From Acidovorax sp. DW039 (GTDB lineage Bacteria > Pseudomonadota > Gammaproteobacteria > Burkholderiales > Burkholderiaceae_C), in assembly GCF_037101375.1 (NCBI RefSeq), contig NZ_AP029019.1, positions 1,798,001-1,862,000 of the forward strand: a stretch of 64,000 nucleotides of DNA, read 5' to 3'. Shown piece after piece: positions 1-64,000 of this stretch. The stretch's first letter is position 1. The number at the start of each line of letters is the position of its first letter. Under the pieces are notes generated by a model, which was given only the letters and a program-made list of their open reading frames with translations, had not been told where the DNA came from and ran no database searches. Both the position numbers and the translations under genes were made by a program.

Positions 1-4
1 CAGC

Positions 5-1075
5 ATGCTTAAGCTGGAACCACGTCCCCAGGCCTCGCGGCTGTGGACGTATGGCTCACCCGTGCTGGCCCTTGCGGTCACGGTGCTGATCGGCATTGCG
101 CTCTTCGTCGCGCTGGGCAAAGACCCGGTGCGCGGGCTGCAGGTGTTTTTCTGGGAACCCATCAAATCGCAGTACGCCATTGGCGAACTCATGGTCAAGG
201 CTACGCCGCTGCTGCTGATTGCGCTGGGGCTGGCGGTGTGCTTCCGCTCCAACGTGTGGAACATCGGTGCCGAGGGCCAGTTCGTCATCGGTGCCGTGGC
301 GGCGGGCGGCATGGCGCTGCTGGCCGACAAGACCACCGGTCCGTGGATCGTGCCTGCCATCCTGCTCGCTGGCGTGCTGGGCGGCATGGTATGGGCGGGG
401 CTTACGGCGCTGCTGCGCGACAAGTTCAACGCCAACGAAATCCTGGTCAGCCTGATGCTGGTCTACGTGGCCACGCTGGTGCTGGGTTATCTGGTTTACG
501 GGCCATGGAAGGACCCCATGGGCTACAACTTTCCGCAGACCAAGATGTTTGAGAAGGTCACCCAGATTCCCCGGCTGATGCAGGGCTCACGCGTGTCCAT
601 CGGCCTGCTGCTGGCGCTGGCCGGGGCGGGAGCGCTGTGGGTGTTCCTGTTCCGCACCCGCGCCGGGTTTGCCCAGCAGGTGGGTGGCCTGGCACCCGCG
701 GCGGCGCGTTACGCGGGCTTTTCATCGCGCCGTGCGCTGTGGACTGCGCTGTTGATCTCTGGCGGTGCTGCAGGTCTTGCTGGCGCGCTGGAAGTGGCGG
801 GCCCCATCGGCCAGCTCACCCCCTATGTGCCTGCGGGCTACGGCTTCGCGGCCATCATCGTGGCCTTTGTGGGGCGCTTGCATCCCGTGGGCATGATTCT
901 CTCGGCCATTCTCATGAGCATGTTCTATATCGGCGGCGAGCTGGCGCAGTCGCGCCTGGGCTTGCCCAAGTCCCTGACCGGAGTGTTCCAGGGGCTGCTG
1001 CTGTTCACGCTGCTGGCGTGCGACACCTTGATTGCCTACCGCATCCGCTGGGCGGCTTCGAAGGGAGGCCAATGA
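5..1075 (+). CDS. ABC transporter permease, purine nucleoside type (BPD_transp_2)
   Basis: This is an inner-membrane permease of the RbsC/BPD_transp_2 family, 356 residues and almost entirely hydrophobic, with about eight to ten membrane segments. The motif NVWNIGAEGQ near residues 82-91 is typical of permeases paired with BMP-family binding proteins, which import nucleosides or purines. The next permease overlaps its stop and a BMP lipoprotein follows, so substrate type is inferred from context. The start lies four bases into the window; the missing ATPase gene probably ends just upstream. Family assignment is firm; the exact substrate is not. Confidence 0.9.
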   Translation: MLKLEPRPQASRLWTYGSPVLALAVTVLIGIALFVALGKDPVRGLQVFFWEPIKSQYAIGELMVKATPLLLIALGLAVCFRSNVWNIGAEGQFVIGAVAAGGMALLADKTTGPWIVPAILLAGVLGGMVWAGLTALLRDKFNANEILVSLMLVYVATLVLGYLVYGPWKDPMGYNFPQTKMFEKVTQIPRLMQGSRVSIGLLLALAGAGALWVFLFRTRAGFAQQVGGLAPAAARYAGFSSRRALWTALLISGGAAGLAGALEVAGPIGQLTPYVPAGYGFAAIIVAFVGRLHPVGMILSAILMSMFYIGGELAQSRLGLPKSLTGVFQGLLLFTLLACDTLIAYRIRWAASKGGQ

Positions 1076-1995
1076 TGGAATCGTACGCACTTCTCATCGG
1101 CTCCACCCTCAGCGCGGGCACCGTGCTGGCGATTGCCGCCCTGGGGCTGCTCATCAATGAAAAGGCGGGCATCGTCAACCTTGGGGCCGAGGGCATCATG
1201 CTGTGCGCGGCCATTGCAGGTTTTGCCACGGTGGTGCACACCGGCAACACATGGCTGGGTTTTGCTGCGGGCATGGCCGCAGGGGCTGCGCTGGCGGCCG
1301 TTTTCGGCGTGCTGGTGATCTGGCTCAACACCAACCAGTACGCCACCGGGCTGGCGCTGTCGCTGTTTGGCGTGGGCTTTTCGGCGTTTGCGGGCATCAG
1401 CTATGTGCAGGCCAAACTGCCTGAATCGCCCAAATATTCCATTCCGGTGCTGGGCGATATCCCGTTGCTGGGCACGGCGCTGTTTCAGCAGCATCCGCTG
1501 GTCTACCTCACGATGCTGCTGGTGGTGGCCCTGGTGTGGTTTCTGTACCGTTCGCGCGCCGGGCTGGTGTTGCGCTCGGTAGGGGAGTCGCCAGAGTCAG
1601 CCCATGCCCTGGGCTACCCCGTGCGCCGCATTCGGCTGGCGGCTGTGGTGGCGGGCGGGGCGCTGTGTGGTCTGGCAGGTGCCTACATTTCCACGGTGTA
1701 CACGCCCCTGTGGGTGGAGGGCATGGTTGCAGGCCGTGGCTGGATTGCGCTGGCACTCACCACCTTTGCCACCTGGCGCCCGGCACGGGTGTTGCTTGGT
1801 GCTTATCTGTTCGGTGGGGTGACCATGCTGCAGTTCCATTTGCAGGCCACAGGCGTGCAGGTGGCCAGCCAGTTGCTCAGCATGTTGCCCTACCTGGCCA
1901 CCATCGTGGTGCTGGCCTTGATCTCGCGCAATCCCGCCTGGATTCGCGTGAACATGCCCGCATCCCTGGGTAAGCCGTTTTACCCCGGCTCATAA
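1072..1995 (+). CDS. ABC transporter permease, second subunit of the purine nucleoside importer
   Basis: A 307-residue hydrophobic permease of the same family as the preceding gene and probably its heterodimer partner. The N-terminal signature EKAGIVNLGAEGIML is characteristic of the second permease of BMP-type nucleoside importers. Two ATG codons in tandem (1072 and 1075) follow a GGAGG-like site. The first ATG overlaps the stop of the upstream permease, indicating translational coupling. The open frame extends much further upstream, but that part only shadows the first permease, so the start was placed here. Confidence 0.92.
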   Translation: MMESYALLIGSTLSAGTVLAIAALGLLINEKAGIVNLGAEGIMLCAAIAGFATVVHTGNTWLGFAAGMAAGAALAAVFGVLVIWLNTNQYATGLALSLFGVGFSAFAGISYVQAKLPESPKYSIPVLGDIPLLGTALFQQHPLVYLTMLLVVALVWFLYRSRAGLVLRSVGESPESAHALGYPVRRIRLAAVVAGGALCGLAGAYISTVYTPLWVEGMVAGRGWIALALTTFATWRPARVLLGAYLFGGVTMLQFHLQATGVQVASQLLSMLPYLATIVVLALISRNPAWIRVNMPASLGKPFYPGS

Positions 1996-2050
1996 TGGTT
2001 GTTTTCCGTTTTTCCTCTCCGTTTTCACTGTTTTCTCTCAAGGAATCGAC

Positions 2051-3220
2051 ATGACCGATCTGCAAAAGCGTTCGATGTTCAAAGTGGCAGCGCTGTCTGC
2101 ACTGGCTGCTGCCGCCGTGGTGGGCTGCGGCAAGACCGAGGCTCCTGCACCTGCGCCAGCTCCGGCACCTGCCCCCGCAGCTTCTGCCCCAGCGCCCAAG
2201 CCAGAGCCACTGAAGATCGCTTTTGCCTACGTGGGCCCTGTGGGTGACGGTGGCTGGTCTTTCGCCCACGACAACGGTCGCAAGGCCATCGAGAAGGAAT
2301 TTGGCGACAAGGTGGTCACCAGCTTTGTCGAAAGCGTGCCTGAGTCGGCCGATGCTGAGCGCGTGCTGCGTGACCTGGCTGGCCAGGGCAACAAGCTGAT
2401 TTTTGGCACCACTTTCGGCTACATGGAATCCATCCAGAAGATCGCTGGCGATCTGAAGGATGTGAAGTTTGAGCACGCCACAGGCTACAAGACCGCCGAG
2501 AACGTGCGCACCTATGACAGCCGCACTTACGAAGGTGCCTACATGGCGGGCGTGATCGCTGGCGCGATGACCAAGACCAACACCCTGGGCGTGGTGGGCT
2601 CGGTACCAATTCCTGAAGTGATCCGCAACATCAACAGCTTCACGCTGGGCGCGCAGTCGGTCAATCCCAAGATCAAGACCAAGGTGGTGTGGGTGAACGA
2701 ATGGTTCAGCCCACCCAAGGAAACCGAAGCCGCCACCAGCCTGATCAACGGTGGTGCTGACGTGCTGTTCCAGAACACCGATTCGCCTGCCGTGCTCAAG
2801 ACGGCCCAGGAAAAGGGCAAGCGCGCCTTTGGCTGGGACAGCGACATGACCGCCTATGGCCCCAAGGCCCACCTGGCTTCTGCCGTCATCAACTGGGGCC
2901 CTTACTACATCAAGGCCACCAAGGATGCGCTGGAAGGCAACTGGAAGGGTGGCGAGGCTTCGTGGTGGGGCGTGAAGGAAGGCGCGATCGATCTCGTCTC
3001 CATCGCTGAAGACGTGCCTGCCGAAACCAAGGCCAAGGTGGAAGAAGTGAAGAAGGGCCTGGCCGACGGCAGCTTTGTGATCTGGAAGGGTCCTATCGTG
3101 GGCCAGGATGGCAAGCCAGTGCTGGAAAAGGATGCCGTGGCTGATGACAAATTCCTGGGTGGCATCAACTTCTACGTCAAGGGCGTGGAAGGCAAGATCC
3201 CCGGTGCCGACAAGAAGTAA
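2051..3220 (+). CDS. BMP-family substrate-binding lipoprotein of purine ABC importer
   Basis: A 389-residue periplasmic binding protein of the BmpA/PnrA family, which captures nucleosides or purines for the ABC importer. It has a lipoprotein signal with a VVGC lipobox near residues 23-26, then a proline/alanine-rich tether (about residues 31-55) that holds the binding domain off the membrane. The BMP core follows, with the stretch FAYVGPVGDGGW near its beginning. AAGGA precedes the ATG. It lies 55 bp after the permease genes and ends at a strong terminator, so it closes the transporter operon. A paralogue lies at 6375-7496. Confidence 0.92.
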   Translation: MTDLQKRSMFKVAALSALAAAAVVGCGKTEAPAPAPAPAPAPAASAPAPKPEPLKIAFAYVGPVGDGGWSFAHDNGRKAIEKEFGDKVVTSFVESVPESADAERVLRDLAGQGNKLIFGTTFGYMESIQKIAGDLKDVKFEHATGYKTAENVRTYDSRTYEGAYMAGVIAGAMTKTNTLGVVGSVPIPEVIRNINSFTLGAQSVNPKIKTKVVWVNEWFSPPKETEAATSLINGGADVLFQNTDSPAVLKTAQEKGKRAFGWDSDMTAYGPKAHLASAVINWGPYYIKATKDALEGNWKGGEASWWGVKEGAIDLVSIAEDVPAETKAKVEEVKKGLADGSFVIWKGPIVGQDGKPVLEKDAVADDKFLGGINFYVKGVEGKIPGADKK

Positions 3221-3239
3221 GTCGCTGTCAGCGCAACCA

Positions 3240-3268
3240 CAGGGCCGCCTTCGGGCGGCCTTTTTTCA
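3240..3268 (+). terminator. Rho-independent terminator after the purine importer operon
   Basis: A GGCCGCC-TTCG-GGCGGCC hairpin followed by six T residues lies 20-45 bp after the stop of the BMP lipoprotein gene. It ends the importer operon before the deaminase gene. Confidence 0.9.
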
Positions 3269-3316
3269 TCTTGCCACGGGTTTGCCGGTTTCCATTCGCA
3301 CGGCAAAAAGGCATGA

Positions 3317-4399
<1,083 letters not shown>

Positions 4400-4686
4400 T
4401 ACTGGCAGTCCTTGGCATGGAAGACTGCGGATCTGTTCCGTGTCCGCTTTGAGGTAGCAGAGGTACAAGGGCCTAGCTTGCAATTGACGCTTTGTTAACA
4501 CTGTCGGTTTTGTAAGCTTGGCGGGTTATCATGTTGCACTTTGTTGCGTTTTGACTTCCGGCTCAGAACGCATGAACCAGGGATTTCGCCGAGTGCATTG
4601 CTGCGCACGGTGAAAGCCTGGGCTGCGGTGCCCCGATGCAGCGGGCAGTCGGCAGACCGGTTCTGTAATTGATTACCTCCACATTT

Positions 4687-6267
4687 ATGTTCCTCAACCA
4701 GCTATCCATAGCCAAGCGCCTGGCCTGTGTGCTCGGGCTCATCCTGACCCTCTCCCTGCTCACCAGTCTGTTTGCCGTCTTCAAACTGCGCCAGATGGGG
4801 CAAGTCACTGACACCATGCTGGCAGTGAACCTCAAGACCGAGCGTGCCACGGCCGACTGGTTGCGCAACACCACAGCGGGTGTGCAGCGCGCATCGGCCA
4901 TTGCCAAAAGCAGCGACCCCAGTCTGATTGAGTACTTTGCCCCCGCTACAGCTGCCTCCATCGCTGAGACCAACGATCTGCAGAAGTACCTGGAAACGCA
5001 AATGGTCACGCCTGCGCAGAAGGCGCTGTACGACAAGATCAATGAGCAGCGCAAGGCCTACCTGGCTGCGCGTGAAGAGGTCAGCAAACTCAAGAAGGCG
5101 GGCGATTCAGAGGGCGCCGCAAAGGTGTTTGCCGAGCGTTTCGAGCCCACGGCCCGCACTTATGTGGCCAGCGTGCAGGAAGTGGCAACCGGCCAGCGCG
5201 CAGAGCTGGACGCCGCTGCCAAACGCAACGATGAACTGCGTGCCCAGACCAGCGTGCTGCTGGTGGTGTGCGGTTTGATCTCTCTGTTGCTCGGTCTGGT
5301 GCTCTCGTGGTACCTGGCTTCCAGCATCACCCGGCCTTTGAAGCTGGCTGAAGCCAGCGCTCAAGACATTGCCAACCTGGACCTGACCGGTCGCCCCCAG
5401 ACCCGCTATTCCAACGACGAAACCGGGCATCTGCTGCGCGCCATTGATCGCATGCGCGAGGTGCTCCAGACCTCGCTGCAGCAGGTGCGTGGCGTGGTGG
5501 ACAGCATCTCCACTGCCAGCCACCAGATTGCGTCGGGCAACCAGGACCTGAGTGCGCGCACCGAGAACGCTGCCAGCAACCTGCAGGAAACCGCCAGCGC
5601 CATGGAAGAGTTGACCAGCACCGTGCAGCACAGTGCCGATGCGGCCAGCCAGGCCAGCATGCTGTCTCACACTGCAGCCCAGGTGGCGCAGCGCGGTGGT
5701 GAAGTGGTGGCCCAGGTGGTCAGCACCATGGACCAGATCAACAACAGCTCCAAAAAGATCTCCGACATCATTGGCGTGATCGACAGCATTGCCTTCCAGA
5801 CCAACATTCTGGCGCTGAACGCCGCCGTGGAAGCGGCCCGTGCGGGGGAGCAAGGCCGGGGCTTTGCCGTGGTCGCCAGCGAGGTGCGTTCCCTCGCCCA
5901 GCGTTCAGCCAACGCAGCGCGCGAGATCAAGAGCCTGATTGGTGCCAGCGTGGAAAACGTGGAAGCCGGTGCCAGTCTGGTGGCAGACGCAGGTACCACC
6001 ATGGACGAGATCGTGGCCAGCGTGAAGCGCGTGACGGACATGATGGGTGAGATCAGCGCTGCGACCAAGGAGCAAAGCCATGGCATTGGTCAGGTCAACA
6101 TTGCCGTCACGCAACTGGACCAGATGACGCAGCAAAACGCTGCGCTGGTGGAGGAATCCACCGCCGCCGCGCAAAGCCTGAACGAGCAGGCCCAACGCCT
6201 GAGCGAGGTGGTGGGGCAGTTCCGCCTGGGCTATCAGGCCGACCCTTCGCTCAAGCGTCTGACCTGA
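4687..6267 (+). CDS. Methyl-accepting chemotaxis protein
   Basis: An inner-membrane chemoreceptor of about 526 residues. It has one membrane segment near residues 10-32, a periplasmic four-helix-bundle-type domain to about residue 180, a second segment near 185-207, HAMP, then the signalling hairpin with the hallmark [20 protein letters not shown]. No CheR-docking pentapeptide is visible at the C terminus. The surrounding genes are all for purine uptake or deamination, so a purine ligand is a reasonable guess but unproven. An in-frame TTG at 4669 is an alternative start; neither start has a strong ribosome-binding site. Confidence 0.93.
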
Positions 6268-6317
6268 GCACCTTCGCGATGCGCTTTGTGCGCGGCGGGT
6301 AGAATCCGCACCCTGAG

Positions 6318-6349
6318 AAAACCGCTGCCCGGCGGTTTTCTTGTTTTTT
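6318..6349 (+). terminator. Rho-independent terminator after chemoreceptor gene
   Basis: AAAACCGC and GCGGTTTT form an 8-bp stem with a 6-base loop and are followed by a T-rich run, 50-80 bp beyond the chemoreceptor stop. Confidence 0.8.
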
Positions 6350-6374
6350 ACTTCGGGCCATGTAGAGGAACACC

Positions 6375-7496
6375 ATGTACAAAAACCTCGCCACCGCACT
6401 GCGTGCGGCTTGTGTGAGTGCGCTTTTCTGCGCCGTAACCCTTCCCCCCACTTTTGCACAGACGGCGGCTCCGGCTGCCAAGTTCGAGCCGCTCAAGGCT
6501 GGGTTTGTGTACGTTTCACCCATCACCGAAGCAGGCTGGACACGCCAGCATGAAGAGGGGCGAAAAGCCGTAGAGGCGGCGCTGGGCTCGCAGGTCAAGA
6601 CCACCTATGTGGAGAACGTGGCCGAGGGGGCAGACGCAGAGCGGGTAATCCGCGACCTGGCCGCTACCGGGCACCAGATCATCTTCACCCCCAGCTTTGG
6701 CTACATGGAGCCCACCCTGAAAGTGGCGCAGGACTTCCCCAACGTGAAGTTCGAATCCATCACCGGCTACAAGCAGGCCCCGAACGTGGCCACTGCCAAC
6801 GCGCGTTATTACGAAGGCCGTTACCTGGCGGGCATTGCCGCAGGCCGCATGAGCAAGACCGGTGTAGCTGGCTACGTGGCAGGCTTCCCGATTCCTGAGG
6901 TGCTGCAGGGCATCAATGCGTTCACTCTGGGCATGCGGTCGGTCAACCCGAATGCATCGGTCAAGGTAGTGTGGCTCAACGTCTGGTTTGACCCTCCCAA
7001 GGAGCGCGACGCTGCCATGGCTCTGTTCAACCAGGACGTGGATGTGATTGCCTTTCACACAGGCTCCACCGCAGTGATGGCTGCGGCGCAGGAGCGCGGC
7101 AAGATGGCCGTGGCCTACCACTCCGACATGCGCAAGACCGGGCCAGATGCGCAGATCATTGCCGTGACGCACCAGTGGGGCGCTTATTACACCGAACGGG
7201 TGCGGGCACTGCAAAGCGGGCAGTGGAAATCAGGCAACCTGTGGGGCGGTGTGCGTGAAGGGATGATCCGCGTGGGAGATTTTGGCCCCAAGGTGCCCCA
7301 GGCCGTGCAGCAGGAGGTGCTGGCTGCGCAGAAGGCGGTGGGCGCGGGCAAGCTCCATCCGTTCCGCGCGGGCAAGCAGGCGGTGCGCGACACCGAGGGC
7401 CGCGAGGTCATCGCTGCCGGGCAGACGCTGAGCGATGCACAGATCCTGCAAATGAACTGGCTGGTAGAAGGCGTCAAAGGCTCGCTACCGCGCTGA
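6375..7496 (+). CDS. Second BMP-family substrate-binding protein
   Basis: A 373-residue periplasmic binding protein of the BMP/PnrA family, paralogous to the lipoprotein at 2051-3220. They share the core patterns FGYME, GFPIPEVLQGINAFTLG and the WGAYYT region. Unlike its paralogue it has a cleavable Sec signal (predicted cut after AFA, about residue 28) and no lipobox, so it should be soluble in the periplasm. No permease genes accompany it; it may feed the importer at 5-1995 or a transporter elsewhere. Guanine deaminase lies 82 bp downstream. Confidence 0.88.
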   Translation: MYKNLATALRAACVSALFCAVTLPPTFAQTAAPAAKFEPLKAGFVYVSPITEAGWTRQHEEGRKAVEAALGSQVKTTYVENVAEGADAERVIRDLAATGHQIIFTPSFGYMEPTLKVAQDFPNVKFESITGYKQAPNVATANARYYEGRYLAGIAAGRMSKTGVAGYVAGFPIPEVLQGINAFTLGMRSVNPNASVKVVWLNVWFDPPKERDAAMALFNQDVDVIAFHTGSTAVMAAAQERGKMAVAYHSDMRKTGPDAQIIAVTHQWGAYYTERVRALQSGQWKSGNLWGGVREGMIRVGDFGPKVPQAVQQEVLAAQKAVGAGKLHPFRAGKQAVRDTEGREVIAAGQTLSDAQILQMNWLVEGVKGSLPR

Positions 7497-7578
7497 CGCA
7501 CCCACCACCACCGGACTTCTACTGTCTATTACCCCTCCGGTATGGTGAGGGTGTTCTCGCCCTTTAAGCTCTCGCCCC

Positions 7579-8880
7579 ATGCAAGTATTCCGATCTGCCC
7601 TTTTGCGCTTTGCCGATGATGGCAAGGCCCTGTACGACCAGGACGGCCTGCTGGCCATCGCTCCTGATGCTGCAGGGCGCCAAAGGGTGGTCGCTGCGGG
7701 ATCGTGGGCTGCGCTGGCGCCGCAATGGGCGCAGCAGGGGGCCGTCACCCATCTGCCTGGGCGCATTCTGGCGCCAGGGTTTGTGGATCTGCATGTGCAC
7801 TTTCCGCAGACGGATGTGATTGGCTCGCCCGCCGATGGTCTGTTGCCCTGGCTGGAGAACTACACGTTTCCGCATGAGTCGCGCTTTGTTGAGCCCGAGT
7901 ACGCCAGCGAGGTGGCAGGGTTCTTTGTGGAAGAGTTGCTGCGCCATGGTGTGACCACGGCACTGGCGTTTGCCACATCGCACCCGGCGTCTGTGCATGC
8001 CCTGTTTGCCGAGGCCCAGCGCCGCAGTCTGCGGCTGGTCACAGGCAAGGTGCTGCAGGACCGCCACTCGCCCGACGGCGTGCGCGACGAGACGGAGCAA
8101 AGCCTGATTGATACCGAGGCGCTTATCCAGCGCTGGCATGGCGTGGGCCGCCTGGGTTACGCCATTACCCCCCGCTTTGCCCCCACCAGCACCCCCGAGC
8201 AGTTGCGCGGTGCGGGTGAGCTGGCTGCGCGCTATGGTGACGTGTGGATCCAGTCGCACGTGGCAGAGAACCTGGACGAAATCCGCTGGGCGCGCGAGCT
8301 GTTTCCCCGCTCGCGCAGCTATCTGGCGGTGTACGACGACTTTGGTCTGATGCGCGAGCGTGCGGTGTATGCGCACTGCATTCACTTCGACGATGCCGAC
8401 CGGGCATTGATGCACGAGCGCAAAACCGCTGCAGCCATCAGCCCCACCAGCAATCTCTTTCTGGGTAGCGGCTTCTTCGACTACGCCGGTGCGGATCGCG
8501 CCGGTTTCCGTTATGGCCTGGCCAGCGATGTGGGTGGGGGCACCAGTTTCAGCCCCTTCCACACCATGATGGCGGCCTATTACGTGGGGCGCGAGGGGCA
8601 GACCAAGACGGACCTGAGCCTGAGCCCGACCCAGCTGTGGTGGCAGCACACGGCAGGTGCGGCCCATGCCATGGGCCTGGGGGGCGTGGTGGGCAATCTT
8701 CAGCCCGGATGCGAAGGGGACTTCCTGGTGCTGAACCCCGAGGCTACGCCGCTGTTGGCGCGCAAGACGCGCCAGGCCAACAGCCTGGAAGAGCTATTGT
8801 TTGCGCTGATCGTACTGGGCGATGACCGGGTGATCGAACAAACCGTGATTTCTCAAGCAAAATACGCCCCTAGCGCTTGA
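7579..8880 (+). CDS. guaD: Guanine deaminase
   Basis: A 433-residue amidohydrolase that deaminates guanine to xanthine. Family marks are the zinc motif HVHFPQTD near residues 72-79, the stretch [23 protein letters not shown], and [11 protein letters not shown] near the C-terminal third. It completes the purine salvage block. The last codons (encoding AKYAPSA) and the TGA stop are contributed by a copy of the dispersed palindromic repeat, so the native C terminus has apparently been replaced or extended. Start is an ATG after a short leader without a strong ribosome-binding site. Confidence 0.93.
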
Positions 8881-8917
8881 TGTAAAAGCGCTACCAGCTA
8901 CATATTTCATAGCATAT
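8860..8917 (-). repeat. Dispersed palindromic repeat, copy 1 (overlaps guaD stop)
   Basis: A copy of the 50-60 bp family. The core CCCTAGCGCTTGATG pairs with AAAAGCGCTACCAGCT, and the end reads TTTCATAGCA. The family orientation here is the reverse of the copies at 21.2 and 43.3 kb. Its left part encodes the guaD C terminus and its TGA stop. Confidence 0.8.
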
Positions 8918-8971
8918 TGCCTGGCTTGCCGACTTGCAGCCGGGCAAGTGCTGCAGCGCAGGAGCCAACCG

Positions 8972-9544
8972 ATGAGTATCAAGAGCGACAAGTGGATCCG
9001 CCGCATGGCCGAAGACCACGGCATGATCGAGCCCTTTGAGCCAGGCCAGATTCGTGAGCGCGAGGGGCAGAAGATCATCAGCTACGGCACCAGCAGCTAC
9101 GGCTACGACATCCGCTGCGCCCCTGAATTCAAGGTGTTCACCAACATCCACAGTACGGTGGTGGACCCCAAGAATTTTGATGAGAAGAGCTTTGTGGATT
9201 TCCACGGCGACAGTTGCATCATCCCACCCAACAGCTTTGCGCTGGCCCGCACGGTGGAGTATTTCCGCATTCCGCGCAACGTGTTGACCATTTGCCTGGG
9301 CAAGAGCACCTACGCACGCTGCGGCATCATCGTCAACGTCACTCCCTTCGAGCCCGAGTGGGAAGGCTATGTGACGCTGGAGTTTTCCAACACCACACCG
9401 CTGCCCGCACGCATCTATGCAGGCGAGGGCTGCGCCCAGGTGCTGTTCTTTGAAAGCGACAAGGACGACGTTTGCGAGGTCAGCTACAAGGATCGCGGCG
9501 GCAAGTACCAAGGGCAGGTGGGCGTCACGCTGCCCAAGGCCTGA
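8972..9544 (+). CDS. dcd: dCTP deaminase
   Basis: A cytosolic enzyme of 190 residues that deaminates dCTP to dUTP for dTTP synthesis, of the usual family length. The N terminus [13 protein letters not shown] and the pattern [20 protein letters not shown] (around residues 110-130) with the downstream [11 protein letters not shown] are diagnostic. The start at 8972 was chosen because GGAG precedes it; the frame opens 24 bases earlier. It may be transcribed separately from guaD, since a palindromic repeat lies in the 91-bp gap. Confidence 0.96.
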
Positions 9545-9622
9545 GCGCTCACGGGCCGCTTCCAGGTGCGGCCAATACGATTCAATGAAGTGGCCCTGGC
9601 CAGACGTTCCGCCGCAACGGCT

Positions 9623-11347
9623 TTAAGCCTGCACCACCACCCGATTGCGCCCTGCGCGCTTGGCTTCGTACAGCGCCTCATCCCCCCGGCGCAGCAGGGC
9701 TGAACCCAGGTCGTCCATACCACGCAAGGTGGCTACCCCGGCGCTGATGGTGAAGTGCCCTGCCACCGGGTCACGCTGCTCACCAATGGCATCGACCAGT
9801 GCCTGGGCAATGGCGCGTGCGCCAGCAATGTCGGTGTCTTGCAGCAGCGCTGCAAATTCCTCACCCCCCAGGCGTGCCACCACGTCCGAATCCCGCAGGC
9901 GCTGCATCAGCGTTTGGGCCAGGCGCTGCAGTACATGGTCACCCGCCTCATGGCCGTAGGTGTCGTTGATCTGCTTGAAGTGGTCCACATCCATCGTGAC
10001 GATGGACAAAGGCCTGCCGCTGCGCCGCGCCAGTGCCAGTGCGTAAGCCATCTGCGCATCAAACCCTCGGCGGTTCAGCAGGCCTGTCAGGGGATCGCTG
10101 CGGGCCTGCAGATCCAGCTCGCGGTTGGCTTGCTCCAGCTGCTGCGTGCGCAACTGCACCTGCGCTTCCATGGCGCCGTGGGCAGTCAGCAGTCGCTGCG
10201 TCATGTCCCGCAGGGCGGAAGAAAGGCGCCTGACTTCCAGGCTGCTCTGGGCCGTGGGAATGGTCGCTTTGGGGTTCCCCGCTTCCAGATCCTGCGCAGC
10301 CCGCGCCAGCGTATTGAGGTCTTCGCTCAGCCGCCCCGCAGCCATCCACGCCAGCAGCGAGGTGACCACGGCGGCAATGAATCCACCCAGCAATGCCTTG
10401 TAGACCGCCTGCGTGGCCTCCGCAAAAGCAATGTCTACCGGCATGCGGGCCACGATGTGCCATCCCATATCGCTTTCTGCGCTGCGTGCCTGCAGCCGTG
10501 CGTGCGAGGTGAGGTAGCGTTGGCCATCGGCCCAGCGCACCACGGCGGTCTGGTCGGCCCGGGCGGTATCGCTGGGTACTTTGTAAAAACGCTCATCCGG
10601 CAGTTTCTGGCCCAGGCGCTGAAGCAGCGTTTGCTGGTCTGCGGGAGCGTGAATGAGCTGCCCTGTTTTATCGAAGATGAACACTTCCAGCTGATCCTGC
10701 CGCGCGTCCACGGGCATCAGCGTCTGGATCATTTCATTGACCCACTCCCAATAGCCGTGTACGCCCAGCACACCCACTGTTTTGCCGCTGAGGCGGATGG
10801 GCGCGGCAAAGTCCACAAAACGGTAGGGTTCGCCGCTTTTGCTGGGGGGCAGCAGGCTTTCAAGCAGCTTGGCGGGGTGGACATCTCCTACATGAGGACC
10901 CTTCAGACCCGCCTGAAACCAGGGGCGCTCCGACACGTTTTGCCCCAAGAGCATGTTGCCTGACGCCGCATGCACCACGCCCTGTGCATCGGTCACGCCC
11001 AACCACAGGCTTTGCGGGTGGATGGCCTGCTGGCGCGCCAGAAGCTGCAAGACCTGGGGGGAGTCCAGCCCACTTTTCCACAGCACTTCAGAAGACGCCA
11101 GCACCTGCACTTCACGCACCCTTTGGTACAGACCGGCTGCCAGCAGTGAGGCCGTAGCGTCCGCCAGGGTCTGCAACGAAGTTCCCACGTCGCGCTGGAT
11201 GCGGCGCTTTACCACCTCACCAAAACCGATGGACAGCAGCACAGAGAGCGCAACCACCAGGATGCCAAAGACCAGTGCAATCTGGGTGCGAAGGCTGCGC
11301 CCGGGCATGGACGGCAGTGGGAGTTGGAATGAAAAGATAGGCGGCAC
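9623..11347 (-). CDS. Membrane-bound diguanylate cyclase (Cache-HAMP-GGDEF)
   Basis: A 574-residue cyclic-di-GMP synthase. A membrane segment near residues 20-42 and a second near 320-340 enclose a periplasmic Cache-type sensor domain. HAMP and a C-terminal GGDEF domain follow. The active-site motif is GGEEF in the context ARLGGEEFAALL, and an RxxD inhibitory site (RDSD) lies five residues before it, so the enzyme should be active and product-inhibited. Internal Met 14 is an alternative start. It converges on dcd and diverges from the metallopeptidase gene. Confidence 0.92.
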   Translation of the reverse strand: MPPIFSFQLPLPSMPGRSLRTQIALVFGILVVALSVLLSIGFGEVVKRRIQRDVGTSLQTLADATASLLAAGLYQRVREVQVLASSEVLWKSGLDSPQVLQLLARQQAIHPQSLWLGVTDAQGVVHAASGNMLLGQNVSERPWFQAGLKGPHVGDVHPAKLLESLLPPSKSGEPYRFVDFAAPIRLSGKTVGVLGVHGYWEWVNEMIQTLMPVDARQDQLEVFIFDKTGQLIHAPADQQTLLQRLGQKLPDERFYKVPSDTARADQTAVVRWADGQRYLTSHARLQARSAESDMGWHIVARMPVDIAFAEATQAVYKALLGGFIAAVVTSLLAWMAAGRLSEDLNTLARAAQDLEAGNPKATIPTAQSSLEVRRLSSALRDMTQRLLTAHGAMEAQVQLRTQQLEQANRELDLQARSDPLTGLLNRRGFDAQMAYALALARRSGRPLSIVTMDVDHFKQINDTYGHEAGDHVLQRLAQTLMQRLRDSDVVARLGGEEFAALLQDTDIAGARAIAQALVDAIGEQRDPVAGHFTISAGVATLRGMDDLGSALLRRGDEALYEAKRAGRNRVVVQA

Positions 11348-11604
11348 GGTGGAGCAGTGCAGTGGGCGGTGTTGCGGGTGGTGTGCCCGCGTGGCTGCTC
11401 AGCACTGTACACAGTGTGTAGACAATTGGCAGTGTGGAATCCCGAAATCCGAAATCTGTTACGCATTGGCATGGCGCATGCGCGACAAAGCCAAAAATCT
11501 GCCGTATCTTGCGATGCCCTGGGTAGCCCGAGAGGGTTGCAAACAGGCTCTAAGATCACCAGCTTGCTAGATGACCCTGCACCGGACAGGGGCAGGAGGA
11601 ATGT

Positions 11605-12492
11605 ATGCGTTGGGAAGGCAATCGGGAATCGGACAACGTTGAAGATCGTCGTGACAGCGACGATGGCGGCGGCGGTGGTGGCTCGTTCGGCTTTGGTGGC
11701 CGGGGGATCGGTATCGGCACCATCGTGATAGCGCTGCTGGGGGGCTGGGTGCTGGGCGTCAATCCGCTCACCATTCTGGGCCTTCTGAGCGGGGGCGGGG
11801 GGCCACCCGCACATGTCCAGCAGGCGCCTGCTCACCACCCGCCTGCCGATGACCGCATGGCACGTTTTGTGGCTACCGTGCTGGCGGATACCGAAGACGT
11901 GTGGAAAGACGTTTTCCGCCAGGCAGGAGGACGGTACCAAGAGCCACGTCTGGTGCTTTTCAAAAACTCGACGCCCACTGCCTGCGGTACCGGTCGCTCG
12001 GCCATGGGGCCGTTCTACTGTCCCGCAGACCAGAAGGTCTACATCGACCTGGCGTTTTACGAAGTCCTTAAAAACCGCCTGGGCGCGCCTGGCGATTTTG
12101 CGCAGGCCTATGTGATTGCCCACGAGGTGGGGCACCACGTGCAGAACCTGATGGGCATCAGCGCCAAGGTCGACCAGATGCGTGGCCGGGTCAGCCAGAA
12201 AGAACTCAACGCCATGTCTGTGCGACTGGAGTTGCAGGCCGACTGTTTTGCGGGGGTGTGGGCATACCACGCACAGAATGCCCGCCAGTTGCTGGAACAA
12301 GGGGATGTGGAAGAGGCGATGAACGCTGCATCCCGCATTGGGGACGATGCCCTGCAGCGCTCTGCAGGAGGGGCCGTGGTGCCCGACAGCTTTACCCATG
12401 GCACCAGCGCTCAGCGCCAGCGCTGGTTCTACACGGGCCTCAAGCAGGGCAGCGTGCAGGCTTGTGACACTTTCTCCGCCCGCAGCCTCTGA
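11605..12492 (+). CDS. ypfJ: Neutral zinc metallopeptidase, YpfJ/KPN_02809 family
   Basis: A 295-residue membrane-anchored protein. The acidic, glycine-rich N terminus (an Asp/Gly run near residues 12-30) precedes one membrane segment near residues 34-55. The remainder carries the metallopeptidase motif [12 protein letters not shown] near residues 173-184 and the family signatures [13 protein letters not shown] and [11 protein letters not shown]. The physiological substrate of the family is not known to me. It stands alone between a divergent cyclase gene and rhlE. A palindromic repeat follows it. Confidence 0.92.
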
Positions 12493-12550
12493 AAGCTGAG
12501 GGCCGGTGACTGAGTGGGTAACCCCCTTAGTGCCATCGCCCAGGCACGAT

Positions 12551-12604
12551 ATGCCTCTGGCGCCCTTCGCATAAGCGCAGGATGCTATGTATTTAGTAGC
12601 AAAG
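12551..12604 (-). repeat. Dispersed palindromic repeat, copy 2
   Basis: The core reads GCCTCTGGCGCCC...ATAAGCGCAGGATGCTATG and ends AGTAGCAAAG, matching the family in reverse orientation. It lies in the 205-bp gap between the metallopeptidase and rhlE genes, which otherwise holds no recognisable gene. Confidence 0.75.
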
Positions 12605-12697
12605 TGCACTCGTATCCGCTTGCCAAGTCCCCTTTCAGGGGGCGCAAATTGCAAAAAAGTGCCTTCTAAGGCCTGCGGTGCGACAATAGAGGGCTAA

Positions 12698-14182
12698 ATG
12701 ACAAGTTCTTTTTCCAATCTATCGCTGGCCGAGCCGCTAGCGCGTGCCGTGGCCGAAATGGGCTACGAGTCCATGACGCCCATCCAGGCCCAGGCCATCC
12801 CCGTCGTGCTGACGGGGCAAGACGTGATGGGCGCCGCCCAGACGGGCACAGGCAAGACGGCGGCGTTCTCGTTGCCACTGCTGCAGCGCCTGCTCAAGCA
12901 CGAAAACAGTTCGACATCGCCCGCACGGCACCCTGTGCGTGCGCTGGTGCTGCTGCCCACGCGTGAGCTGGCCGACCAGGTGGCCCAGCAGATTGCGCTG
13001 TACGCCAAGTACACCAAGCTGCGCAGCACCGTGGTGTTTGGCGGCATGGACATGAAGCCCCAGACCATCGAACTGAAAAAAGGCGTTGAGGTGCTGGTGG
13101 CCACGCCAGGCCGCCTGCTGGACCACATCGAGGCCAAGAACGCGGTGCTCAACCAGGTGGAATACGTGGTGCTGGACGAGGCAGACCGCATGCTGGACAT
13201 CGGCTTTTTGCCGGATCTGCAGCGCATCCTGTCGTACCTGCCCAAGCAGCGCACCACCTTGCTGTTCAGCGCCACTTTCTCGCCCGAGATCAAGCGCCTG
13301 GCCAGCAGCTACCTGCAAGACCCCATTACCATCGAAGTGGCCCGCCCCAACGAGACGGCGGCTACAGTGGAGCAGCGCTTTTACAGCGCGGGCGATGACG
13401 ACAAGCGCCGGGCTATCCACCATGTGTTGCGCTCGCGTGGCATCAAGCAGGCCTTCATTTTTGTGAACAGCAAGCTGGGTTGCGGCCGTCTGGCACGCAG
13501 CCTGGAGCGCGAAGGCCTGAAGACCGCTGCCCTGCACGGCGACAAGAGCCAGGACGAGCGCCTCAAGGCCCTGGAAGCCTTCAAACAAGGCGAGGTGGAC
13601 CTGCTGGTGTGTACGGATGTGGCGGCCCGCGGCCTCGACATCAAGGATGTACCCGCCGTCTTCAACTTTGACGTGCCGTTCAATGCCGAAGACTACGTGC
13701 ACCGCATCGGTCGTACGGGCCGCGCAGGTGCCTCCGGTCTGGCCGTAACGCTCGTGTCCGGCAGCGATGCGCGGCTGGTGACGGACATTGAAAAGCTGAT
13801 CAAGAAAAAGATCGAGCTGGAGACGCTGCAGTTGGAAGATGAGCGCCCGCGTGAAAGCCGCCGCTCGTCTCGCGACAGCGATTACGGCGATGCGCGGGAG
13901 GCTGGCGCTTTCCGCCGCGAGCCGCGTGATTCGCGGGAGCCACGCGAAAGTCGTGAAGGGCGTGAGAGTCGCGATTACCGGGGTTTCCGGCCCGCCGCCG
14001 TATCGCGCGATCCGTTTTTCAGCAAGCCCTACGAACCCAGTGCTACCGACACCCCAGCGGCATGGGAAGCCACGGCCAAGACACCCGTGCGCAGCGGCAT
14101 CTCGGCCAACATCAAGCCCAAGCGCAAGGTGGCGGCCTTGTTCAAGGCGGCGGTGCGCGAGACATCCAGCGAGCAGAGCTGA
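12698..14182 (+). CDS. rhlE: DEAD-box ATP-dependent RNA helicase RhlE
   Basis: A 494-residue RNA helicase. All core motifs are visible: Q motif MTPIQAQAIP, motif I AQTGTGKT (about residues 48-55), motif II DEAD, motif III SAT, and motif VI HRIGRTGRAG. The C-terminal tail after about residue 380 is rich in Arg, Glu and Ser, with tandem RDSRE/PRESRE units, a disordered RNA-binding tail common in RhlE proteins. It is probably a single-gene unit, followed by a palindromic repeat and a terminator. Confidence 0.95.
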   Translation: MTSSFSNLSLAEPLARAVAEMGYESMTPIQAQAIPVVLTGQDVMGAAQTGTGKTAAFSLPLLQRLLKHENSSTSPARHPVRALVLLPTRELADQVAQQIALYAKYTKLRSTVVFGGMDMKPQTIELKKGVEVLVATPGRLLDHIEAKNAVLNQVEYVVLDEADRMLDIGFLPDLQRILSYLPKQRTTLLFSATFSPEIKRLASSYLQDPITIEVARPNETAATVEQRFYSAGDDDKRRAIHHVLRSRGIKQAFIFVNSKLGCGRLARSLEREGLKTAALHGDKSQDERLKALEAFKQGEVDLLVCTDVAARGLDIKDVPAVFNFDVPFNAEDYVHRIGRTGRAGASGLAVTLVSGSDARLVTDIEKLIKKKIELETLQLEDERPRESRRSSRDSDYGDAREAGAFRREPRDSREPRESREGRESRDYRGFRPAAVSRDPFFSKPYEPSATDTPAAWEATAKTPVRSGISANIKPKRKVAALFKAAVRETSSEQS

Positions 14183-14191
14183 TACGCAGAG

Positions 14192-14249
14192 AAAAAAGGG
14201 CCTAGCGCCCGTCTATTGAGCGCGAGCTGCTATCTAAAGAATAGCAATT
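14192..14249 (-). repeat. Dispersed palindromic repeat, copy 3
   Basis: GGGCCTAGCGCCC, then GAGCGCGAGCTGCTATC, then GAATAGCAATT match the family over its full length in reverse orientation. It begins ten bases after the rhlE stop. Confidence 0.8.
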
Positions 14250-14252
14250 AGT

Positions 14253-14280
14253 AAGGGCCACATCCATGTGGCCCTTTTTG
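14253..14280 (+). terminator. Rho-independent terminator after rhlE
   Basis: GGGCCACA and TGTGGCCC form an 8-bp stem around a TCCA loop, followed by five T residues. It sits between convergent rhlE and the end of the nos operon, and could serve both strands because a short A run precedes the stem. Confidence 0.82.
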
Positions 14281-14306
14281 TTGATGGGTCACGACGCACC
14301 TGCGCG

Positions 14307-14981
14307 CTAGGGTAGTGCGTGCACGGTGTGGCGACGGGGTGCCAGCGAAGCCACCAGCGCTGGGGTGATTTCACCCCACGCCAGAACGTGTCCACCGCGC
14401 TGCCTTGCAAAGTCCTCAGCGGCGGCGCGTTGGCTCCATGCGGGCAAATTGCCCGCCCGCATGGGCCCCAAGGCCGACGAGCCCACCACATACATGGCCT
14501 GTGTGGCCTCCACCCAACCCCCCGACTCCATGTCGGTCACGTACCGGGCGCGTAGGGCATCCAGGGTTCGGCCCCGTGTGTAGCGGGGCACATCGCCCAG
14601 ATACATCAGCAAGCTGAGCGGTGAATCCAGAAAGAAGGCGTCTCCGTCGGCAAAGATGACCTGGGCCGCCCAGGCACGGGCGCGTGTGGGGTACATGCCG
14701 CATACAGGGCAACGCACCTCGGGTGGCACTTCGCGTGCGGCGCTCAGGGGCAGGCCCTTGTCTGCGTTGTAGGGGGTGGGTGGGGCCACCACGCACACAT
14801 CGTCTGTCAGGCTTTCCAGGTCTGCGGTGGGGCTGGCGGGGCGACTGGATGCTATACCGTTTTGCCACGCACTCCAGCCTGCAACACCTGCTGCGGTGGT
14901 CGCAAGGCTTGCCAGACCTGCCAGAGCCCAGCGACGGTTTCGTGCCGCAGGCGCGAAACCCGGTTCACATGCGGCCGTCAT
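14307..14981 (-). CDS. NosL-like copper-binding accessory protein (second NosL paralogue)
   Basis: A 224-residue exported protein related to NosL, the copper-delivery factor for nitrous-oxide reductase. An N-terminal RNRRW segment followed by a hydrophobic stretch (about residues 15-38) suggests a membrane anchor or twin-arginine-like signal. The copper-type motif RCPVCGMYPTR lies near residue 95. It overlaps the preceding nosL by 17 bp and is the last gene of the nos operon. Its role may be a second copper chaperone step, which is inferred. No lipobox is seen, unlike nosL. Confidence 0.8.
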   Translation of the reverse strand: MTAACEPGFAPAARNRRWALAGLASLATTAAGVAGWSAWQNGIASSRPASPTADLESLTDDVCVVAPPTPYNADKGLPLSAAREVPPEVRCPVCGMYPTRARAWAAQVIFADGDAFFLDSPLSLLMYLGDVPRYTRGRTLDALRARYVTDMESGGWVEATQAMYVVGSSALGPMRAGNLPAWSQRAAAEDFARQRGGHVLAWGEITPALVASLAPRRHTVHALP

Positions 14982-15543
14982 GCTGGGCTCCGCCGCTCAG
15001 GTCCACCATGGCGGGCGTGATCTCGGCAAAGCGCAGCACCTTGCCGCCGTACTCGACCGCAAACTTTTTCGCATCCGCCTCTTGGGCAAAGCTGCCGATG
15101 GTGGGGCCCATGGAGCCGTGGCGCTTGCCACCCACCACGTAGAGGGCGCCCTTGGCGTCGATCCAGTGGCCTTTGGGCGCGTCCCAGTCGGCCTGGCCCA
15201 TGTCCTGCACGTACACGGCCTGCACGGCGCGCACCTGCTCGCCGACCAGCAGCGTGGCAAACAGTTCTACCGTGTCGCAGAAGAACAAGGGCTTGTCCTG
15301 CCCCGCAAAGCGCACCTGGGCCTTGGGGCCGGGGTAGTCGGCCAGCAGCATGCCGTCCAGCTCGCAACTGGTGGCGCGGTCAAAGTCCACAGGCTGCAGC
15401 GACTGCGCGCCGCGGTCCGCCTGGCTGCAGCCGGCCAGGCTTCCCAGGCCCGTGAGTGCGCCCAGCGACGCGAGGGCGGCCCAGCCCAGCAGCTGGCGGC
15501 GGGTGGTGCAGCCGCACCGAGGTTGGTAAAGAAGGGGCGTCAT
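14965..15543 (-). CDS. nosL: NosL copper-chaperone lipoprotein
   Basis: A periplasmic lipoprotein of about 192 residues that supplies Cu(I) for assembly of the NosZ copper centre. The signal carries a TTRRQ segment and a lipobox-like LAGC near residues 37-40. The NosL domain follows, with the copper-motif region SCELDGMLL near residue 60 and VGGKRHGSMGPTIGSF later. The usual CxxCGM is here reduced to SCELDGM, one Cys plus Met. The start ATG at 15543 overlaps the nosY stop in an ATGA arrangement. Confidence 0.88.
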   Translation of the reverse strand: MTPLLYQPRCGCTTRRQLLGWAALASLGALTGLGSLAGCSQADRGAQSLQPVDFDRATSCELDGMLLADYPGPKAQVRFAGQDKPLFFCDTVELFATLLVGEQVRAVQAVYVQDMGQADWDAPKGHWIDAKGALYVVGGKRHGSMGPTIGSFAQEADAKKFAVEYGGKVLRFAEITPAMVDLSGGAQHDGRM

Positions 15544-16355
15544 GGTTTGAATCTCCAGCCCGCCAGACCCAGGGGCACCACGATCCAGCCCGCCATCACC
15601 GCGCCCATCAGCCATGGCTTGGCCAGGGCGGGGGGCACGATGCTGGTCAGGCCGTACAGGGTACGCACATCTTCCAGCGAGAACACGTTGAGGATGCGGA
15701 ACACGTCCGCGGGGTTGAGCAGCAGCAGATAGGCCATGGCCTCGCCGCCCACGCTGCCGCCCGTGGCCACCAGGGCGCCCAGCAGCAGCAGGTCGAACAC
15801 CAGCACGAAGAAGAACCAGGCAGCAATTGCCAGCCCCGAGGCGCGTGTGCGCTCGTGCGTGAGCACCGACAGCAGCACCGCCAGGCTCAGGAACGCCAGG
15901 CCCAGCAGCACCGAGCTGAGCATGAAGCCGCCAAAGTGGAACAGCGCAGCCGCGCTGAACTGCCGCACCAGCAGCACCGCCACCAGGCCAAAGCCCGCCA
16001 GCGTAGACAGCGCGAGCGCCGCGGCCAGGCCCAGGTATTTGCCCAGTAGCAGCTCCAGCCGCGTGAGGGGCAGCGACAGCAGCAGGTCCAGCGAGCCGCG
16101 CTCACGCTCACCCACGATGGCGTCAAAGCCCAGCAGCAGGGCGTTCAGCGGGATCAGGTAGATCACCAGGCTGACCAGGCTGGCAATGGTGAACTCGATG
16201 GAGCGAAAGCCCACCGTGCCCTGCTGCGCGCCGCCAAAGTAGGCAATCGCCAGCGAGAACACGGTGAACACCAGCGCCACGGCCAGCACCCAGCGGTTGC
16301 GCATGCGGTCGCGGAACTCCTTGCCCGCGATGGTGAGGATTGGTTGGAATTCCAT
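15540..16355 (-). CDS. nosY: NosY, membrane subunit of the nos ABC complex
   Basis: A 271-residue inner-membrane ABC-2 type permease that works with NosF and NosD in maturing the CuZ site of nitrous-oxide reductase. The N terminus MEFQPILTIAGKEFRDRMRN is typical, followed by about six membrane segments. The conserved GERERGSLDLLLSLP stretch lies near residues 78-92. The start was placed at 16355 because the longer open frame overlaps nosF; it lies two bases after the nosF stop. Confidence 0.93.
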   Translation of the reverse strand: MEFQPILTIAGKEFRDRMRNRWVLAVALVFTVFSLAIAYFGGAQQGTVGFRSIEFTIASLVSLVIYLIPLNALLLGFDAIVGERERGSLDLLLSLPLTRLELLLGKYLGLAAALALSTLAGFGLVAVLLVRQFSAAALFHFGGFMLSSVLLGLAFLSLAVLLSVLTHERTRASGLAIAAWFFFVLVFDLLLLGALVATGGSVGGEAMAYLLLLNPADVFRILNVFSLEDVRTLYGLTSIVPPALAKPWLMGAVMAGWIVVPLGLAGWRFKP

Positions 16356-16357
16356 GG

Positions 16358-17302
16358 CTAGCCTTTGCGCAAGTCGAAGTACACGTCTTCGAGAGACGGT
16401 TCGTGGATCTGCACGTCCTGCAGCCGCGCGCCCAGCGGCGCCAGCGCGCCCAGCACGGCCATCTTGGCGTCGCGCGGGCAAATGGCTGTGAGGCCGCCGG
16501 CGTGGGCTGTGGCCGTGACGCCTTGCAGCGGCGCGAGGGCGAGCACGGCGGCGGGGATGTCCGCGTCGCCCAGAGCCAGTTCGATGGTCAGCGGCATGTG
16601 CGTCTGGTCGCGCAGCGCCTGCACGCTGCCCAGCGCCTGCAGCTTGCCAGCGGCCAGGATCGCCAGGCGGTCCACGCGCTCCTGTAGCTCGGCCAGGATA
16701 TGCGAGGTGATGACGATGGTCACGCCGCGCGCCTGCTGGCCGCGCAGCGTGGCGTAAAAGTCGCGGATGGCCTGCGGGTCCAGGCCGTTGGTGGGTTCGT
16801 CCAGCAGCAGCACCTGCGGGTCGCCCAGCAGCGCCTGCGCAAAGCCCAGGCGCTGGCGCATACCCTTGGAGTATTCGCGCACGGCACGGCGGCCCGCGTG
16901 CGCCAGGCCCACCTGCTCTAGTAGCGCGGCGCACTGGGCCTGCGGCGCACCCTTGAGGCGCGCGAAGAACTGCAGCGTCTCCAGGCCGTTCAGGTTGTCG
17001 TACAGCACCACGTTCTCGGGCAGGTAGCCCAGGTGGCGCCGTGCGGTGCGGAAGTCGCGCCCCTGCACGCTGGTGCCGCCCACGCGGATGTCACCCGCGG
17101 TGGCGGGCGTGAGGCCCAGGACCATCTTGAACAGCGTGCTCTTGCCGGCGCCGTTGTGGCCGATGAGGCCGAGGATTTCTCCGCGCTCGATGCGCAGGTC
17201 GATGCCGTCCACGGCGTGCAGCGCGCCGTAGCGCTTGTGCACGCCCCGCACCTCGATGGCGGCGGGCGCGGGCGGATCAATGGGAGGAGGATTGCGGGTC
17301 AC
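16358..17302 (-). CDS. nosF: NosF, ATPase subunit of the nos ABC complex
   Basis: A 314-residue cytoplasmic ABC ATPase that powers the NosDFY copper-maturation complex. Walker A is GHNGAGKST near residues 48-56, the signature is YSKGMRQRLGFAQAL, and Walker B is VLLLDEPTNGLDP. A C-terminal extension of about 90 residues is usual for NosF. The start codon is GTG at 17302 and overlaps the nosD end by 26 bp. It is translationally packed with its neighbours. Confidence 0.95.
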   Translation of the reverse strand: MTRNPPPIDPPAPAAIEVRGVHKRYGALHAVDGIDLRIERGEILGLIGHNGAGKSTLFKMVLGLTPATAGDIRVGGTSVQGRDFRTARRHLGYLPENVVLYDNLNGLETLQFFARLKGAPQAQCAALLEQVGLAHAGRRAVREYSKGMRQRLGFAQALLGDPQVLLLDEPTNGLDPQAIRDFYATLRGQQARGVTIVITSHILAELQERVDRLAILAAGKLQALGSVQALRDQTHMPLTIELALGDADIPAAVLALAPLQGVTATAHAGGLTAICPRDAKMAVLGALAPLGARLQDVQIHEPSLEDVYFDLRKG

Positions 17303-18572
17303 GCCAATTGCTCCGTTCTGGGTGAAAGGGTTGCATGTGGGGCTTGGGATCCACCACGGTGGGCACGCGCAGCACCGGGAACTGCTGGCCTACCAGGCGC
17401 AGCGTCTGCACGGCGGGGCTGGCCAGCAGCAGCTTGATGGCGGGGTGGCGCCAGGTCAGGCGGTCCACCATGTCGTTGGCTTCGTAGGGCACGTCGCCCA
17501 CGCCGTTGCCGTCGCGGTCCCAGCCCAGGTAGTTGCTCCAGTAGTTGCCGCCCTGGGTGCCCCAGCGTTCGTCGCGGGCGCCCACGTAGCGCACCTGCTC
17601 GCGGTTGCCCACGAAGTCGTTGCCCTCCACCACGTTGCGGGTGGAGCCGGCCGACAGGTGCACGCCCACGGTGTTGCGCGTGACGAGGTTGCCGCGCAGC
17701 GTGGCGTATTCCACGTCGTAGATGAAGAAGCCGCGCTGGTTCTCGGCCACCACGTTGTTCTCCACCACCGAGTCCTGCAGCGTGCGCAGCATGATGCCGT
17801 GGTCGGCGTTGCCCCAGGCGCGGTTGTTGCGCACCACCTGGTCGCGCACTTCCATCAGCGCCAGGCCGCCGCGGTTCAGGTACGTGTCGTTGTCCTCCCA
17901 CAGGTTGTAGTAGGAGTTCATGTAGTGCGTGCCGTAGCGGCTGTGGTGCAGCTTGTTGCCGCGGAAGACCGCGTGGTGCGACACGTCCACATACAGCGCA
18001 TCGCGCACGAAGCTGATCTGGTTGCCCTCGATGCGCGCGCCCGTAGTGTTGTACAGCTGTACGCCGTTGCCGCGCTGGGACGAGCCCACATCGCGCAGGC
18101 CGGTGATGGTGTTGTGCTCTACCCGCACGTCGTTGGCCTTCTCGATCCACAGGCCGAACAGGTTGTAGGTGAGGTCGTTGTAGCGCACCACCGCGCGGTG
18201 GGCGCCGGGCTGGATGTAGATGCCCGCGTTCTGGTCCTTGAGGCTGGTGCCCGAGTCGCGCACGATCAGGCCTTCGATCACCACGTCGGGCGCGGTGACG
18301 CGGATGGTGTCGCCCTGCTGCCCGCCGCTCAAGGTGGGGCGGTCCAGGCCGCGCAGGGTGAGCGGCTTGTCGATGCGCAGCGTGTTCACGCGGTAGAAGC
18401 CGCGCTGTACCTCCACCGTGTCGCCGGCCGCGGCGGCGGTGACGGCGGCCTGCAGGTCCTGCCCCGGGCGCACCTGCACGGTAGCCGCCGCCGCAGGCAG
18501 CGCGGCCCACAGTGACAGTGCCAGTGCCAGGGCCGCGGCAGCTGCGTTGAGGAGCGCACGGGGAGGCTTCAT
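17277..18572 (-). CDS. nosD: NosD, periplasmic beta-helix copper-maturation protein
   Basis: A 431-residue periplasmic protein. A Sec signal covers about residues 1-32 and ends at AAAA. The remainder consists of successive parallel beta-helix (CASH/pectate-lyase-like) repeats rich in asparagine and N-x-I turns, such as VRYNDLTYN, VEHNTITG and VEGNDFVGN. It cooperates with NosFY to deliver copper and sulfur to NosZ. The ATG at 18572 shares one base with the nosR stop. A longer upstream open frame is only the shadow of nosR. Confidence 0.93.
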   Translation of the reverse strand: MKPPRALLNAAAAALALALSLWAALPAAAATVQVRPGQDLQAAVTAAAAGDTVEVQRGFYRVNTLRIDKPLTLRGLDRPTLSGGQQGDTIRVTAPDVVIEGLIVRDSGTSLKDQNAGIYIQPGAHRAVVRYNDLTYNLFGLWIEKANDVRVEHNTITGLRDVGSSQRGNGVQLYNTTGARIEGNQISFVRDALYVDVSHHAVFRGNKLHHSRYGTHYMNSYYNLWEDNDTYLNRGGLALMEVRDQVVRNNRAWGNADHGIMLRTLQDSVVENNVVAENQRGFFIYDVEYATLRGNLVTRNTVGVHLSAGSTRNVVEGNDFVGNREQVRYVGARDERWGTQGGNYWSNYLGWDRDGNGVGDVPYEANDMVDRLTWRHPAIKLLLASPAVQTLRLVGQQFPVLRVPTVVDPKPHMQPFHPERSNWRDPQSSSH

Positions 18573-21193
18573 CACACCAGCCCCGCCACGGCCTTGAGGG
18601 CCAGGAACAGCGCCGCGCCGATCAGCAGGTTCTTGAAGCCCACGTAGCTCAGCATGTCCATCACGCCGGCCACGCGGTACTGGCCCTGCCACCACGGGCC
18701 GTCCTTCACGTAGCGCTTGCCCGACAGGCGGATCAGCACCTCGTACACGCTCCAGCCAAACCACCAGCCGATGATGGCGCCCGACGACAGCGTGCCTAGC
18801 GCCGCCATCACCCAGGCCACGCTGGCCGCGAGTGCCAGCGAGAAGCCCGCGATCTGCAGGCCGCGGCGCGATGCCCAGCCTGCGCGGCTCCAGGGCCACA
18901 GGTGGTCCGCCAGTTCCAGGGCCACCCAGCGCAGGCCGGTGGCATCAGCCTTGTGCGCAGGCTGCGCCGGCGCGGTGGGCAGGCGCGGGTCCGGCCCCTG
19001 CGCGGCCTTGGCCGAGATCTGGTCTTGCACCGTGGCCGGGTGGATGGGGATGAAATAGCCGTTCTTGCCGATGGGCGTGATCTCCAGGCCGTCCTTCTCG
19101 CGGCGCTTGCGTTCCTTGGCCAGGGGCGGGCAGCCCTTGGTGTCGGTATAGAGCACCATGCAGTCCAGGCAGTGCAGGCATTCGCGGTGGTCGATGCGGC
19201 CGTCGGCGTCGATGGCCTGGGCGCCGCACCCGGTGGCGCAGGCCTTGCAGCTGTTGCAGTCCTGCTTGCGCTTGAGGCCAAACCAGCGGAACGTGCTGGG
19301 CATGGCCAGCGACGCGCCCAGCGGGCAGATGTACTTGCAGTAAGGCCGCTCGATGAAGATCGAAACGCCCAGGATGGCTGCCACGAACAGGCTGTAAGGC
19401 CAGGCCCGGTTGAGCACGCCCACCAGGAAAGTGGTCTTGAACGGCTCCACCTCGGCCAGCTTCTCGGCCGTGCCCATGGAGAACATGGACACCGCCAGCA
19501 AGCCGAAGAACACGGCGTACTTCACCCACTTGAGCCGGTCGTGCCACTTCTGCGGCAGCTGCGTCTGGAACCGCCTGAGGCCCAGGGTGCGCGCAATCTT
19601 GTAGATGCCCTCCTGCAGCGATCCGAACGGGCACATCCAGCCGCAGAACAGCCCGCGCCCGAACAGGAACACGGTGACGATGATGAAGATCCAGAACAGG
19701 AAGATGAACGGGTCGGACAGGAACAGCGACCAGGTCCACTGGAACAGCAGCGCATGGAACCAGGTCAGCACCTGCGTGATGGAGGGCTGCGCCATCTGGC
19801 TGAAGCCGATCCAGCCGATGCTGATGGCCCAGAAGCTGTACTTGAAGGCGTTGACGGGCCACTTGTTCTTGTGGGTGGAGCGGCGCGTGAGCGTCTCGCG
19901 CAGCGCGTACACCACCGTCACGGCCACCAGCAGCGCGGCGAAGAGCGCAATCTCCACGGCGCGGGTCTTCCACACGCGCACCCAGGGTGCGTCCGGCTCG
20001 TCGATGGTGGGGCGCCCGCCTTGCAGCAAGGCGGCGGGCAGCCAGTAGGGCGCGTCAAAGCTGGTGAAGCTGCGCGTGCCGGTAGCGCGGTCCACGCGGT
20101 TGCCCAAAAAGCTCAGCTGCCACGGATACGCGGCGGAGAACGCACTCGAGCGGATGATGAAGATGACCGACTCGTTGTAGCTGGGCGCGCCCGCGGCTTC
20201 GATGCCGTAGAGGTTGAGCGCGTCCAGGTCGCGGAAGGTGAATGCGTCGGCGCCCTGGTGCACCTGCACGCGGTCGTAGATGCCGCCGCGCACAAAGCCC
20301 GAACCCTTGAACGATTCCTTGCCGCCGGTGCGGATGATGAAGAAGGCGTGCTCGCCCTCCTTGAGCTGCTGGCGCAGGTTGTGCCAGCCGTTCTCGCCCA
20401 GCACGCTTTGGCCCAGGTCGGGGTGGTTCAGGTCGCCAAACCACAGTTCGATGAACGGCTCGGGGCCCTTGTCCAGGCCCACCTGTTCGGGCTGCACGCG
20501 CAGGCGCTGCACCGTGCCTTGCTGTACCAGCTCGGCCCAGGTCAGGCGCTTGCCGGTTTCGGCATAGCGGGCGGGCTCGCGTACCGTGGGCGCCAGGATG
20601 CCCACCTGCCGCGCCACGGCCGAGCCCGAGGCCATCATGACCTGGTTCTGCGCGATGACGGTGACCGTGGCGCCCGAGATGGCATCCAGGCCGATCACGT
20701 TCTCGTCGGGCCGCGACTGGCCGACCTCGATCTTGTCGGCCACCGACTTGCCCAGGTACTGCCCGTTGAACTTGAGCAGCGCCGATTCCGGGATGCCCAG
20801 CAGCAGGATGGGCTCGGAGTGCTTGAGCACCTTCACGCCCACAAACCGGCCGTCCTTGTCCATGCCGATCAGCGTGACCACCGGCTTGCCGGAATAGGCG
20901 GGCGTGTCGGTGATGTCGGTGGACAGCATCACGTAGCCCAGCAGCTTCTTCTGGGCACTGTCGTTGTCGTAGGCCTCCACATAGGGCGGCTGGCCTTTGC
21001 GCTCCGAAAAATGCGTGGCCCCGGGGAACACGTCCTTGCAGGGCACCAGTGCGCACAGATCGCGGGCCGTGGCCAGATCGGCAGGCAACTCCGCCTCGTA
21101 GGCCCCCGCCGCAGCATGCGCGCGCGGCGCCAGCCAAAGAGCTGCCAACAAGACCAGAAGAAGCGTGGCGAACTGCCGACGAAGGGAGATCAT
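18572..21193 (-). CDS. nosR: NosR, flavoprotein/Fe-S electron-supply and regulatory protein
   Basis: An 873-residue inner-membrane protein required for nitrous-oxide reduction. It has a signal peptide (residues 1-29), then a periplasmic FMN-binding domain with the flavinylation motif SGAT at residues 173-176. Several membrane segments and polyferredoxin-like cysteine sets follow: CGWMCPFG, CKYICPLG, CNSCKACATGC and CLHCLDC. The C terminus has two further hydrophobic segments and is longer than the roughly 720 residues I recall for Pseudomonas NosR. The FMN is presumably attached by the ApbE-like enzyme at 24615-25694. A palindromic repeat occupies its translation start region and no clear Shine-Dalgarno is present. 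Confidence 0.95.
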   Translation of the reverse strand: MISLRRQFATLLLVLLAALWLAPRAHAAAGAYEAELPADLATARDLCALVPCKDVFPGATHFSERKGQPPYVEAYDNDSAQKKLLGYVMLSTDITDTPAYSGKPVVTLIGMDKDGRFVGVKVLKHSEPILLLGIPESALLKFNGQYLGKSVADKIEVGQSRPDENVIGLDAISGATVTVIAQNQVMMASGSAVARQVGILAPTVREPARYAETGKRLTWAELVQQGTVQRLRVQPEQVGLDKGPEPFIELWFGDLNHPDLGQSVLGENGWHNLRQQLKEGEHAFFIIRTGGKESFKGSGFVRGGIYDRVQVHQGADAFTFRDLDALNLYGIEAAGAPSYNESVIFIIRSSAFSAAYPWQLSFLGNRVDRATGTRSFTSFDAPYWLPAALLQGGRPTIDEPDAPWVRVWKTRAVEIALFAALLVAVTVVYALRETLTRRSTHKNKWPVNAFKYSFWAISIGWIGFSQMAQPSITQVLTWFHALLFQWTWSLFLSDPFIFLFWIFIIVTVFLFGRGLFCGWMCPFGSLQEGIYKIARTLGLRRFQTQLPQKWHDRLKWVKYAVFFGLLAVSMFSMGTAEKLAEVEPFKTTFLVGVLNRAWPYSLFVAAILGVSIFIERPYCKYICPLGASLAMPSTFRWFGLKRKQDCNSCKACATGCGAQAIDADGRIDHRECLHCLDCMVLYTDTKGCPPLAKERKRREKDGLEITPIGKNGYFIPIHPATVQDQISAKAAQGPDPRLPTAPAQPAHKADATGLRWVALELADHLWPWSRAGWASRRGLQIAGFSLALAASVAWVMAALGTLSSGAIIGWWFGWSVYEVLIRLSGKRYVKDGPWWQGQYRVAGVMDMLSYVGFKNLLIGAALFLALKAVAGLV

Positions 21194-21197
21194 GGGA

Positions 21198-21251
21198 CTA
21201 TCTTTTTGATAGCTGCTTGCGCTTATTCATCAAGCGCTAGCGGCCAATTTC
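21198..21251 (+). repeat. Dispersed palindromic repeat, copy 4 (nosR leader)
   Basis: A well-preserved copy: TTGATAGCTGCTTGCGCTT, a short loop, then CAAGCGCTAGCGGCC and AATTT. It starts five bases upstream of the nosR start codon. Its outer bases also form a CTATC-TTTTT-GATAG mini-hairpin there. Confidence 0.88.
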
Positions 21252-21599
21252 ATTCAAATATCTATTTGCTCGGCTTTGAGGATCTGTCATTGCTGAGCGC
21301 CGCGCAGGGCTTCGACAAGCTCAGCCCGAACGGGTGGGGGAGAACAAACACACCAACTTCACAAGAAACGCGGCCTGCGCAACTGGCGCGCCCCAGGCGT
21401 GGGCAGCCGAGCAAGGGCCTAGCCGGCCGCGCCGCCCCGCAGCGAGGGCTGCGTCCCCCTTCCCGGAGCGCGAAGCGCGCAGAGAGAAGGGGCTGAGGGC
21501 CGCGGCTCCAAGCCTGCCTGCGCAGGCTTGGACGGTCCCGAAGAGCTGTCGCCTCTGGCGACCAGCACCGAGCGGTCGCGCCTCAGGGGGATCGCCTCA
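21252..21599. other. Non-coding nosZ-nosR spacer with hairpins and a second repeat type
   Basis: About 350 bp without a convincing gene separates the nosZ stop from the palindromic repeat upstream of nosR. It contains a TTCGACAAGCTCAGCCCGAA segment (about 21311-21330), which I recall as a widespread proteobacterial intergenic repeat. A perfect 10-bp hairpin, CCAAGCCTGC-CTGC-GCAGGCTTGG, lies at 21508-21531. Between them is a very GC-rich tract with further inverted repeats. It separates two genes usually adjacent in one operon. Confidence 0.6.
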
Positions 21600-23528
21600 T
21601 CAACCCTCCACGATCATGCGAGTGCGCATTTCCAAGTGCAGCGCATGGCAGAAGTGCGTGCAGTAGCACCAGAACACGCCGGGCTTGTCGGCCACAAAGC
21701 TCACCGACTTGGTCTCCAGCGGGTTCACGATGAAGTTCACGTTGTAGTTCGGGATCGCGAAGCCGTGCGTCAGGTCCTCCACCTTGTCCAGGTTGGTCAG
21801 GATCAGCGTCACCTCGTCGCCCTTCTTCAGCTTGAACTCGCGCAGGCTGAAGGCCGGGGCTTGCGAGGTCAGCTTCACCGTGACCTTCTTGCCATTGCGG
21901 AACACGCCGGATTCCTTGGGGTCCTTGACGGCCAGCGGGAACTCATCCAGCGTGTACACCTGCTTGGGGCGCACCAGGTCGCGCTTGAAGATGATGAAGT
22001 CGTGGGGCTCGCCGCGCACCGGGTGGTCGGCCAGCAGCACCATCTTCTCGCCCGAGATGTCGATGAGCTGTTCGTTCTCGGGGTGCAGCGGGCCCACGGG
22101 CAGGAAGCGGTCCTTGGAGAACTTGCAGCCCACCGCCAGGATCTTGCCGTCGGCGGCCCTGGTTTCGGACTGCGAGGCGTTCAAGTGGCCCGGCTGGTAC
22201 TGCACGTCCAGGCGGTCCACCACGTACTTGGCGGTCTTGTCGCCGGCGTGGAACTTGATGGCGGCCTCCACGTTCCACTTCACCACCTGGCTGTCCAGGA
22301 AGAGGGTGGTGTACGCATTGCCGCGGCCGTCAAAGGCGGTGTGCAGCGGGCCCAGGCCCAGCTCCACCTCGGCCACGATGGCGTCGTCCAGCTTCTCCAG
22401 CTTGCCGTCGAACCAGTCCAGCACCTTGGCCAGTTCGATCACAGTGCCGGTGGGCGAGAGCTTGCCGGCGCAGATGAAGTACTTGGCGTCGGGGCTGGCG
22501 TTCACGCCGTGGGGATTCTTGGGCACGCTCACGTAGGCGGTGAGGGCGGTCTTGGGGTCCTTGTTGGCTTCGTGCGTGCCGTCCACCACGGGCACCTTGC
22601 TGCTGCCGATGGTCTTGAACTTGCCCGCCTTCACGGCAGCCTCGATGCGCGCCACGTTGAAGAACAGGCAGGCGTCGCGCTCGGCGGACATCATGTCCTC
22701 GTACTTCGCGCCCATCTCGGTGTTGTACTGGTTGGTGGCGGCCAGCTTGCCGTCGTACGAAGTGGCGACCAGGTCGCAGTTGCCGTCGATCAGCACCTGC
22801 CAGCGCACTTCCATCGTTTCTGCATCGACGCAGCTGAACAGGGAGCGGTACTTGGTGAAGTCTTCCGAGCCGGTGTTGGGCAGGGGAATGGCGAACTCAC
22901 CGCCGCAGAACACGCGCGTGGTGTAGTTGATGGCCGGGTCCACCGGGTCGGCCTTGTCGGGGAAGATGCCGTGGAAGCCCTGGACGTTGGGCAGCTTGGT
23001 GATCTTGTCGCACACGAAGTAGTCGAGACGGATGCGGGCCACGCGGCTGTTGATCTTGTCGTTGATCCAGGCGTAGCGGCCGTCGTAGTTGCCATCCTTG
23101 TACGAGGCGTGGGTGTGGTGGGTATCCGCTACTGTGTATTCGAGGTGACCGTCGGCCTTGGTGCCCATCACGGCCTTGGACTCGTTGGTGATGCCCCAGC
23201 CCACCAGCGCATCGGGCACGAAGCAGGGGATGCGCGTGATCTCGCGGCCCGAAGGCAGGCCCAGCACGCGCATGTCACCGGTGTGGCCGCCGCTCCAGAG
23301 GCCGTAGTACGTGTCCAGCTCACCAGGCTTGAGGTGCGGGTTGGCGCCTGTGCCTGTATGGGCTGCTGCGGGTGTGGCAGAGGCCGCGGCCGCAGGCGCT
23401 GTAGAGGCTGCGGGCTTGTCAGTGCAGGCAGCAACGCCGGCCGTCAGCCCCATCAGCGCAGCGGTGTTGATGAAGCTGCGTCTGCCCAGTGCTGCGGGGG
23501 CAAGTGGCTGTTCTTTGTGTTCGCTCAT
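21600..23528 (-). CDS. nosZ: Nitrous-oxide reductase, clade I (TAT-exported)
   Basis: A 642-residue periplasmic multicopper enzyme that reduces N2O to N2. A twin-arginine signal (GRRSF, residues 15-19) marks clade I. A seven-bladed propeller carries the CuZ histidines. The C-terminal cupredoxin domain holds the CuA motif, with C623, C627, H631 and M634; the position usually Trp (backbone ligand) is His 625. AGAGG precedes the ATG. It is the first reductase gene of the minus-strand nos operon, behind a small DUF2946-like gene and an Fnr-like box. Confidence 0.97.
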   Translation of the reverse strand: MSEHKEQPLAPAALGRRSFINTAALMGLTAGVAACTDKPAASTAPAAAASATPAAAHTGTGANPHLKPGELDTYYGLWSGGHTGDMRVLGLPSGREITRIPCFVPDALVGWGITNESKAVMGTKADGHLEYTVADTHHTHASYKDGNYDGRYAWINDKINSRVARIRLDYFVCDKITKLPNVQGFHGIFPDKADPVDPAINYTTRVFCGGEFAIPLPNTGSEDFTKYRSLFSCVDAETMEVRWQVLIDGNCDLVATSYDGKLAATNQYNTEMGAKYEDMMSAERDACLFFNVARIEAAVKAGKFKTIGSSKVPVVDGTHEANKDPKTALTAYVSVPKNPHGVNASPDAKYFICAGKLSPTGTVIELAKVLDWFDGKLEKLDDAIVAEVELGLGPLHTAFDGRGNAYTTLFLDSQVVKWNVEAAIKFHAGDKTAKYVVDRLDVQYQPGHLNASQSETRAADGKILAVGCKFSKDRFLPVGPLHPENEQLIDISGEKMVLLADHPVRGEPHDFIIFKRDLVRPKQVYTLDEFPLAVKDPKESGVFRNGKKVTVKLTSQAPAFSLREFKLKKGDEVTLILTNLDKVEDLTHGFAIPNYNVNFIVNPLETKSVSFVADKPGVFWCYCTHFCHALHLEMRTRMIVEG

Positions 23529-23549
23529 GGTTTACCTCTTTCAATGGGC

Positions 23550-23912
23550 TCAGGAAAAAACGGGAGGCGCGCGCGCCGGAGGCCTGTCAGGGACTCGTGG
23601 CGGCGCATGGGTTTGTGTGGGCGGCACTGGCAGGCGCAGTGCGCTGCGGGCAGGCAATGTGCTGGCGGCTACGTGCATTGGAGGCGCGTAGGTGGGAAGG
23701 CACAGCGCGCAGTCCAGTGCATGCGCGTGGGCTGTGGTGGCGGGGGCGGGGGCGGGTGGAGGCTCCACCCACTTGATGACACCACCACTGGAGCACACGG
23801 GTTCTGCATGGGCCTTGCGTATCAGCGGATTGCCGATGCCCACCAGCAGCGTGGCAAAAAACCATGCCATCACCCACAGGCGCAAGGTTCGGTGTTGGCA
23901 CTTCAAAAACAT
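23550..23912 (-). CDS. Small exported DUF2946-like protein upstream of nosZ
   Basis: A 120-residue protein with an N-terminal hydrophobic segment (about residues 10-35) ending at KAHAEP, likely a signal peptide or anchor. Motifs CSSGG and HALDCALCLP resemble DUF2946 proteins, which pair a C-rich motif with a second C-x-x-C pair and are often found near copper genes. It lies 21 bp before nosZ in the same direction and the Fnr-like box is centred about 42 bp upstream of its start. It may handle copper for NosZ, which is inferred. The C-terminal third is proline-rich and poorly conserved in appearance. Confidence 0.65.
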   Translation of the reverse strand: MFLKCQHRTLRLWVMAWFFATLLVGIGNPLIRKAHAEPVCSSGGVIKWVEPPPAPAPATTAHAHALDCALCLPTYAPPMHVAASTLPARSALRLPVPPTQTHAPPRVPDRPPARAPPVFS

Positions 23913-23947
23913 GGGCTGGATAATAGATTCATGTAATGTGAATCTAT

Positions 23948-23961
23948 TTGATGTGGGTCAT
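23948..23961. promoter_or_regulatory. Fnr/Dnr-type operator candidate upstream of nosZ
   Basis: TTGATGTGGGTCAT matches the Fnr consensus TTGAT-N4-ATCAA at eight of ten defined positions. It sits between the minus-strand nos operon (start 23912) and the plus-strand cytochrome/nosX pair (start 24184). A transcription start near 23913 would place it at about -41.5 for the nos operon, the usual activating position of an Fnr-family protein. Confidence 0.6.
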
Positions 23962-24183
23962 CCTTTGACTGAGTCCCCCCGCATACATTGAGTCCATGCC
24001 AGCACTGCTGGTGGTGTTGGGGCCAGGTGATCCTTTGCGCTGCGCGTTTTGCAGCGTGCATGTGCAGTCCAACGAAAAGGCTGTGGACTGCACATAGCAC
24101 ATGCCATCCAGCAAAGATGCGCTGTGCCATCCGCAAGGTGCCTGCCCTGTGACTCAATCCCTTTTCAAGACAGGACGTTTGTG

Positions 24184-24603
24184 ATGAAAAAGACTTCAAT
24201 GATGTATGCCGCCCTGGCTGTGGCGCTCTCGCTGACGGTAGCTGCCTGTGGCGACAAGCAGGCGCCGCAGGCGACAGGTGCCGCGCCCGCACCCAGCGCG
24301 CAGGCACCTGCCGCACCCGCGGCTCCTGCGGCACCTGCTGCCAAGGAGAACGCCTTGGGCAAGACAGTGTTTGGCAAGACCTGCGCCATGTGTCACGCAG
24401 CGGGTGTGGCGGGTGCCCCCAAGCCTGGGGACAAGGCTGACTGGGGCCCTCGGGTGGCTCAGGGCAAGGACGTTCTGTACAAGCACGCCATCGAAGGCTT
24501 CACAGGGGCCAAGGGCATGATGCCTGCCCGTGGTGGCGGCGCCAGTTTGAGCGACGACGAAGTGAAGGCCGCAGTGGATTACATGGCCGACCAGTCTCTG
24601 TAA
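24184..24603 (+). CDS. c-type cytochrome lipoprotein (c5-like) beside nosZ
   Basis: A 139-residue periplasmic cytochrome. A lipoprotein signal with lipobox VAAC (near residues 18-21) is followed by an alanine/proline-rich tether and one haem motif CAMCH. The likely axial Met lies in KGMMPARGGG near the C terminus. The fold matches cytochrome c5-like electron carriers. Its position, divergent from nosZ and directly upstream of nosX, suggests a role as electron donor in N2O respiration; this is inferred. The ATG at 24184 was chosen because the signal peptide starts there; the open frame extends 45 codons further upstream without sense. Confidence 0.88.
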   Translation: MKKTSMMYAALAVALSLTVAACGDKQAPQATGAAPAPSAQAPAAPAAPAAPAAKENALGKTVFGKTCAMCHAAGVAGAPKPGDKADWGPRVAQGKDVLYKHAIEGFTGAKGMMPARGGGASLSDDEVKAAVDYMADQSL

Positions 24604-24614
24604 GGAGGCTGCGC

Positions 24615-25694
24615 ATGAGTCGCTTTTTGTCTTCCCCTTGGTCCTCCCTCTCGCGCTCAGGTTTTTCTGAAAACCTGGCGCAGCTGCGTTTGGGGCGACG
24701 GGCCATGCTGGCCGTACCCTTGCTGGGCGGCCTGTGCAATGCGTATGGTGCCTCGCGTTCCACCCCATCTGTGTTGCGCCGCCGCGAAGTGGTCATGGGC
24801 ACTGCGGTGGACATAGTGGCGCTGGGTGACGACGAGGGGGCGGTGGCAGCTGCCGTGCAAGCTGCTTACCGGCGCATGCGCGAATTGGAGGCCCAGTTCA
24901 GCCGCTTTCAGCCCGATAGCGTCATCTCTCGCATCAGCATGCATGCCGGGAAACAGGCGGTGCCTGTGCCCCCGAACGTCATGGACCTGCTGCTGGCTGC
25001 TCAGCGTGTGAATGCCTCGTCTGGCGGTGCTTTCGACATCACCGTGGGTGGACTCAAGGCCTGGCAGTTTGGCGAGGGGCTACAGCGCATGCCTGATGCC
25101 AAAGAGGTGACTCGCCAGTTGGGCTATGTGAACGCACAGGCTCTGGTGCTCAACCTGGTGGCAGGGACTGCTCACTTAAAGAAGCCCGGCATGGCACTGG
25201 ACATGGGAGGGATTGCGAAATTGCCCATCCTGGACGAAGCCATGCAGGTGCTTCAAGCCCACGGTGTGCAAGACGGCCTGATCAACGGCGGTGGTGATGT
25301 GGTGGTGAGTGGCTCCATGCATGGAAAGCCTTGGCGTGTGGGCTTGCGTGACCCCAGAGATCCGTCGCGCCTGTTGGGCGCAGTGTCTGTACAAGGCCAG
25401 GCCGTAGTCGCTTCATCGGGTGATTACGAGCGCTGCTTTTTTCATGACGGGCAACGCATGCACCATGTGCTCAATCCCCGAACGGGTTGGCCTTCAACGG
25501 GTGTGCATGGTGTGAGCATGGTGGCCAGAACCGTGCAGGAGGTCAACGGACTGGGGGCGGCCATGATGGTGATGGGCCCCGCTGCAGCCCAGGCTCTGGC
25601 GCGCCGTGTGCCAGGCTTGCCCATGCTGCTGGCGCAGGCAGATGGAAAGGTGTGGCAGTCATCAGCAATGGAGCGATCGCTGGAGAGGGCATGA
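24615..25694 (+). CDS. nosX: ApbE-family FAD:protein FMN transferase (NosX)
   Basis: A 359-residue exported flavin transferase that covalently attaches FMN to periplasmic proteins. A twin-arginine-like LGRRAML segment and hydrophobic stretch near residues 28-45 form the signal. ApbE marks are MGTAVDI, SGGAFDITVGGL, ALDMGGIAK and the C-terminal HHVLNPRTGWP. The natural substrate here is the SGAT motif of NosR. AGGAGG precedes the ATG, and the cytochrome gene ends eleven bases upstream, so the two are co-transcribed. The symbol rests on context; apbE would be the general name. Confidence 0.92.
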   Translation: MSRFLSSPWSSLSRSGFSENLAQLRLGRRAMLAVPLLGGLCNAYGASRSTPSVLRRREVVMGTAVDIVALGDDEGAVAAAVQAAYRRMRELEAQFSRFQPDSVISRISMHAGKQAVPVPPNVMDLLLAAQRVNASSGGAFDITVGGLKAWQFGEGLQRMPDAKEVTRQLGYVNAQALVLNLVAGTAHLKKPGMALDMGGIAKLPILDEAMQVLQAHGVQDGLINGGGDVVVSGSMHGKPWRVGLRDPRDPSRLLGAVSVQGQAVVASSGDYERCFFHDGQRMHHVLNPRTGWPSTGVHGVSMVARTVQEVNGLGAAMMVMGPAAAQALARRVPGLPMLLAQADGKVWQSSAMERSLERA

Positions 25695-25730
25695 CGAAGC
25701 CATGGCGGGTTTCGTCATGCGGGCCGGGGG

Positions 25731-26576
25731 TTACTGGCCCGGCACTTGAGCCTGCTCACAGTGCACTTGAATCAACTCGCGATCTGCCAGCGTATTGCCA
25801 AACCGCACGGCGCTGAGGCAGCCACCCCACACGCAGCCAGTGTCCAGTCCCAGCAGATGTGGGCGGTTGAGCCAGCCGAGGGTGGACCAGTGACCAAACG
25901 CCATCACCGTGTGTGCAGTGCGCCGCCCCGGCACATCAAACCAGGGCAGCAAGCCCTCTGGCGCAGCGGCGGCGCTTTCGGTGCTTTCGAAGTCCATCAC
26001 ACCTTCCGGCGAGCAAAAACGCAGGCGGGTCAGTGCGTTGATGATGACGCGCAGTCTTTCCACACCCTGCAGATCGGGGCTCCACTGATTGGGAAGGTTG
26101 CCATACATCTGGTGCAAGAACTCTCCCAGGTCGGGGCCTTGCAGAACCGCATGGACTTCCTGGGCCAGCGTCACCACATCGTCGGCCGACCAGCCGGGCA
26201 GCACGCCTGCGTGCACCATCAATAACTGCTGACCTGCATGCTGGTGCGTGCGCACCAAGGGCTGTTGACGCAGCCAGCCCAGCAGGCTCTGGCAGTCTGG
26301 CGCATCCAGCACCTGGCGCAGGGTGTCTTGCCGCGATGGCTTGCGGGCACCATGGGCTGCAGCCAGCAGGTGCAGGTCATGATTGCCCAGCAGCGGGCGG
26401 ATGGCGTCGCCATGCGTCATGCAGCGGCGCAAAACCGATACCGACTCTGGCCCGCGATTCACCAGGTCTCCTAAAAGATAAAGGGTGTCGCGACTTGGAG
26501 AGAAATCGATAGTGGACAAAAGCCGTTCTAACGCTGAGTCGCAGCCCTGGATGTCGCCGATGCAGTAAATAGCCAT
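25731..26576 (-). CDS. apaH: Symmetrical bis(5'-nucleosyl)-tetraphosphatase
   Basis: A 281-residue calcineurin-type phosphoesterase that cleaves Ap4A to two ADP. Metal-binding motifs appear in order: GDIQGC (residues 7-12), GDLVNRGPES and GNHDLH. Length fits the family. The start was set at 26576 (MAIYCIGD); the open frame extends 49 codons upstream but that part does not resemble ApaH. It is convergent with nosX. Confidence 0.95.
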   Translation of the reverse strand: MAIYCIGDIQGCDSALERLLSTIDFSPSRDTLYLLGDLVNRGPESVSVLRRCMTHGDAIRPLLGNHDLHLLAAAHGARKPSRQDTLRQVLDAPDCQSLLGWLRQQPLVRTHQHAGQQLLMVHAGVLPGWSADDVVTLAQEVHAVLQGPDLGEFLHQMYGNLPNQWSPDLQGVERLRVIINALTRLRFCSPEGVMDFESTESAAAAPEGLLPWFDVPGRRTAHTVMAFGHWSTLGWLNRPHLLGLDTGCVWGGCLSAVRFGNTLADRELIQVHCEQAQVPGQ

Positions 26577-26948
26577 GGTGTTCTTGAGTTTGCAGAGGCA
26601 GCGATTTTCAGGTGTTTCACTCCCAGGAAGAGCACAGTCGACTTTGAAATGAAGGCAAAGTCTTGGGGCGGGGTAGAGATGGCTTCTGGAGTCGAAGCCG
26701 TAATAGCTGTCATCAGGATTCAAATGCGCTAAAACTCTGTGCGAGTTAGGCGCTGAATTCCTCCATGGCGCTCTTTCAGAACTGGCAATGAAAGATTGCG
26801 GTAACGCGGCACGGTCGGTAAACCCGGGGGAATCTGCGCAATACTTTGAAGAAGTACGGAACTCCTTTTGTTTTTCTCGATCTAGCGCAGGCCTTGTTAA
26901 TTTTTCCTATAATAGCGAATCCGCTCTACTTACCATTCATTACACACC
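26577..26948 (+). promoter_or_regulatory. Divergent apaH/H-NS upstream region with a -10 element
   Basis: This 372-bp gap is more AT-rich than its surroundings, especially after 26860. It contains a perfect TATAAT at 26908-26913, 36 bp before the H-NS-like start, but no good -35 at the usual spacing. AT-rich tracts here could be targets for H-NS autoregulation. I see no gene in the gap. Confidence 0.5.
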
Positions 26949-27236
26949 ATGACCAGCTACAAAGAACTATTGAAGCAACGTGAAGCCCTGGAGCAGCAAA
27001 TCAGTGAAGCGCGCCGCCGCGAACTGAGCGATGCCATTTCCCAGGTTCGTGCTTTGGTGGCTGAATTCGGTCTGACAACCCAGGATGTGTTCCCCACAGG
27101 CCGTGCACGCAGCGCTACTGCTGGCACCAAGGTGGCGCCCAAGTACCGCAATCCAGCTACTGGTGAGACATGGACAGGCCGCGGCAAGGCTCCAAAATGG
27201 ATCCAGAACGAAAATCGCGAACAATTCGCTATTTGA
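26949..27236 (+). CDS. H-NS family nucleoid protein
   Basis: A 95-residue DNA-binding protein. The N-terminal half (about residues 3-45) is a charged coiled coil for oligomerisation. The C-terminal domain has the H-NS pattern KYRNPATGETWTGRGKAPKW (about residues 63-82), with the TGRGKAP core that contacts AT-rich DNA. Such short proteins are common in Burkholderiales and silence AT-rich or foreign genes. It ends at a strong terminator. The ribosome-binding site is weak. Confidence 0.95.
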   Translation: MTSYKELLKQREALEQQISEARRRELSDAISQVRALVAEFGLTTQDVFPTGRARSATAGTKVAPKYRNPATGETWTGRGKAPKWIQNENREQFAI

Positions 27237-27254
27237 AAATCAGTTTTCTCCTAC

Positions 27255-27283
27255 AAAAAAGCCCGCAGACGCGGGCTTTTTTT
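27255..27283 (+). terminator. Rho-independent terminator after the H-NS gene
   Basis: AAAAAA-GCCCGC-AGAC-GCGGGC-TTTTTTT is a symmetric hairpin 19 bp past the stop codon and could act on both strands. Confidence 0.92.
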
Positions 27284-27640
27284 ATGTCTCCATATTCAAA
27301 TGGATGCATTCATTACCTGTTTTGAACTCATGCATGGCCAATGAAGCATTTCAGATCAATGGCTTGGCGGCACCTGGTCATTTGAATTCTAAGAGGGTTG
27401 ACGTTCTTGAAACGTTTTTGTAGAGTGGTCGGAGAGCGCGCGCGGGTTGGGTGCCAAGTCCTTCTCTGAGAGCAGGTATTAACAGCAGCGAGTCTTGAAG
27501 TTTCTGAAGAACGCATTTCAAGTGCGGTATTCCTGAGGATTCCGCCTTTGCCAACCAAGCTACCCTCCCATATCCCTTTGACTTGCAGCAGCTTGCTGGG
27601 CTGACAGAATAGGCGGCATTGCCTTTTACAGGAGTTCGCC
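27284..27640 (+). promoter_or_regulatory. acnA leader with sigma-70-like promoter candidate
   Basis: This 357-bp stretch has no recognisable gene. TTGACG at 27398-27403 and TAGAGT at 27421-27426 are separated by 17 bp and resemble a housekeeping promoter for acnA. That would give an untranslated leader of about 210 bases. An AGGAG site at about 27630 precedes the acnA ATG. No known riboswitch pattern was recognised. Confidence 0.5.
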
Positions 27641-30592
27641 ATGGCCGTTTCTTCCAAGCCGTCAGCTACCTCGTCTTTTGAGTCTCAGGGGCATGCATTT
27701 GCCCAGACCCTTCAGGGTTTTGAGACGACGTCTGGCAAGAAGGGAAAGTTTTATTCCCTGCCAGCCTTGGCAAAACAGTTTCCCCATATTCAGCGGCTGC
27801 CGGTTTCCATCCGCATCGTTCTGGAATCGGTGCTGCGCAACTGTGACGGACGCAAGGTCACTCCTGAGCATGTGGAGCAGCTCGCCCACTGGGCCCCGGT
27901 GGCCGAGCGCAAGGATGAGATTCCGTTTGTGGTGGCCCGTGTGGTGCTGCAGGACTTCACCGGCGTGCCCCTTCTGGCGGACCTTGCTGCCATGCGTAGC
28001 GTGGCCGCACGGTTGGGCAAGAACCCCAAGAAAATCGAACCGCTGGTGCCCGTCGATCTGGTGGTGGACCACTCCATCATGGTGGACCACTACGGCAAGA
28101 AGAATTCCATCGACCTGAACATGAAGCTTGAATTCCAGCGCAATAAAGAGCGCTACGAATTCATGAAATGGGGCATGCAGGCGTTCAATACGTTTGGCGT
28201 GGTGCCGCCAGGTTTTGGCATCGTGCACCAGGTCAACCTGGAGTACCTGGCACGCGGCGTACACAAGACGCGTGATGGCGTTTACTACCCCGACACTCTG
28301 GTGGGCACTGACAGCCACACGACCATGATCAACGGTATTGGTGTGGTGGGCTGGGGGGTGGGCGGTATTGAGGCCGAAGCGGCCATGCTGGGGCAGCCCG
28401 TGTATTTCCTCACGCCCGATGTGGTGGGTTTTGAACTGACGGGCCAGTTGCGCGAAGGAGTGACGGCCACCGACCTGGTGCTCACCGTGACCGAGATCCT
28501 GCGCCAGCACAAAGTGGTGGGCAAGTTTGTGGAGTTTTTTGGCGAGGGTACGCGCACCTTGTCCCTGCCGGATCGCGCCACCATTGGCAACATGGCCCCT
28601 GAATATGGCGCCACCATGGGCTTCTTCCCGGTGGACGAGAAGACGGTGGATTATTTCAAGGGCACGGGCCGAACCAAAGGCGAAATCGAGGCGTTTGAAG
28701 CCTATTTCCGCGCGCAAGGCTTGTTTGGAGTGCCTCAGGCCGGCGAGATTGATTACTCGCAGGTGGTGCGCCTGAACCTGGGGGATGTGACACCCAGCCT
28801 GGCAGGCCCCAAGCGCCCTCAGGACCGGATGGAGCTGGGAAAGGTCTCTGGCCAGTTTGCCGATCTGTTCAGCAAACCCAGCAGTCAGAACGGCTTCAAC
28901 CGCCCGGCAGAGCTTTTGCACACCCGGTACCACGTGCGGCCGGTGGAAGCGCCTGCCCAGCCCAGCGCTCAGCCAGAGGTGCCAGCGCCGTCAGGTGGCC
29001 CTCGCTTCCTGGTAGAGATGGAGCAGAACCGCCCCACCTTTGCGGCAGCCCATGCCGAAGTTCCTGCCAAAGAGGCGAGCCGTCCGGGCGATGTGACGAT
29101 TGGCAATGGCGATGTGCTGATTGCTGCCATCACCAGTTGCACCAACACCAGCAACCCCAGTGTGCTGTTGGCGGCAGGCCTGCTGGCCAAGAAGGCCGTG
29201 GAGGCCGGGCTCAAGGTCAAGCCTCACATCAAAACCTCGCTGGCCCCCGGTTCCCGCATCGTGACCGAATACCTGACGCAGACCGGCTTGTTGCCTTATC
29301 TGGAAAAACTGGGTTTTGCACTGGCAGGCTACGGTTGCACGACCTGTATCGGCAATGCGGGCGACTTGGCCCCCGAGCTCAATGACGCGATCACCGGCAA
29401 CGACCTGGTGTGTGCAGCCGTCCTTTCGGGCAACCGCAACTTTGAGGCGCGCATTCACCCCAACCTCAAGGCCAACTTTCTGGCGAGCCCGCCCCTCGTC
29501 GTGGCCTATGCGATTGCAGGCACCGTGCTCAAGGACCTGATGACCGAGCCCGTGGGCAAAGGCAAGGGCGGGCGCGATGTTTACCTGGGTGACATCTGGC
29601 CCAGCAGTGACGAGGTCAACCAGCTCATGCGATTTGCCATGAACGGCAAAGCCTTCCGCGACAACTACGCCAAGGTGGCGTCTGATCCCGGCAAGCTGTG
29701 GGAGAAGATCCGCGGTGTCAGCGGCAATGTCTACACCTGGCCTGCCAGCACCTACATTGCAGAGCCGCCGTTCTTTGCCCAGTTTGCTATGGAAACAGGA
29801 GCTGTTAGCGCAAGCGCTGCGGGCGTTGAGGCCCCTAAAGATGCGCAACTCCCCACTGTGCACGGCGCCCGCATCATGGCGCTGTTCGGAGACTCCATCA
29901 CTACCGACCATATCTCGCCTGCGGGGTCCATCAAGGAGAGCTCTCCTGCAGGCCAGTGGTTGCTACAGCACGGTGTGATGAAACAGGACTTCAACAGCTA
30001 CGGTGCCCGCCGCGGCAACCACGATGTGATGGTGCGCGGGACCTTTGCCAATGTGCGCATCAAGAACCTGATGATTCCGCCCAAGCCCGATGGGTCCAGG
30101 GAAGAGGGCGGTGTCACCCTCTTTCAGAGCGAGGGGCCGCTGCAGGGCGAGAAGATGTTCATCTTTGATGCAGCCATGCAGTACATGGCCAAGGGCGTTT
30201 CCACCGTCATCTTTGCGGGGGAGGAATATGGCACGGGCTCCAGTCGCGATTGGGCGGCCAAAGGCACACAGCTGCTGGGCATCAAGGCCGTGGTCGCTCG
30301 CAGCTTTGAGCGCATTCACCGCTCCAATCTGGTGGGCATGGGGGTGTTGCCGCTTCAGTTCCGCCCAGGGGATTCGTGGGAGTCTCTGGGCTTGACCGGC
30401 AGCGAAGTCATCGACGTGATTCCCGATCCGGCCTTGACCCCCCAAAGTGATGCCCAGCTGGTCATTCATCGGCCTGGCGGCGAGCGTGTGCAGGTGACGG
30501 TGACCCTGCGCATCGATACCCCTATTGAGGTGGATTACTACCGTGCTGGCGGCATCTTGCCCTTTGTGCTGCGCCAGCTCTTGCAAAGCTGA
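27641..30592 (+). CDS. acnA: Aconitate hydratase A
   Basis: A 983-residue TCA-cycle enzyme interconverting citrate and isocitrate through a 4Fe-4S cluster. Cluster ligands are in SCTNTSNPS and [10 protein letters not shown]. The substrate region [14 protein letters not shown] and the C-terminal swivel motif [16 protein letters not shown] are present. It is about 80-90 residues longer than the E. coli AcnA I recall. One extra stretch, rich in Ala/Pro/Gln, lies near residues 435-470. Another, residues 715-733, is encoded by a copy of the dispersed palindromic repeat. The reading frame is intact throughout, so the enzyme is probably functional. Confidence 0.96.
29783..29840 (+). repeat. Dispersed palindromic repeat, copy 5, in frame inside acnA
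   Basis: TTTGCTATGGAAACAGGAGC, then TGTTAGCGC and AAGCGCT, then GAGGCCCCTAAAG match the family over both ends. It is closest to the copy at 40940-40998. It encodes AcnA residues 715-733 without a stop, in the linker before the swivel domain. Confidence 0.75.
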
Positions 30593-30999
30593 GGGCGTTG
30601 ACCGACCCCTGCAGTCTGCGGGGGACTCGTGCCTGTCTCTCCTGTAAGCACCCGTCGGATTAAAGCGGTATCGGGGGCAAACGCGTCCAGTCGTTGGGCT
30701 CACTTCGTGGGCGCGCTGGACAGAAATTTACGTCTCGATACACTCTGCCGTAGGCCCATGAATGGCCACGGGTCGCCCCGCAGGAGCTGAATTTCTCCCT
30801 CCAGATGCCGATAACCCTGTCACCCCCTGCGTGCAGGTGGTCAGGTTTACTTTGCGTTCACATTGATGGGCGCGGCAATCATTTCTTCCGCAGCTTCTTC
30901 CAGGGTGTTCAGCGGTTGGCGGCTTGGCCTCAAGGCGTAGCTTTTCTTGATGGGTAGCGCTTTTTCACCTTGTTCGCAGGCCCACCGTAGTTCCTTTTT
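30593..30999. other. Intergenic gap between acnA and the first GGDEF-EAL gene
   Basis: About 400 bp with no gene I can support and no clear terminator. A GCAGTCTGCGGG stretch follows the acnA stop but lacks a T run. A minus-strand frame ending at 30847 reads as protein-like for about 50 codons but has no usable start codon at its head. Confidence 0.5.
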
Positions 31000-33900
31000 A
31001 TGAGCGTGTTCACCCGCCCCTTTATGACCCGGTTGTTCGCTTCCGAGTCACCCGCCATCACAGCCGGGTTGGTGGTGCTGGCCCTTGCGCTGGTGTTGCC
31101 ACCGTTGTCCATCTTGCTGGGTGGGGAAGGGCATGCGCTGCACGGGGTTGAGCCCTTGCTCGAGCTTGTGGCCGTGCTGCTGGGGCTTCTGGTGGTGTCT
31201 GTCAGTCTGAACATGCTCGAGCCTGGGGACCAGCGCCGCGCCAATGTGTTGGTGGCCGGGTTTGGTCTGGCAGCCGTCTGCAATTTTCTGCATGGTGCGG
31301 TGGCGCATGCACCGCAGGGGCACCTGGCAGCCGGCTCTGCGGACGTGTCTGTCTGGATCAGTGCATGGGCGCGCCTTGCCGAGTGGCTGACCCTCACCTT
31401 AGTGGCGTGGCGGCGCACGTTACCCGGCCAGCCGCGCGCCTGGGCGTTGGCTGCAGGTCTGCTGGCTTTCAGTCTCCTGTGGCTTGCCACCCAAGGTTTG
31501 CCTGCATGGTTTGTGCAGGCCGATTTGCGCACGGCTGTGGCGTGGGCTCTGGTTCCTGCCTTCGGCTGGACGGCCTGGTGGCTTTATCGCAGCGCCACCT
31601 GCGAAGGGCGTGAGCGCTTTTTTGCCTGGGCGGCAGGGGCCTTCCTTTGTGGCGAGCTGGTGGTGGCATTGGGCGGTGGGCACACCATGGCGGGCAATCC
31701 GCTATCGCATGGTTTGCGCGTGGTGGCGTATGCGCTGCTGTTTCAGGGGGTATTCATCGCCGGTATCAGCCGACCTTATGTGCAGCTGCGTCAGGCGCAG
31801 GATTTGTTGCGCGAGAGCGAATTGAAGCTGCAACTGTTGGGGCGCAACCTGCCCCACAGCGTGCTTTACCAGGTGCTGCGTGACACCGATGGTCGCATCC
31901 GCTTTGTATACATGGGGGATGCCATCGAGCGGCTCAACGGCATCACGGCCGAGCAAGTGTTGCGCGACAAGAATGCACTGCACGATCAGATCATTCCCGA
32001 AGACCGGCCGCTACTGCACGCTGCCGGACGCGACTCGCTGCGCACCATGGAACCCATGGAGGTGGTGGTGCGCATGCGCAGGCCTGATGGCGAACTGCGC
32101 TGGATGCGGCTGAGCGCCTCACCGCGCTTGCAGGATGACGGCCGCGTGATATGGGACGGCGTGCAAAGCGATATCACTGCAGAACGCCTGGCCGAAGCAG
32201 CGGCCCATGCGCACGAAGCGCAAATGGCCGATGTGCTGCGCCGCGTGCCTGGCGGCGTGGCGCGTATTGACCGGGACATGCGGTTGCTCTACATCAACGA
32301 GCAACAGGCCGAATGGCTCAAGCAGCCTGTGAGTGAACTGCAGGGCAGGCGCCTGCCTGAAGTGGTACCCGCCTGGTTGATGGCGCGACTGCGGGGCCCC
32401 ATTGAAGAGGCGTTTACCGGGCAGACCGTGGTGCTGGAGCACCACTCCGACTACGCGGAAGGCCGTCAGTACTGGCACACCACCTTGGTGGCCGAATCCT
32501 CCCCCGGCCAGGTGCCGCCCGCGGTGGTGCTGTTTGCATACGAGCTCACCAACCTCAAGCGCATTGAACTGGAACTGGCCTCCCAGAAGGCCCGGCTCGC
32601 CAGTGTGGTCAGTGCAATGCCCGACATGGTTTTTCTCAAGGACACCCAAGGCGTTTACCTGGCCTGCAACCCCGTGTTTGAGCGCTTTGCAGGCCGGGCC
32701 GAGCGAGACATCGTGGGGCTCACGGACGCGGACTTTCTGCCGCCTGCAGACGCGCAGGTCTTCCGTGCGCTGGATCGGCGCGCCATTGCCGCATGGCAGC
32801 CCTTGGTGTATGAAGAGACGTTGACCTTTGCCGAGGATGGCTACCAAGGGTGCTTTGAAACGATCAAGACGCCCATTCGCGACCACCAGGGCCGCGTGAC
32901 GGGTGTGCTCGGGGTGTGCCGCGACATCACAGACCGCAAGAGGGCAGAGCAGGAGATAGAGAGGCTGGCGTTCTACGACGCGCTGACCGGGCTGCCCAAC
33001 CGCAGACTGCTGCTGGACAGACTGCAGCGCTCCATCGCGGCAGGCCAGCGCACCAAAGCCCAGGGCGCACTCCTGTTCATCGACCTGGACAACTTCAAAG
33101 ACCTCAACGACACCCTGGGGCACGACATGGGAGACCAGCTCCTGTCCCAGGTTGCCGCCCGGCTGGTGGGCTGCGTGCGCGAGACCGACACCGTCTCCCG
33201 CTTCGGAGGCGACGAATTCGTCGTCATGCTGGAAAACCTCAGCACCGACCTCAGCCAGGCCGCAGCCCAGGCAGAAGTCGTAGCCGACAAACTCCTGGCC
33301 AGCCTCAACCAGCCCTTCGAACTCGACGGAGGCCAGCACTACAGCACCCCCAGCATCGGCATCACCCTCTTTGGAGAGCAACGCCTCACCGTCGACGAAC
33401 TCCTCAAACGCGCAGACCTGGCCATGTACCAGGCCAAAGCCGCAGGCCGCAACACCCAGCGCTTCTTCGACCCCGACATGCAAGCGGCCGTCAACGCCCG
33501 CTCCAACCTCGAAGCAGACCTGCGCCAAGGCCTGGCGCGAGAAGAAATCCACGTCCACTACCAACCCGTGGTGGACCACAACGGCAAACTCGTCGGAGCC
33601 GAAGCCCTGGCCCGCTGGCGCCACCCCCAGCGCGGCATGATCAGCCCCGCAGACTTCATCCCCCTGGCAGAGCAGACAGGCCTCATCCTGCCGCTAGGGC
33701 AAACCGTACTGCACACCGCCTGCAGCCAACTGGCCCAATGGGCCCACAACCCCGCCACAGCCCACCTGAGCCTCTCGGTCAACGTCAGCGCCCGGCAATT
33801 CAGGCAACCCGGCTTTGCTGCGCAAGTGCTGGGTACCCTCAAAGCGTGTCAGGCAGACCCCCGCAAACTCAAGCTCGAACTCACGGAAAGCCTGCTGCTG

Positions 33901-34308
33901 GGGGACATTGAAGACACCATAGAGCGGATGGAACAGCTCAAGAAAGAAGGCGTGGGCTTTGCGCTGGATGACTTTGGCACGGGGTACTCCAGCCTGAGCT
34001 ACCTCAAGAGACTGCCGCTGGACCAGGTGAAGATAGACCAGAGCTTTGTGAGGGACGTGCTGAGCGACCCCAACGATGCGGCGATAGTGAGGACGATACT
34101 GGCGCTGGCCAAGAGCCTGGATCTGGAGGTGGTGGCAGAGGGGGTGGAGACGGCGGGGCAGCTGGGGTTTTTGCGGCTGCACGGGTGTGAGGGGTTTCAG
34201 GGGTACCTTTTTGGGAGACCGTTACCGCTGGATGTGCTGGAGCGTGAACACGGGTTGCATGCCCTTCCTGTGGATGCGGTGCATGCTGTAGATGAGGCGC
34301 CCCGATGA
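31000..34308 (+). CDS. Membrane PAS-GGDEF-EAL cyclic-di-GMP protein
   Basis: A 1102-residue protein. The first roughly 255 residues form seven or eight membrane segments of MASE type. About three PAS domains follow (around 270-640), then GGDEF (motif near residue 737, with RETD inhibitory site before it) and EAL (EALARW near residue 868). EAL residues look complete: SVNVS, LELTES, DDFGTG, KIDQSF, VAEGVE and GFQGYLFGRP. Both synthesis and hydrolysis of cyclic-di-GMP are possible. Codon use shifts visibly inside the last third. Its last four bases overlap the next gene, a related GGDEF-EAL protein. Confidence 0.92.
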   Translation: MSVFTRPFMTRLFASESPAITAGLVVLALALVLPPLSILLGGEGHALHGVEPLLELVAVLLGLLVVSVSLNMLEPGDQRRANVLVAGFGLAAVCNFLHGAVAHAPQGHLAAGSADVSVWISAWARLAEWLTLTLVAWRRTLPGQPRAWALAAGLLAFSLLWLATQGLPAWFVQADLRTAVAWALVPAFGWTAWWLYRSATCEGRERFFAWAAGAFLCGELVVALGGGHTMAGNPLSHGLRVVAYALLFQGVFIAGISRPYVQLRQAQDLLRESELKLQLLGRNLPHSVLYQVLRDTDGRIRFVYMGDAIERLNGITAEQVLRDKNALHDQIIPEDRPLLHAAGRDSLRTMEPMEVVVRMRRPDGELRWMRLSASPRLQDDGRVIWDGVQSDITAERLAEAAAHAHEAQMADVLRRVPGGVARIDRDMRLLYINEQQAEWLKQPVSELQGRRLPEVVPAWLMARLRGPIEEAFTGQTVVLEHHSDYAEGRQYWHTTLVAESSPGQVPPAVVLFAYELTNLKRIELELASQKARLASVVSAMPDMVFLKDTQGVYLACNPVFERFAGRAERDIVGLTDADFLPPADAQVFRALDRRAIAAWQPLVYEETLTFAEDGYQGCFETIKTPIRDHQGRVTGVLGVCRDITDRKRAEQEIERLAFYDALTGLPNRRLLLDRLQRSIAAGQRTKAQGALLFIDLDNFKDLNDTLGHDMGDQLLSQVAARLVGCVRETDTVSRFGGDEFVVMLENLSTDLSQAAAQAEVVADKLLASLNQPFELDGGQHYSTPSIGITLFGEQRLTVDELLKRADLAMYQAKAAGRNTQRFFDPDMQAAVNARSNLEADLRQGLAREEIHVHYQPVVDHNGKLVGAEALARWRHPQRGMISPADFIPLAEQTGLILPLGQTVLHTACSQLAQWAHNPATAHLSLSVNVSARQFRQPGFAAQVLGTLKACQADPRKLKLELTESLLLGDIEDTIERMEQLKKEGVGFALDDFGTGYSSLSYLKRLPLDQVKIDQSFVRDVLSDPNDAAIVRTILALAKSLDLEVVAEGVETAGQLGFLRLHGCEGFQGYLFGRPLPLDVLEREHGLHALPVDAVHAVDEAPR

Positions 34309-36845
34309 TGACCCCAGTGTTGTGGCTGGACGAAGACAGTGCCCATGCCGAGGCCGCGCAGGCCGAGTTGGAATCGAGCCTTCCCGATTGCCGCTTTGTG
34401 CATGGCCGCAGTGCTGAAACCGCGGCAGGTTCGCTCGCCTCGCAGGCGTGGGCGGTGGTGGTGCTGTGCATGCCACCTGCTGCGCGTGATGTGGCGGGGC
34501 CGCTGGCCTTGTGTGCGGGCCATGCAGTGGTGATGTGCCTGAACCCCGAGCAAGAGGCGCTGGCCGCACGGGGCTTTCGCTGCGGTCTGGCCGACTATGT
34601 CTTGCGTGCGCCCCGTCACAGCCATCTGCCCGAGTTGATGCAAAGGCTGCGAGGCCTGTTGCAGCGCCGCCAGGGTGACGGCAGTGCCACGCGCAGTGTG
34701 CGAACCCAGCCTGCACCCTACGCCATGGGGCCCTTGCACTACCTGCAGCAGCAGCGCCAGGCATTGCAACTTACGCTGGGCAGCATGAGCCAAGGCATCT
34801 TCAAAACCGGGGTGGATGGCCGCATCCAGGTCTACAACCAGCGCGTGCTGGAGTTGCTCAACCTGCCAGAGTCCCTGCTCACCACCCAGCCTACCTTGGC
34901 CGAAGTGACGCAAGCCCAGGCCGCCCGGGGTGACTTTGGAGAAAGCTATTCGCTGGTGGATGAGCGCGGCCAGGCATACGTTGCACAGGGGGCCGTGGCC
35001 CAGTCGCCCGCGTTGTACTGGCGTGCCACCCGCGACGGACGAACGCTGGAAGTGCGCACGACGGCGGTACATGACGGTGGGGTGGTGCGCACGTTTACCG
35101 ACGTGAGCGACTATGTGCGTGTAGAGGCGGAACTGCGCAAGAGCGAAGCGCGCTTTCGCTCGTTGAGCGACCTCTCGTCCGACTGGTACTGGGAGACTGA
35201 CGCCCAAGGCCGCTTTGTGCAGCTGGTGGGTGATCTGAGCATCAATGGCATCACCCCTGCCGATGTGCTGGGGCGCACCCGCTGGGACATGGGTGCCCTG
35301 AACATGACCGAAGCCGACTGGGCTGCCCACCAGGGTGTACTGGCCAGCTGCCAGCCGTTCCGTGATCTGGAGCTGCAGCGCCGCCGCCCCGATGGAACCT
35401 TGCACTGGATCGCCGTGAGTGGTGTACCCCTGCTGGACGATGCGGGCCAGCTGCGCGGCTACCGAGGGGTAGGACGGGACATCACGCAACGCAAGGAGGT
35501 CGAGAGCCAGATTGAGCGACTGGCGTTTTATGACGCGCTCACTGGCCTGCCCAACCGCAGGCTGCTGCTGGACCGCCTGCAGCGCTCCCTCATGGCGGTG
35601 GGGCGCAGGCCCGGCCACGGTGCCTTGCTGTTCATTGATCTGGACAACTTCAAGGACCTGAACGACACGCAGGGGCACGACAAGGGCGACCAGCTGCTGG
35701 TACAGGTGGCCCAGCGCCTGCAGGGCTGTGTGCGCGCCACCGATACGGTGGCCCGGTTTGGCGGGGACGAGTTTGTGGTGCTGGTGGAAGACCTGAGCAG
35801 CACCGCAGCCCAGGCCAGCGCCGAGGCCGCGCTGGTGGCCAGCTACATCATCACCATGCTGGGCAAGCCCTACACCATCGGTGTGGAAGGAGAGGGCACC
35901 CATCACAGCACGCCCAGCATTGGCATTGCGCTGTTTGGCCCCCAGCAGCCCTGCACTGTGGACGAATTGCTCAAGCATGCCGACCTGGCCATGTACCAGG
36001 CCAAAGCAGCGGGCCGCAACACCCAGCGCTTTTTTGACCCCGACATGCAAGCCGCTGCGCGTGCCCGCTCGGCACTGCAGGCAGACCTGCGGCGCGGCCT
36101 GCAGCAGCAGGAATTGCAATTGCATTTTCAGCCCGTGGTGGATTGCAATGGGAAACTGCAGGGGGCTGAGGCCTTGGTGCGCTGGAGCCATCCGCAGCGC
36201 GGCATGGTGGCGCCTGCAGAGTTCATTGAGATGGCCGAGCAGACCGGGCTGATCCTGCCCCTGGGCCAGTGGGTGCTGGAGGCTGCTTGCGAGCAACTGG
36301 TCGCCTGGTCACGCAGCAGCCTTACCCGGGCGCTCTTCCTGTCAGTCAACGTGAGCGTGCGCCAGTTCCGGCAGACAGATTTTGTGGACCAGTTGCTGGA
36401 GGCTCTGCATCGCACTGGCGCGAACCCCGAGCGCCTGAAGCTGGAGTTGACCGAAAGCCTGCTGCTGACGGATGTGGAGGACGTCATCGCACGCATGCAG
36501 CAGCTGCGTGACCGCGGCGTGGGCTTCTCTTTGGATGACTTTGGCACGGGCTATTCGTCGCTCAGCTACCTCAAGCGCCTGCCGCTGGATCAGCTCAAGA
36601 TCGACCAGGGTTTTGTGCGCGATGTGCTGACAGACCCCAACGATGCCGCCATCGTCCGCACCATTCTGGCGTTGGCCAACAGCCTGGATTTGAGCGTGGT
36701 GGCCGAGGGCGTGGAAACCGCAGGGCAGCTCGAGTTTCTGAAACAGCACGGCTGCCCCGCCTTTCAGGGCTACCTGTTCGGGCGGCCCATGCCTGTGGCC
36801 GTGCTGGAGGCCGCGTTGCAGCCCTTGTCCTCAACCAGGTCATGA
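34305..36845 (+). CDS. Pseudo-receiver-PAS-GGDEF-EAL cyclic-di-GMP protein
   Basis: An 846-residue soluble protein overlapping its neighbour by ATGA, so the pair is co-translated. The first 125 residues look like a response-regulator receiver, with VLWLDEDS matching the acidic pocket. The strand that should end in the phosphorylated Asp reads VVVLCMPP, with Cys at that place, so phosphorylation is unlikely. Two PAS-like domains follow. GGDEF (near residue 487, RATD inhibitory site) and EAL (EALVRW near residue 622) appear catalytically complete. The catalytic halves of the two genes are highly similar, pointing to tandem duplication. Confidence 0.9.
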   Translation: MMTPVLWLDEDSAHAEAAQAELESSLPDCRFVHGRSAETAAGSLASQAWAVVVLCMPPAARDVAGPLALCAGHAVVMCLNPEQEALAARGFRCGLADYVLRAPRHSHLPELMQRLRGLLQRRQGDGSATRSVRTQPAPYAMGPLHYLQQQRQALQLTLGSMSQGIFKTGVDGRIQVYNQRVLELLNLPESLLTTQPTLAEVTQAQAARGDFGESYSLVDERGQAYVAQGAVAQSPALYWRATRDGRTLEVRTTAVHDGGVVRTFTDVSDYVRVEAELRKSEARFRSLSDLSSDWYWETDAQGRFVQLVGDLSINGITPADVLGRTRWDMGALNMTEADWAAHQGVLASCQPFRDLELQRRRPDGTLHWIAVSGVPLLDDAGQLRGYRGVGRDITQRKEVESQIERLAFYDALTGLPNRRLLLDRLQRSLMAVGRRPGHGALLFIDLDNFKDLNDTQGHDKGDQLLVQVAQRLQGCVRATDTVARFGGDEFVVLVEDLSSTAAQASAEAALVASYIITMLGKPYTIGVEGEGTHHSTPSIGIALFGPQQPCTVDELLKHADLAMYQAKAAGRNTQRFFDPDMQAAARARSALQADLRRGLQQQELQLHFQPVVDCNGKLQGAEALVRWSHPQRGMVAPAEFIEMAEQTGLILPLGQWVLEAACEQLVAWSRSSLTRALFLSVNVSVRQFRQTDFVDQLLEALHRTGANPERLKLELTESLLLTDVEDVIARMQQLRDRGVGFSLDDFGTGYSSLSYLKRLPLDQLKIDQGFVRDVLTDPNDAAIVRTILALANSLDLSVVAEGVETAGQLEFLKQHGCPAFQGYLFGRPMPVAVLEAALQPLSSTRS

Positions 36846-36914
36846 ACAAAAGCTTGATCTGATCGTGACACCAGTGCTTGGGCGAACCCGCCGCAGGCCC
36901 GACAATCGGGCGCC

Positions 36915-38162
36915 ATGAAGAAGCAGGTATTGATTGCTGGCGGCGGCATTGGCGGCATGGCGGCTGCGCTGGCGGCATCGCGCGCCGGGTGGGATGTGCG
37001 GCTGTATGAACGGGTGGCGCAGTTTTCAGAAGTAGGGGCCGGGGTGCAACTGGGCCCCAACGTGGTGCGCTGCCTGCAGGCCTGGGGCCTGCAAAAGGCG
37101 CTGCAGCAGGTGGCGGCGTTCCCGGACAAGCTGCAGGTGCGCTGTGCACTCAGCGGCAAAGAGCTGGGCGTCTTGCCGCTTGGGCGCACTACCGTGCAAC
37201 GTTACGGCGCTGCCTATGCCACCATTCATCGCGCAGATCTGCATGGGCTGTTGCACGGTGGTGTGCAGCGCTACACCGATGCACAGCTGTACCAGGGCGT
37301 GGGCATCGAATCCTTTGCCGACGCCAGCGGCCAGGCAGGCCGGGCTGGTGTAGTGCCGGGCGCCGAAACGGTGGTCTCCGTGAGCACCACCGAGGGCAAG
37401 GAGATTGAGGGCGATGCGCTGATTGGTGCGGACGGCTTGTGGAGCCGCACCCGCTTGCTGCTGCTGGGCGCGCAGGCGCCGCGGGTCACGGGGCATCTGG
37501 CTTATCGCGCGCTGGTGCCGCAAAGCGCGCTACCCCCTTCGCTGCGCACCCGCCACGTCACGGCCTGGCTCGGGCCGCGGCTGCACATGGTGCAGTACCC
37601 CGTGCGCCGTGGTGAGCTGCAGAACCTGGTGGTCATTGTGCAGGGCCGGGCACCGGCCAACCTGGAGGAATGGGACCACGACGCCAATGCCCGCGACCTG
37701 GAAGCCGCCTTGCTGGGCACCAGCACCGCCTTGCAGCACGCCGTGCACAGCGTAGAAGCTGCAGGCCGTGGCTGGAGACTGTGGCCATTGTGTGACCGCC
37801 CACCTGTGCGCAGCGCCGACGACATGGCCCGGGGCCTGGTGGCCCTGCTGGGGGATGCCGCCCACCCCATGCGCCCTTATCTGGCCCAAGGTGCGGGCAT
37901 GGCGATTGAAGACGCCGCGCAGGTGGAGAGGGCCTTGTCCATGCATGACCTGGAAGTGCCCTTGCGCCTGCGTCGCTATGCCGTCAACCGCTGGCAGCGC
38001 AACGCGCGGGTTCAGGCCCGGTCCATCCGCAATGGGCGCATCTTTCATGCCACGGGGCCTGTGCGCTGGGCGCGCGATCTGTCGCTGCGGCTGCTGGGCG
38101 AGAAGATTCTTGATGTGCCCTGGCTTTACCGGGGCGATGGAATGGATCTGCACAGATCGTAA
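36915..38162 (+). CDS. FAD-dependent aromatic-ring monooxygenase family protein
   Basis: A 415-residue flavoprotein of the PHBH/salicylate hydroxylase family. It has the dinucleotide-binding motif IAGGGIGGMAAALAASRAGW at residues 6-25, the second FAD motif GADGLWSR, and GDAAHPMRPYLAQGAGMAIEDA-type sequence near residues 313-334. It probably hydroxylates an aromatic or heteroaromatic acid using NAD(P)H. The substrate cannot be read from the sequence. It converges with an MFS transporter gene. It is too distant from the kyn operon to be assigned to tryptophan degradation. Confidence 0.88.
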   Translation: MKKQVLIAGGGIGGMAAALAASRAGWDVRLYERVAQFSEVGAGVQLGPNVVRCLQAWGLQKALQQVAAFPDKLQVRCALSGKELGVLPLGRTTVQRYGAAYATIHRADLHGLLHGGVQRYTDAQLYQGVGIESFADASGQAGRAGVVPGAETVVSVSTTEGKEIEGDALIGADGLWSRTRLLLLGAQAPRVTGHLAYRALVPQSALPPSLRTRHVTAWLGPRLHMVQYPVRRGELQNLVVIVQGRAPANLEEWDHDANARDLEAALLGTSTALQHAVHSVEAAGRGWRLWPLCDRPPVRSADDMARGLVALLGDAAHPMRPYLAQGAGMAIEDAAQVERALSMHDLEVPLRLRRYAVNRWQRNARVQARSIRNGRIFHATGPVRWARDLSLRLLGEKILDVPWLYRGDGMDLHRS

Positions 38163-38175
38163 TGTGTGCTCCTCA

Positions 38176-38222
38176 ATTTATAGCTTGCTACGCACGGTAT
38201 ATAAGCGCTAGGGCCTATTTTG
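38176..38222 (+). repeat. Dispersed palindromic repeat, copy 6 (overlaps MFS stop)
   Basis: ATAGCTTGCTACGCACGG, then ATAAGCGCTAGGGCCTATTTTG match the family core. The CTA at 38208-38210 within it is the TAG stop of the minus-strand MFS gene. Confidence 0.75.
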
Positions 38223-39614
38223 GTCACCAGGTTCTGAGGGGCCGGGAAGCCAGCGAAACGCAGCAGCAGCTGCGGCAAGCAGACCCGCTATGGTGAGCAG
38301 CACCGCCGTATAAGGCTCCCAGCCCCACCCCGGCGCGGTGGTGGCAGCCATGCCGGTGATCCACTGCATGAGTGCAACTCCCAAAAACATGGCCATAGTG
38401 AAGAGTGACATGGCCCGCCCCGTCATGGATGCGGGGTAGGCAGACCTCACGTCGGCGTACTGCAGCACCATGTAGCCTGACAGCACGCCCACGGCCAGTG
38501 CCCCGGCTACGTTCAGCCATGCCACATGGCTCCAGCCCATGGCGGCAAACAAGGCTCCCATCAGCAGCGTCAAACCCACCAGCCAGCGGCGGCGGTGCTG
38601 GGGGCCTGGGTCCATGCGCCCAAAAAGGGCGGGGCTGAAAAGGGAAACCAATGACATCACCGTGGCCACATGCCCGCTGGCCACCAGCGTAAAGCCATGC
38701 CGTTCAATCAGCATGGGCCCCAGCCACAAACCGCGCAGCGTCAGCATCGAGGCATAGGTCATCAGCGCCAGCAGCATGATGCCCACCGTGTGAGGCAGCA
38801 AGAAGAGGGCCCCAAACCCCCTGGCCGCCTGTGCAATGGATTCTCTGGGCACATCCCCTGGGTGGATGCCGCCATGGGCCGGAAGGGCTTGCGGCTCCCG
38901 TACCTTCCAGTAAATCAGCACCCATGCCACCGTAGCCAATGCCGCCAGCACGCCAAAGCCGGTGCGCCACGACGATTGCTGCACCATCCACGCCAGTGGC
39001 GTGCCTGTGAACAGCATGCCCAGGCCACCCACCCCCATGGCTACCCCGGACACTGCGGCAAACTTTGCAGGCGCAAAGTACCTGGCGATGAAGACCGTGC
39101 AGACCAAAAAGGCCGGAGAGCAGCCCACGCCAATCAGCATCTGGCCCAGCAGCACCCACCCGTAACCCGGGGCCAGGGCAGAGAGGCCGGCGCCCGCAAT
39201 GGCCACCGGAAACACCACCAGCACCGTGCGACGAAGCCCATAGAGGTCGATCGCTATGCCCATGAACAGTTGCATGGTGCCAAACGCAAACGCAAAGGCC
39301 CCCGCGAAAACCCCCAGCGCCTGTGCCGACAGCCCAAACTCCGCCCGCAAACTGGTGGCCATGATGGAGGTGATGGTGCGGAATGCCTGGCTGAGTGCGA
39401 AGCCGCTGACCAGCACCAGCAGCATGGCCCAGGCCTGTTTGTTGCCCAAAACAGAACCGGGATGAGCGGGATCAGCCTTGCCAGCCGGGCCAGCCGGATG
39501 GGATGGCGTTGCATGCTCAGGTGCAGGCCCGGTGGTGGGGGCAGATGCAGGCGATATGGCGGACGACCTAGCGGGCGACCTGGTGGGTAATTGAGAAGCG
39601 TGGTTGGGCGGCAT
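38208..39614 (-). CDS. Major facilitator superfamily transporter
   Basis: A 12-helix inner-membrane transporter of up to 468 residues. MFS features include the loop following helix 2, DLYGLRRTVLVVF, and a charged central loop. The first 60 residues are a proline/alanine-rich tail without clear homology and the true start may be as late as 39425 (MLLVLVSG). The substrate is unknown. The final residues QNRP and the stop codon come from a copy of the palindromic repeat. It runs convergent to the FAD monooxygenase. Confidence 0.88.
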   Translation of the reverse strand: MPPNHASQLPTRSPARSSAISPASAPTTGPAPEHATPSHPAGPAGKADPAHPGSVLGNKQAWAMLLVLVSGFALSQAFRTITSIMATSLRAEFGLSAQALGVFAGAFAFAFGTMQLFMGIAIDLYGLRRTVLVVFPVAIAGAGLSALAPGYGWVLLGQMLIGVGCSPAFLVCTVFIARYFAPAKFAAVSGVAMGVGGLGMLFTGTPLAWMVQQSSWRTGFGVLAALATVAWVLIYWKVREPQALPAHGGIHPGDVPRESIAQAARGFGALFLLPHTVGIMLLALMTYASMLTLRGLWLGPMLIERHGFTLVASGHVATVMSLVSLFSPALFGRMDPGPQHRRRWLVGLTLLMGALFAAMGWSHVAWLNVAGALAVGVLSGYMVLQYADVRSAYPASMTGRAMSLFTMAMFLGVALMQWITGMAATTAPGWGWEPYTAVLLTIAGLLAAAAAAFRWLPGPSEPGDQNRP

Positions 39615-39868
39615 GACGCTGCAAGCCTACCCGTTCGACGCGCCAGCGGCTGTCGCCTTCACGCCTGCCTATGGTGCGATGTTGGGTGCGATGTTTCCCT
39701 GCCTGCGCTGAAAACATTTGGTACAGGTTTTTCACGCCCCGATAATCTCGCCGGTCGGCGCGGGTCAACGCGCCACAGCGGCGCCCGTTAGAGGGAGGCG
39801 CCGTGCCATTTTTGAACATCCTCAAGAGTCGCCCGTGCGACCATTCCAACAGACTAGGAGGTCTCCCC

Positions 39869-40861
39869 ATGTTGTTCCACAACCCCTTGCACGGCCTGTG
39901 GGCCGTGTTGCTCTTGTTTTTTGGGCTGCTAGGCCCGGCCGCCGCCCAGCGTGGAGGGGACGAGGGTGCCTACCAGATTCTGAGCGCCAGCTATGGCACC
40001 CCCGAGCGCAGTGTGGACGTGACCGAGCGCCTGCGCCAGCTGGCCCGCAGCGACCAGACCTTCCGCGTGAGCAACGATGTGTTTGGCACCGACCCAGACC
40101 GTGGCCGCGTGAAGTCTCTGCGCATCTACGCCCGCGGGCCCAACGGTGGCACCCGCACGTTTGAGTACCGCGAAGACAGCTATGTCAACGGTGCCCAGTT
40201 CACCGGCTGGAGCAGCGGCAACTGGGGTCAAGGCGGCTCGCATGGCGGCCAGGGCAACGGGCGTGACGATGGCGAGTTCCGCATCCTGCAGGCGCTGTAC
40301 GGCACTTCAGAGCACTATGTGGACGTGACACGCCGCTTGCGCGATCTGGCCCGCCAGGACGGAGCCATCCCGCTGACCAACGACACCTTTGGTGTAGACC
40401 CCCACCGCGGCCAGCGCAAGACCCTGCGCATCTACGTGCGCACCCGCGACGGCCAGAACCGCATGTTTGAATACGCCGAAGGCAGCACCATCGACGGTGC
40501 CCGCTTTGTGGGCTGGGGTGGTGGCAACTGGGGTAACGAAGGCTGGAACGGTGGCTGGCACGGCGCGCCCGGTGGCAGCGGCGGCAGCTATGGCGGTGGG
40601 GGCTACGAGCGACCCAACCAAGGCTACGGTGGCCTGCAAATCGTTCAGGCGGTGTACGGGGCAGACAACCGCGTGATCGACGTGACCGACCGCGTGCGTT
40701 CCCGCGTCGCTGGCGATCGCCTTTCCGTGCGCGCAGACAACGAGCTGGCGGGCTACGACCCCACCCCTGGCATTCCCAAGATGCTGTGGGTGACCTACTC
40801 CATCGGCGGACGTGAATACCGCGTAAACGTGCGCGAATCCGAATATCTGCGCCTGCCCTGA
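39869..40861 (+). CDS. Secreted protein with three DUF3395-like repeats
   Basis: A 330-residue exported protein with a signal peptide ending AAAQ near residue 27. Three copies of a domain of about 75-80 residues follow, each with an A-x-YG opening, a DVT-x-R/L motif, a ND/DN position, GxDP-x-G, and a closing aromatic strand. Glycine/tryptophan-rich linkers join them, one containing GGWHGAPGGSGGSYGGGG. The repeat pattern resembles DUF3395 (DnaJC11 C-terminal) modules. Function is unknown; it may bind at the envelope. The ATG at 39869 follows AGGAGG with 7-base spacing, so it was preferred over an upstream in-frame start. Confidence 0.8.
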   Translation: MLFHNPLHGLWAVLLLFFGLLGPAAAQRGGDEGAYQILSASYGTPERSVDVTERLRQLARSDQTFRVSNDVFGTDPDRGRVKSLRIYARGPNGGTRTFEYREDSYVNGAQFTGWSSGNWGQGGSHGGQGNGRDDGEFRILQALYGTSEHYVDVTRRLRDLARQDGAIPLTNDTFGVDPHRGQRKTLRIYVRTRDGQNRMFEYAEGSTIDGARFVGWGGGNWGNEGWNGGWHGAPGGSGGSYGGGGYERPNQGYGGLQIVQAVYGADNRVIDVTDRVRSRVAGDRLSVRADNELAGYDPTPGIPKMLWVTYSIGGREYRVNVRESEYLRLP

Positions 40862-40939
40862 TAGCAGGTTGCAGACCAGCAGCACGCCCAAGCGCTCCTC
40901 GCCACAGAGGCAGGTGCGCAACGGCAGGCTGATACTGGT

Positions 40940-40998
40940 TTTGCTATAGAAAAAAGAGCTGCCAGCGCTTTTGTATCAAGCGCTGGCAGCTCTTTTGG
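40940..40998 (+). repeat. Dispersed palindromic repeat, copy 7, forming a bidirectional terminator
   Basis: TTGCTATAGAAA leads into a perfect 19-bp stem: AAAAGAGCTGCCAGCGCTT (40952-40970), loop TTGTATC, and its exact complement (40978-40996) ending in TTTT. It lies between convergent genes and has the A and T tracts needed to terminate both. Confidence 0.88.
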
Positions 40999-41038
40999 TT
41001 TGAAGACCGTGCTGTCGGTCTGTGGTGGCAGTGCTTAT

Positions 41039-41935
41039 TTACAGATTGGTGCGCAGGCGCCAGATTTCAGGGAACAGCACCACGTCCAGCATCTTGCGCA
41101 GATAGCTCACGCCACCTGTGCCGCCTGTGCCGCGCTTGAAGCCGATCACGCGCTCCACCGTGGTTACGTGGCGGAAGCGCCAGAGTCTGAAGGCATCCTC
41201 GATGTCGGTGAGCTTTTCGCCGAGCTGATAGAGGTCCCAGTACTTTTGCGGGTCGCGGTACACCGCAAGCCAGGCTTGCTCCACCGCATCGCTTTCCCTG
41301 TACGGCTGCGTCCAATCGCGCTCCAGGTGGCTTGCCGGAATGTGCAGGCCTTCCTTGGCCAGCAATTGCAGCGATACGTCGTACAGCGAGGGGGCCTCGT
41401 ACGCTGCCCGCACCTGGGCCAGCAGGTCAGGGCGGTGCTCATGCGGCTTGAGCATCGCGGCGTTCTTGTTGCCCAGCGAGAACTCGATGGCGCGGTACTG
41501 GTAGCTCTGAAAGCCACTGGAGTTGGCCAGGTACGGGCGCATGGCTGTGTACTCGGGTGGCGTCATGGTGGCCAGCACGTTCCATGCACTCACCAACTGC
41601 TCCATGATGCGGCTTACGCGGGCCAGCATCTTGAAGGCCTCGGCGCGTGTGCCGGTATCGGGGTTGGCAATGCGCGCAATGGCGGCGCGCAGCTCATGCA
41701 GCATCAGCTTCATCCACAGCTCGCTGGTCTGGTGCTGCACGATGAACAGCATCTCGTCGTGCGCGGGCGACAGTGGCTTTTGGGCGGTGAGGATGGCATC
41801 GAGCTGCAGGTAGTCGCCATAGCTCATGCTTTTGCTGAAATCGAGCTGGGCGCGCTCTTCGTGCACGATGGATTCAGGCAGCGCAGCGCCCGGTACTTCG
41901 CTGGCGGGTGCAGGGGTTTGAGAGAAAGGGCACAT
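41039..41935 (-). CDS. kynA: Tryptophan 2,3-dioxygenase
   Basis: A 298-residue haem enzyme that opens the indole ring of tryptophan to N-formylkynurenine. Family marks are [33 protein letters not shown] (with active-site His) and the C-terminal [12 protein letters not shown]. It is the last gene of the kynB-kynU-kynA operon, 18 bp after kynU. An alanine/proline-rich N-terminal segment of about 30 residues precedes the conserved part. Confidence 0.97.
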
Positions 41936-41953
41936 GGTGGTTTTCCTCCCCGA

Positions 41954-43264
41954 TCAGGTGACTGCGTGGGTCTGGTTGAATTCAGGCTTTTGCCATTCGC
42001 CGCTCTCCAGCACCTGGCGCAGGTGCTCCACGGCGTTCCACACGTCTTCAAAGCCGATGTACAGCGGCGTAAAGCCAAAGCGCAGGATGTCCTTGTGCGG
42101 GCCCTTGCCGCCGTCGCCTTTGCGGAAGTCACCAATCACGCCGCGTGCAATCAGCGCCTGCACGATGGCGTAGGCACCGCTGCCCTGGCCGTTCACGCCA
42201 GCGCCTTCGTCACGCGTCAGGCACACCTGCGAGCCGCGTTGGGCGTGCTCACGCGGCGTGGCAAAGCCCAGGCCGTGGCCCGCGCACCGCTCCTCCACCA
42301 GTTGGATGAACAGGTCGGTGAGCGCGAGCGACTTGGTACGCAGCGCGGCCATACCGCCCAGGCTCTGAGAGGCCGTGAACACATCCAGCCCGCACTGCAG
42401 GGCCGACAGGCTGATCATGGGCTGGGTGCCGCACAGGTAGCGGGTGATGCCCGGCGCGGGCTGGTAATCGGGCGTGAATTGGAAGGGCGCGGCATGGCCC
42501 CACCAGCCCGACAAGGGTTGCCAGAAGCGGTTGGCATGGCGCGGGTGCACCCACACAAAGGCCGGTGCGCCAGGGCCGCCGTTCAGGTACTTGTAGCCGC
42601 AGCCAATCGAAAAATCAGCATTCGCGCCCAGCAGGTCCACCGGCACAGCGCCTGCGCTGTGGGCCAGATCCCACACGCACAAAATGCCTTGGGCCTGCGC
42701 GGCGGCGGTGATGGCGGCCATGTCGTGCATCGCGCCGGTGCGGTAGTTCACGTGCGTCAGCATCAGCACGGCCACGTCGCTGGTCAGCGATGCGGCAATC
42801 TCCTCAGGCTCCACCAGCACCAGCTCCAGCCCGCGCTCCTTGCACAGGCCTTCGGCAATGTAGAGGTCGGTGGGGAAGTTGCTGCGCTCGCTCACGATGC
42901 GCTTGCGCGTGGGGCTGTCTTCGCGGGCAATGTTCAGCGCAGCGCTCAGCACCTTGTAGAGGTTGATGGAGGTGCTGTCGGTGCACACCACCTGGTCCTG
43001 GCCCGCGCCAATCAAGGGGGCGAGCTGGTTGCCCAGGCGCTGGGGCAGGTCAAACCAGCGGGCGGTGTTCCACGATTTGATGAGGTCTGTACCCCATTCG
43101 CGCTGCACCACGTCGGCAATGCGGGCGGGCGCAGCCTTGGGCAGCACGCCCAGCGAATTGCCGTCCAGGTAGATCACGCCGGGGGGCAGGGCGAAGTGGT
43201 CGCGCAGCGAGCGCAGAGGGTCTTGGGTATCGCGGGTGCGGCAGTCTTGCAGGGTAATGGTCAT
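41954..43264 (-). CDS. kynU: Kynureninase
   Basis: A 436-residue PLP enzyme that cleaves kynurenine to anthranilate and alanine. The PLP-lysine region reads GCGYKYLNGGPGAP, and substrate-site motifs such as LDGNSLG and WDLAHSAGAVPVDL are present. The start at 43264 (MTITLQD) was preferred; the frame extends upstream into a repeat. It lies between kynB and kynA. Confidence 0.97.
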   Translation of the reverse strand: MTITLQDCRTRDTQDPLRSLRDHFALPPGVIYLDGNSLGVLPKAAPARIADVVQREWGTDLIKSWNTARWFDLPQRLGNQLAPLIGAGQDQVVCTDSTSINLYKVLSAALNIAREDSPTRKRIVSERSNFPTDLYIAEGLCKERGLELVLVEPEEIAASLTSDVAVLMLTHVNYRTGAMHDMAAITAAAQAQGILCVWDLAHSAGAVPVDLLGANADFSIGCGYKYLNGGPGAPAFVWVHPRHANRFWQPLSGWWGHAAPFQFTPDYQPAPGITRYLCGTQPMISLSALQCGLDVFTASQSLGGMAALRTKSLALTDLFIQLVEERCAGHGLGFATPREHAQRGSQVCLTRDEGAGVNGQGSGAYAIVQALIARGVIGDFRKGDGGKGPHKDILRFGFTPLYIGFEDVWNAVEHLRQVLESGEWQKPEFNQTHAVT

Positions 43265-43278
43265 GGTCTTTGATGGGT

Positions 43279-43337
43279 TTTTGCTTCTTTTTTGATAGCT
43301 GCCTGCGCTTGTGGGGTAAGCGCTAGCGGTCAAAAAC
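43279..43337 (+). repeat. Dispersed palindromic repeat, copy 8 (kynB-kynU spacer)
   Basis: TTTTGCTTCTTTTTTGATAG, CTGCCTGCGCTT, a seven-base loop, then AAGCGCTAGCGGTC. It fills most of the 103-bp gap between kynB and kynU and could modulate expression between the two genes. Confidence 0.85.
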
Positions 43338-43367
43338 GTTTGAAAGGCAGGCGTAGGGAGATGCGGC

Positions 43368-44009
43368 TTACCCGAGCAGTGATCGAAGCACCGCCCGTAC
43401 GGGGGATGCATCGGCGGTCGTCAGCTTCAGTGGCAGCGCAATGAGTTCGTAGTCGCCCTCGGGCACGTGGTCTAGCACCAGGTTCTCCAGCACCCGCAGG
43501 CCCCGGCGGCGAATGACCTGGTGGCTGGGAAGCAGCTTGCTGTCGGCAGGGTCAATGCTGGCGGTGTCTATGCCCACCAGCTGTACACCCAGGTCGGCCA
43601 GCCGCTCGATGGTGGCGGGCGCATAGGCGGCGAGCTGGCCGTCCCACTGTGCCGGGGCCTGGGCATAGGTGCGCACCAGCACGCGGGCGGGCAGAGGGGG
43701 CAAGGCAGGGTTGATGGCGTGGGCAATGTGCTGCCACTCGATCAGCGGCCCGCAGCCAATGGCGTGGATGACGCGGCAGGAGCCCAGAAACGCCTCCAGC
43801 GCCACGGCCCCAATGCTCGCGCCGCTTGCGTCGTAATGCAGCGGCGCATCGGCATGCGCGCCCACGTGGGGCGAGAGCGTGATGGCACTGACATTGACCG
43901 GACAGCCGGGGCCAATGGTGGCGCACCACTGCTGGCTAAAAGGCGTATCGCCCGGAAACACCGGGCTGCCTGTGTGAACGGGGGGGGAAATGTCCCAAAG
44001 CTTTTGCAT
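43368..44009 (-). CDS. kynB: Kynurenine formamidase
   Basis: A 213-residue zinc-type cyclase-fold hydrolase that converts N-formylkynurenine to kynurenine. The metal motif HVGAHADAPLH near residue 50 corresponds to the family pattern HxGxHxDxP. The N terminus MQKLWDISPPVHTGSPVFPGD is typical. It is the first gene of the operon. No LRP-type regulator (kynR) lies upstream, unlike many kyn loci. Confidence 0.95.
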   Translation of the reverse strand: MQKLWDISPPVHTGSPVFPGDTPFSQQWCATIGPGCPVNVSAITLSPHVGAHADAPLHYDASGASIGAVALEAFLGSCRVIHAIGCGPLIEWQHIAHAINPALPPLPARVLVRTYAQAPAQWDGQLAAYAPATIERLADLGVQLVGIDTASIDPADSKLLPSHQVIRRRGLRVLENLVLDHVPEGDYELIALPLKLTTADASPVRAVLRSLLG

Positions 44010-44193
44010 GGGACGTGAAGGTAATGGCCTGGATTTTTTGTGGTGTCGGTTATTTCCAACAGTGGGAGATTTTTAGGGTGGGGTTTGCGTGGGGTGGTTG
44101 ACGGGGAGCGGGATGGCTGCTTGGGCGGTGTTGTCTGTAGCTGCGCATCCTGGGAATGGGGGGCTCAATAGCTGCTTTGGGCCCCAAGCGGAC

Positions 44194-44466
44194 CTAAAGG
44201 TTTACGACCTGCTCTTCCCAACTCAAGTGCGCAACAAGCAGGTGAACTTCGCCATCAGGATTGACGAAGATTGGACCGTTGCCCGCGAGTGCTGCCGACG
44301 GCACACGCGTAGAAATGAACTCTTCCGAGTTGTAGAAGAACACCCATCCATTTGGAGTTTCCGTAGTGAGTTCCGGCCGTATGGATAGAGCACAGCCTGC
44401 ATCCCGCTGCAGTTTTTCAATCTGTTCGCGCGCCAACGCTGTTGCTGCATCACGGGTGATAGTCAT
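44194..44466 (-). CDS. Immunity protein 35 (YrhB-like) candidate
   Basis: A 90-residue protein. The pattern of a helical N terminus, then GWVFFYNSEEF and ALAGNGPIFVNP with a C-terminal strand, resembles the Imm35/YrhB family, small immunity proteins of polymorphic toxin systems. It lies 33 bp downstream of another small gene in the same direction. No toxin gene is adjacent. The region has lower GC than its surroundings, which may indicate transfer. Family call is moderate; the direction and frame are well supported by composition. Confidence 0.65.
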   Translation of the reverse strand: MTITRDAATALAREQIEKLQRDAGCALSIRPELTTETPNGWVFFYNSEEFISTRVPSAALAGNGPIFVNPDGEVHLLVAHLSWEEQVVNL

Positions 44467-44499
44467 TTTGGAATGTCCCTCTTCTTGCTGGAAACTGTC

Positions 44500-44808
44500 T
44501 CACGGAGACACCCGGTCGTGAATTCTGACAATGCGACCGTGGCCGACGATGCCGCCCTCCCACACTCGAAACGTCGCATCGATAGGGAATCGAGGCAACG
44601 CCATCCCTGGGAACAGGAATTGAGCGCCGACCGTCAAGGTGTGTCCGGGCCGGAATTCAACCTGATGGGGAACTGTAATCCTCATGGAATACGCTTCATC
44701 TTCTGAAAGACTTAGAACTCCTCGGTACTCACCAGTAATCGCGTGCTGTCTACCACCCGCGTGAGAAGGAAAAAGCGTGATAACTGCATCGATTTCAGGT
44801 GTCATCAT
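44500..44808 (-). CDS. Small EF-Tu domain III-like protein
   Basis: A protein of about 102 residues resembling the C-terminal beta-barrel of elongation factor Tu. The opening DAVITLFPSHAGGRQH parallels the EF-Tu strand that begins domain III, and the ending FRVWEGGIVGHGRIVRI parallels FAIREGGRTVGAGVV. It has no GTPase domain. Such isolated domains are found next to immunity genes. Two Met codons (44808, 44805) could start it, and the frame extends 18 codons upstream. Function is unknown. Confidence 0.6.
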   Translation of the reverse strand: MMTPEIDAVITLFPSHAGGRQHAITGEYRGVLSLSEDEAYSMRITVPHQVEFRPGHTLTVGAQFLFPGMALPRFPIDATFRVWEGGIVGHGRIVRIHDRVSP

Positions 44809-44946
44809 GGGTGCAATCAAATGTCCGCTATCTGGCCGATAGCACTTCCTTTGCGGACGCATCCCTTACCTCCAAAAGCCAGCCAAAACAATCCACCCTC
44901 CCATCCCCTCTGACCTGAATCAACCGCCTGCGGAACTCCAATCGTA

Positions 44947-44967
44947 AAATGAGAACCAAACTCATTT
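44947..44967 (+). promoter_or_regulatory. Fur box candidate upstream of feoA
   Basis: AAATGAG and CTCATTT form a perfect inverted repeat separated by seven bases, 19 bp before the feoA ATG. It agrees with the Fur consensus of TGAGAAT half-sites and fits ferrous-iron transporter regulation. Confidence 0.78.
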
Positions 44968-44986
44968 GCACGAACACAGTCCCGCC

Positions 44987-45322
44987 ATGAAAACCATGCA
45001 AGAGGGTGCCGCCGCTGCCCTGCACCCCAGCGCACCAGCCGCCCCATTGGCCGCAGCCTCGGTGCCCCATGCTGCCTTGAGCCTGAACGGGCTGAAGCCC
45101 CGAACCCCCGCCTTGGTCACTGGACTGGTGCCCGCCCGCGACGGGCGGGAGCACAGCACCTTGCTGCGCCTGCTGGAGATTGGTTTTGTGCCCGGTGAGG
45201 CCGTGCAAGTGCTGGCCCGGGGTGCCTGGGGGGGCGACCCGCTGGCCGTGCGGGTGGGGCAGGCCACGTTTGCCCTGCGCCAGCAAGAAGCGGCCATGGT
45301 GCAAGTGCAGGTGCTGGCATGA
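44987..45322 (+). CDS. feoA: FeoA, ferrous iron transport accessory protein
   Basis: A 111-residue cytoplasmic protein with an SH3-like FeoA domain in its C-terminal 80 residues, including LLRLLEIGFVPGEAVQVLAR. It supports FeoB in Fe(II) uptake. The N-terminal 30 residues are a non-conserved alanine/proline-rich extension, so translation could begin at the second Met (44996). Its stop overlaps the feoB start as ATGA. Confidence 0.9.
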   Translation: MKTMQEGAAAALHPSAPAAPLAAASVPHAALSLNGLKPRTPALVTGLVPARDGREHSTLLRLLEIGFVPGEAVQVLARGAWGGDPLAVRVGQATFALRQQEAAMVQVQVLA

Positions 45323-47256
45323 GCGCGGCGGTGAATATGGGGGGCGGTGCCGCCAGTTCCGCCGGTGATTTGCAGCGTGTGGCGCTGCTGGGCAACCCCA
45401 ATTGCGGCAAGACGGCGCTGTTCAACCTGCTGACCGGCGCGCGCCAGAAGGTGGCCAACTATGCTGGCGTGACGGTGGAGCGCAAAGAGGGCACGTTGCA
45501 CACGGCCAGTGGCCGCAAGGTGCGGGTGCTGGATTTGCCCGGTGCCTACAGCCTGCACGCGCACAGCCTGGACGAGGCCATCACCCGCGACATCGTGCGG
45601 GGCCGCCGCCCTGGCGAGGCCTTGCCCGATTTGCTGGTGTGCGTGACCGATGCCACCCACCTGCGGCTGAACCTGCGCCTAGTGCTGGAGGCACGGGCCT
45701 TGGGCCTGCCCATGGTGCTGGTGCTGAACATGAGCGACATGGCCGAGCGCCAGGGCATTCAGATTGACCGGGAGGTGCTCTCGCGTGAGCTGGGCATTCC
45801 GGTGCTCGCCACGGTGGGGGTGCGGGGCGATGGCGCGCAGGAGCTGCTGGCCTGGCTCGATTCGCCTGCCGCGCAGTCATTGAAAGCGCCTGTCGTGCCT
45901 GCGGAAGAGGCTGTGGCGCTGGACGCATCGGCCCTGGATGCGCAAACCCAGGTCAGCCGCACCCACCAGCAGGTGCACCGCCTGATGGAGCTGGCTGTGC
46001 GCGCCCCTGCCGCAAGCCTGCGTGTGGACGACCGCATCGACGCTGTGGTGCTGCACCCCGTGTGGGGCATGCTGCTTTTGCTGGTGACGCTGTTCCTGAT
46101 GTTCCAGGCCGTGTTCACCTGGGCCACGGTGCCTACCGACTGGATCAAGGCGGGTATGGAGTGGACTTCTGGCCTGATCCAGGAGCACATGGCCGAAGGG
46201 CCGCTGCGCAGCCTGCTGGTGGATGGCATTGTGGCCGGGGCAGGGGGCGTGCTGGTGTTCCTGCCGCAGATCCTCACGCTGTTCCTCTTCATCCTGGCGC
46301 TGGAAGACTCGGGCTACCTGCCCCGCGCGGCTTTCTTGCTGGACCGGGTGATGGGCACGGTGGGCCTGTCGGGGCGCTCTTTCATCCCCCTGCTGTCCAG
46401 CTTTGCCTGTGCCGTGCCGGGGGTGATGGCAACGCGTTCCATCACGCACTGGCGTGACCGGCTCGTCACCATTCTGATTGCCCCGCTCATGACCTGCTCG
46501 GCCCGGTTGCCGGTGTATGCGCTGCTCATTGGCGCTTTCATCCCAGAGCGCACGGTGGCTGGTCTCTTCAACCTGCAGGGCGTGGTGTTGTTTGCGCTGT
46601 ATGTGGGCGGCATCGCCAGTGCCATGGCCGTGGCCGCAGTGGCCAAGCTGGCCCGCACCGACACGCGGCCCACCCCGCTGCTGATGGAGCTGCCTGCCTA
46701 CCGCTGGCCCAGTGTGCGCAGCCTGGCTCATGGTTTGTATGAACGGGCCAAGATCTTCATCCGGCGCGTGGGTGGAATCATCCTGGCCGTCACGGTGCTG
46801 CTGTGGTTCCTGTCCACCTACCCGGCCCCGCCGGAGGGTGCGACCGAAGCGGCAATCACCTACAGCTTTGCAGGCCAGCTGGGGCGCTTGCTCGAGGTGT
46901 TGGTGGCACCGATTGGCTTTAACTGGCAGATTGCCATCGCCCTGGTGCCCGGCATGGCCGCGCGTGAAGTGGCTGTGGGTGCGCTGGGCACGGTGTATGC
47001 CTTGTCGGCCACGGGTGAGGAGGTGGCCAGTCAGCTGGGCCCGCTGATTGCGCAAAGCTGGTCGCTGGCCACGGCGCTGTCGCTGCTGGTGTGGTTTGTG
47101 TTCGCGCCGCAGTGCATCTCCACCATCGCCGCCGTGCGGCGCGAGACCAACAGCTGGCGCTATCCGCTGCTGATGGTGACTTATCTGTTTGGCCTGGCCT
47201 ACCTGGCCAGCTTTGTGACCTACCGAATCGCCTTGGCCTTAGGAGGTGGCGCGTGA
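45319..47256 (+). CDS. feoB: FeoB, ferrous iron transporter
   Basis: A 645-residue GTPase-coupled Fe(II) transporter in the inner membrane. The G1 motif is GNPNCGKTALFN near residue 27 and G3 is DLPGAYSL. Two gate-type membrane regions follow, the second containing the motif SCAVPGVMA-like sequence FACAVPGVMATRSI. It is shorter than the E. coli protein (773 residues) and lacks part of the C-terminal region, as in many betaproteobacteria. It starts within the end of feoA and shares one base with the next gene. Confidence 0.95.
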   Translation: MSAAVNMGGGAASSAGDLQRVALLGNPNCGKTALFNLLTGARQKVANYAGVTVERKEGTLHTASGRKVRVLDLPGAYSLHAHSLDEAITRDIVRGRRPGEALPDLLVCVTDATHLRLNLRLVLEARALGLPMVLVLNMSDMAERQGIQIDREVLSRELGIPVLATVGVRGDGAQELLAWLDSPAAQSLKAPVVPAEEAVALDASALDAQTQVSRTHQQVHRLMELAVRAPAASLRVDDRIDAVVLHPVWGMLLLLVTLFLMFQAVFTWATVPTDWIKAGMEWTSGLIQEHMAEGPLRSLLVDGIVAGAGGVLVFLPQILTLFLFILALEDSGYLPRAAFLLDRVMGTVGLSGRSFIPLLSSFACAVPGVMATRSITHWRDRLVTILIAPLMTCSARLPVYALLIGAFIPERTVAGLFNLQGVVLFALYVGGIASAMAVAAVAKLARTDTRPTPLLMELPAYRWPSVRSLAHGLYERAKIFIRRVGGIILAVTVLLWFLSTYPAPPEGATEAAITYSFAGQLGRLLEVLVAPIGFNWQIAIALVPGMAAREVAVGALGTVYALSATGEEVASQLGPLIAQSWSLATALSLLVWFVFAPQCISTIAAVRRETNSWRYPLLMVTYLFGLAYLASFVTYRIALALGGGA

Positions 47257-47516
47257 TGTGGCAGCAATGGATCACGGGTTTGATGGTGGCGCTGGCTGCG
47301 GCCTACATGGTGTGGCGCTGGTTGCCCGCCGGGCTACGCAAAAAATTGGGCCGGGTGCACCCCGCCATGGCACAAAGCGCCGGGTGTGGCAGCGGAGGCG
47401 ATGGGGGCTGCAGCAGTTGCGGCAGCTGCTCGTCTGGCGGTGGCTCCAAGGGCTCTGACAACCAGCCGCAGACTATCCAGGGGCCATGGTCTGCGGGTGG
47501 CAAAGAGCGGGCGTGA
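47256..47516 (+). CDS. Small Cys-rich FeoB-associated membrane protein
   Basis: An 86-residue protein with one N-terminal membrane segment (about residues 5-22), a basic stretch, and a cluster CGSGGDGGCSSCGSC near residues 44-58 that could bind iron. It resembles FeoB-associated Cys-rich membrane proteins, which take the place of FeoC in many proteobacteria. The ATG shares one base with the feoB stop, so translation is coupled. Confidence 0.8.
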   Translation: MWQQWITGLMVALAAAYMVWRWLPAGLRKKLGRVHPAMAQSAGCGSGGDGGCSSCGSCSSGGGSKGSDNQPQTIQGPWSAGGKERA

Positions 47517-47579
47517 TGCGCTTATCTAAAGCAATGCTGCGTTAGATGACGTGGCCTGCGTCTTGCTCTGCTGCCGGGG

Positions 47580-48251
47580 TCAGGTGTAGAGCTTTCCCTC
47601 GCGCAAGGCCTGCAGCGCATGGCGCAGATTGATGCGAGCCTGCGCTTCGAATCGTTGGGCAAAAAAGTCAGTCTGGTAGATGCGGGGCCGGTCCAGAAAG
47701 CCCTGCAGCACGGTGCTGCGGCCAGCCACATAGCGCGGCCAGCGCACAAAGAAATATTCCTTGCGCACGTTGCGCTCAAACTGGCGGTACACCGCGTCTT
47801 CCTGGCCGAGGATTGCCAGGTCAATGTCCACCACCCATAGCGCATCTCCGGTGAGCGGACCCGGGGTGTGTTTTGTGTCCAGAATGTGCTGCACCACAGT
47901 GGCCACGCGCTGTGCGGGCAGTCCCTGCTGCTGTAAAAAACGCTGCGCCCATACAGCGCTGCGCTCTTCGTTGTGGTGGCTCCAGGGCCAGTAGATGGCA
48001 TCGTGGAACCACAGCGCCAACTCCACCGCATGGGGGTCTTCCAGAGGGGCTGTAGTGCTTTGCAAGTGATAAAGGCAGGCGCGTAAATGAGCGCAGTTGT
48101 GATATGCGCGTGGCCAACGCGACCAGCTGCGGAGCAGTCGGCGTCCTTCTCGCTGCCAAGCTGCCGCAGAGGCCGCTTTCAAATGGGTGCCCAACGTGCC
48201 CCATGCTGTGAGCAGGGCTTCGTGGTGAAGGTTGTCGGGCGAGCCTTGCAT
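47580..48251 (-). CDS. Predicted HD-domain metal-dependent hydrolase
   Basis: A protein of 223 residues with the HD-superfamily pattern HNCAHL near residue 47 and ALWFHDAIY near residue 81, which supply metal ligands. Several aromatic and basic residues follow. Such proteins often act on nucleotides or phosphoesters, but the substrate is unknown. The start at 48251 shares one base with the stop of the gene before it; the open frame continues upstream as a shadow of that gene. Confidence 0.8.
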   Translation of the reverse strand: MQGSPDNLHHEALLTAWGTLGTHLKAASAAAWQREGRRLLRSWSRWPRAYHNCAHLRACLYHLQSTTAPLEDPHAVELALWFHDAIYWPWSHHNEERSAVWAQRFLQQQGLPAQRVATVVQHILDTKHTPGPLTGDALWVVDIDLAILGQEDAVYRQFERNVRKEYFFVRWPRYVAGRSTVLQGFLDRPRIYQTDFFAQRFEAQARINLRHALQALREGKLYT

Positions 48252-48865
48252 TACGAAGAGGATGAGGCTTGGGCGATGGCTGAGGAGATCGCGGTACGAG
48301 CCCATCTTTGCAGCATGCGGCGCCGTATCCAGCCGCTGACGGGCCGTATCAGCCACCAGTAGGGGCGAAAGCGCCGCAGTGACGCCGAGTCCGGGCAATG
48401 CACGCGGGTTTCTGTGCTGAGCAACGTGCTGCCGTCGGGGAGCTTGACGGTCGCGAATTGCAACACCAGCCGTGGAATGCCCGATTGGCCGATGCGCGCG
48501 AAGTCCGTGGCATCCGTCAGCGGCACCAGTCCGTAGTCTGGCTGCCAGAAGCGGCCCGCCAGACCCAACACTAGCTCTTCATCCCCTTTGCGCTCCAGCA
48601 GCACGAAATCTGGCAACCCGAAAGGCCGCTCTGGCAAGCGGGTGGCCAAACCCAGCTTGCGCGCCAGCCTTGCCGGAGCCTCCCGCAGGGCAATCATGCG
48701 CAGCGCAAAAGGGTCCTCTACCACCTGCGGGGTTATCACGTGCTTGAGCGCATCGCGCAGCGGTTGGACCACGCGCAGGCTATGCCGCTCCACAAACTGG
48801 TAGATGGGCAGGTGATGGTCGATGAGGCGAGGCTGGCTTGGATCGACCATAGGGTGAGGGGTCAA
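48251..48865 (-). CDS. Conserved hypothetical protein, SRPBCC/DUF2867-like
   Basis: A 204-residue protein of unknown function. The C-terminal half includes LLSTETRVHCPDSASLRR and YWWLIRPVSGWIRR, which recall START/SRPBCC-type DUF proteins. No signal peptide is visible. It is translationally coupled to the HD-domain gene through a one-base overlap, so the two may work together. Call is tentative beyond being a real gene. Confidence 0.6.
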   Translation of the reverse strand: MTPHPMVDPSQPRLIDHHLPIYQFVERHSLRVVQPLRDALKHVITPQVVEDPFALRMIALREAPARLARKLGLATRLPERPFGLPDFVLLERKGDEELVLGLAGRFWQPDYGLVPLTDATDFARIGQSGIPRLVLQFATVKLPDGSTLLSTETRVHCPDSASLRRFRPYWWLIRPVSGWIRRRMLQRWARTAISSAIAQASSSS

Positions 48866-48890
48866 CCGATGTGGCCCGACTGCCAGCCTC

Positions 48891-49811
48891 TCAACTCAGG
48901 CGACCGAGCAACAGGTACTCCATGAGTGCCTTTTGCACGTGCATCCTGTTTTCTGCCTCGTCCCACACTACGGATTGGGGGCCGTCGATCACCTCAGCTT
49001 CGACTTCTTCGCCACGGTGCGCGGGCAGGCAGTGCATGAAGAGGGCGTCGGGCTGGGCGGCGGCCATCATCTCGGCGTCCACGCACCAGTCCGCAAAGGC
49101 CTTTTTGCGGGCCTCGTTCTCGGCCTCGTAGCCCATGCTGGTCCACACGTCAGTGGTCACCAGGTCTGCACCTTTGCAGGCTTCCAGTGGATTGCTATAG
49201 AACTGATAGCTGCCTGCGCTTATTCCATGGGCGCCAGAGGCCAATTTTTCATCAATCTCGTAGCCGCGCGGTGTGCTTACGTTCACCTTGAAGCCCAGCA
49301 GCGAGGCTGCCTGCACCCAGGTGTTGGCCATGTTGTTGCCGTCGCCCACCCAGGCCACGGTCTTGCCTGCGATGGAGCCGCGGTGTTCGATGTAGGTGAA
49401 GATGTCGGCCAGGATCTGGCAGGGGTGATATTCGTTGGTCAGGCCGTTGATGACGGGCACACGCGAATTGGCGGCAAAACGTTCGATCTTGCTTTGCTCG
49501 AATGTGCGGATCATCACCAGATCGGTCATGCGGCTGATGACCTTGGCGCTGTCTTCAATCGGCTCGGCGCGGCCCAGCTGGCTGTCGCCCGTGGTCAGGT
49601 GCACCACGCTGCCGCCCAGCTGGTACATGCCCGCTTCAAAGCTCACACGGGTGCGGGTGCTGGCCTTTTCAAAAATCATGGCCAGGGTGCGGTCGGCAAG
49701 GGGGTGGTACTTTTCGTACGACTTGAACTTCTTCTTGATGATCGCAGCGCGCTCGAACAGGTAAGCGTATTCGTCAGCGGTCAGGTCGGTGAACTGCAGG
49801 TAGTGTTTCAT
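48891..49811 (-). CDS. argF: Ornithine carbamoyltransferase
   Basis: A 306-residue cytosolic enzyme that makes citrulline from ornithine and carbamoyl phosphate in arginine synthesis. Marks are FEKASTRTRVSFEAGM (carbamoyl-phosphate loop), MIRTFEQS, HPCQILAD and MHCLPAHRGEEV. Residues 188-207 (around EKLASGAHGISAGSY) are encoded by a copy of the dispersed palindromic repeat and look unlike the family at that loop. Start was set at 49811 (MKHYLQF), which follows argD by 36 bp, making an argD-argF operon. Confidence 0.95.
   Translation of the reverse strand: MKHYLQFTDLTADEYAYLFERAAIIKKKFKSYEKYHPLADRTLAMIFEKASTRTRVSFEAGMYQLGGSVVHLTTGDSQLGRAEPIEDSAKVISRMTDLVMIRTFEQSKIERFAANSRVPVINGLTNEYHPCQILADIFTYIEHRGSIAGKTVAWVGDGNNMANTWVQAASLLGFKVNVSTPRGYEIDEKLASGAHGISAGSYQFYSNPLEACKGADLVTTDVWTSMGYEAENEARKKAFADWCVDAEMMAAAQPDALFMHCLPAHRGEEVEAEVIDGPQSVVWDEAENRMHVQKALMEYLLLGRLS
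49191..49249 (+). repeat. Dispersed palindromic repeat, copy 9, in frame inside argF
   Basis: ATTGCTATAGAACTGATAGC, TGCCTGCGCTTATTCCATGG, then GCGCCAGAGGCCAATTTTT is a near-full-length member. It lies antisense to argF coding direction and encodes 20 residues without a stop. Confidence 0.85.
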
Positions 49812-49847
49812 GGGCAAAAAGGGCACGCGTGGCGTGCCCTGCAAGGT

Positions 49848-51044
49848 TTATTCGGCCAGGATGGCTTTGACCAGAGGGGTGAGCTTGGCGACGATTTCGT
49901 CCGCCTCTGCCACGGTGAGGATGAGCGGCGGCACCAGGCGGATGACGCTGTCGGCCGTCACGCTGATCAGCAGGCCCGCTTCGGCGGCGCGACCGGTGAG
50001 GGCGCCGCAGGGCTTGTTCAGCTCCACGCCCAGCATCAGGCCCTGACCGCGGATTTCCTTCACACCGGGCAGGCTGCCCAGTTCGCGCTGCAGGGCAGCT
50101 TTCAGGTGCGCACCCACAGTGGCGGCGTTCTCCAGTAGGCCTTCTTCTTCCATGATGCGGATGGTTTCGTTGCCCGCACGCATGGCCAGCTGGTTGCCAC
50201 CAAAGGTGGTGCCATGGTTGCCCGGCTGTAGCACGTTGGCGGCCTTGGGGCCCGCCACCACAGCGCCAATCGGCACGCCCGAGCCCAAACCCTTGGCCAG
50301 GGGCATCACGTCGGGCACGACGCCTGCCCACTGGTGGGCAAACCACTTGCCTGTGCGGCCCATGCCGCACTGCACTTCGTCAATCATCATCAGCCAGCCG
50401 CGCTCGTCGCACAGGGCACGCAGCTGTTGCAGGTATTCGACGCGGGTGGGGTTCACACCGCCTTCGCCCTGGATGGTTTCAAAGAACACGGCGACCACAT
50501 TGGGGTTGCCCTCGGTGGCTTTTTTGATGGCCTCGATGTCGTTCAGCGGCACGCGGATGAAGCCCTCGACCAGCGGGCCAAAGCCGCTGTAGATCTTGGG
50601 GTTGCCCGTGGCCGACATGGTGGCGATGGAGCGGCCATGGAAGGCTTTTTCGTACACCACGATCTGTGGATTGGCGATGCCTTTGTCCACGCCGTACTTG
50701 CGTGCAATCTTGATGGCGGCCTCATTGGCCTCCAGCCCTGAGTTGCAGAAGAACACGTTGGTCATGCCCGACCGTTCCACCAGCTTGGCTGCCAGCGCTT
50801 CTTGCAAAGGCGAGTGGTAGTAGTTGGAGGTGTGGATCAGCTGCGTGAGCTGGTGCTGCAGGGCAGGTACCAGCTTGGGGTGGTTGTGGCCCAGGGTGTT
50901 GACGGCAATGCCGCCCAGCGCGTCCAGGTACTCTTTGCCGTTGACGTCCCATACGCGGCAGCCCTGGCCTCGGGCCAGCGCGATCGGTACGCGGCCATAG
51001 GTGTTCATCACGTGGGGCGAAGCTGCCGGGGTGGTAGCGGTCAT
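49848..51044 (-). CDS. argD: Acetylornithine aminotransferase
   Basis: A 398-residue class-III PLP aminotransferase for the fourth step of arginine synthesis, possibly also acting on succinyldiaminopimelate. The PLP region includes MMIDEVQCGMGRTGKWFAHQ, and the Schiff-base lysine lies in DVMPLAKGLGSGVP. Substrate marks include FCNSGLEANEAAIKIARK. The start MTATTPAAS at 51044 is preferred; the upstream extension carries no family sequence. It heads the argD-argF operon and diverges from the DUF3579 gene. Confidence 0.96.
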   Translation of the reverse strand: MTATTPAASPHVMNTYGRVPIALARGQGCRVWDVNGKEYLDALGGIAVNTLGHNHPKLVPALQHQLTQLIHTSNYYHSPLQEALAAKLVERSGMTNVFFCNSGLEANEAAIKIARKYGVDKGIANPQIVVYEKAFHGRSIATMSATGNPKIYSGFGPLVEGFIRVPLNDIEAIKKATEGNPNVVAVFFETIQGEGGVNPTRVEYLQQLRALCDERGWLMMIDEVQCGMGRTGKWFAHQWAGVVPDVMPLAKGLGSGVPIGAVVAGPKAANVLQPGNHGTTFGGNQLAMRAGNETIRIMEEEGLLENAATVGAHLKAALQRELGSLPGVKEIRGQGLMLGVELNKPCGALTGRAAEAGLLISVTADSVIRLVPPLILTVAEADEIVAKLTPLVKAILAE

Positions 51045-51222
51045 GCAGAAATCTCCAGACGGTGCAGTGATGGGAGGGCTTGTGGCCCGGTTCCCGAAAA
51101 AAGCGAAAGCCGATTCTAGGTGGAGTGCCATGGCTGGCTGTTGACAAATGCGCATCACAGCAATGCATGACCCGACTGTTGTCGGGCCGTTACCTGACCA
51201 CCCCACCGGAATACAGGGTTAG

Positions 51223-51236
51223 CTCTTATATAAGAG
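51223..51236. promoter_or_regulatory. Perfect 14-bp palindrome between argD and DUF3579 gene
   Basis: CTCTTATATAAGAG is a perfect palindrome 66 bp before the plus-strand DUF3579 start and about 180 bp before argD. Its form fits a homodimeric regulator operator, for example of the GntR type, or an overlapping -10 region. The factor cannot be identified. Confidence 0.55.
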
Positions 51237-51302
51237 TTAGAATGCAGGGCCGCGGCAACACTGCGGTGTGCTGCCACTTACCAAGCGAACCAACCGACCC
51301 CG

Positions 51303-51626
51303 ATGGTTTCCCCCACCACAAAAGAAGTCTTCATCCAGGGCATTACCCACGACGGGAAAACCTTTCGGCCCAGCGACTGGGCAGAGCGGTTGGCTGGCGT
51401 GATGAGCCAGTTTCGCCCCGGTGGGTCGCGGCCCGGCAGCCATTTGAGTTATTCGCCCTGGTGCATTCCCACCACGCTCAACGGCATCAAGTGCGTGGTC
51501 GTTCATCGTGACCTGCGCGACCATGAGCCCATGGCATGGGACTTTGTGCTCAACTTCGCCCGAGACAACAATCTGCAGGTGGCCGAAGCGTGCCTTCTGC
51601 CTGATTCACCCCCCACAAAGGCCTGA
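51303..51626 (+). CDS. DUF3579 family protein
   Basis: A 107-residue cytosolic protein. The conserved DUF3579 pattern is IQGITHDGKTFRPSDWAERL at about residues 11-30, followed by SYSPWCIPTTLNGIKCVVV and a C-terminal WDFVLNFARDN. It is widely conserved next to argD and rpsT in Burkholderiales. No function is known to me. A terminator overlaps its last codons. Confidence 0.9.
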   Translation: MVSPTTKEVFIQGITHDGKTFRPSDWAERLAGVMSQFRPGGSRPGSHLSYSPWCIPTTLNGIKCVVVHRDLRDHEPMAWDFVLNFARDNNLQVAEACLLPDSPPTKA

Positions 51627-51640
51627 CGGCCTTTTTTTTC
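51617..51640 (+). terminator. Rho-independent terminator overlapping the DUF3579 stop
   Basis: AAAGGCC-TGAC-GGCC followed by eight T residues; the TGA stop lies in the loop. Confidence 0.8.
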
Positions 51641-51740
51641 GCCCCGATTTTTCCTGAGGCTGAGTCTGCTGCTCCGCTTTTGTACAAAAGCGGCGGGGTG
51701 GTTGCCCGCTCGCTGTATTGTTCAATACGGTTCGGGCACA

Positions 51741-51765
51741 AAAAAACCGCCCGAAGGCGGTTTTG
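51741..51765 (-). terminator. Rho-independent terminator of rpsT
   Basis: On the minus strand, AAAACCGCC-TTCG-GGCGGTTTTTTT forms a strong hairpin with T run about 75 bp after the rpsT stop. The short T run on the plus strand makes it weakly bidirectional. Confidence 0.85.
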
Positions 51766-51837
51766 ATGTTTGCTGACAGCGCACCCGTTACAAACGGCGG
51801 GCAGCTTTCACTACCCGTGCTGTTTGCCTGAAATGGG

Positions 51838-52137
51838 TCAGGCGGCCAGTGCCAGGGCTTTCACCTTGGCTGCCAGACGGCTCTTGTCACGAGCTGCCTT
51901 GTTCTTGTGGAAGATACCCTTGTCGGCAACGGTATCCACCACGCTTTGTGCCTTGGCAAAAGCTTCAGCAGCCTTCACCTTGTCGCCAGCCAGAACAGCC
52001 TTCTCGACGTTCTTGACGGCAGTGCGGTATTTGGAACGCAGCGATGTGTTTGCGGCGTTGATCTTGACGTCCTGACGGACGCGTTTACGGCCCGACGCCA
52101 GGCGTGGGTTCTTCTTCTTTGGTTTTGCGGATGCCAT
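51838..52137 (-). CDS. rpsT: 30S ribosomal protein S20
   Basis: A 99-residue basic protein that binds 16S rRNA in the small subunit. The N terminus [19 protein letters not shown] and the repeated lysine/arginine helices are typical of betaproteobacterial S20. It is monocistronic with its own terminator and diverges from murJ, a conserved arrangement in this group. Confidence 0.98.
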
Positions 52138-52346
52138 GATGTAATTTCCTTGAGTCTGAGGATGATGTCAGCAAAGCCCGCGATTATAGCCCAGCTCTGA
52201 AAACTGACCCTCCTGTCTCAGCAAGAGGCTTGTTTCATCGCCTGCCTCGTCTTCCTGATCTGTGCTGGCGGGCAGTCAAAGTAAGCGAGCGCAACAATGC
52301 CTGTGGGGAGGCTGCCATTGCCTGCCGAGCGAATACACTCCCGGCG

Positions 52347-53912
52347 GTGTCACTGTTCAAAGCCGCCTCCACCGTTTCCCTGTTGACCCTGGCCTCCCGC
52401 GTGACGGGCTTGGCGCGTGACTTGCTCATGGCGTCCATGTTCGGTGCCAGCGCGCTCACAGACGCTTTCAACGTAGCGTTCCGCATCCCCAATCTGTTTC
52501 GCCGCCTTTTTGCCGAGGGCGCATTTGCCCAGGCGTTTGTGCCGGTGCTGGCGACCACCAAGGCCAAGGAAGGCGAGGAGAGGACCCTCGCCCTGATCGC
52601 CAGTGTGGCAACCGTGCTGGCCTGGACGTTGCTGCTGACCTGTGTGGTGGGCGTGCTGGGGGCCCCGGCTTTGGTCTGGGCGCTGGCCAGTGGCATGCGC
52701 CAAAGCCCCGAGGCTTTTGATGCAGCCGTGTTGATGACCCGCTGGATGTTCCCTTACATCGGCTTCATGTCCATGGTCGCACTGGCTGCGGGGATTTTGA
52801 ACACCTGGAAGCACTTTGCCGTGCCTGCCGCATCGCCTGTGCTTTTGAATGTCTGCATGATCGCTGCCGCATGGCTGGGGGCTCCGCAACTGGAGGCCAG
52901 GGGCATTGAGCCCATCTACGCCATGGCGGGTGGGGTCATGCTGGGCGGTTTGCTGCAGTTGCTGGTGCAGGTGCCCGCGTTGCATCGCCTGGGCCTGATG
53001 CCGCGCATTGGCGTGACATGGACTGCCATTCGGGATGCCTGGGCTGATCCGGGCGTGCGACGCGTGCTGGCCTTGATGGCTCCGATTCTTCTGGGGGTGG
53101 GCGTGGCGCAGGTTTCGCTCATGATCAATACGCAGATCGCCTCGTACCTTGCGCCGGGCAGCGTGACCTGGCTTTTCTATGCCGACCGGCTCATGGAGTT
53201 TCCTACCGCCTTGCTGGGCGTGGCTTTGGGGGTGGTGCTGACGCCCCAGCTCACCGCAGCCAAGGCTGCGGGAGACGCTGAAAAGTACTCTGCCATGATG
53301 GACTGGGGTTTGCGCATCGTGGTGCTCTTGTCGGTGCCCTGTGCTGTGGCGCTGCTGACATTTTCCAAGCCTCTGGTGGCCACTTTGTTCCACTATGGCC
53401 GGCTGGCAGATTCGGATGTAGGGCAGATCGCAGTAGCCTTGTCGGGCTACGGCGCGGGCCTGCTGGGGCTGGTGGCCATCAAGGTGCTTGCGCCTGGTTA
53501 TTACGCCAGCCAGGATGTGCGCACCCCGGTCAAGATTGCGGTGGTGGTGCTGGTGCTGACGCAGCTTCTCAACGCCGCGCTGGTGCCGCTGATGGACCAT
53601 GCCGGGCTGGCGCTTTCCATCGGGTTGGGCGCATTGATCAATGCCACATGGTTGCTGATAGGGCTTGTACGCAGGGGCAGTTACCAGCCTCAGCCGGGCT
53701 GGGGGCGGTTTTTGCTGCAGGTGGTGGCTGCCAGCGCCCTGCTGGCCGTGCTGCTGGCGTGGAGTTCGTATTACTTTGACTGGGTGGCTCTGAGAGCGCA
53801 CAGCGCTCAGCGCATTCTTTTGCTGGCCGCCCTCATGGCAGCCGCTGCGGCCCTTTACTTTGGCGCACTGTGGGCTGCGGGCCTGAAGCTGCGGCGCATG
53901 CTGCGCCGCTGA
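52347..53912 (+). CDS. murJ: Lipid II flippase MurJ
   Basis: A 521-residue inner-membrane protein with about 14 membrane segments that flips the peptidoglycan precursor lipid II. The N terminus SLFKAASTVSLLTLASRVTG and the motif AFNVAFRIPNLFRRLFAEGA are diagnostic. Start is GTG at 52347, chosen by alignment with the family N terminus; there is no strong ribosome-binding site and the frame is open for 39 further codons upstream. Confidence 0.96.
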   Translation: MSLFKAASTVSLLTLASRVTGLARDLLMASMFGASALTDAFNVAFRIPNLFRRLFAEGAFAQAFVPVLATTKAKEGEERTLALIASVATVLAWTLLLTCVVGVLGAPALVWALASGMRQSPEAFDAAVLMTRWMFPYIGFMSMVALAAGILNTWKHFAVPAASPVLLNVCMIAAAWLGAPQLEARGIEPIYAMAGGVMLGGLLQLLVQVPALHRLGLMPRIGVTWTAIRDAWADPGVRRVLALMAPILLGVGVAQVSLMINTQIASYLAPGSVTWLFYADRLMEFPTALLGVALGVVLTPQLTAAKAAGDAEKYSAMMDWGLRIVVLLSVPCAVALLTFSKPLVATLFHYGRLADSDVGQIAVALSGYGAGLLGLVAIKVLAPGYYASQDVRTPVKIAVVVLVLTQLLNAALVPLMDHAGLALSIGLGALINATWLLIGLVRRGSYQPQPGWGRFLLQVVAASALLAVLLAWSSYYFDWVALRAHSAQRILLLAALMAAAAALYFGALWAAGLKLRRMLRR

Positions 53913-54024
53913 GCATTTCCTCTCATCCCGCGGCGAGGGTTGCGCTGGCAGCCTGCGGAAGTGACTGGTAAATCCGCTGGTTTTGCAGCTTGACGCCGGG
54001 GGGCTCGCCCTCTAAAAATCCACC

Positions 54025-54876
54025 ATGACCTTGAGCTACTCCGTCCCCTCGTCGCTGGAATACTTTGCCAGCCTGGTGCAAAGCGATGAGCACTTTCCAT
54101 TGCTCGAAGCGGCTGCCAGCATCGCCCAGGACGAGTATCCCGAGCTGGATGTGCAGCAATTGCTGAGCGACGTGGACCAGCTACAGGCCCGCATTCGCAG
54201 GCGCTTGGCGGTAGATGCACCGTCCCTGCAGCGCCTGCACATGCTCAACCAGTTTTTCTTCTCTGATCTGGGCTTCGCCGGCAACGTCAACAACTATTAC
54301 GACCCGGAGAACAGCTATCTCAATGCCGTCCTGCGCACGCGGCGCGGCATTCCCATCAGCTTGGCTGTGTTGTGGATGGAGCTGGCGCAGGGGCTGGGCC
54401 TGCATGTTAGGGGGGTGGGTTTTCCGGGCCACTTCATGGTGAAGGTGCTGCTGCCCAAAGGTCAGGTCGTGATGGACCCGACCAATGGCCAGTCGCTCAG
54501 CCGCGAAGATTTGTCCGAGCGTCTGGAGCCCTACAAACGCCAAAACGGACTGGTGGACGACTACGACGTACCGCTGGGTCTGTACCTGCAGGCGGCTACG
54601 CCGCGCGACATCATCGCCCGCATGCTGCGCAATCTCAAAGAGGTACACCGCTCACAGCAGGACTGGCAGCGTCTGACGGCGGTATTGGACCGGTTGATCA
54701 TCCTTTCGCCCACCACTTGGGGCGAGCGGCGCGACCGAGGGCTTGCCCATGCCGAGCTGGGCAACGCGAAGGAGGCCGTGCTGGATCTGGAAGCCTACCT
54801 TGCCCATGCTGAAGATGGGCTGGACGTAGACATGGTTTCTGACCGCCTCAACGCCCTGCGCCGCTCGCTGAATTGA
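54025..54876 (+). CDS. SirB1-like transglutaminase/TPR protein
   Basis: A 283-residue cytosolic protein. The central transglutaminase-like fold includes LNQFFFSDLGFAGN, TRRGIPISLAVLWMELAQ and VGFPGHFMVK. A C-terminal TPR-like segment (about residues 215-280) follows. SirB1-family proteins are widespread but their role is unclear. It lies after murJ and is convergent with the ParB-like gene. Confidence 0.9.
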   Translation: MTLSYSVPSSLEYFASLVQSDEHFPLLEAAASIAQDEYPELDVQQLLSDVDQLQARIRRRLAVDAPSLQRLHMLNQFFFSDLGFAGNVNNYYDPENSYLNAVLRTRRGIPISLAVLWMELAQGLGLHVRGVGFPGHFMVKVLLPKGQVVMDPTNGQSLSREDLSERLEPYKRQNGLVDDYDVPLGLYLQAATPRDIIARMLRNLKEVHRSQQDWQRLTAVLDRLIILSPTTWGERRDRGLAHAELGNAKEAVLDLEAYLAHAEDGLDVDMVSDRLNALRRSLN

Positions 54877-54891
54877 GGCGAGTCTTCGGTT

Positions 54892-55788
54892 TCAAAAGGG
54901 CTGGCCGTCGTCCTGGCCCAGTTGGGCTTGCAGCTGCGCTACCTGGCGACGCAGCGCATCGTTCTCGGCAGTCAGTTCGGCCACGCGGGCGCGCAGGCTT
55001 TCAACCGTTTCAGTACCTTGCGTCCCGGCTGCATGGGCGGCCGTTGCGGCGCTGCCTTCGGCGGCATCGGTGGAAGCGGCCGTTTCTTCACGGGCTTTGC
55101 GCTTGGCTTCACGCACCCGCTTGGCGGCTTGCTTCAGCTCATCCTTGCCTGCCGTGGCGGCAGCCACCTGTTCTTCCGCAGGCAGCGTGGCCACGGCAGC
55201 GGCAGCGTTGAGCGAAATGGTTCCGGATTTGACGGCAGCGACCAGTTCAGGCGCAGCCTGCTTCTGGATTTTTTCGATCATGACCACCTGACTGCTGCTC
55301 AGCCGTGCAGCGCGGGCAATGGCTTCGCGGCTGCTCAGGTCATCGGCCGGAATGGTGGCCGTGGTGGCAGTGGCCGCATTCGCTGAGGAGGGTTCGCCAC
55401 CATCGTCGGCAGGTGTCTCGTCGGCAGGTGCCTTGGCTACAAACTCCGCTGCGGCCCGTGCACGTCGCTCAGACACGATTTCGCGTTTGCGCAAGGCCAG
55501 CACGCCACGCTGGAAGTCAGACACGCTACGGCGGCCCAGGTGCTGGTCGATCATCCAGAGGTACACATCCTCCATGGACTGAAAACGTGTGTTCTGCACG
55601 GTCTGAAAAGGCAGGCCATGCTTTTGGCAAATGCCGTAGCGGTTGTGCCCATCCACCAGGATGTCACCCCACAGCACCAGGGCATCACGGCAGCCCTCCG
55701 CCAGGATGCTGCGTTCCAGAGCATCGTGTTCTTCGGGGGTGAGTGGGTCGATGTAGGCTTTGAGTTCTTCTTTGACGACGATGTTCAT
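54892..55788 (-). CDS. ParB N-terminal-domain protein, chromosomal orphan
   Basis: A 298-residue protein with a ParB/Spo0J-type nuclease-fold domain. VDGHNRYGIC near residues 47-56 corresponds to the family R/H motif. A helical segment around residues 160-175 (SREAIARAARLSSSQV) may be the DNA-binding helix-turn-helix. An alanine-rich middle and a C-terminal coiled coil (about 265-295) follow. No ParA partner is near, so it is not a normal partition pair. It may be a transcription regulator or a relic of a mobile element. Confidence 0.78.
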   Translation of the reverse strand: MNIVVKEELKAYIDPLTPEEHDALERSILAEGCRDALVLWGDILVDGHNRYGICQKHGLPFQTVQNTRFQSMEDVYLWMIDQHLGRRSVSDFQRGVLALRKREIVSERRARAAAEFVAKAPADETPADDGGEPSSANAATATTATIPADDLSSREAIARAARLSSSQVVMIEKIQKQAAPELVAAVKSGTISLNAAAAVATLPAEEQVAAATAGKDELKQAAKRVREAKRKAREETAASTDAAEGSAATAAHAAGTQGTETVESLRARVAELTAENDALRRQVAQLQAQLGQDDGQPF

Positions 55789-55860
55789 GGTGCGGCGGGG
55801 AGTGCTCCCCAGTCTTCAATGCAGGCAGGGGCGGCATTGTAGTGGGGCGCTTTGGCCGCA

Positions 55861-56970
55861 CTATTTGTCCCGTGTGCTGCGCAGCGCCAGCCAGCCCGCA
55901 ACTGCGGTAAAGACGGCAAGGATGCAGACCACCACCCAGAAGCCGTGTTCGCTGCTGGCCAGCGGAATGCCTCCCACGTTCATGCCCAGCAGGCCCGTCA
56001 GGATGTTGATGGGCAGGACCAGCACCGTCACCACCGTCAGCACAAACAGGCTGCGGCTGTTGGCCTCCTGCACGCTGGCTGCCAGTTCTTCCTGTAGCAG
56101 CTTGATGCGTTCCTGAAGCCCCTGCATGTCGCGCAACACCACAGAGAACTCTTCGGTGGAGTCCCGCAGTTCCTGCACATCGTCCGCTCCCATCCATACA
56201 GGCGGGTGTTGCAGCAGGCGAAAGAGTGCCGCAGGCTCAGGCGCCAGCAGCCGCTGCAGGCGCACCAGCAGCCTGCGCAGCACGCCCAGGCGGGCGCGTT
56301 TGTGGTTGAGCCGCCCGGCGAGCAATTCGTCTTCAATGCTGTCGATGCGCTGCGTCACCCCCCGCACGATATCGACCAGGCCCGCAGCCTGGGTGCGCAT
56401 CAACTGCTCCAGCAAGGCTACGCTGGAGCGTGGGGCCTGGCCGTTGCGCACGGCGGTGCGCAAGGCATCTACGGACCTGAGCGGGTGGACACGCGCAGTC
56501 ACCACCAGATGGGGCAGCACGCAGATCCACAGGGTGGCAATGTCGAAGGGCTCGAAGGCAAAGTCAAAGTGTGCATCGTTGAGAACACCCATCAATGCAT
56601 CGTCGTCACGCTCAATGCGGGTGGAATAGGAGCTTTCGCGCAGTGCCTCAAAAAAAGTGTCGGGTAACGGTGCATGGCGCTGCATCCAGCGTATGGCATG
56701 CGCATGTGCCAGATTGAAATGCAGCCACAGAAAAGGTGCCGTGTCTCCATCTGACGGCAGGGCGGTGGAACTTGGCGGCCCATCGGCCTGCAATCCCAAG
56801 CCCGGCTCCACGTGAGCGCGAACCCGCTGTTGGTCCAGCCAATGCGAGGCCTCATCGCAGTCCAGCGCCTGCGGAGTGGGGCCGTGGCCTATGAGGTAAC
56901 CGCAGATCAGACCGGCAGCATCCCCTCCATAGCTGCCAGGGGAGGAGGGCGCTGGGGCGGTGTGGCTCAT
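55861..56970 (-). CDS. CorA-family metal transporter, ZntB-like
   Basis: A 369-residue inner-membrane protein. The large cytosolic domain is helical with a long helix (about residues 220-300). Two C-terminal membrane segments surround the channel motif GMNVGGIP, which is the ZntB form of the CorA GMN motif. It likely transports zinc or another divalent cation, with direction not certain. Start was placed at 56970 (MSHTAPAP); an in-frame ATG lies further upstream. It diverges from ppk2. Confidence 0.9.
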   Translation of the reverse strand: MSHTAPAPSSPGSYGGDAAGLICGYLIGHGPTPQALDCDEASHWLDQQRVRAHVEPGLGLQADGPPSSTALPSDGDTAPFLWLHFNLAHAHAIRWMQRHAPLPDTFFEALRESSYSTRIERDDDALMGVLNDAHFDFAFEPFDIATLWICVLPHLVVTARVHPLRSVDALRTAVRNGQAPRSSVALLEQLMRTQAAGLVDIVRGVTQRIDSIEDELLAGRLNHKRARLGVLRRLLVRLQRLLAPEPAALFRLLQHPPVWMGADDVQELRDSTEEFSVVLRDMQGLQERIKLLQEELAASVQEANSRSLFVLTVVTVLVLPINILTGLLGMNVGGIPLASSEHGFWVVVCILAVFTAVAGWLALRSTRDK

Positions 56971-57130
56971 GGAGGACGTAAAACAGTGGCTGAAAATTCG
57001 GCATGCAAGTTTCACCTGCATGGGGTGCGCAGTGCTGGATGCAAGCTCTGACGCAAGTGCCCGATGGTGCTGGTTTCGTGTGACCAATTCGTGACGTTTT
57101 GATGGCTGTCATCGCTTTGTCACCTCAGGG

Positions 57131-58084
57131 GTGCAGGATGTGCAGCATCTTTTTGCTTCACTGACTGCCATGCTCCAGAACGCACCGTTCGACGCCCAAG
57201 ACCTGATGCAGCGCATCGCCAACGACCTGATTGACAGCTATGACGAAGAGCTGGAACTGGAAATTGAGGACCGCAATGTGGACGAGGACGGCGATCTGGT
57301 CGCCACCGACAAGCTAGAGCGGCAGCGTTACTTTAAAGAGCTGTTTCGGCTGCAGGGCGAGTTGGTCAAGCTGCAGGACTGGGTGCAGCACAGCCGCCAG
57401 AAGGTGGTCATCCTTTTTGAGGGGCGGGACGCTGCAGGCAAAGGGGGCGTCATCAAGCGCATCACCCAGCGGCTCAATCCCCGCGTGGCACGCGTGGCGG
57501 CTCTGCCCGCACCCAATGACCGGGAGCGTACGCAGTGGTACTTCCAGCGCTATGTGGCCCATTTGCCTGCGGCTGGGGAGATCGTGCTGTTTGACCGCAG
57601 CTGGTACAACCGCGCCGGGGTGGAGCGGGTGATGGGCTTCTGTACCGACGACGAGTACGAAGAGTTCTTCCGCACGGTGCCCGAGTTTGAAAAGATGCTG
57701 GTGCGCTCTGGCATCAAGCTGGTCAAGTACTGGTTCTCCATCACCGATGAAGAGCAGCATCTGCGCTTCCTGGGCCGCATCCATGACCCACTCAAGCAGT
57801 GGAAGCTCAGCCCCATGGATCTGGAAAGCCGGGTGCGCTGGGAGGCCTACACCAAGGCCAAGGAAATCATGCTGGAGCGCACCCACATCCCTGAAGCGCC
57901 CTGGTGGGTGGTACAGGCAGTAGACAAGAAGAAGGCGCGCCTCAATTGCATTCACCACCTGCTGGGCCAGTTGCCTTACCAGGAAGTGCCGCATGATCCA
58001 GTCGTATTGCCCGAACGGGTGCGCAACCCTGAGTACTTCCGCCAGCCCGTGCCCGAGTCGATGTACGTTCCTGCGATTTATTGA
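57131..58084 (+). CDS. ppk2: Polyphosphate kinase 2
   Basis: A 317-residue P-loop kinase that uses polyphosphate to phosphorylate nucleoside phosphates (or the reverse). Walker A is EGRDAAGKGG near residue 99 and the Walker B/lid region includes DRSWYNRAGVERVMGF. An acidic N-terminal segment precedes the catalytic core. Start is GTG at 57131 (MQDVQHLF); an ATG at 57170 is an alternative. It fits the single-domain class I length. Confidence 0.95.
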   Translation: MQDVQHLFASLTAMLQNAPFDAQDLMQRIANDLIDSYDEELELEIEDRNVDEDGDLVATDKLERQRYFKELFRLQGELVKLQDWVQHSRQKVVILFEGRDAAGKGGVIKRITQRLNPRVARVAALPAPNDRERTQWYFQRYVAHLPAAGEIVLFDRSWYNRAGVERVMGFCTDDEYEEFFRTVPEFEKMLVRSGIKLVKYWFSITDEEQHLRFLGRIHDPLKQWKLSPMDLESRVRWEAYTKAKEIMLERTHIPEAPWWVVQAVDKKKARLNCIHHLLGQLPYQEVPHDPVVLPERVRNPEYFRQPVPESMYVPAIY

Positions 58085-58123
58085 GAGCCAGAAAGGCGCC
58101 TGTCCTGGGCTTCTCGCGGGTGT

Positions 58124-59146
58124 CTACGAGGCGCTTTGAGAGGGCGTGCCGCCCTTGCCAAACTGGTGCCAAGCGCGGCGCAGTTGCGTGTCCGAGTTGA
58201 AGCCGGCCATTTCGGCAGCCCGTGTCACGCTGTGGCCCGCGCGCAGTGCAGCCTCTGCCACCGCCAGGCGGATGCGGCGCAGGTATTGCAGTGGGGCAAT
58301 GCCCGCATGCTCCAGAAACAGCCGGTTGAGGTGGCGCTCTGACGTATGCGCAATCTGTGCCATGGCAGGTACGCTCCAGGGGGCTTGCGGTTGTTGGGCG
58401 ATTGCGTCCTGCACGCGGTGCAATGCAGGATGCAAGTGATTGCGGTGGTGCAGAAACGGTGAGAACTCCGGGTCGTCAGGCCCGCGACGCAGTGCCACCA
58501 CCATGGTCTGTGCCACTTGAGCTGCCAGTGCAGGGCTGCAATGCTGCGAGATGCGGTGCAGCATCAGATCGATGCCTGTGGTGACGCCTGCGCTGCTGTG
58601 AATGGGACCATCTGCCACAAACACCCGATTGGTAGCCACGTCGCAGCGGGGCTCTACCTGTGCCAGTTCATCCAGATGCTGGTGGTGGGTGGTGGCCCGG
58701 CGGCCCGCCAGCAGGCCCGCATGTGCCGCCAGAACCGAACCCGCGCAGATGGTGACCAGTTCGGTGCGTCCAGGGGCCAGGCGCAGGCCCCTGAGCCAGT
58801 GCAGCAGGTGCCGAGCATCCGCTGTGTCCACATCAATACGCTGTCCGGGCAACCCGATCAGCACGACCCATGCGGGTTCAGGCAGGGTGGCAGGGAGCGG
58901 CTCCAGCCCCTGCAGCATCACTCCCACAGACGTGGAGGCCTGTGGCGATGGCCCTGCAAAGTGCTGCACAAAGGGGGCGCTGCGGCCCTGCTGAAGGCTG
59001 ATCTGGTTGGCAATGCGCAGCGCTTCGGCTGGCCCTGCCCAGTCCAGCACCAGGCTGCCATGCAGCAGGATGAAATACACGTGCGCGGCTGCACCGTGGG
59101 TTGCGGGTGCCAACTGCCCGGGGTGTGAAATGTCTGCGGTGCTCAA
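58124..59146 (-). CDS. GlxA-family AraC-type transcriptional regulator
   Basis: A 340-residue regulator. The N-terminal half is a DJ-1/PfpI-like domain with Cys in TICAGSVLAAHAGLLAGRRATTHH. The C-terminal half is an AraC helix-turn-helix domain, including HTSERHLNRLFLEHAG and AAEMAGFNSDTQLRRAWHQF. It is the last gene of the four-gene minus-strand operon and overlaps the DJ-1/PfpI gene by 4 bp. It probably controls this operon in response to a small molecule. Confidence 0.92.
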   Translation of the reverse strand: MSTADISHPGQLAPATHGAAAHVYFILLHGSLVLDWAGPAEALRIANQISLQQGRSAPFVQHFAGPSPQASTSVGVMLQGLEPLPATLPEPAWVVLIGLPGQRIDVDTADARHLLHWLRGLRLAPGRTELVTICAGSVLAAHAGLLAGRRATTHHQHLDELAQVEPRCDVATNRVFVADGPIHSSAGVTTGIDLMLHRISQHCSPALAAQVAQTMVVALRRGPDDPEFSPFLHHRNHLHPALHRVQDAIAQQPQAPWSVPAMAQIAHTSERHLNRLFLEHAGIAPLQYLRRIRLAVAEAALRAGHSVTRAAEMAGFNSDTQLRRAWHQFGKGGTPSQSAS

Positions 59147-59808
59147 GGCAAAGGGTTCCAGGGGGTGTCCATCTGGCGTGCGGTGCGCTCTGCCAGTGCC
59201 GGGCCTGCCAGTCGGCTGACCAGGTGGAGGCTCATGTCAATGCCTGCACTGATGCCTGCGGAGGTCACCAGAGAGCCCTGGTCCACCCACCGCACGTGCT
59301 CCTGCACGTCCAGCATGGGGTATTGCGCTCGCAGGTCCGCCAAGTCTTCCCAGTGGGTGGTAACAGTTCCGCCGCGCAGCACGCCTGCTGCCGCAAGGAT
59401 AAAGGCCCCCGTGCAGACCGATGCAGTGAGTTGCGCCGACTGGCTGGAACGGGCCACCCATTCCCGGGTCTGTGCACAGGCAGCGGCTGCATCCACCACG
59501 CCACCGGGCACGATGAGCACATCGGGCGCTGGGGCATGGTCAAAGTCAGCATCTGGTACGACCTGCAGCCCTGCCCGGGCGCGCACCGGGGCCAGACTGC
59601 GGGCCACGCACTGCACCTGGAAGAGGGGCGGACTCCCCGCTGACTGCCTTTGATGCATGCGGGTGGCAGCGGTGAACACTTCATAAGGGCCACCCAGGTC
59701 CAGAACTTCAATGTTGTCAAACACCAGGATGCTCACCTGCAAGGTGCGCTGGGGGGCGGCAAATGTCGGGTCGGTGGGATGGCGGTACGGGTTGGCAGGC
59801 AGGGACAT
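59143..59808 (-). CDS. DJ-1/PfpI family protein
   Basis: A 221-residue single-domain protein of the DJ-1/PfpI superfamily. The nucleophile elbow is ASVCTGAFILAAAGVL, with Cys near residue 130, and GGPYEVFTAATR and a terminal helix follow the family. It resembles isonitrile-hydratase-like or GlxA-type N-terminal domains without a helix-turn-helix. It may be an enzyme of the adjacent hydrolase pathway. Overlap with the regulator gene (ATGA) indicates coupling. Confidence 0.88.
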   Translation of the reverse strand: MSLPANPYRHPTDPTFAAPQRTLQVSILVFDNIEVLDLGGPYEVFTAATRMHQRQSAGSPPLFQVQCVARSLAPVRARAGLQVVPDADFDHAPAPDVLIVPGGVVDAAAACAQTREWVARSSQSAQLTASVCTGAFILAAAGVLRGGTVTTHWEDLADLRAQYPMLDVQEHVRWVDQGSLVTSAGISAGIDMSLHLVSRLAGPALAERTARQMDTPWNPLP

Positions 59809-59840
59809 GGGCGTCTTTCAATGGGGGCGGGCAGAGCGGC

Positions 59841-60608
59841 TCACTGCGCTTCAAATACATAGCGGGGATAAGTGTGGCGCGCTTGTTGGGCGGCAGACAA
59901 GTCGATATCTACCGTGCAGAAAGGCGCTTGGGCGGTGGTGCGTGCCAGCAATGCGCCGTCGGGGTCTATCACCCAGCCCGCACCGCCATAAGTGCCGTGC
60001 TCATCCACGCGGTTGGAAGACAGGCTGAATGCCCCCGCACGCGCCGCCGCCACGGTGCCCATGGCCAGCCATTTTTCGACTGTGGCGCGGGCTGTGGCAC
60101 GCGGGGTGATGATGGCTTGCACGCCTTGCTGGGCATAGCTGGCAAATGTGTCCAGAGCCCATAGCTCCGTGCAGATGTTGATGGCCATGGAATGGTCTGC
60201 AATATCGAGCGGCGGGAACGTGGCGTCACCGCGGTCAAACCATCGTGCTTCCCACCCTCCTGGCTCGTCGGGCAGGTAGAACTTGCGGCGCAGCCGCTGG
60301 TAGCCCCGCTGGGGCGTCCAGGCAAAACCCTCGTTGAATGGGCGACCACCGTCGGTCACAGGGCGTGCTCCCACCACACAGGCCACGCCAAGTTCTGGCA
60401 GACGCTGCATCCAGGCGTCGGTTTGTGCCACAGCGTCGTCCCAGCGTTGGGGGTCAAAGCGCTCGGCTTCCCACAGCGGTTCCACAAAGGCAAATTCGGG
60501 CAGTACCAGCAGATCGGGCTGTGCTTGCCTGGAGTGTTCACACAGGCTGTGCCATGCCGGTGCCAAGTTTGCAGGCTGGCTGGGCAGTTCGCAGACGGTG
60601 ACTCGCAT
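59841..60608 (-). CDS. Carbon-nitrogen hydrolase (nitrilase superfamily)
   Basis: A 255-residue enzyme of the nitrilase/amidase fold. The catalytic triad is visible as Glu in LVLPEFAFVEPL, Lys in YQRLRRKFYLPDE, and Cys in ICTELWAL. It hydrolyses an amide or nitrile. The start at 60608 (MRVTVCELP) was chosen, 17 bp after the isochorismatase-like gene. Substrate is not known. Confidence 0.9.
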   Translation of the reverse strand: MRVTVCELPSQPANLAPAWHSLCEHSRQAQPDLLVLPEFAFVEPLWEAERFDPQRWDDAVAQTDAWMQRLPELGVACVVGARPVTDGGRPFNEGFAWTPQRGYQRLRRKFYLPDEPGGWEARWFDRGDATFPPLDIADHSMAINICTELWALDTFASYAQQGVQAIITPRATARATVEKWLAMGTVAAARAGAFSLSSNRVDEHGTYGGAGWVIDPDGALLARTTAQAPFCTVDIDLSAAQQARHTYPRYVFEAQ

Positions 60609-60625
60609 GAGGGTACTCCCGGCCA

Positions 60626-61177
60626 TTAAGTCTGCAGTGCCTGTGCCACGGTGCACAGCGTGGCAAAGCGGCCTTGCAGCACAGTGGCAGTGCGCGTCTT
60701 GATGTCCTGCGCCTTCAGTACCTGCCCATCGGGTTGCACCATGTCCCAGGTGTGGGTGGCCTCGGTCACGTAGTCCACCTTCCAGCCCAGGTCCGAAGCG
60801 TGCCGTGCGGTGGTCTCGCAGCATTGCTCGGTGCGGATGCCGCTGATGATGATCTTGCCAATGCCCTGGCGCACAAGCCACACGTCCAGGCCCGTGCCTA
60901 CCAAGGCACTGTGGCGTGATTTGGTAAAAGTGGCGGCTGCCTCAAAGTGGACAAGTCCTTGCAGGGGGCGCACATGGCCCGAGGCCTGCGCAAAGGGGTT
61001 CTCAGGGTTGTCCGGCCCATCCGCATGAAACACCCGTACCACCGGAATCTGCCTGGCTTGGCAGCCTTCGATCAGCGCATTCTGGGCGGCGAGGTAATCC
61101 GCCAGACCCGCCTCGTTGAAAAAGGGGCGGTGGCGGAAGGATTCTTGAACATCGATCACTATCAGACAGGAATTCAT
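60626..61177 (-). CDS. Isochorismatase-family cysteine hydrolase
   Basis: A 183-residue enzyme of the isochorismatase/nicotinamidase fold. The catalytic Asp (D9 in VIDVQESF), Lys in FTKSRHSAL and Cys in RTEQCCETTARHA are present. It probably cleaves an amide such as a nicotinamide- or carbamate-like substrate. It heads the four-gene operon. No promoter is clear upstream, where a 312-bp gap contains a palindromic repeat. Confidence 0.92.
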   Translation of the reverse strand: MNSCLIVIDVQESFRHRPFFNEAGLADYLAAQNALIEGCQARQIPVVRVFHADGPDNPENPFAQASGHVRPLQGLVHFEAAATFTKSRHSALVGTGLDVWLVRQGIGKIIISGIRTEQCCETTARHASDLGWKVDYVTEATHTWDMVQPDGQVLKAQDIKTRTATVLQGRFATLCTVAQALQT

Positions 61178-61489
61178 GGTGCTGCTCTCAAAGTGGAGGG
61201 GGAATGACCATGATTGTGCGAGGCAGGTCTGAATGCCGCTGCACCTGTGACAGACAGGAATCCATCATTTTCAGACATTGTGCACCGCATGCTGTTCACG
61301 CTTCATGCCGGGATGGGGCCTGCCCAATCAGCACACCATGGATGCAGCGCGTAACCATGATGGATGCCAACCATCCTTGCCTGCAAAGAGTGGGTGAAGG
61401 AAGAGCTAATTCAAGTCCTGGCGCTTATGGATAAAGCGCAGGAAGCTATGAATTTGATAGTGAACTGTTGGCGGCTCAGAGTGAGCTGA
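61178..61489. other. Gap between the hydrolase operon and AI-2E-type gene
   Basis: A 312-bp stretch with no gene I can support. It contains copy 10 of the dispersed palindromic repeat at 61409-61461; I see nothing else of note. Confidence 0.6.
61409..61461 (-). repeat. Dispersed palindromic repeat, copy 10
   Basis: TCAAGTCCTGGCGCTTATGG, ATAAAGCGCAGGAAGCTATG, then AATTTGATAG match the family in reverse orientation. It lies between the hydrolase operon and the permease gene. Confidence 0.8.
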
Positions 61490-62617
61490 TCACACCAGCC
61501 GGGCTGCCACCAGTTCTTTTTTGAGGTAGGCGTAGAACAAGGGCGCTGCCACAAGCCCTGCGGGCCCGAAGACAGCTTCGGCCACAAACATCACACTCAG
61601 CAGCTCCCACACTCCCATCTGTGTGCGCTGCCCCACCACCTTGGCATTGATGACGTATTCCGCCTTGTGGATGAGGATCAGAAACGCCAGGCAAGCCGCG
61701 GCAGCCATGGGCGACACGGACAGGCCCACGATGGTCATCACCACATTGCACAGCAGGTTGCCCACAATGGGAACCAGCCCCGCCACAAACGTGAAGGTGA
61801 TCAGCACGGGGGTGTAAGGCAGTGTCATGCCCCACAGTGGCAACACAAACAGCAGGAACAGCGCCGTCAGCAAGGTGTTGAAGGCCGCAATCCAGAACTG
61901 TGCCGCCACAATCTGGCGGAAGGCTTCGCCAAACAGCGTGATGCGCACAGCGAGTTGTTGGGCCAGGGGCCCGAGAGAGGGCTTGGTCTGCCTTACGGCA
62001 GCCAGCGAGCCAATGAGCAGACCCACATAGGCAAACAGCACGCTGCCCAGCCAGGCGCGCCCCGCCATGGCCAGTGCCCCGGCTTTGGCGCCCAGGTAGC
62101 TGGCGATAAAGCGCTGGATTTCAGCCGCTCCTTCTGGAAGGTGCGCCGCCATGTCCGCAGGCAGCTTGAGGCGCAATTCCAGCACCGTGCGCGCCATGTA
62201 GTTCAGCAGCTCGCGGTATTGCTGGGGTGCATCGACCAGATAGCCGCGGGAGTGCGTGAGCCCTATGGCCAACAGAGCCAGAGGCATCAGCATCACGATG
62301 GCGGCTGCGGTTACCTCGGCGGCGCGTGGGGTGGTGCGCTGCCCTCCTGCGGGTCGCTTCAAGCGGTGCAGCGCCCCGGTGATCCACCCTGTCAGTGCAC
62401 GGGTGAGCAAGAAACCCAGGCAAACGCACAACAACCCGGGCAGCAGTCCCCGCCACATCACCAGCAGCAACGTGGCCGCTACCAGCAAATAGCTGGCCAG
62501 CACCACCCCTGAGAGCGGTGCCCAGCGAAGCGAAGGGGAGGGGGCCGGTGGTGGCGGGTAGCTGGTGAGTGCCGTCGATGGCTCAGGAGGCAGTGCGGGG
62601 GGCTGGTGCTGCGCCAT
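61490..62617 (-). CDS. AI-2E exporter (PerM) family transporter
   Basis: A 375-residue inner-membrane protein with about seven or eight membrane segments and a proline-rich N-terminal tail of about 35 residues. The central region ILIT-x-FV-x-GLVPIVGNLLCNV and the later KAEYVINAKVVGQRTQM match the AI-2E/UPF0118 family. Members transport diverse solutes, so the substrate is unknown. It is 18 bp downstream of purM on the same strand. Confidence 0.88.
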   Translation of the reverse strand: MAQHQPPALPPEPSTALTSYPPPPAPSPSLRWAPLSGVVLASYLLVAATLLLVMWRGLLPGLLCVCLGFLLTRALTGWITGALHRLKRPAGGQRTTPRAAEVTAAAIVMLMPLALLAIGLTHSRGYLVDAPQQYRELLNYMARTVLELRLKLPADMAAHLPEGAAEIQRFIASYLGAKAGALAMAGRAWLGSVLFAYVGLLIGSLAAVRQTKPSLGPLAQQLAVRITLFGEAFRQIVAAQFWIAAFNTLLTALFLLFVLPLWGMTLPYTPVLITFTFVAGLVPIVGNLLCNVVMTIVGLSVSPMAAAACLAFLILIHKAEYVINAKVVGQRTQMGVWELLSVMFVAEAVFGPAGLVAAPLFYAYLKKELVAARLV

Positions 62618-62635
62618 GCGAGGGTGGGCTCAAAC

Positions 62636-63688
62636 TCAGGCTACGACGACTGCGGCGCCTTCGCCGCGTGGCGCGATCACGCCGATGGTGTAGACCTGCT
62701 CGCCTGCAGCGCGCAGGGTGGCGGCTGTCGCTTCAGCGTTGGCTGCGTCCACCACCACCACCATGCCGATGCCGTTGTTGAACGTGCGGTTCATCTCGAT
62801 ATCGTCGATGCCTGCGGTTTTCTGCAACCAGGCAAACAGCTCGGTCTGTGGCCAGCTGCCCTTCTTGAGGTGGGCGGCAGTGCCTTCGGGCAGCACGCGG
62901 GGAATGTTCTCCAGCAGGCCGCCACCGGTGATGTGTGCCAGTGCCTTGATGGGGTGAGCGGCCAGCGCGGCCAGCACGTTCTTCACATACAGGCGGGTGG
63001 GCTCCATGATGGCTTGCTTGAAAGGCTTGCCGTCCAGTGTGGCGGGCACGGTGCCTGCGGACTCTGCACGTTCGATGCACTTGCGCACCAGACTGAAGCC
63101 GTTGGAATGCACGCCATGGCTGGCCAAGCCCAGCACCACATCGCCGGGTTGTACGTTCTGGCCGGTCAGGATCTTGGATTTTTCGACCGCGCCCACGGCA
63201 AAACCGGCCAGATCGTATTCGCCCGCAGGGTACATGCCGGGCATTTCAGCCGTTTCGCCACCAATCAGGGCGCAGCCGCTCAGCTCGCAGCCCTTGGCGA
63301 TACCGCCCACCACCGCTGCGGCAGTGTCCACGTCCAGCTTGCCGCAGGCAAAGTAGTCGAGGAAGAAGAGGGGCTCGGCACCTTGCACCAGCACATCGTT
63401 CACGCTCATGGCCACCAGGTCGATGCCCACGGTGTCGTGCATGTTCCATTCAAACGCCAGCTTGAGCTTGGTGCCCACGCCGTCGGTGCCGCTCACCAGC
63501 ACGGGTTCCTTGTAGCGCTTGGGCACTTCAAATAGGGCACCAAAGCCGCCAATGCCTGCCAGCACGCCTTCGCGCATGGTTTTCTTGGCCAGGGGCTTGA
63601 TGCGCTCGACGAGTGCGTCGCCAGCGTCGATGTCAACGCCAGCGTCTTTGTAGGACAGGGGGGTAGGGGTAGCGGCAGAGTTGCTCAT
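62636..63688 (-). CDS. purM: Phosphoribosylformylglycinamidine cyclo-ligase
   Basis: A 350-residue cytosolic enzyme that closes the imidazole ring in purine synthesis. Marks are [16 protein letters not shown] at the N terminus, [11 protein letters not shown] and [15 protein letters not shown]. Start is 63688 (MSNSAATPT), chosen by family; an in-frame start further upstream gives a non-conserved extension. Divergent from hda, a conserved neighbour. Confidence 0.97.
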
Positions 63689-63884
63689 GGCGGGGATGGC
63701 ACGGACCAGCGTGCGCAGCAGACTAAAATTTGCGCAGATTTTACGGGGTGTGAGCGGCCCGCTCGCTGGCTTCCCTTTCGCACCGTCCTGTTTTCTCCCT
63801 GTTCCCTTTCTGTTCTTCTCTGGAGCCCATGCAGTTCTACGCCCTTTTTCTTCGCTCCAGTGCGTTTGCCGGCAGGCTGCAGCC

Positions 63885-64000
63885 ATGAAGCAGCTGGCGC
63901 TGGATATCGGCCTGGCCACCGGGCCCACGCTGTCGAGTTTTTACGCGGGCCCCAACGAGGCGGCTCTGCAGCATCTGCGCCTGTGGGCCGGTGAAGGCAG
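63885..64000 (+). CDS. hda: DnaA regulatory inactivator Hda, 5' part only
   Basis: The first 38 codons of a gene cut by the window end. The start [18 protein letters not shown] and [13 protein letters not shown] are typical of betaproteobacterial Hda, an AAA+ DnaA-like protein that promotes hydrolysis of DnaA-ATP with the sliding clamp to prevent over-initiation. The divergent purM partner supports the call. Confidence 0.88.

Follow-up and report, generated by a model that had tools for sequence, protein, structure and literature searches.

Several families of short dispersed repeats offer points of comparison for the repeat studied here in Acidovorax sp. DW039. The REPINs and their RAYT genes, in the parts of the literature consulted (PMC3116915, PMC2817692, PMC8049555), are described as hundreds of dispersed copies forming inverted doublet hairpins, with a single RAYT-class gene in most genomes and long persistence, features that all have an equivalent in the Acidovorax repeat (for the inverted doublet, in its long form). 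Unlike REPINs, however, the Acidovorax repeat carries no consistent GTAG tag, is one-sided in DW039, shows no abundance at RAYT loci and has copies within genes without net insertion. Canonical REPs are palindromes with a conserved tetranucleotide (5' GT[AG]G) at the foot of the stem, and their copies may sit in genes in frame, according to the sections consulted of PMC6006769. A palindrome with a conserved tetranucleotide in that place is found here too, but the tetranucleotide is mostly ATAG and departs from GT[AG]G. In the text of PMC3733652, searches for six beta-proteobacterial names gave no occurrence. The portion consulted of PMC3110155 describes BRE, a repeat from Bordetella and Comamonadaceae of about 90 bp and 69% G+C, often in tandem and with at most 29 copies, some of them in genes; the Acidovorax repeat likewise has Comamonadaceae hosts and some copies in genes. 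It is nevertheless set apart by BRE's own description, being 66 bp long, mostly 36-58% G+C and dispersed.

The DNA uptake sequences of Haemophilus and Neisseria occur in many copies, in and between genes and on existing codons, and these copies arise or improve in place by point changes. The Acidovorax repeat may be analogous in its many copies, in its placement in and between genes and in having its motif on existing codons, although this motif is much longer and has a long symmetric form. No description of the repeat was found in the open-access literature searched, which left most subscription journals and all of bioRxiv outside its scope; as far as this search reaches, the family is undescribed.

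Repeat copies in the window and in the genome

The window, the whole 64-kb stretch of DW039 DNA that was analysed, had been noted to contain at least ten palindromic repeats, and a covariance model together with an independent position matrix identify all ten listed places as copies of one repeat, lying on both strands as had been claimed (Table 1). The covariance model, R1, was built from the ten window copies, which it scores at 43.8-68.5 bits; of its 21 rows in the window, the remaining 11 comprise eight opposite-strand readings of these copies (10.9-32.3 bits) and three rows at or below 8.4 bits. The matrix was trained on 49 DW039 copies, all outside the window, and its control maximum across 100 order-1 Markov windows was 1.5. 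The start positions given earlier lie at most 11 bases from those found by the matrix. Two of the ten copies are within genes: that in argF is the closest to the consensus, and that in the gene with the Pfam Aconitase domain is the weakest. Copy 1 overlaps the 3' end, including the stop codon, of a plus-strand gene ending at 8880.

Table 1. Repeat copies in the 64-kb window, with scores from the covariance model (R1) and the independent position matrix
Copy	Position	Strand	R1 (bits)	Matrix	Gene context
1	8852..8924	-	68.5	63.1	
2	12539..12611	-	61.2	51.1	flanked by two + genes
3	14184..14256	-	56.9	50.3	convergent gene gap
4	21186..21258	+	62.8	68.3	flanked by two - genes
5	29775..29847	+	43.8	20.9	within aconitase gene (27641-30592 +)
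6	38157..38229	+	52.4	47.5	convergent gap, overlaps both gene ends
7	40932..41004	+	65.8	62.9	convergent gene gap
8	43272..43344	+	61.9	57.0	flanked by two - genes
9	49183..49255	+	66.5	72.6	within argF (48891-49811 -), Pfam OTCace
10	61400..61472	-	59.7	65.1	flanked by two - genes

Alignment of 59 DW039 copies with their flanks, copies scored with other lengths being left out of the logo, delimits a sharp-edged unit of about 66 bp that contains no gaps and has about 57 informative positions. The 50-60 bp proposed earlier has to be corrected to this fixed length (model positions 8-73). The unit reads TTTGCTAT, 9 bases, AGCTGCYTGCGCTT, 7 bases, AAGCGCTAGAGSC, 2 bases, WTTT and a weaker tail; the loop of 5-8 bases in the preliminary description becomes one of 7. 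What the copies have in common reaches well beyond a generic GCGCTT/AAGCGC core. By copy, base composition is mostly 36-58% G+C, A+T-richer than the genome.

In an unbiased sample of 20 spread 20-kb stretches (400 kb), 43 copies scored at least 25 bits (64 rows minus 8 opposite-strand duplicates, 10 window rows and 3 rows below 25 bits), which extrapolates to about 560 copies per 5.2-Mb genome. Direct search of the DW039 genome gave at least 150 copies, every one of the 150 candidates scored being a match. These numbers are far above chance rather than at its level, and the suggested density of about one copy per 6 kb holds in the window (1 per 6.4 kb) but not in the genome, which is sparser at about 1 per 9.3 kb. 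A plasmid search with copy 9 gave no match.

Short and long forms and their distribution

DW039 has the short form only, the long form being absent under an exact pattern that finds it in 10 of 150 genomes of the family, with 1 to 24 copies each, G165 and G102 being rich in it; all ten genomes are also positive with R1, and the reversed control pattern was found in none of the 150. The core of the long form measures 76 bp in 38 of 40 fetched copies and 75 bp in the other two, and its symmetry extends to a terminal GCTAT on either side, giving about 105 bp in total. It consists of two inverted half-units (GCTAT, 9 bases, AGCTGCYNGCGCTTG) flanking a structured spacer; two inverted units in one hairpin and many dispersed copies are also what defines a REPIN. 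In the short form the left half is as in the long form, a 7-base loop separates the halves, and the right half is worn. In G149, a genome of another genus with 48 copies in 300 kb (six opposite-strand rows dropped), the right half of the short form is still recognisable as an inverted left half, and some matches of about 113 bases are inverted doublets. The short form would thus derive from the long form by an internal deletion that removed the spacer. The tetranucleotide preceding the stem is ATAG in 41 and GTAG in 12 of the 59 short copies, and ATAG in 33 and GTAG in one of 80 long half-sites.

No consistent target-site duplication was seen in the 59 short DW039 copies or in 38 long copies, the best 4-bp excess among the latter being 3/38 at one offset among several hundred tried. 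Of the two element types suggested in the preliminary description, MITE is therefore unsupported by the target-site check. The other reading, of a REP-like and maintained element, agrees with the hundreds of copies, the dyad symmetry, the two-half form in other genera, the presence of a RAYT gene and the genus-wide sharing of sites, so that the interpretation as a whole is partly supported.

With R1 at E up to 1e-9, 17 of 18 other genomes of the genus match, 16 of them with at least 35 matches and G005 with two, G002 having none; in the same scan, 12 genomes belonging to other families in the order gave no match. Within the family, 46 of 150 genomes match under stricter filters that limited scoring to 32 candidates per genome. 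Named genera among the matches listed are Acidovorax, Comamonas, Simplicispira, Diaphorobacter, Alicycliphilus, Giesbergeria, Rhodoferax, Extensimonas and Paenacidovorax, and further matches listed come from bins titled only Comamonadaceae, Burkholderiaceae, Burkholderiales, Gammaproteobacteria or Proteobacteria. Acidovorax and Comamonas belong to the Comamonadaceae, and membership was looked up for seven of the nine named genera, all seven of which belong. Where named loci overlap DW039 sequence, the best long alignments are to Acidovorax temperans (85.7-93.5% over 0.7-4.8 kb). G+C content was considered as a cause of repeat loss and is unsupported, because the copy-rich G001 (67.0%) and G033 (69.2%) have a G+C content near or above that of the copy-poor G005 (66.8%) and G002 (66.3%), as measured at the argF and/or earP loci only.

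Placement, shared sites and copies within genes

Placement was assessed with 78 DW039 copies (53 unbiased and 25 best-scoring) against open reading frames from our own script. Twelve copies lie within reading frames and 40 in co-directional, 20 in convergent and 4 in divergent gaps, the remaining 2 being at the edge of a stretch. The usual location is a short gap at the end of a gene. Relative to background gaps of at least 40 bp (204 co-directional, 40 convergent, 42 divergent), convergent gaps are over-represented (20/64 vs 40/286, p 0.002, Fisher), and divergent gaps are fewer, though not significantly so (4/64 vs 42/286, p 0.10, Fisher). This enrichment in convergent gaps, together with the resemblance of some copies to full terminators (L034:11476-11547, and copy 7, a long near-perfect hairpin with terminal TTTT), would fit an element acting as RNA, either a terminator or a stabiliser of mRNA 3' ends. 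Such an element is nevertheless very unlikely, given that copies agree with co-directional genes in orientation about as often as not (22 same, 18 opposite), that copies in coding sequence lie on either strand, that the 64-kb window has no Rfam match at gathering score, and that base pairs do not covary. Covariation did not exceed that of shuffled alignments either among 66 distinct DW039 copies or among 16 orthologues of copy 8, and selection at the level of structure was set aside on this ground. In two copy-8 orthologues a paired C-G swap was seen by eye.

Co-orientation with the replication fork was found for 100-107 of 149 best-scoring copies, depending on terminus placement. It was absent from the unbiased sample (29/52) and from G149 (80-83/150), and is therefore not counted as a property of the family. 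Separately, at 14 of 20 loci of a distinct non-coding inverted repeat of 0.8-1 kb, 66-bp copies flank the larger repeat on one side or on both, their AAGCGC ends facing outward; one further overlapping match, in L071, is ambiguous.

Sites were compared across 20 pieces from 18 relatives of the genus. At the copy-8 site a repeat is present in 15 relatives, and G005 is the only one in which the site is empty, 12 of 16 comparisons showing its gap to be 60-72 bp shorter; the other pieces lack a flank. The argF copy is present in 16 other pieces, most weakly in G002 (30 bits), and in G005 argF lacks 12 bp and the motif is lost. Near 47.5 kb of the window, a site that holds the repeat in 6-7 relatives is degraded at similar length in DW039, the L079:9847 site is variable, and nothing corresponding to copy 7 is present in the two relatives alignable there. 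As judged from these alignments, repeat positions at the sites compared are shown to be shared by descent across the genus, and new copies look rare. At copy 8, a single site, the columns on which paralogues agree also hold up better between species (0.86 vs 0.73), and the DW039 copy resembles its orthologues (0.74) more than its paralogues (0.62), a pattern that we read as suggesting upkeep at the site and not homogenisation.

The copies within genes bear on how the repeat came to its positions. In argF, the motif-bearing protein aligns without gaps to motif-free orthologues of G034, G040, G117 and G048, and structures 4f2g and 4oh7 are shorter at this spot by three residues and one residue, respectively. 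The argF comparison leaves out G102, G165, G033, G101, G045, G037, G050, G043 and G051, whose translations came from the wrong strand, and the truncated G053. In earP, the motif spans residues 89-113 and motif-free orthologues in G048 and G054 are equally long there; Pseudomonas EarP is 4 residues shorter. R1 finds this first earP site in 17 of 30 loci, at 19-52 bits (E up to 0.1) and in nine genera in addition to that of DW039, and G002 keeps the length of the site with the motif eroded; a second site, in opposite orientation, matches in 13 of 30 loci (E up to 0.1) and is partly accompanied by extra residues. The aconitase copy comes with about 15 extra residues and a copy in YfiH with about 31, in an unaligned stretch; a copy in CysN is uninformative on length. 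Relative to motif-free orthologues, the motif in argF and at earP site 1 lies on homologous codons with no net insertion, for which plain transposition does not account. The equal-length motif-free orthologues might themselves derive from motif-bearing ones; against this caution, the shorter structures and proteins differ by 1-4 residues, not by 22. Taken together, the shared sites in relatives and the in-gene copies without a longer protein make the repeats look kept and not freshly jumping.

These observations have to be weighed against three further readings. If the repeat went back to a DDE-type MITE, a palindromic, non-autonomous transposon that is now immobile, shared positions would be old insertions only, in keeping with the constant length, the inverted halves of the long form and the clean presence or absence at copy 8; the missing target duplications in both forms, the conservation that follows the motif at copy 8 (a single site) and the argF and earP site-1 copies without net insertion make this decidedly unlikely. 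A second reading takes the repeat to be a selected double-stranded site, a protein-bound motif for chromosome organisation or DNA uptake, whose copies arise or improve by point changes. It accommodates the motif on homologous argF and earP codons without net insertion, the conservation of bases and not of pairing, the presence of both orientations in and between genes, and the near-total absence from two lineages of the genus. We still consider it unlikely: about 57 informative positions go far beyond the need of a binding site and, with the symmetric long form, point to copying, and presence and absence at copy 8 differ by about one unit length.

A third possibility is templated replacement, in which a single-stranded hairpin copy would anneal to a stretch of weak similarity, perhaps at the replication fork, and overwrite it in a recombineering-like manner. 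It would yield near-consensus argF and earP copies at unchanged protein length and a fixed unit length with no target duplication, and in a lineage that has lost a factor required for the process, copies would decay where they stand, as seems to be the case in G002. Our estimate for this mechanism was lowered slightly, from unlikely to quite improbable, because the fork bias that had seemed to favour it was not seen in the unbiased sample or in G149.

RAYT genes and the origin of the family

DW039 has two Y1_Tnp genes, both matching the REP-associated tyrosine transposase family just below its cut-off (78 and 72 vs 80 bits). One is situated immediately upstream of gltB, an arrangement shared by the other loci inspected, and no repeat copy occurs within about 5 kb of either gene. 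A RAYT gene is thus present, as the preliminary description had proposed to check, but the relation between such genes and the copies is mixed to negative. A Y1_Tnp gene occurs in 70 of 80 genomes whether the repeat is present or not, G170 being copy-rich with no Y1_Tnp match and G002 copy-free with one, and 40 RAYT loci (220 kb) contain 10 copies, a density no higher than elsewhere. Of 38 RAYT loci, 36 have a TGTCCC box after the stop codon, and in 10 the best family match begins 1-8 bases past the stop codon, in minus orientation; its scores range from 5 to 48 in seven genomes, which represent six genera. Matches above 5 are found at 7 of 38 RAYT 3' ends; 10% of background windows pass the same cut, and the link is therefore suggestive only, its enrichment being unclear. 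In G040 a copy (55.6 bits) immediately precedes the Y1 domain. A role of the RAYT as keeper of the repeat is unsupported, the genes neither predicting nor attracting copies.

The explanation we lean towards, at somewhat better than an even chance, is an ancient REPIN-like repeat family of Comamonadaceae, once spread as hairpins and now kept at gene ends. The family would have spread long ago as hairpin DNA, perhaps mobilised by the gltB-adjacent REP-associated tyrosine transposase, which in several genera has a worn copy past its stop codon, and the short form would have arisen along the way by loss of the spacer. Spread would now be rare, and copies in either orientation may be retained for a service at gene ends, candidate roles being those proposed for REPs: a barrier to read-through, a role at mRNA ends, or a nucleoid or topology site. 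Two lineages of the genus are nearly copy-free; at the sites that could be compared, copies appear eroded in place in G002 and are absent in G005. Several points stand against the REPIN-like explanation, namely the lack of covariation, the minority status of GTAG, RAYT loci that are not copy-rich, RAYT 3' ends without clear enrichment in matches, the G170/G002 mismatch, and argF and earP copies without net insertion relative to motif-free orthologues.

The family is real, old and widespread, and works like REPINs without the canonical tag. It is abundant in a large group of environmental bacteria, and its argF and earP copies, at unchanged protein length, question an insertion-only spread of such repeats. 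The copy-rich and copy-poor genomes of Acidovorax amount to a natural experiment on repeat upkeep: with 16 genomes rich in copies, one with two and one with none, a comparison of gene content could reveal what keeps the repeat.

Palindromic elements beside and apart from the 66-bp family

In three copies of the 66-bp repeat the pairing between the two halves is nearly complete and a run of T closes the element, which makes them read like ordinary terminators. Copies of the family also flank, pointing outward, a non-coding near-palindrome of 0.8-1 kb that lies between convergent genes, with arms that are about 78% alike; this larger element occurs at 8 places in the DW039 genome and was matched in 11 of the 21 genomes searched. 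The 32-bp repeat GTTCGGGCTGAGC..TGTCGAAGC, which occurs singly or as an inverted pair, is a palindromic repeat separate from the 66-bp family and more changeable, and at one gap relatives differ in its presence or absence.

Locations of the palindromic elements (L-numbers, loci from DW039, relatives or other sources)
Feature	Form or source	Location
32-bp repeat		window 21308-21339; L028; L042
32-bp repeat	paired	L080; L081; L083; L085; L089; L092
0.8-1 kb near-palindrome	DW039	L045:15820-16840; L035:10846-11876
0.8-1 kb near-palindrome	relatives	L053-L072
Terminator-like 66-bp copies		window 40932-41004; L034:11476-11547; L048:2263-2328

Distribution of the 66-bp repeat

Two genomes placed by genus label in the same genus as 16 copy-rich ones gave 0 (G002) and 2 (G005) matches, against at least 35 in each of the 16; the copies inside argF and earP are eroded in G002 and lost in G005. 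An exact core of the repeat was also present in six viral contigs (L281-L286), with seven copies in all, which may be host sequence at the ends of prophages.

Transposase genes

The genome G045 yielded twenty match rows for the transposase domain Y1_Tnp, several of them with identical scores, which suggests that it holds an IS200-type element in several copies. In most of the RAYT loci (L121-L160), the gltB-linked RAYT gene is flanked by TGTCCC and TCTGACCCC boxes, which are nearly constant and follow the stop codon in that order. These boxes have the appearance of termini left from what was once a mobile unit.
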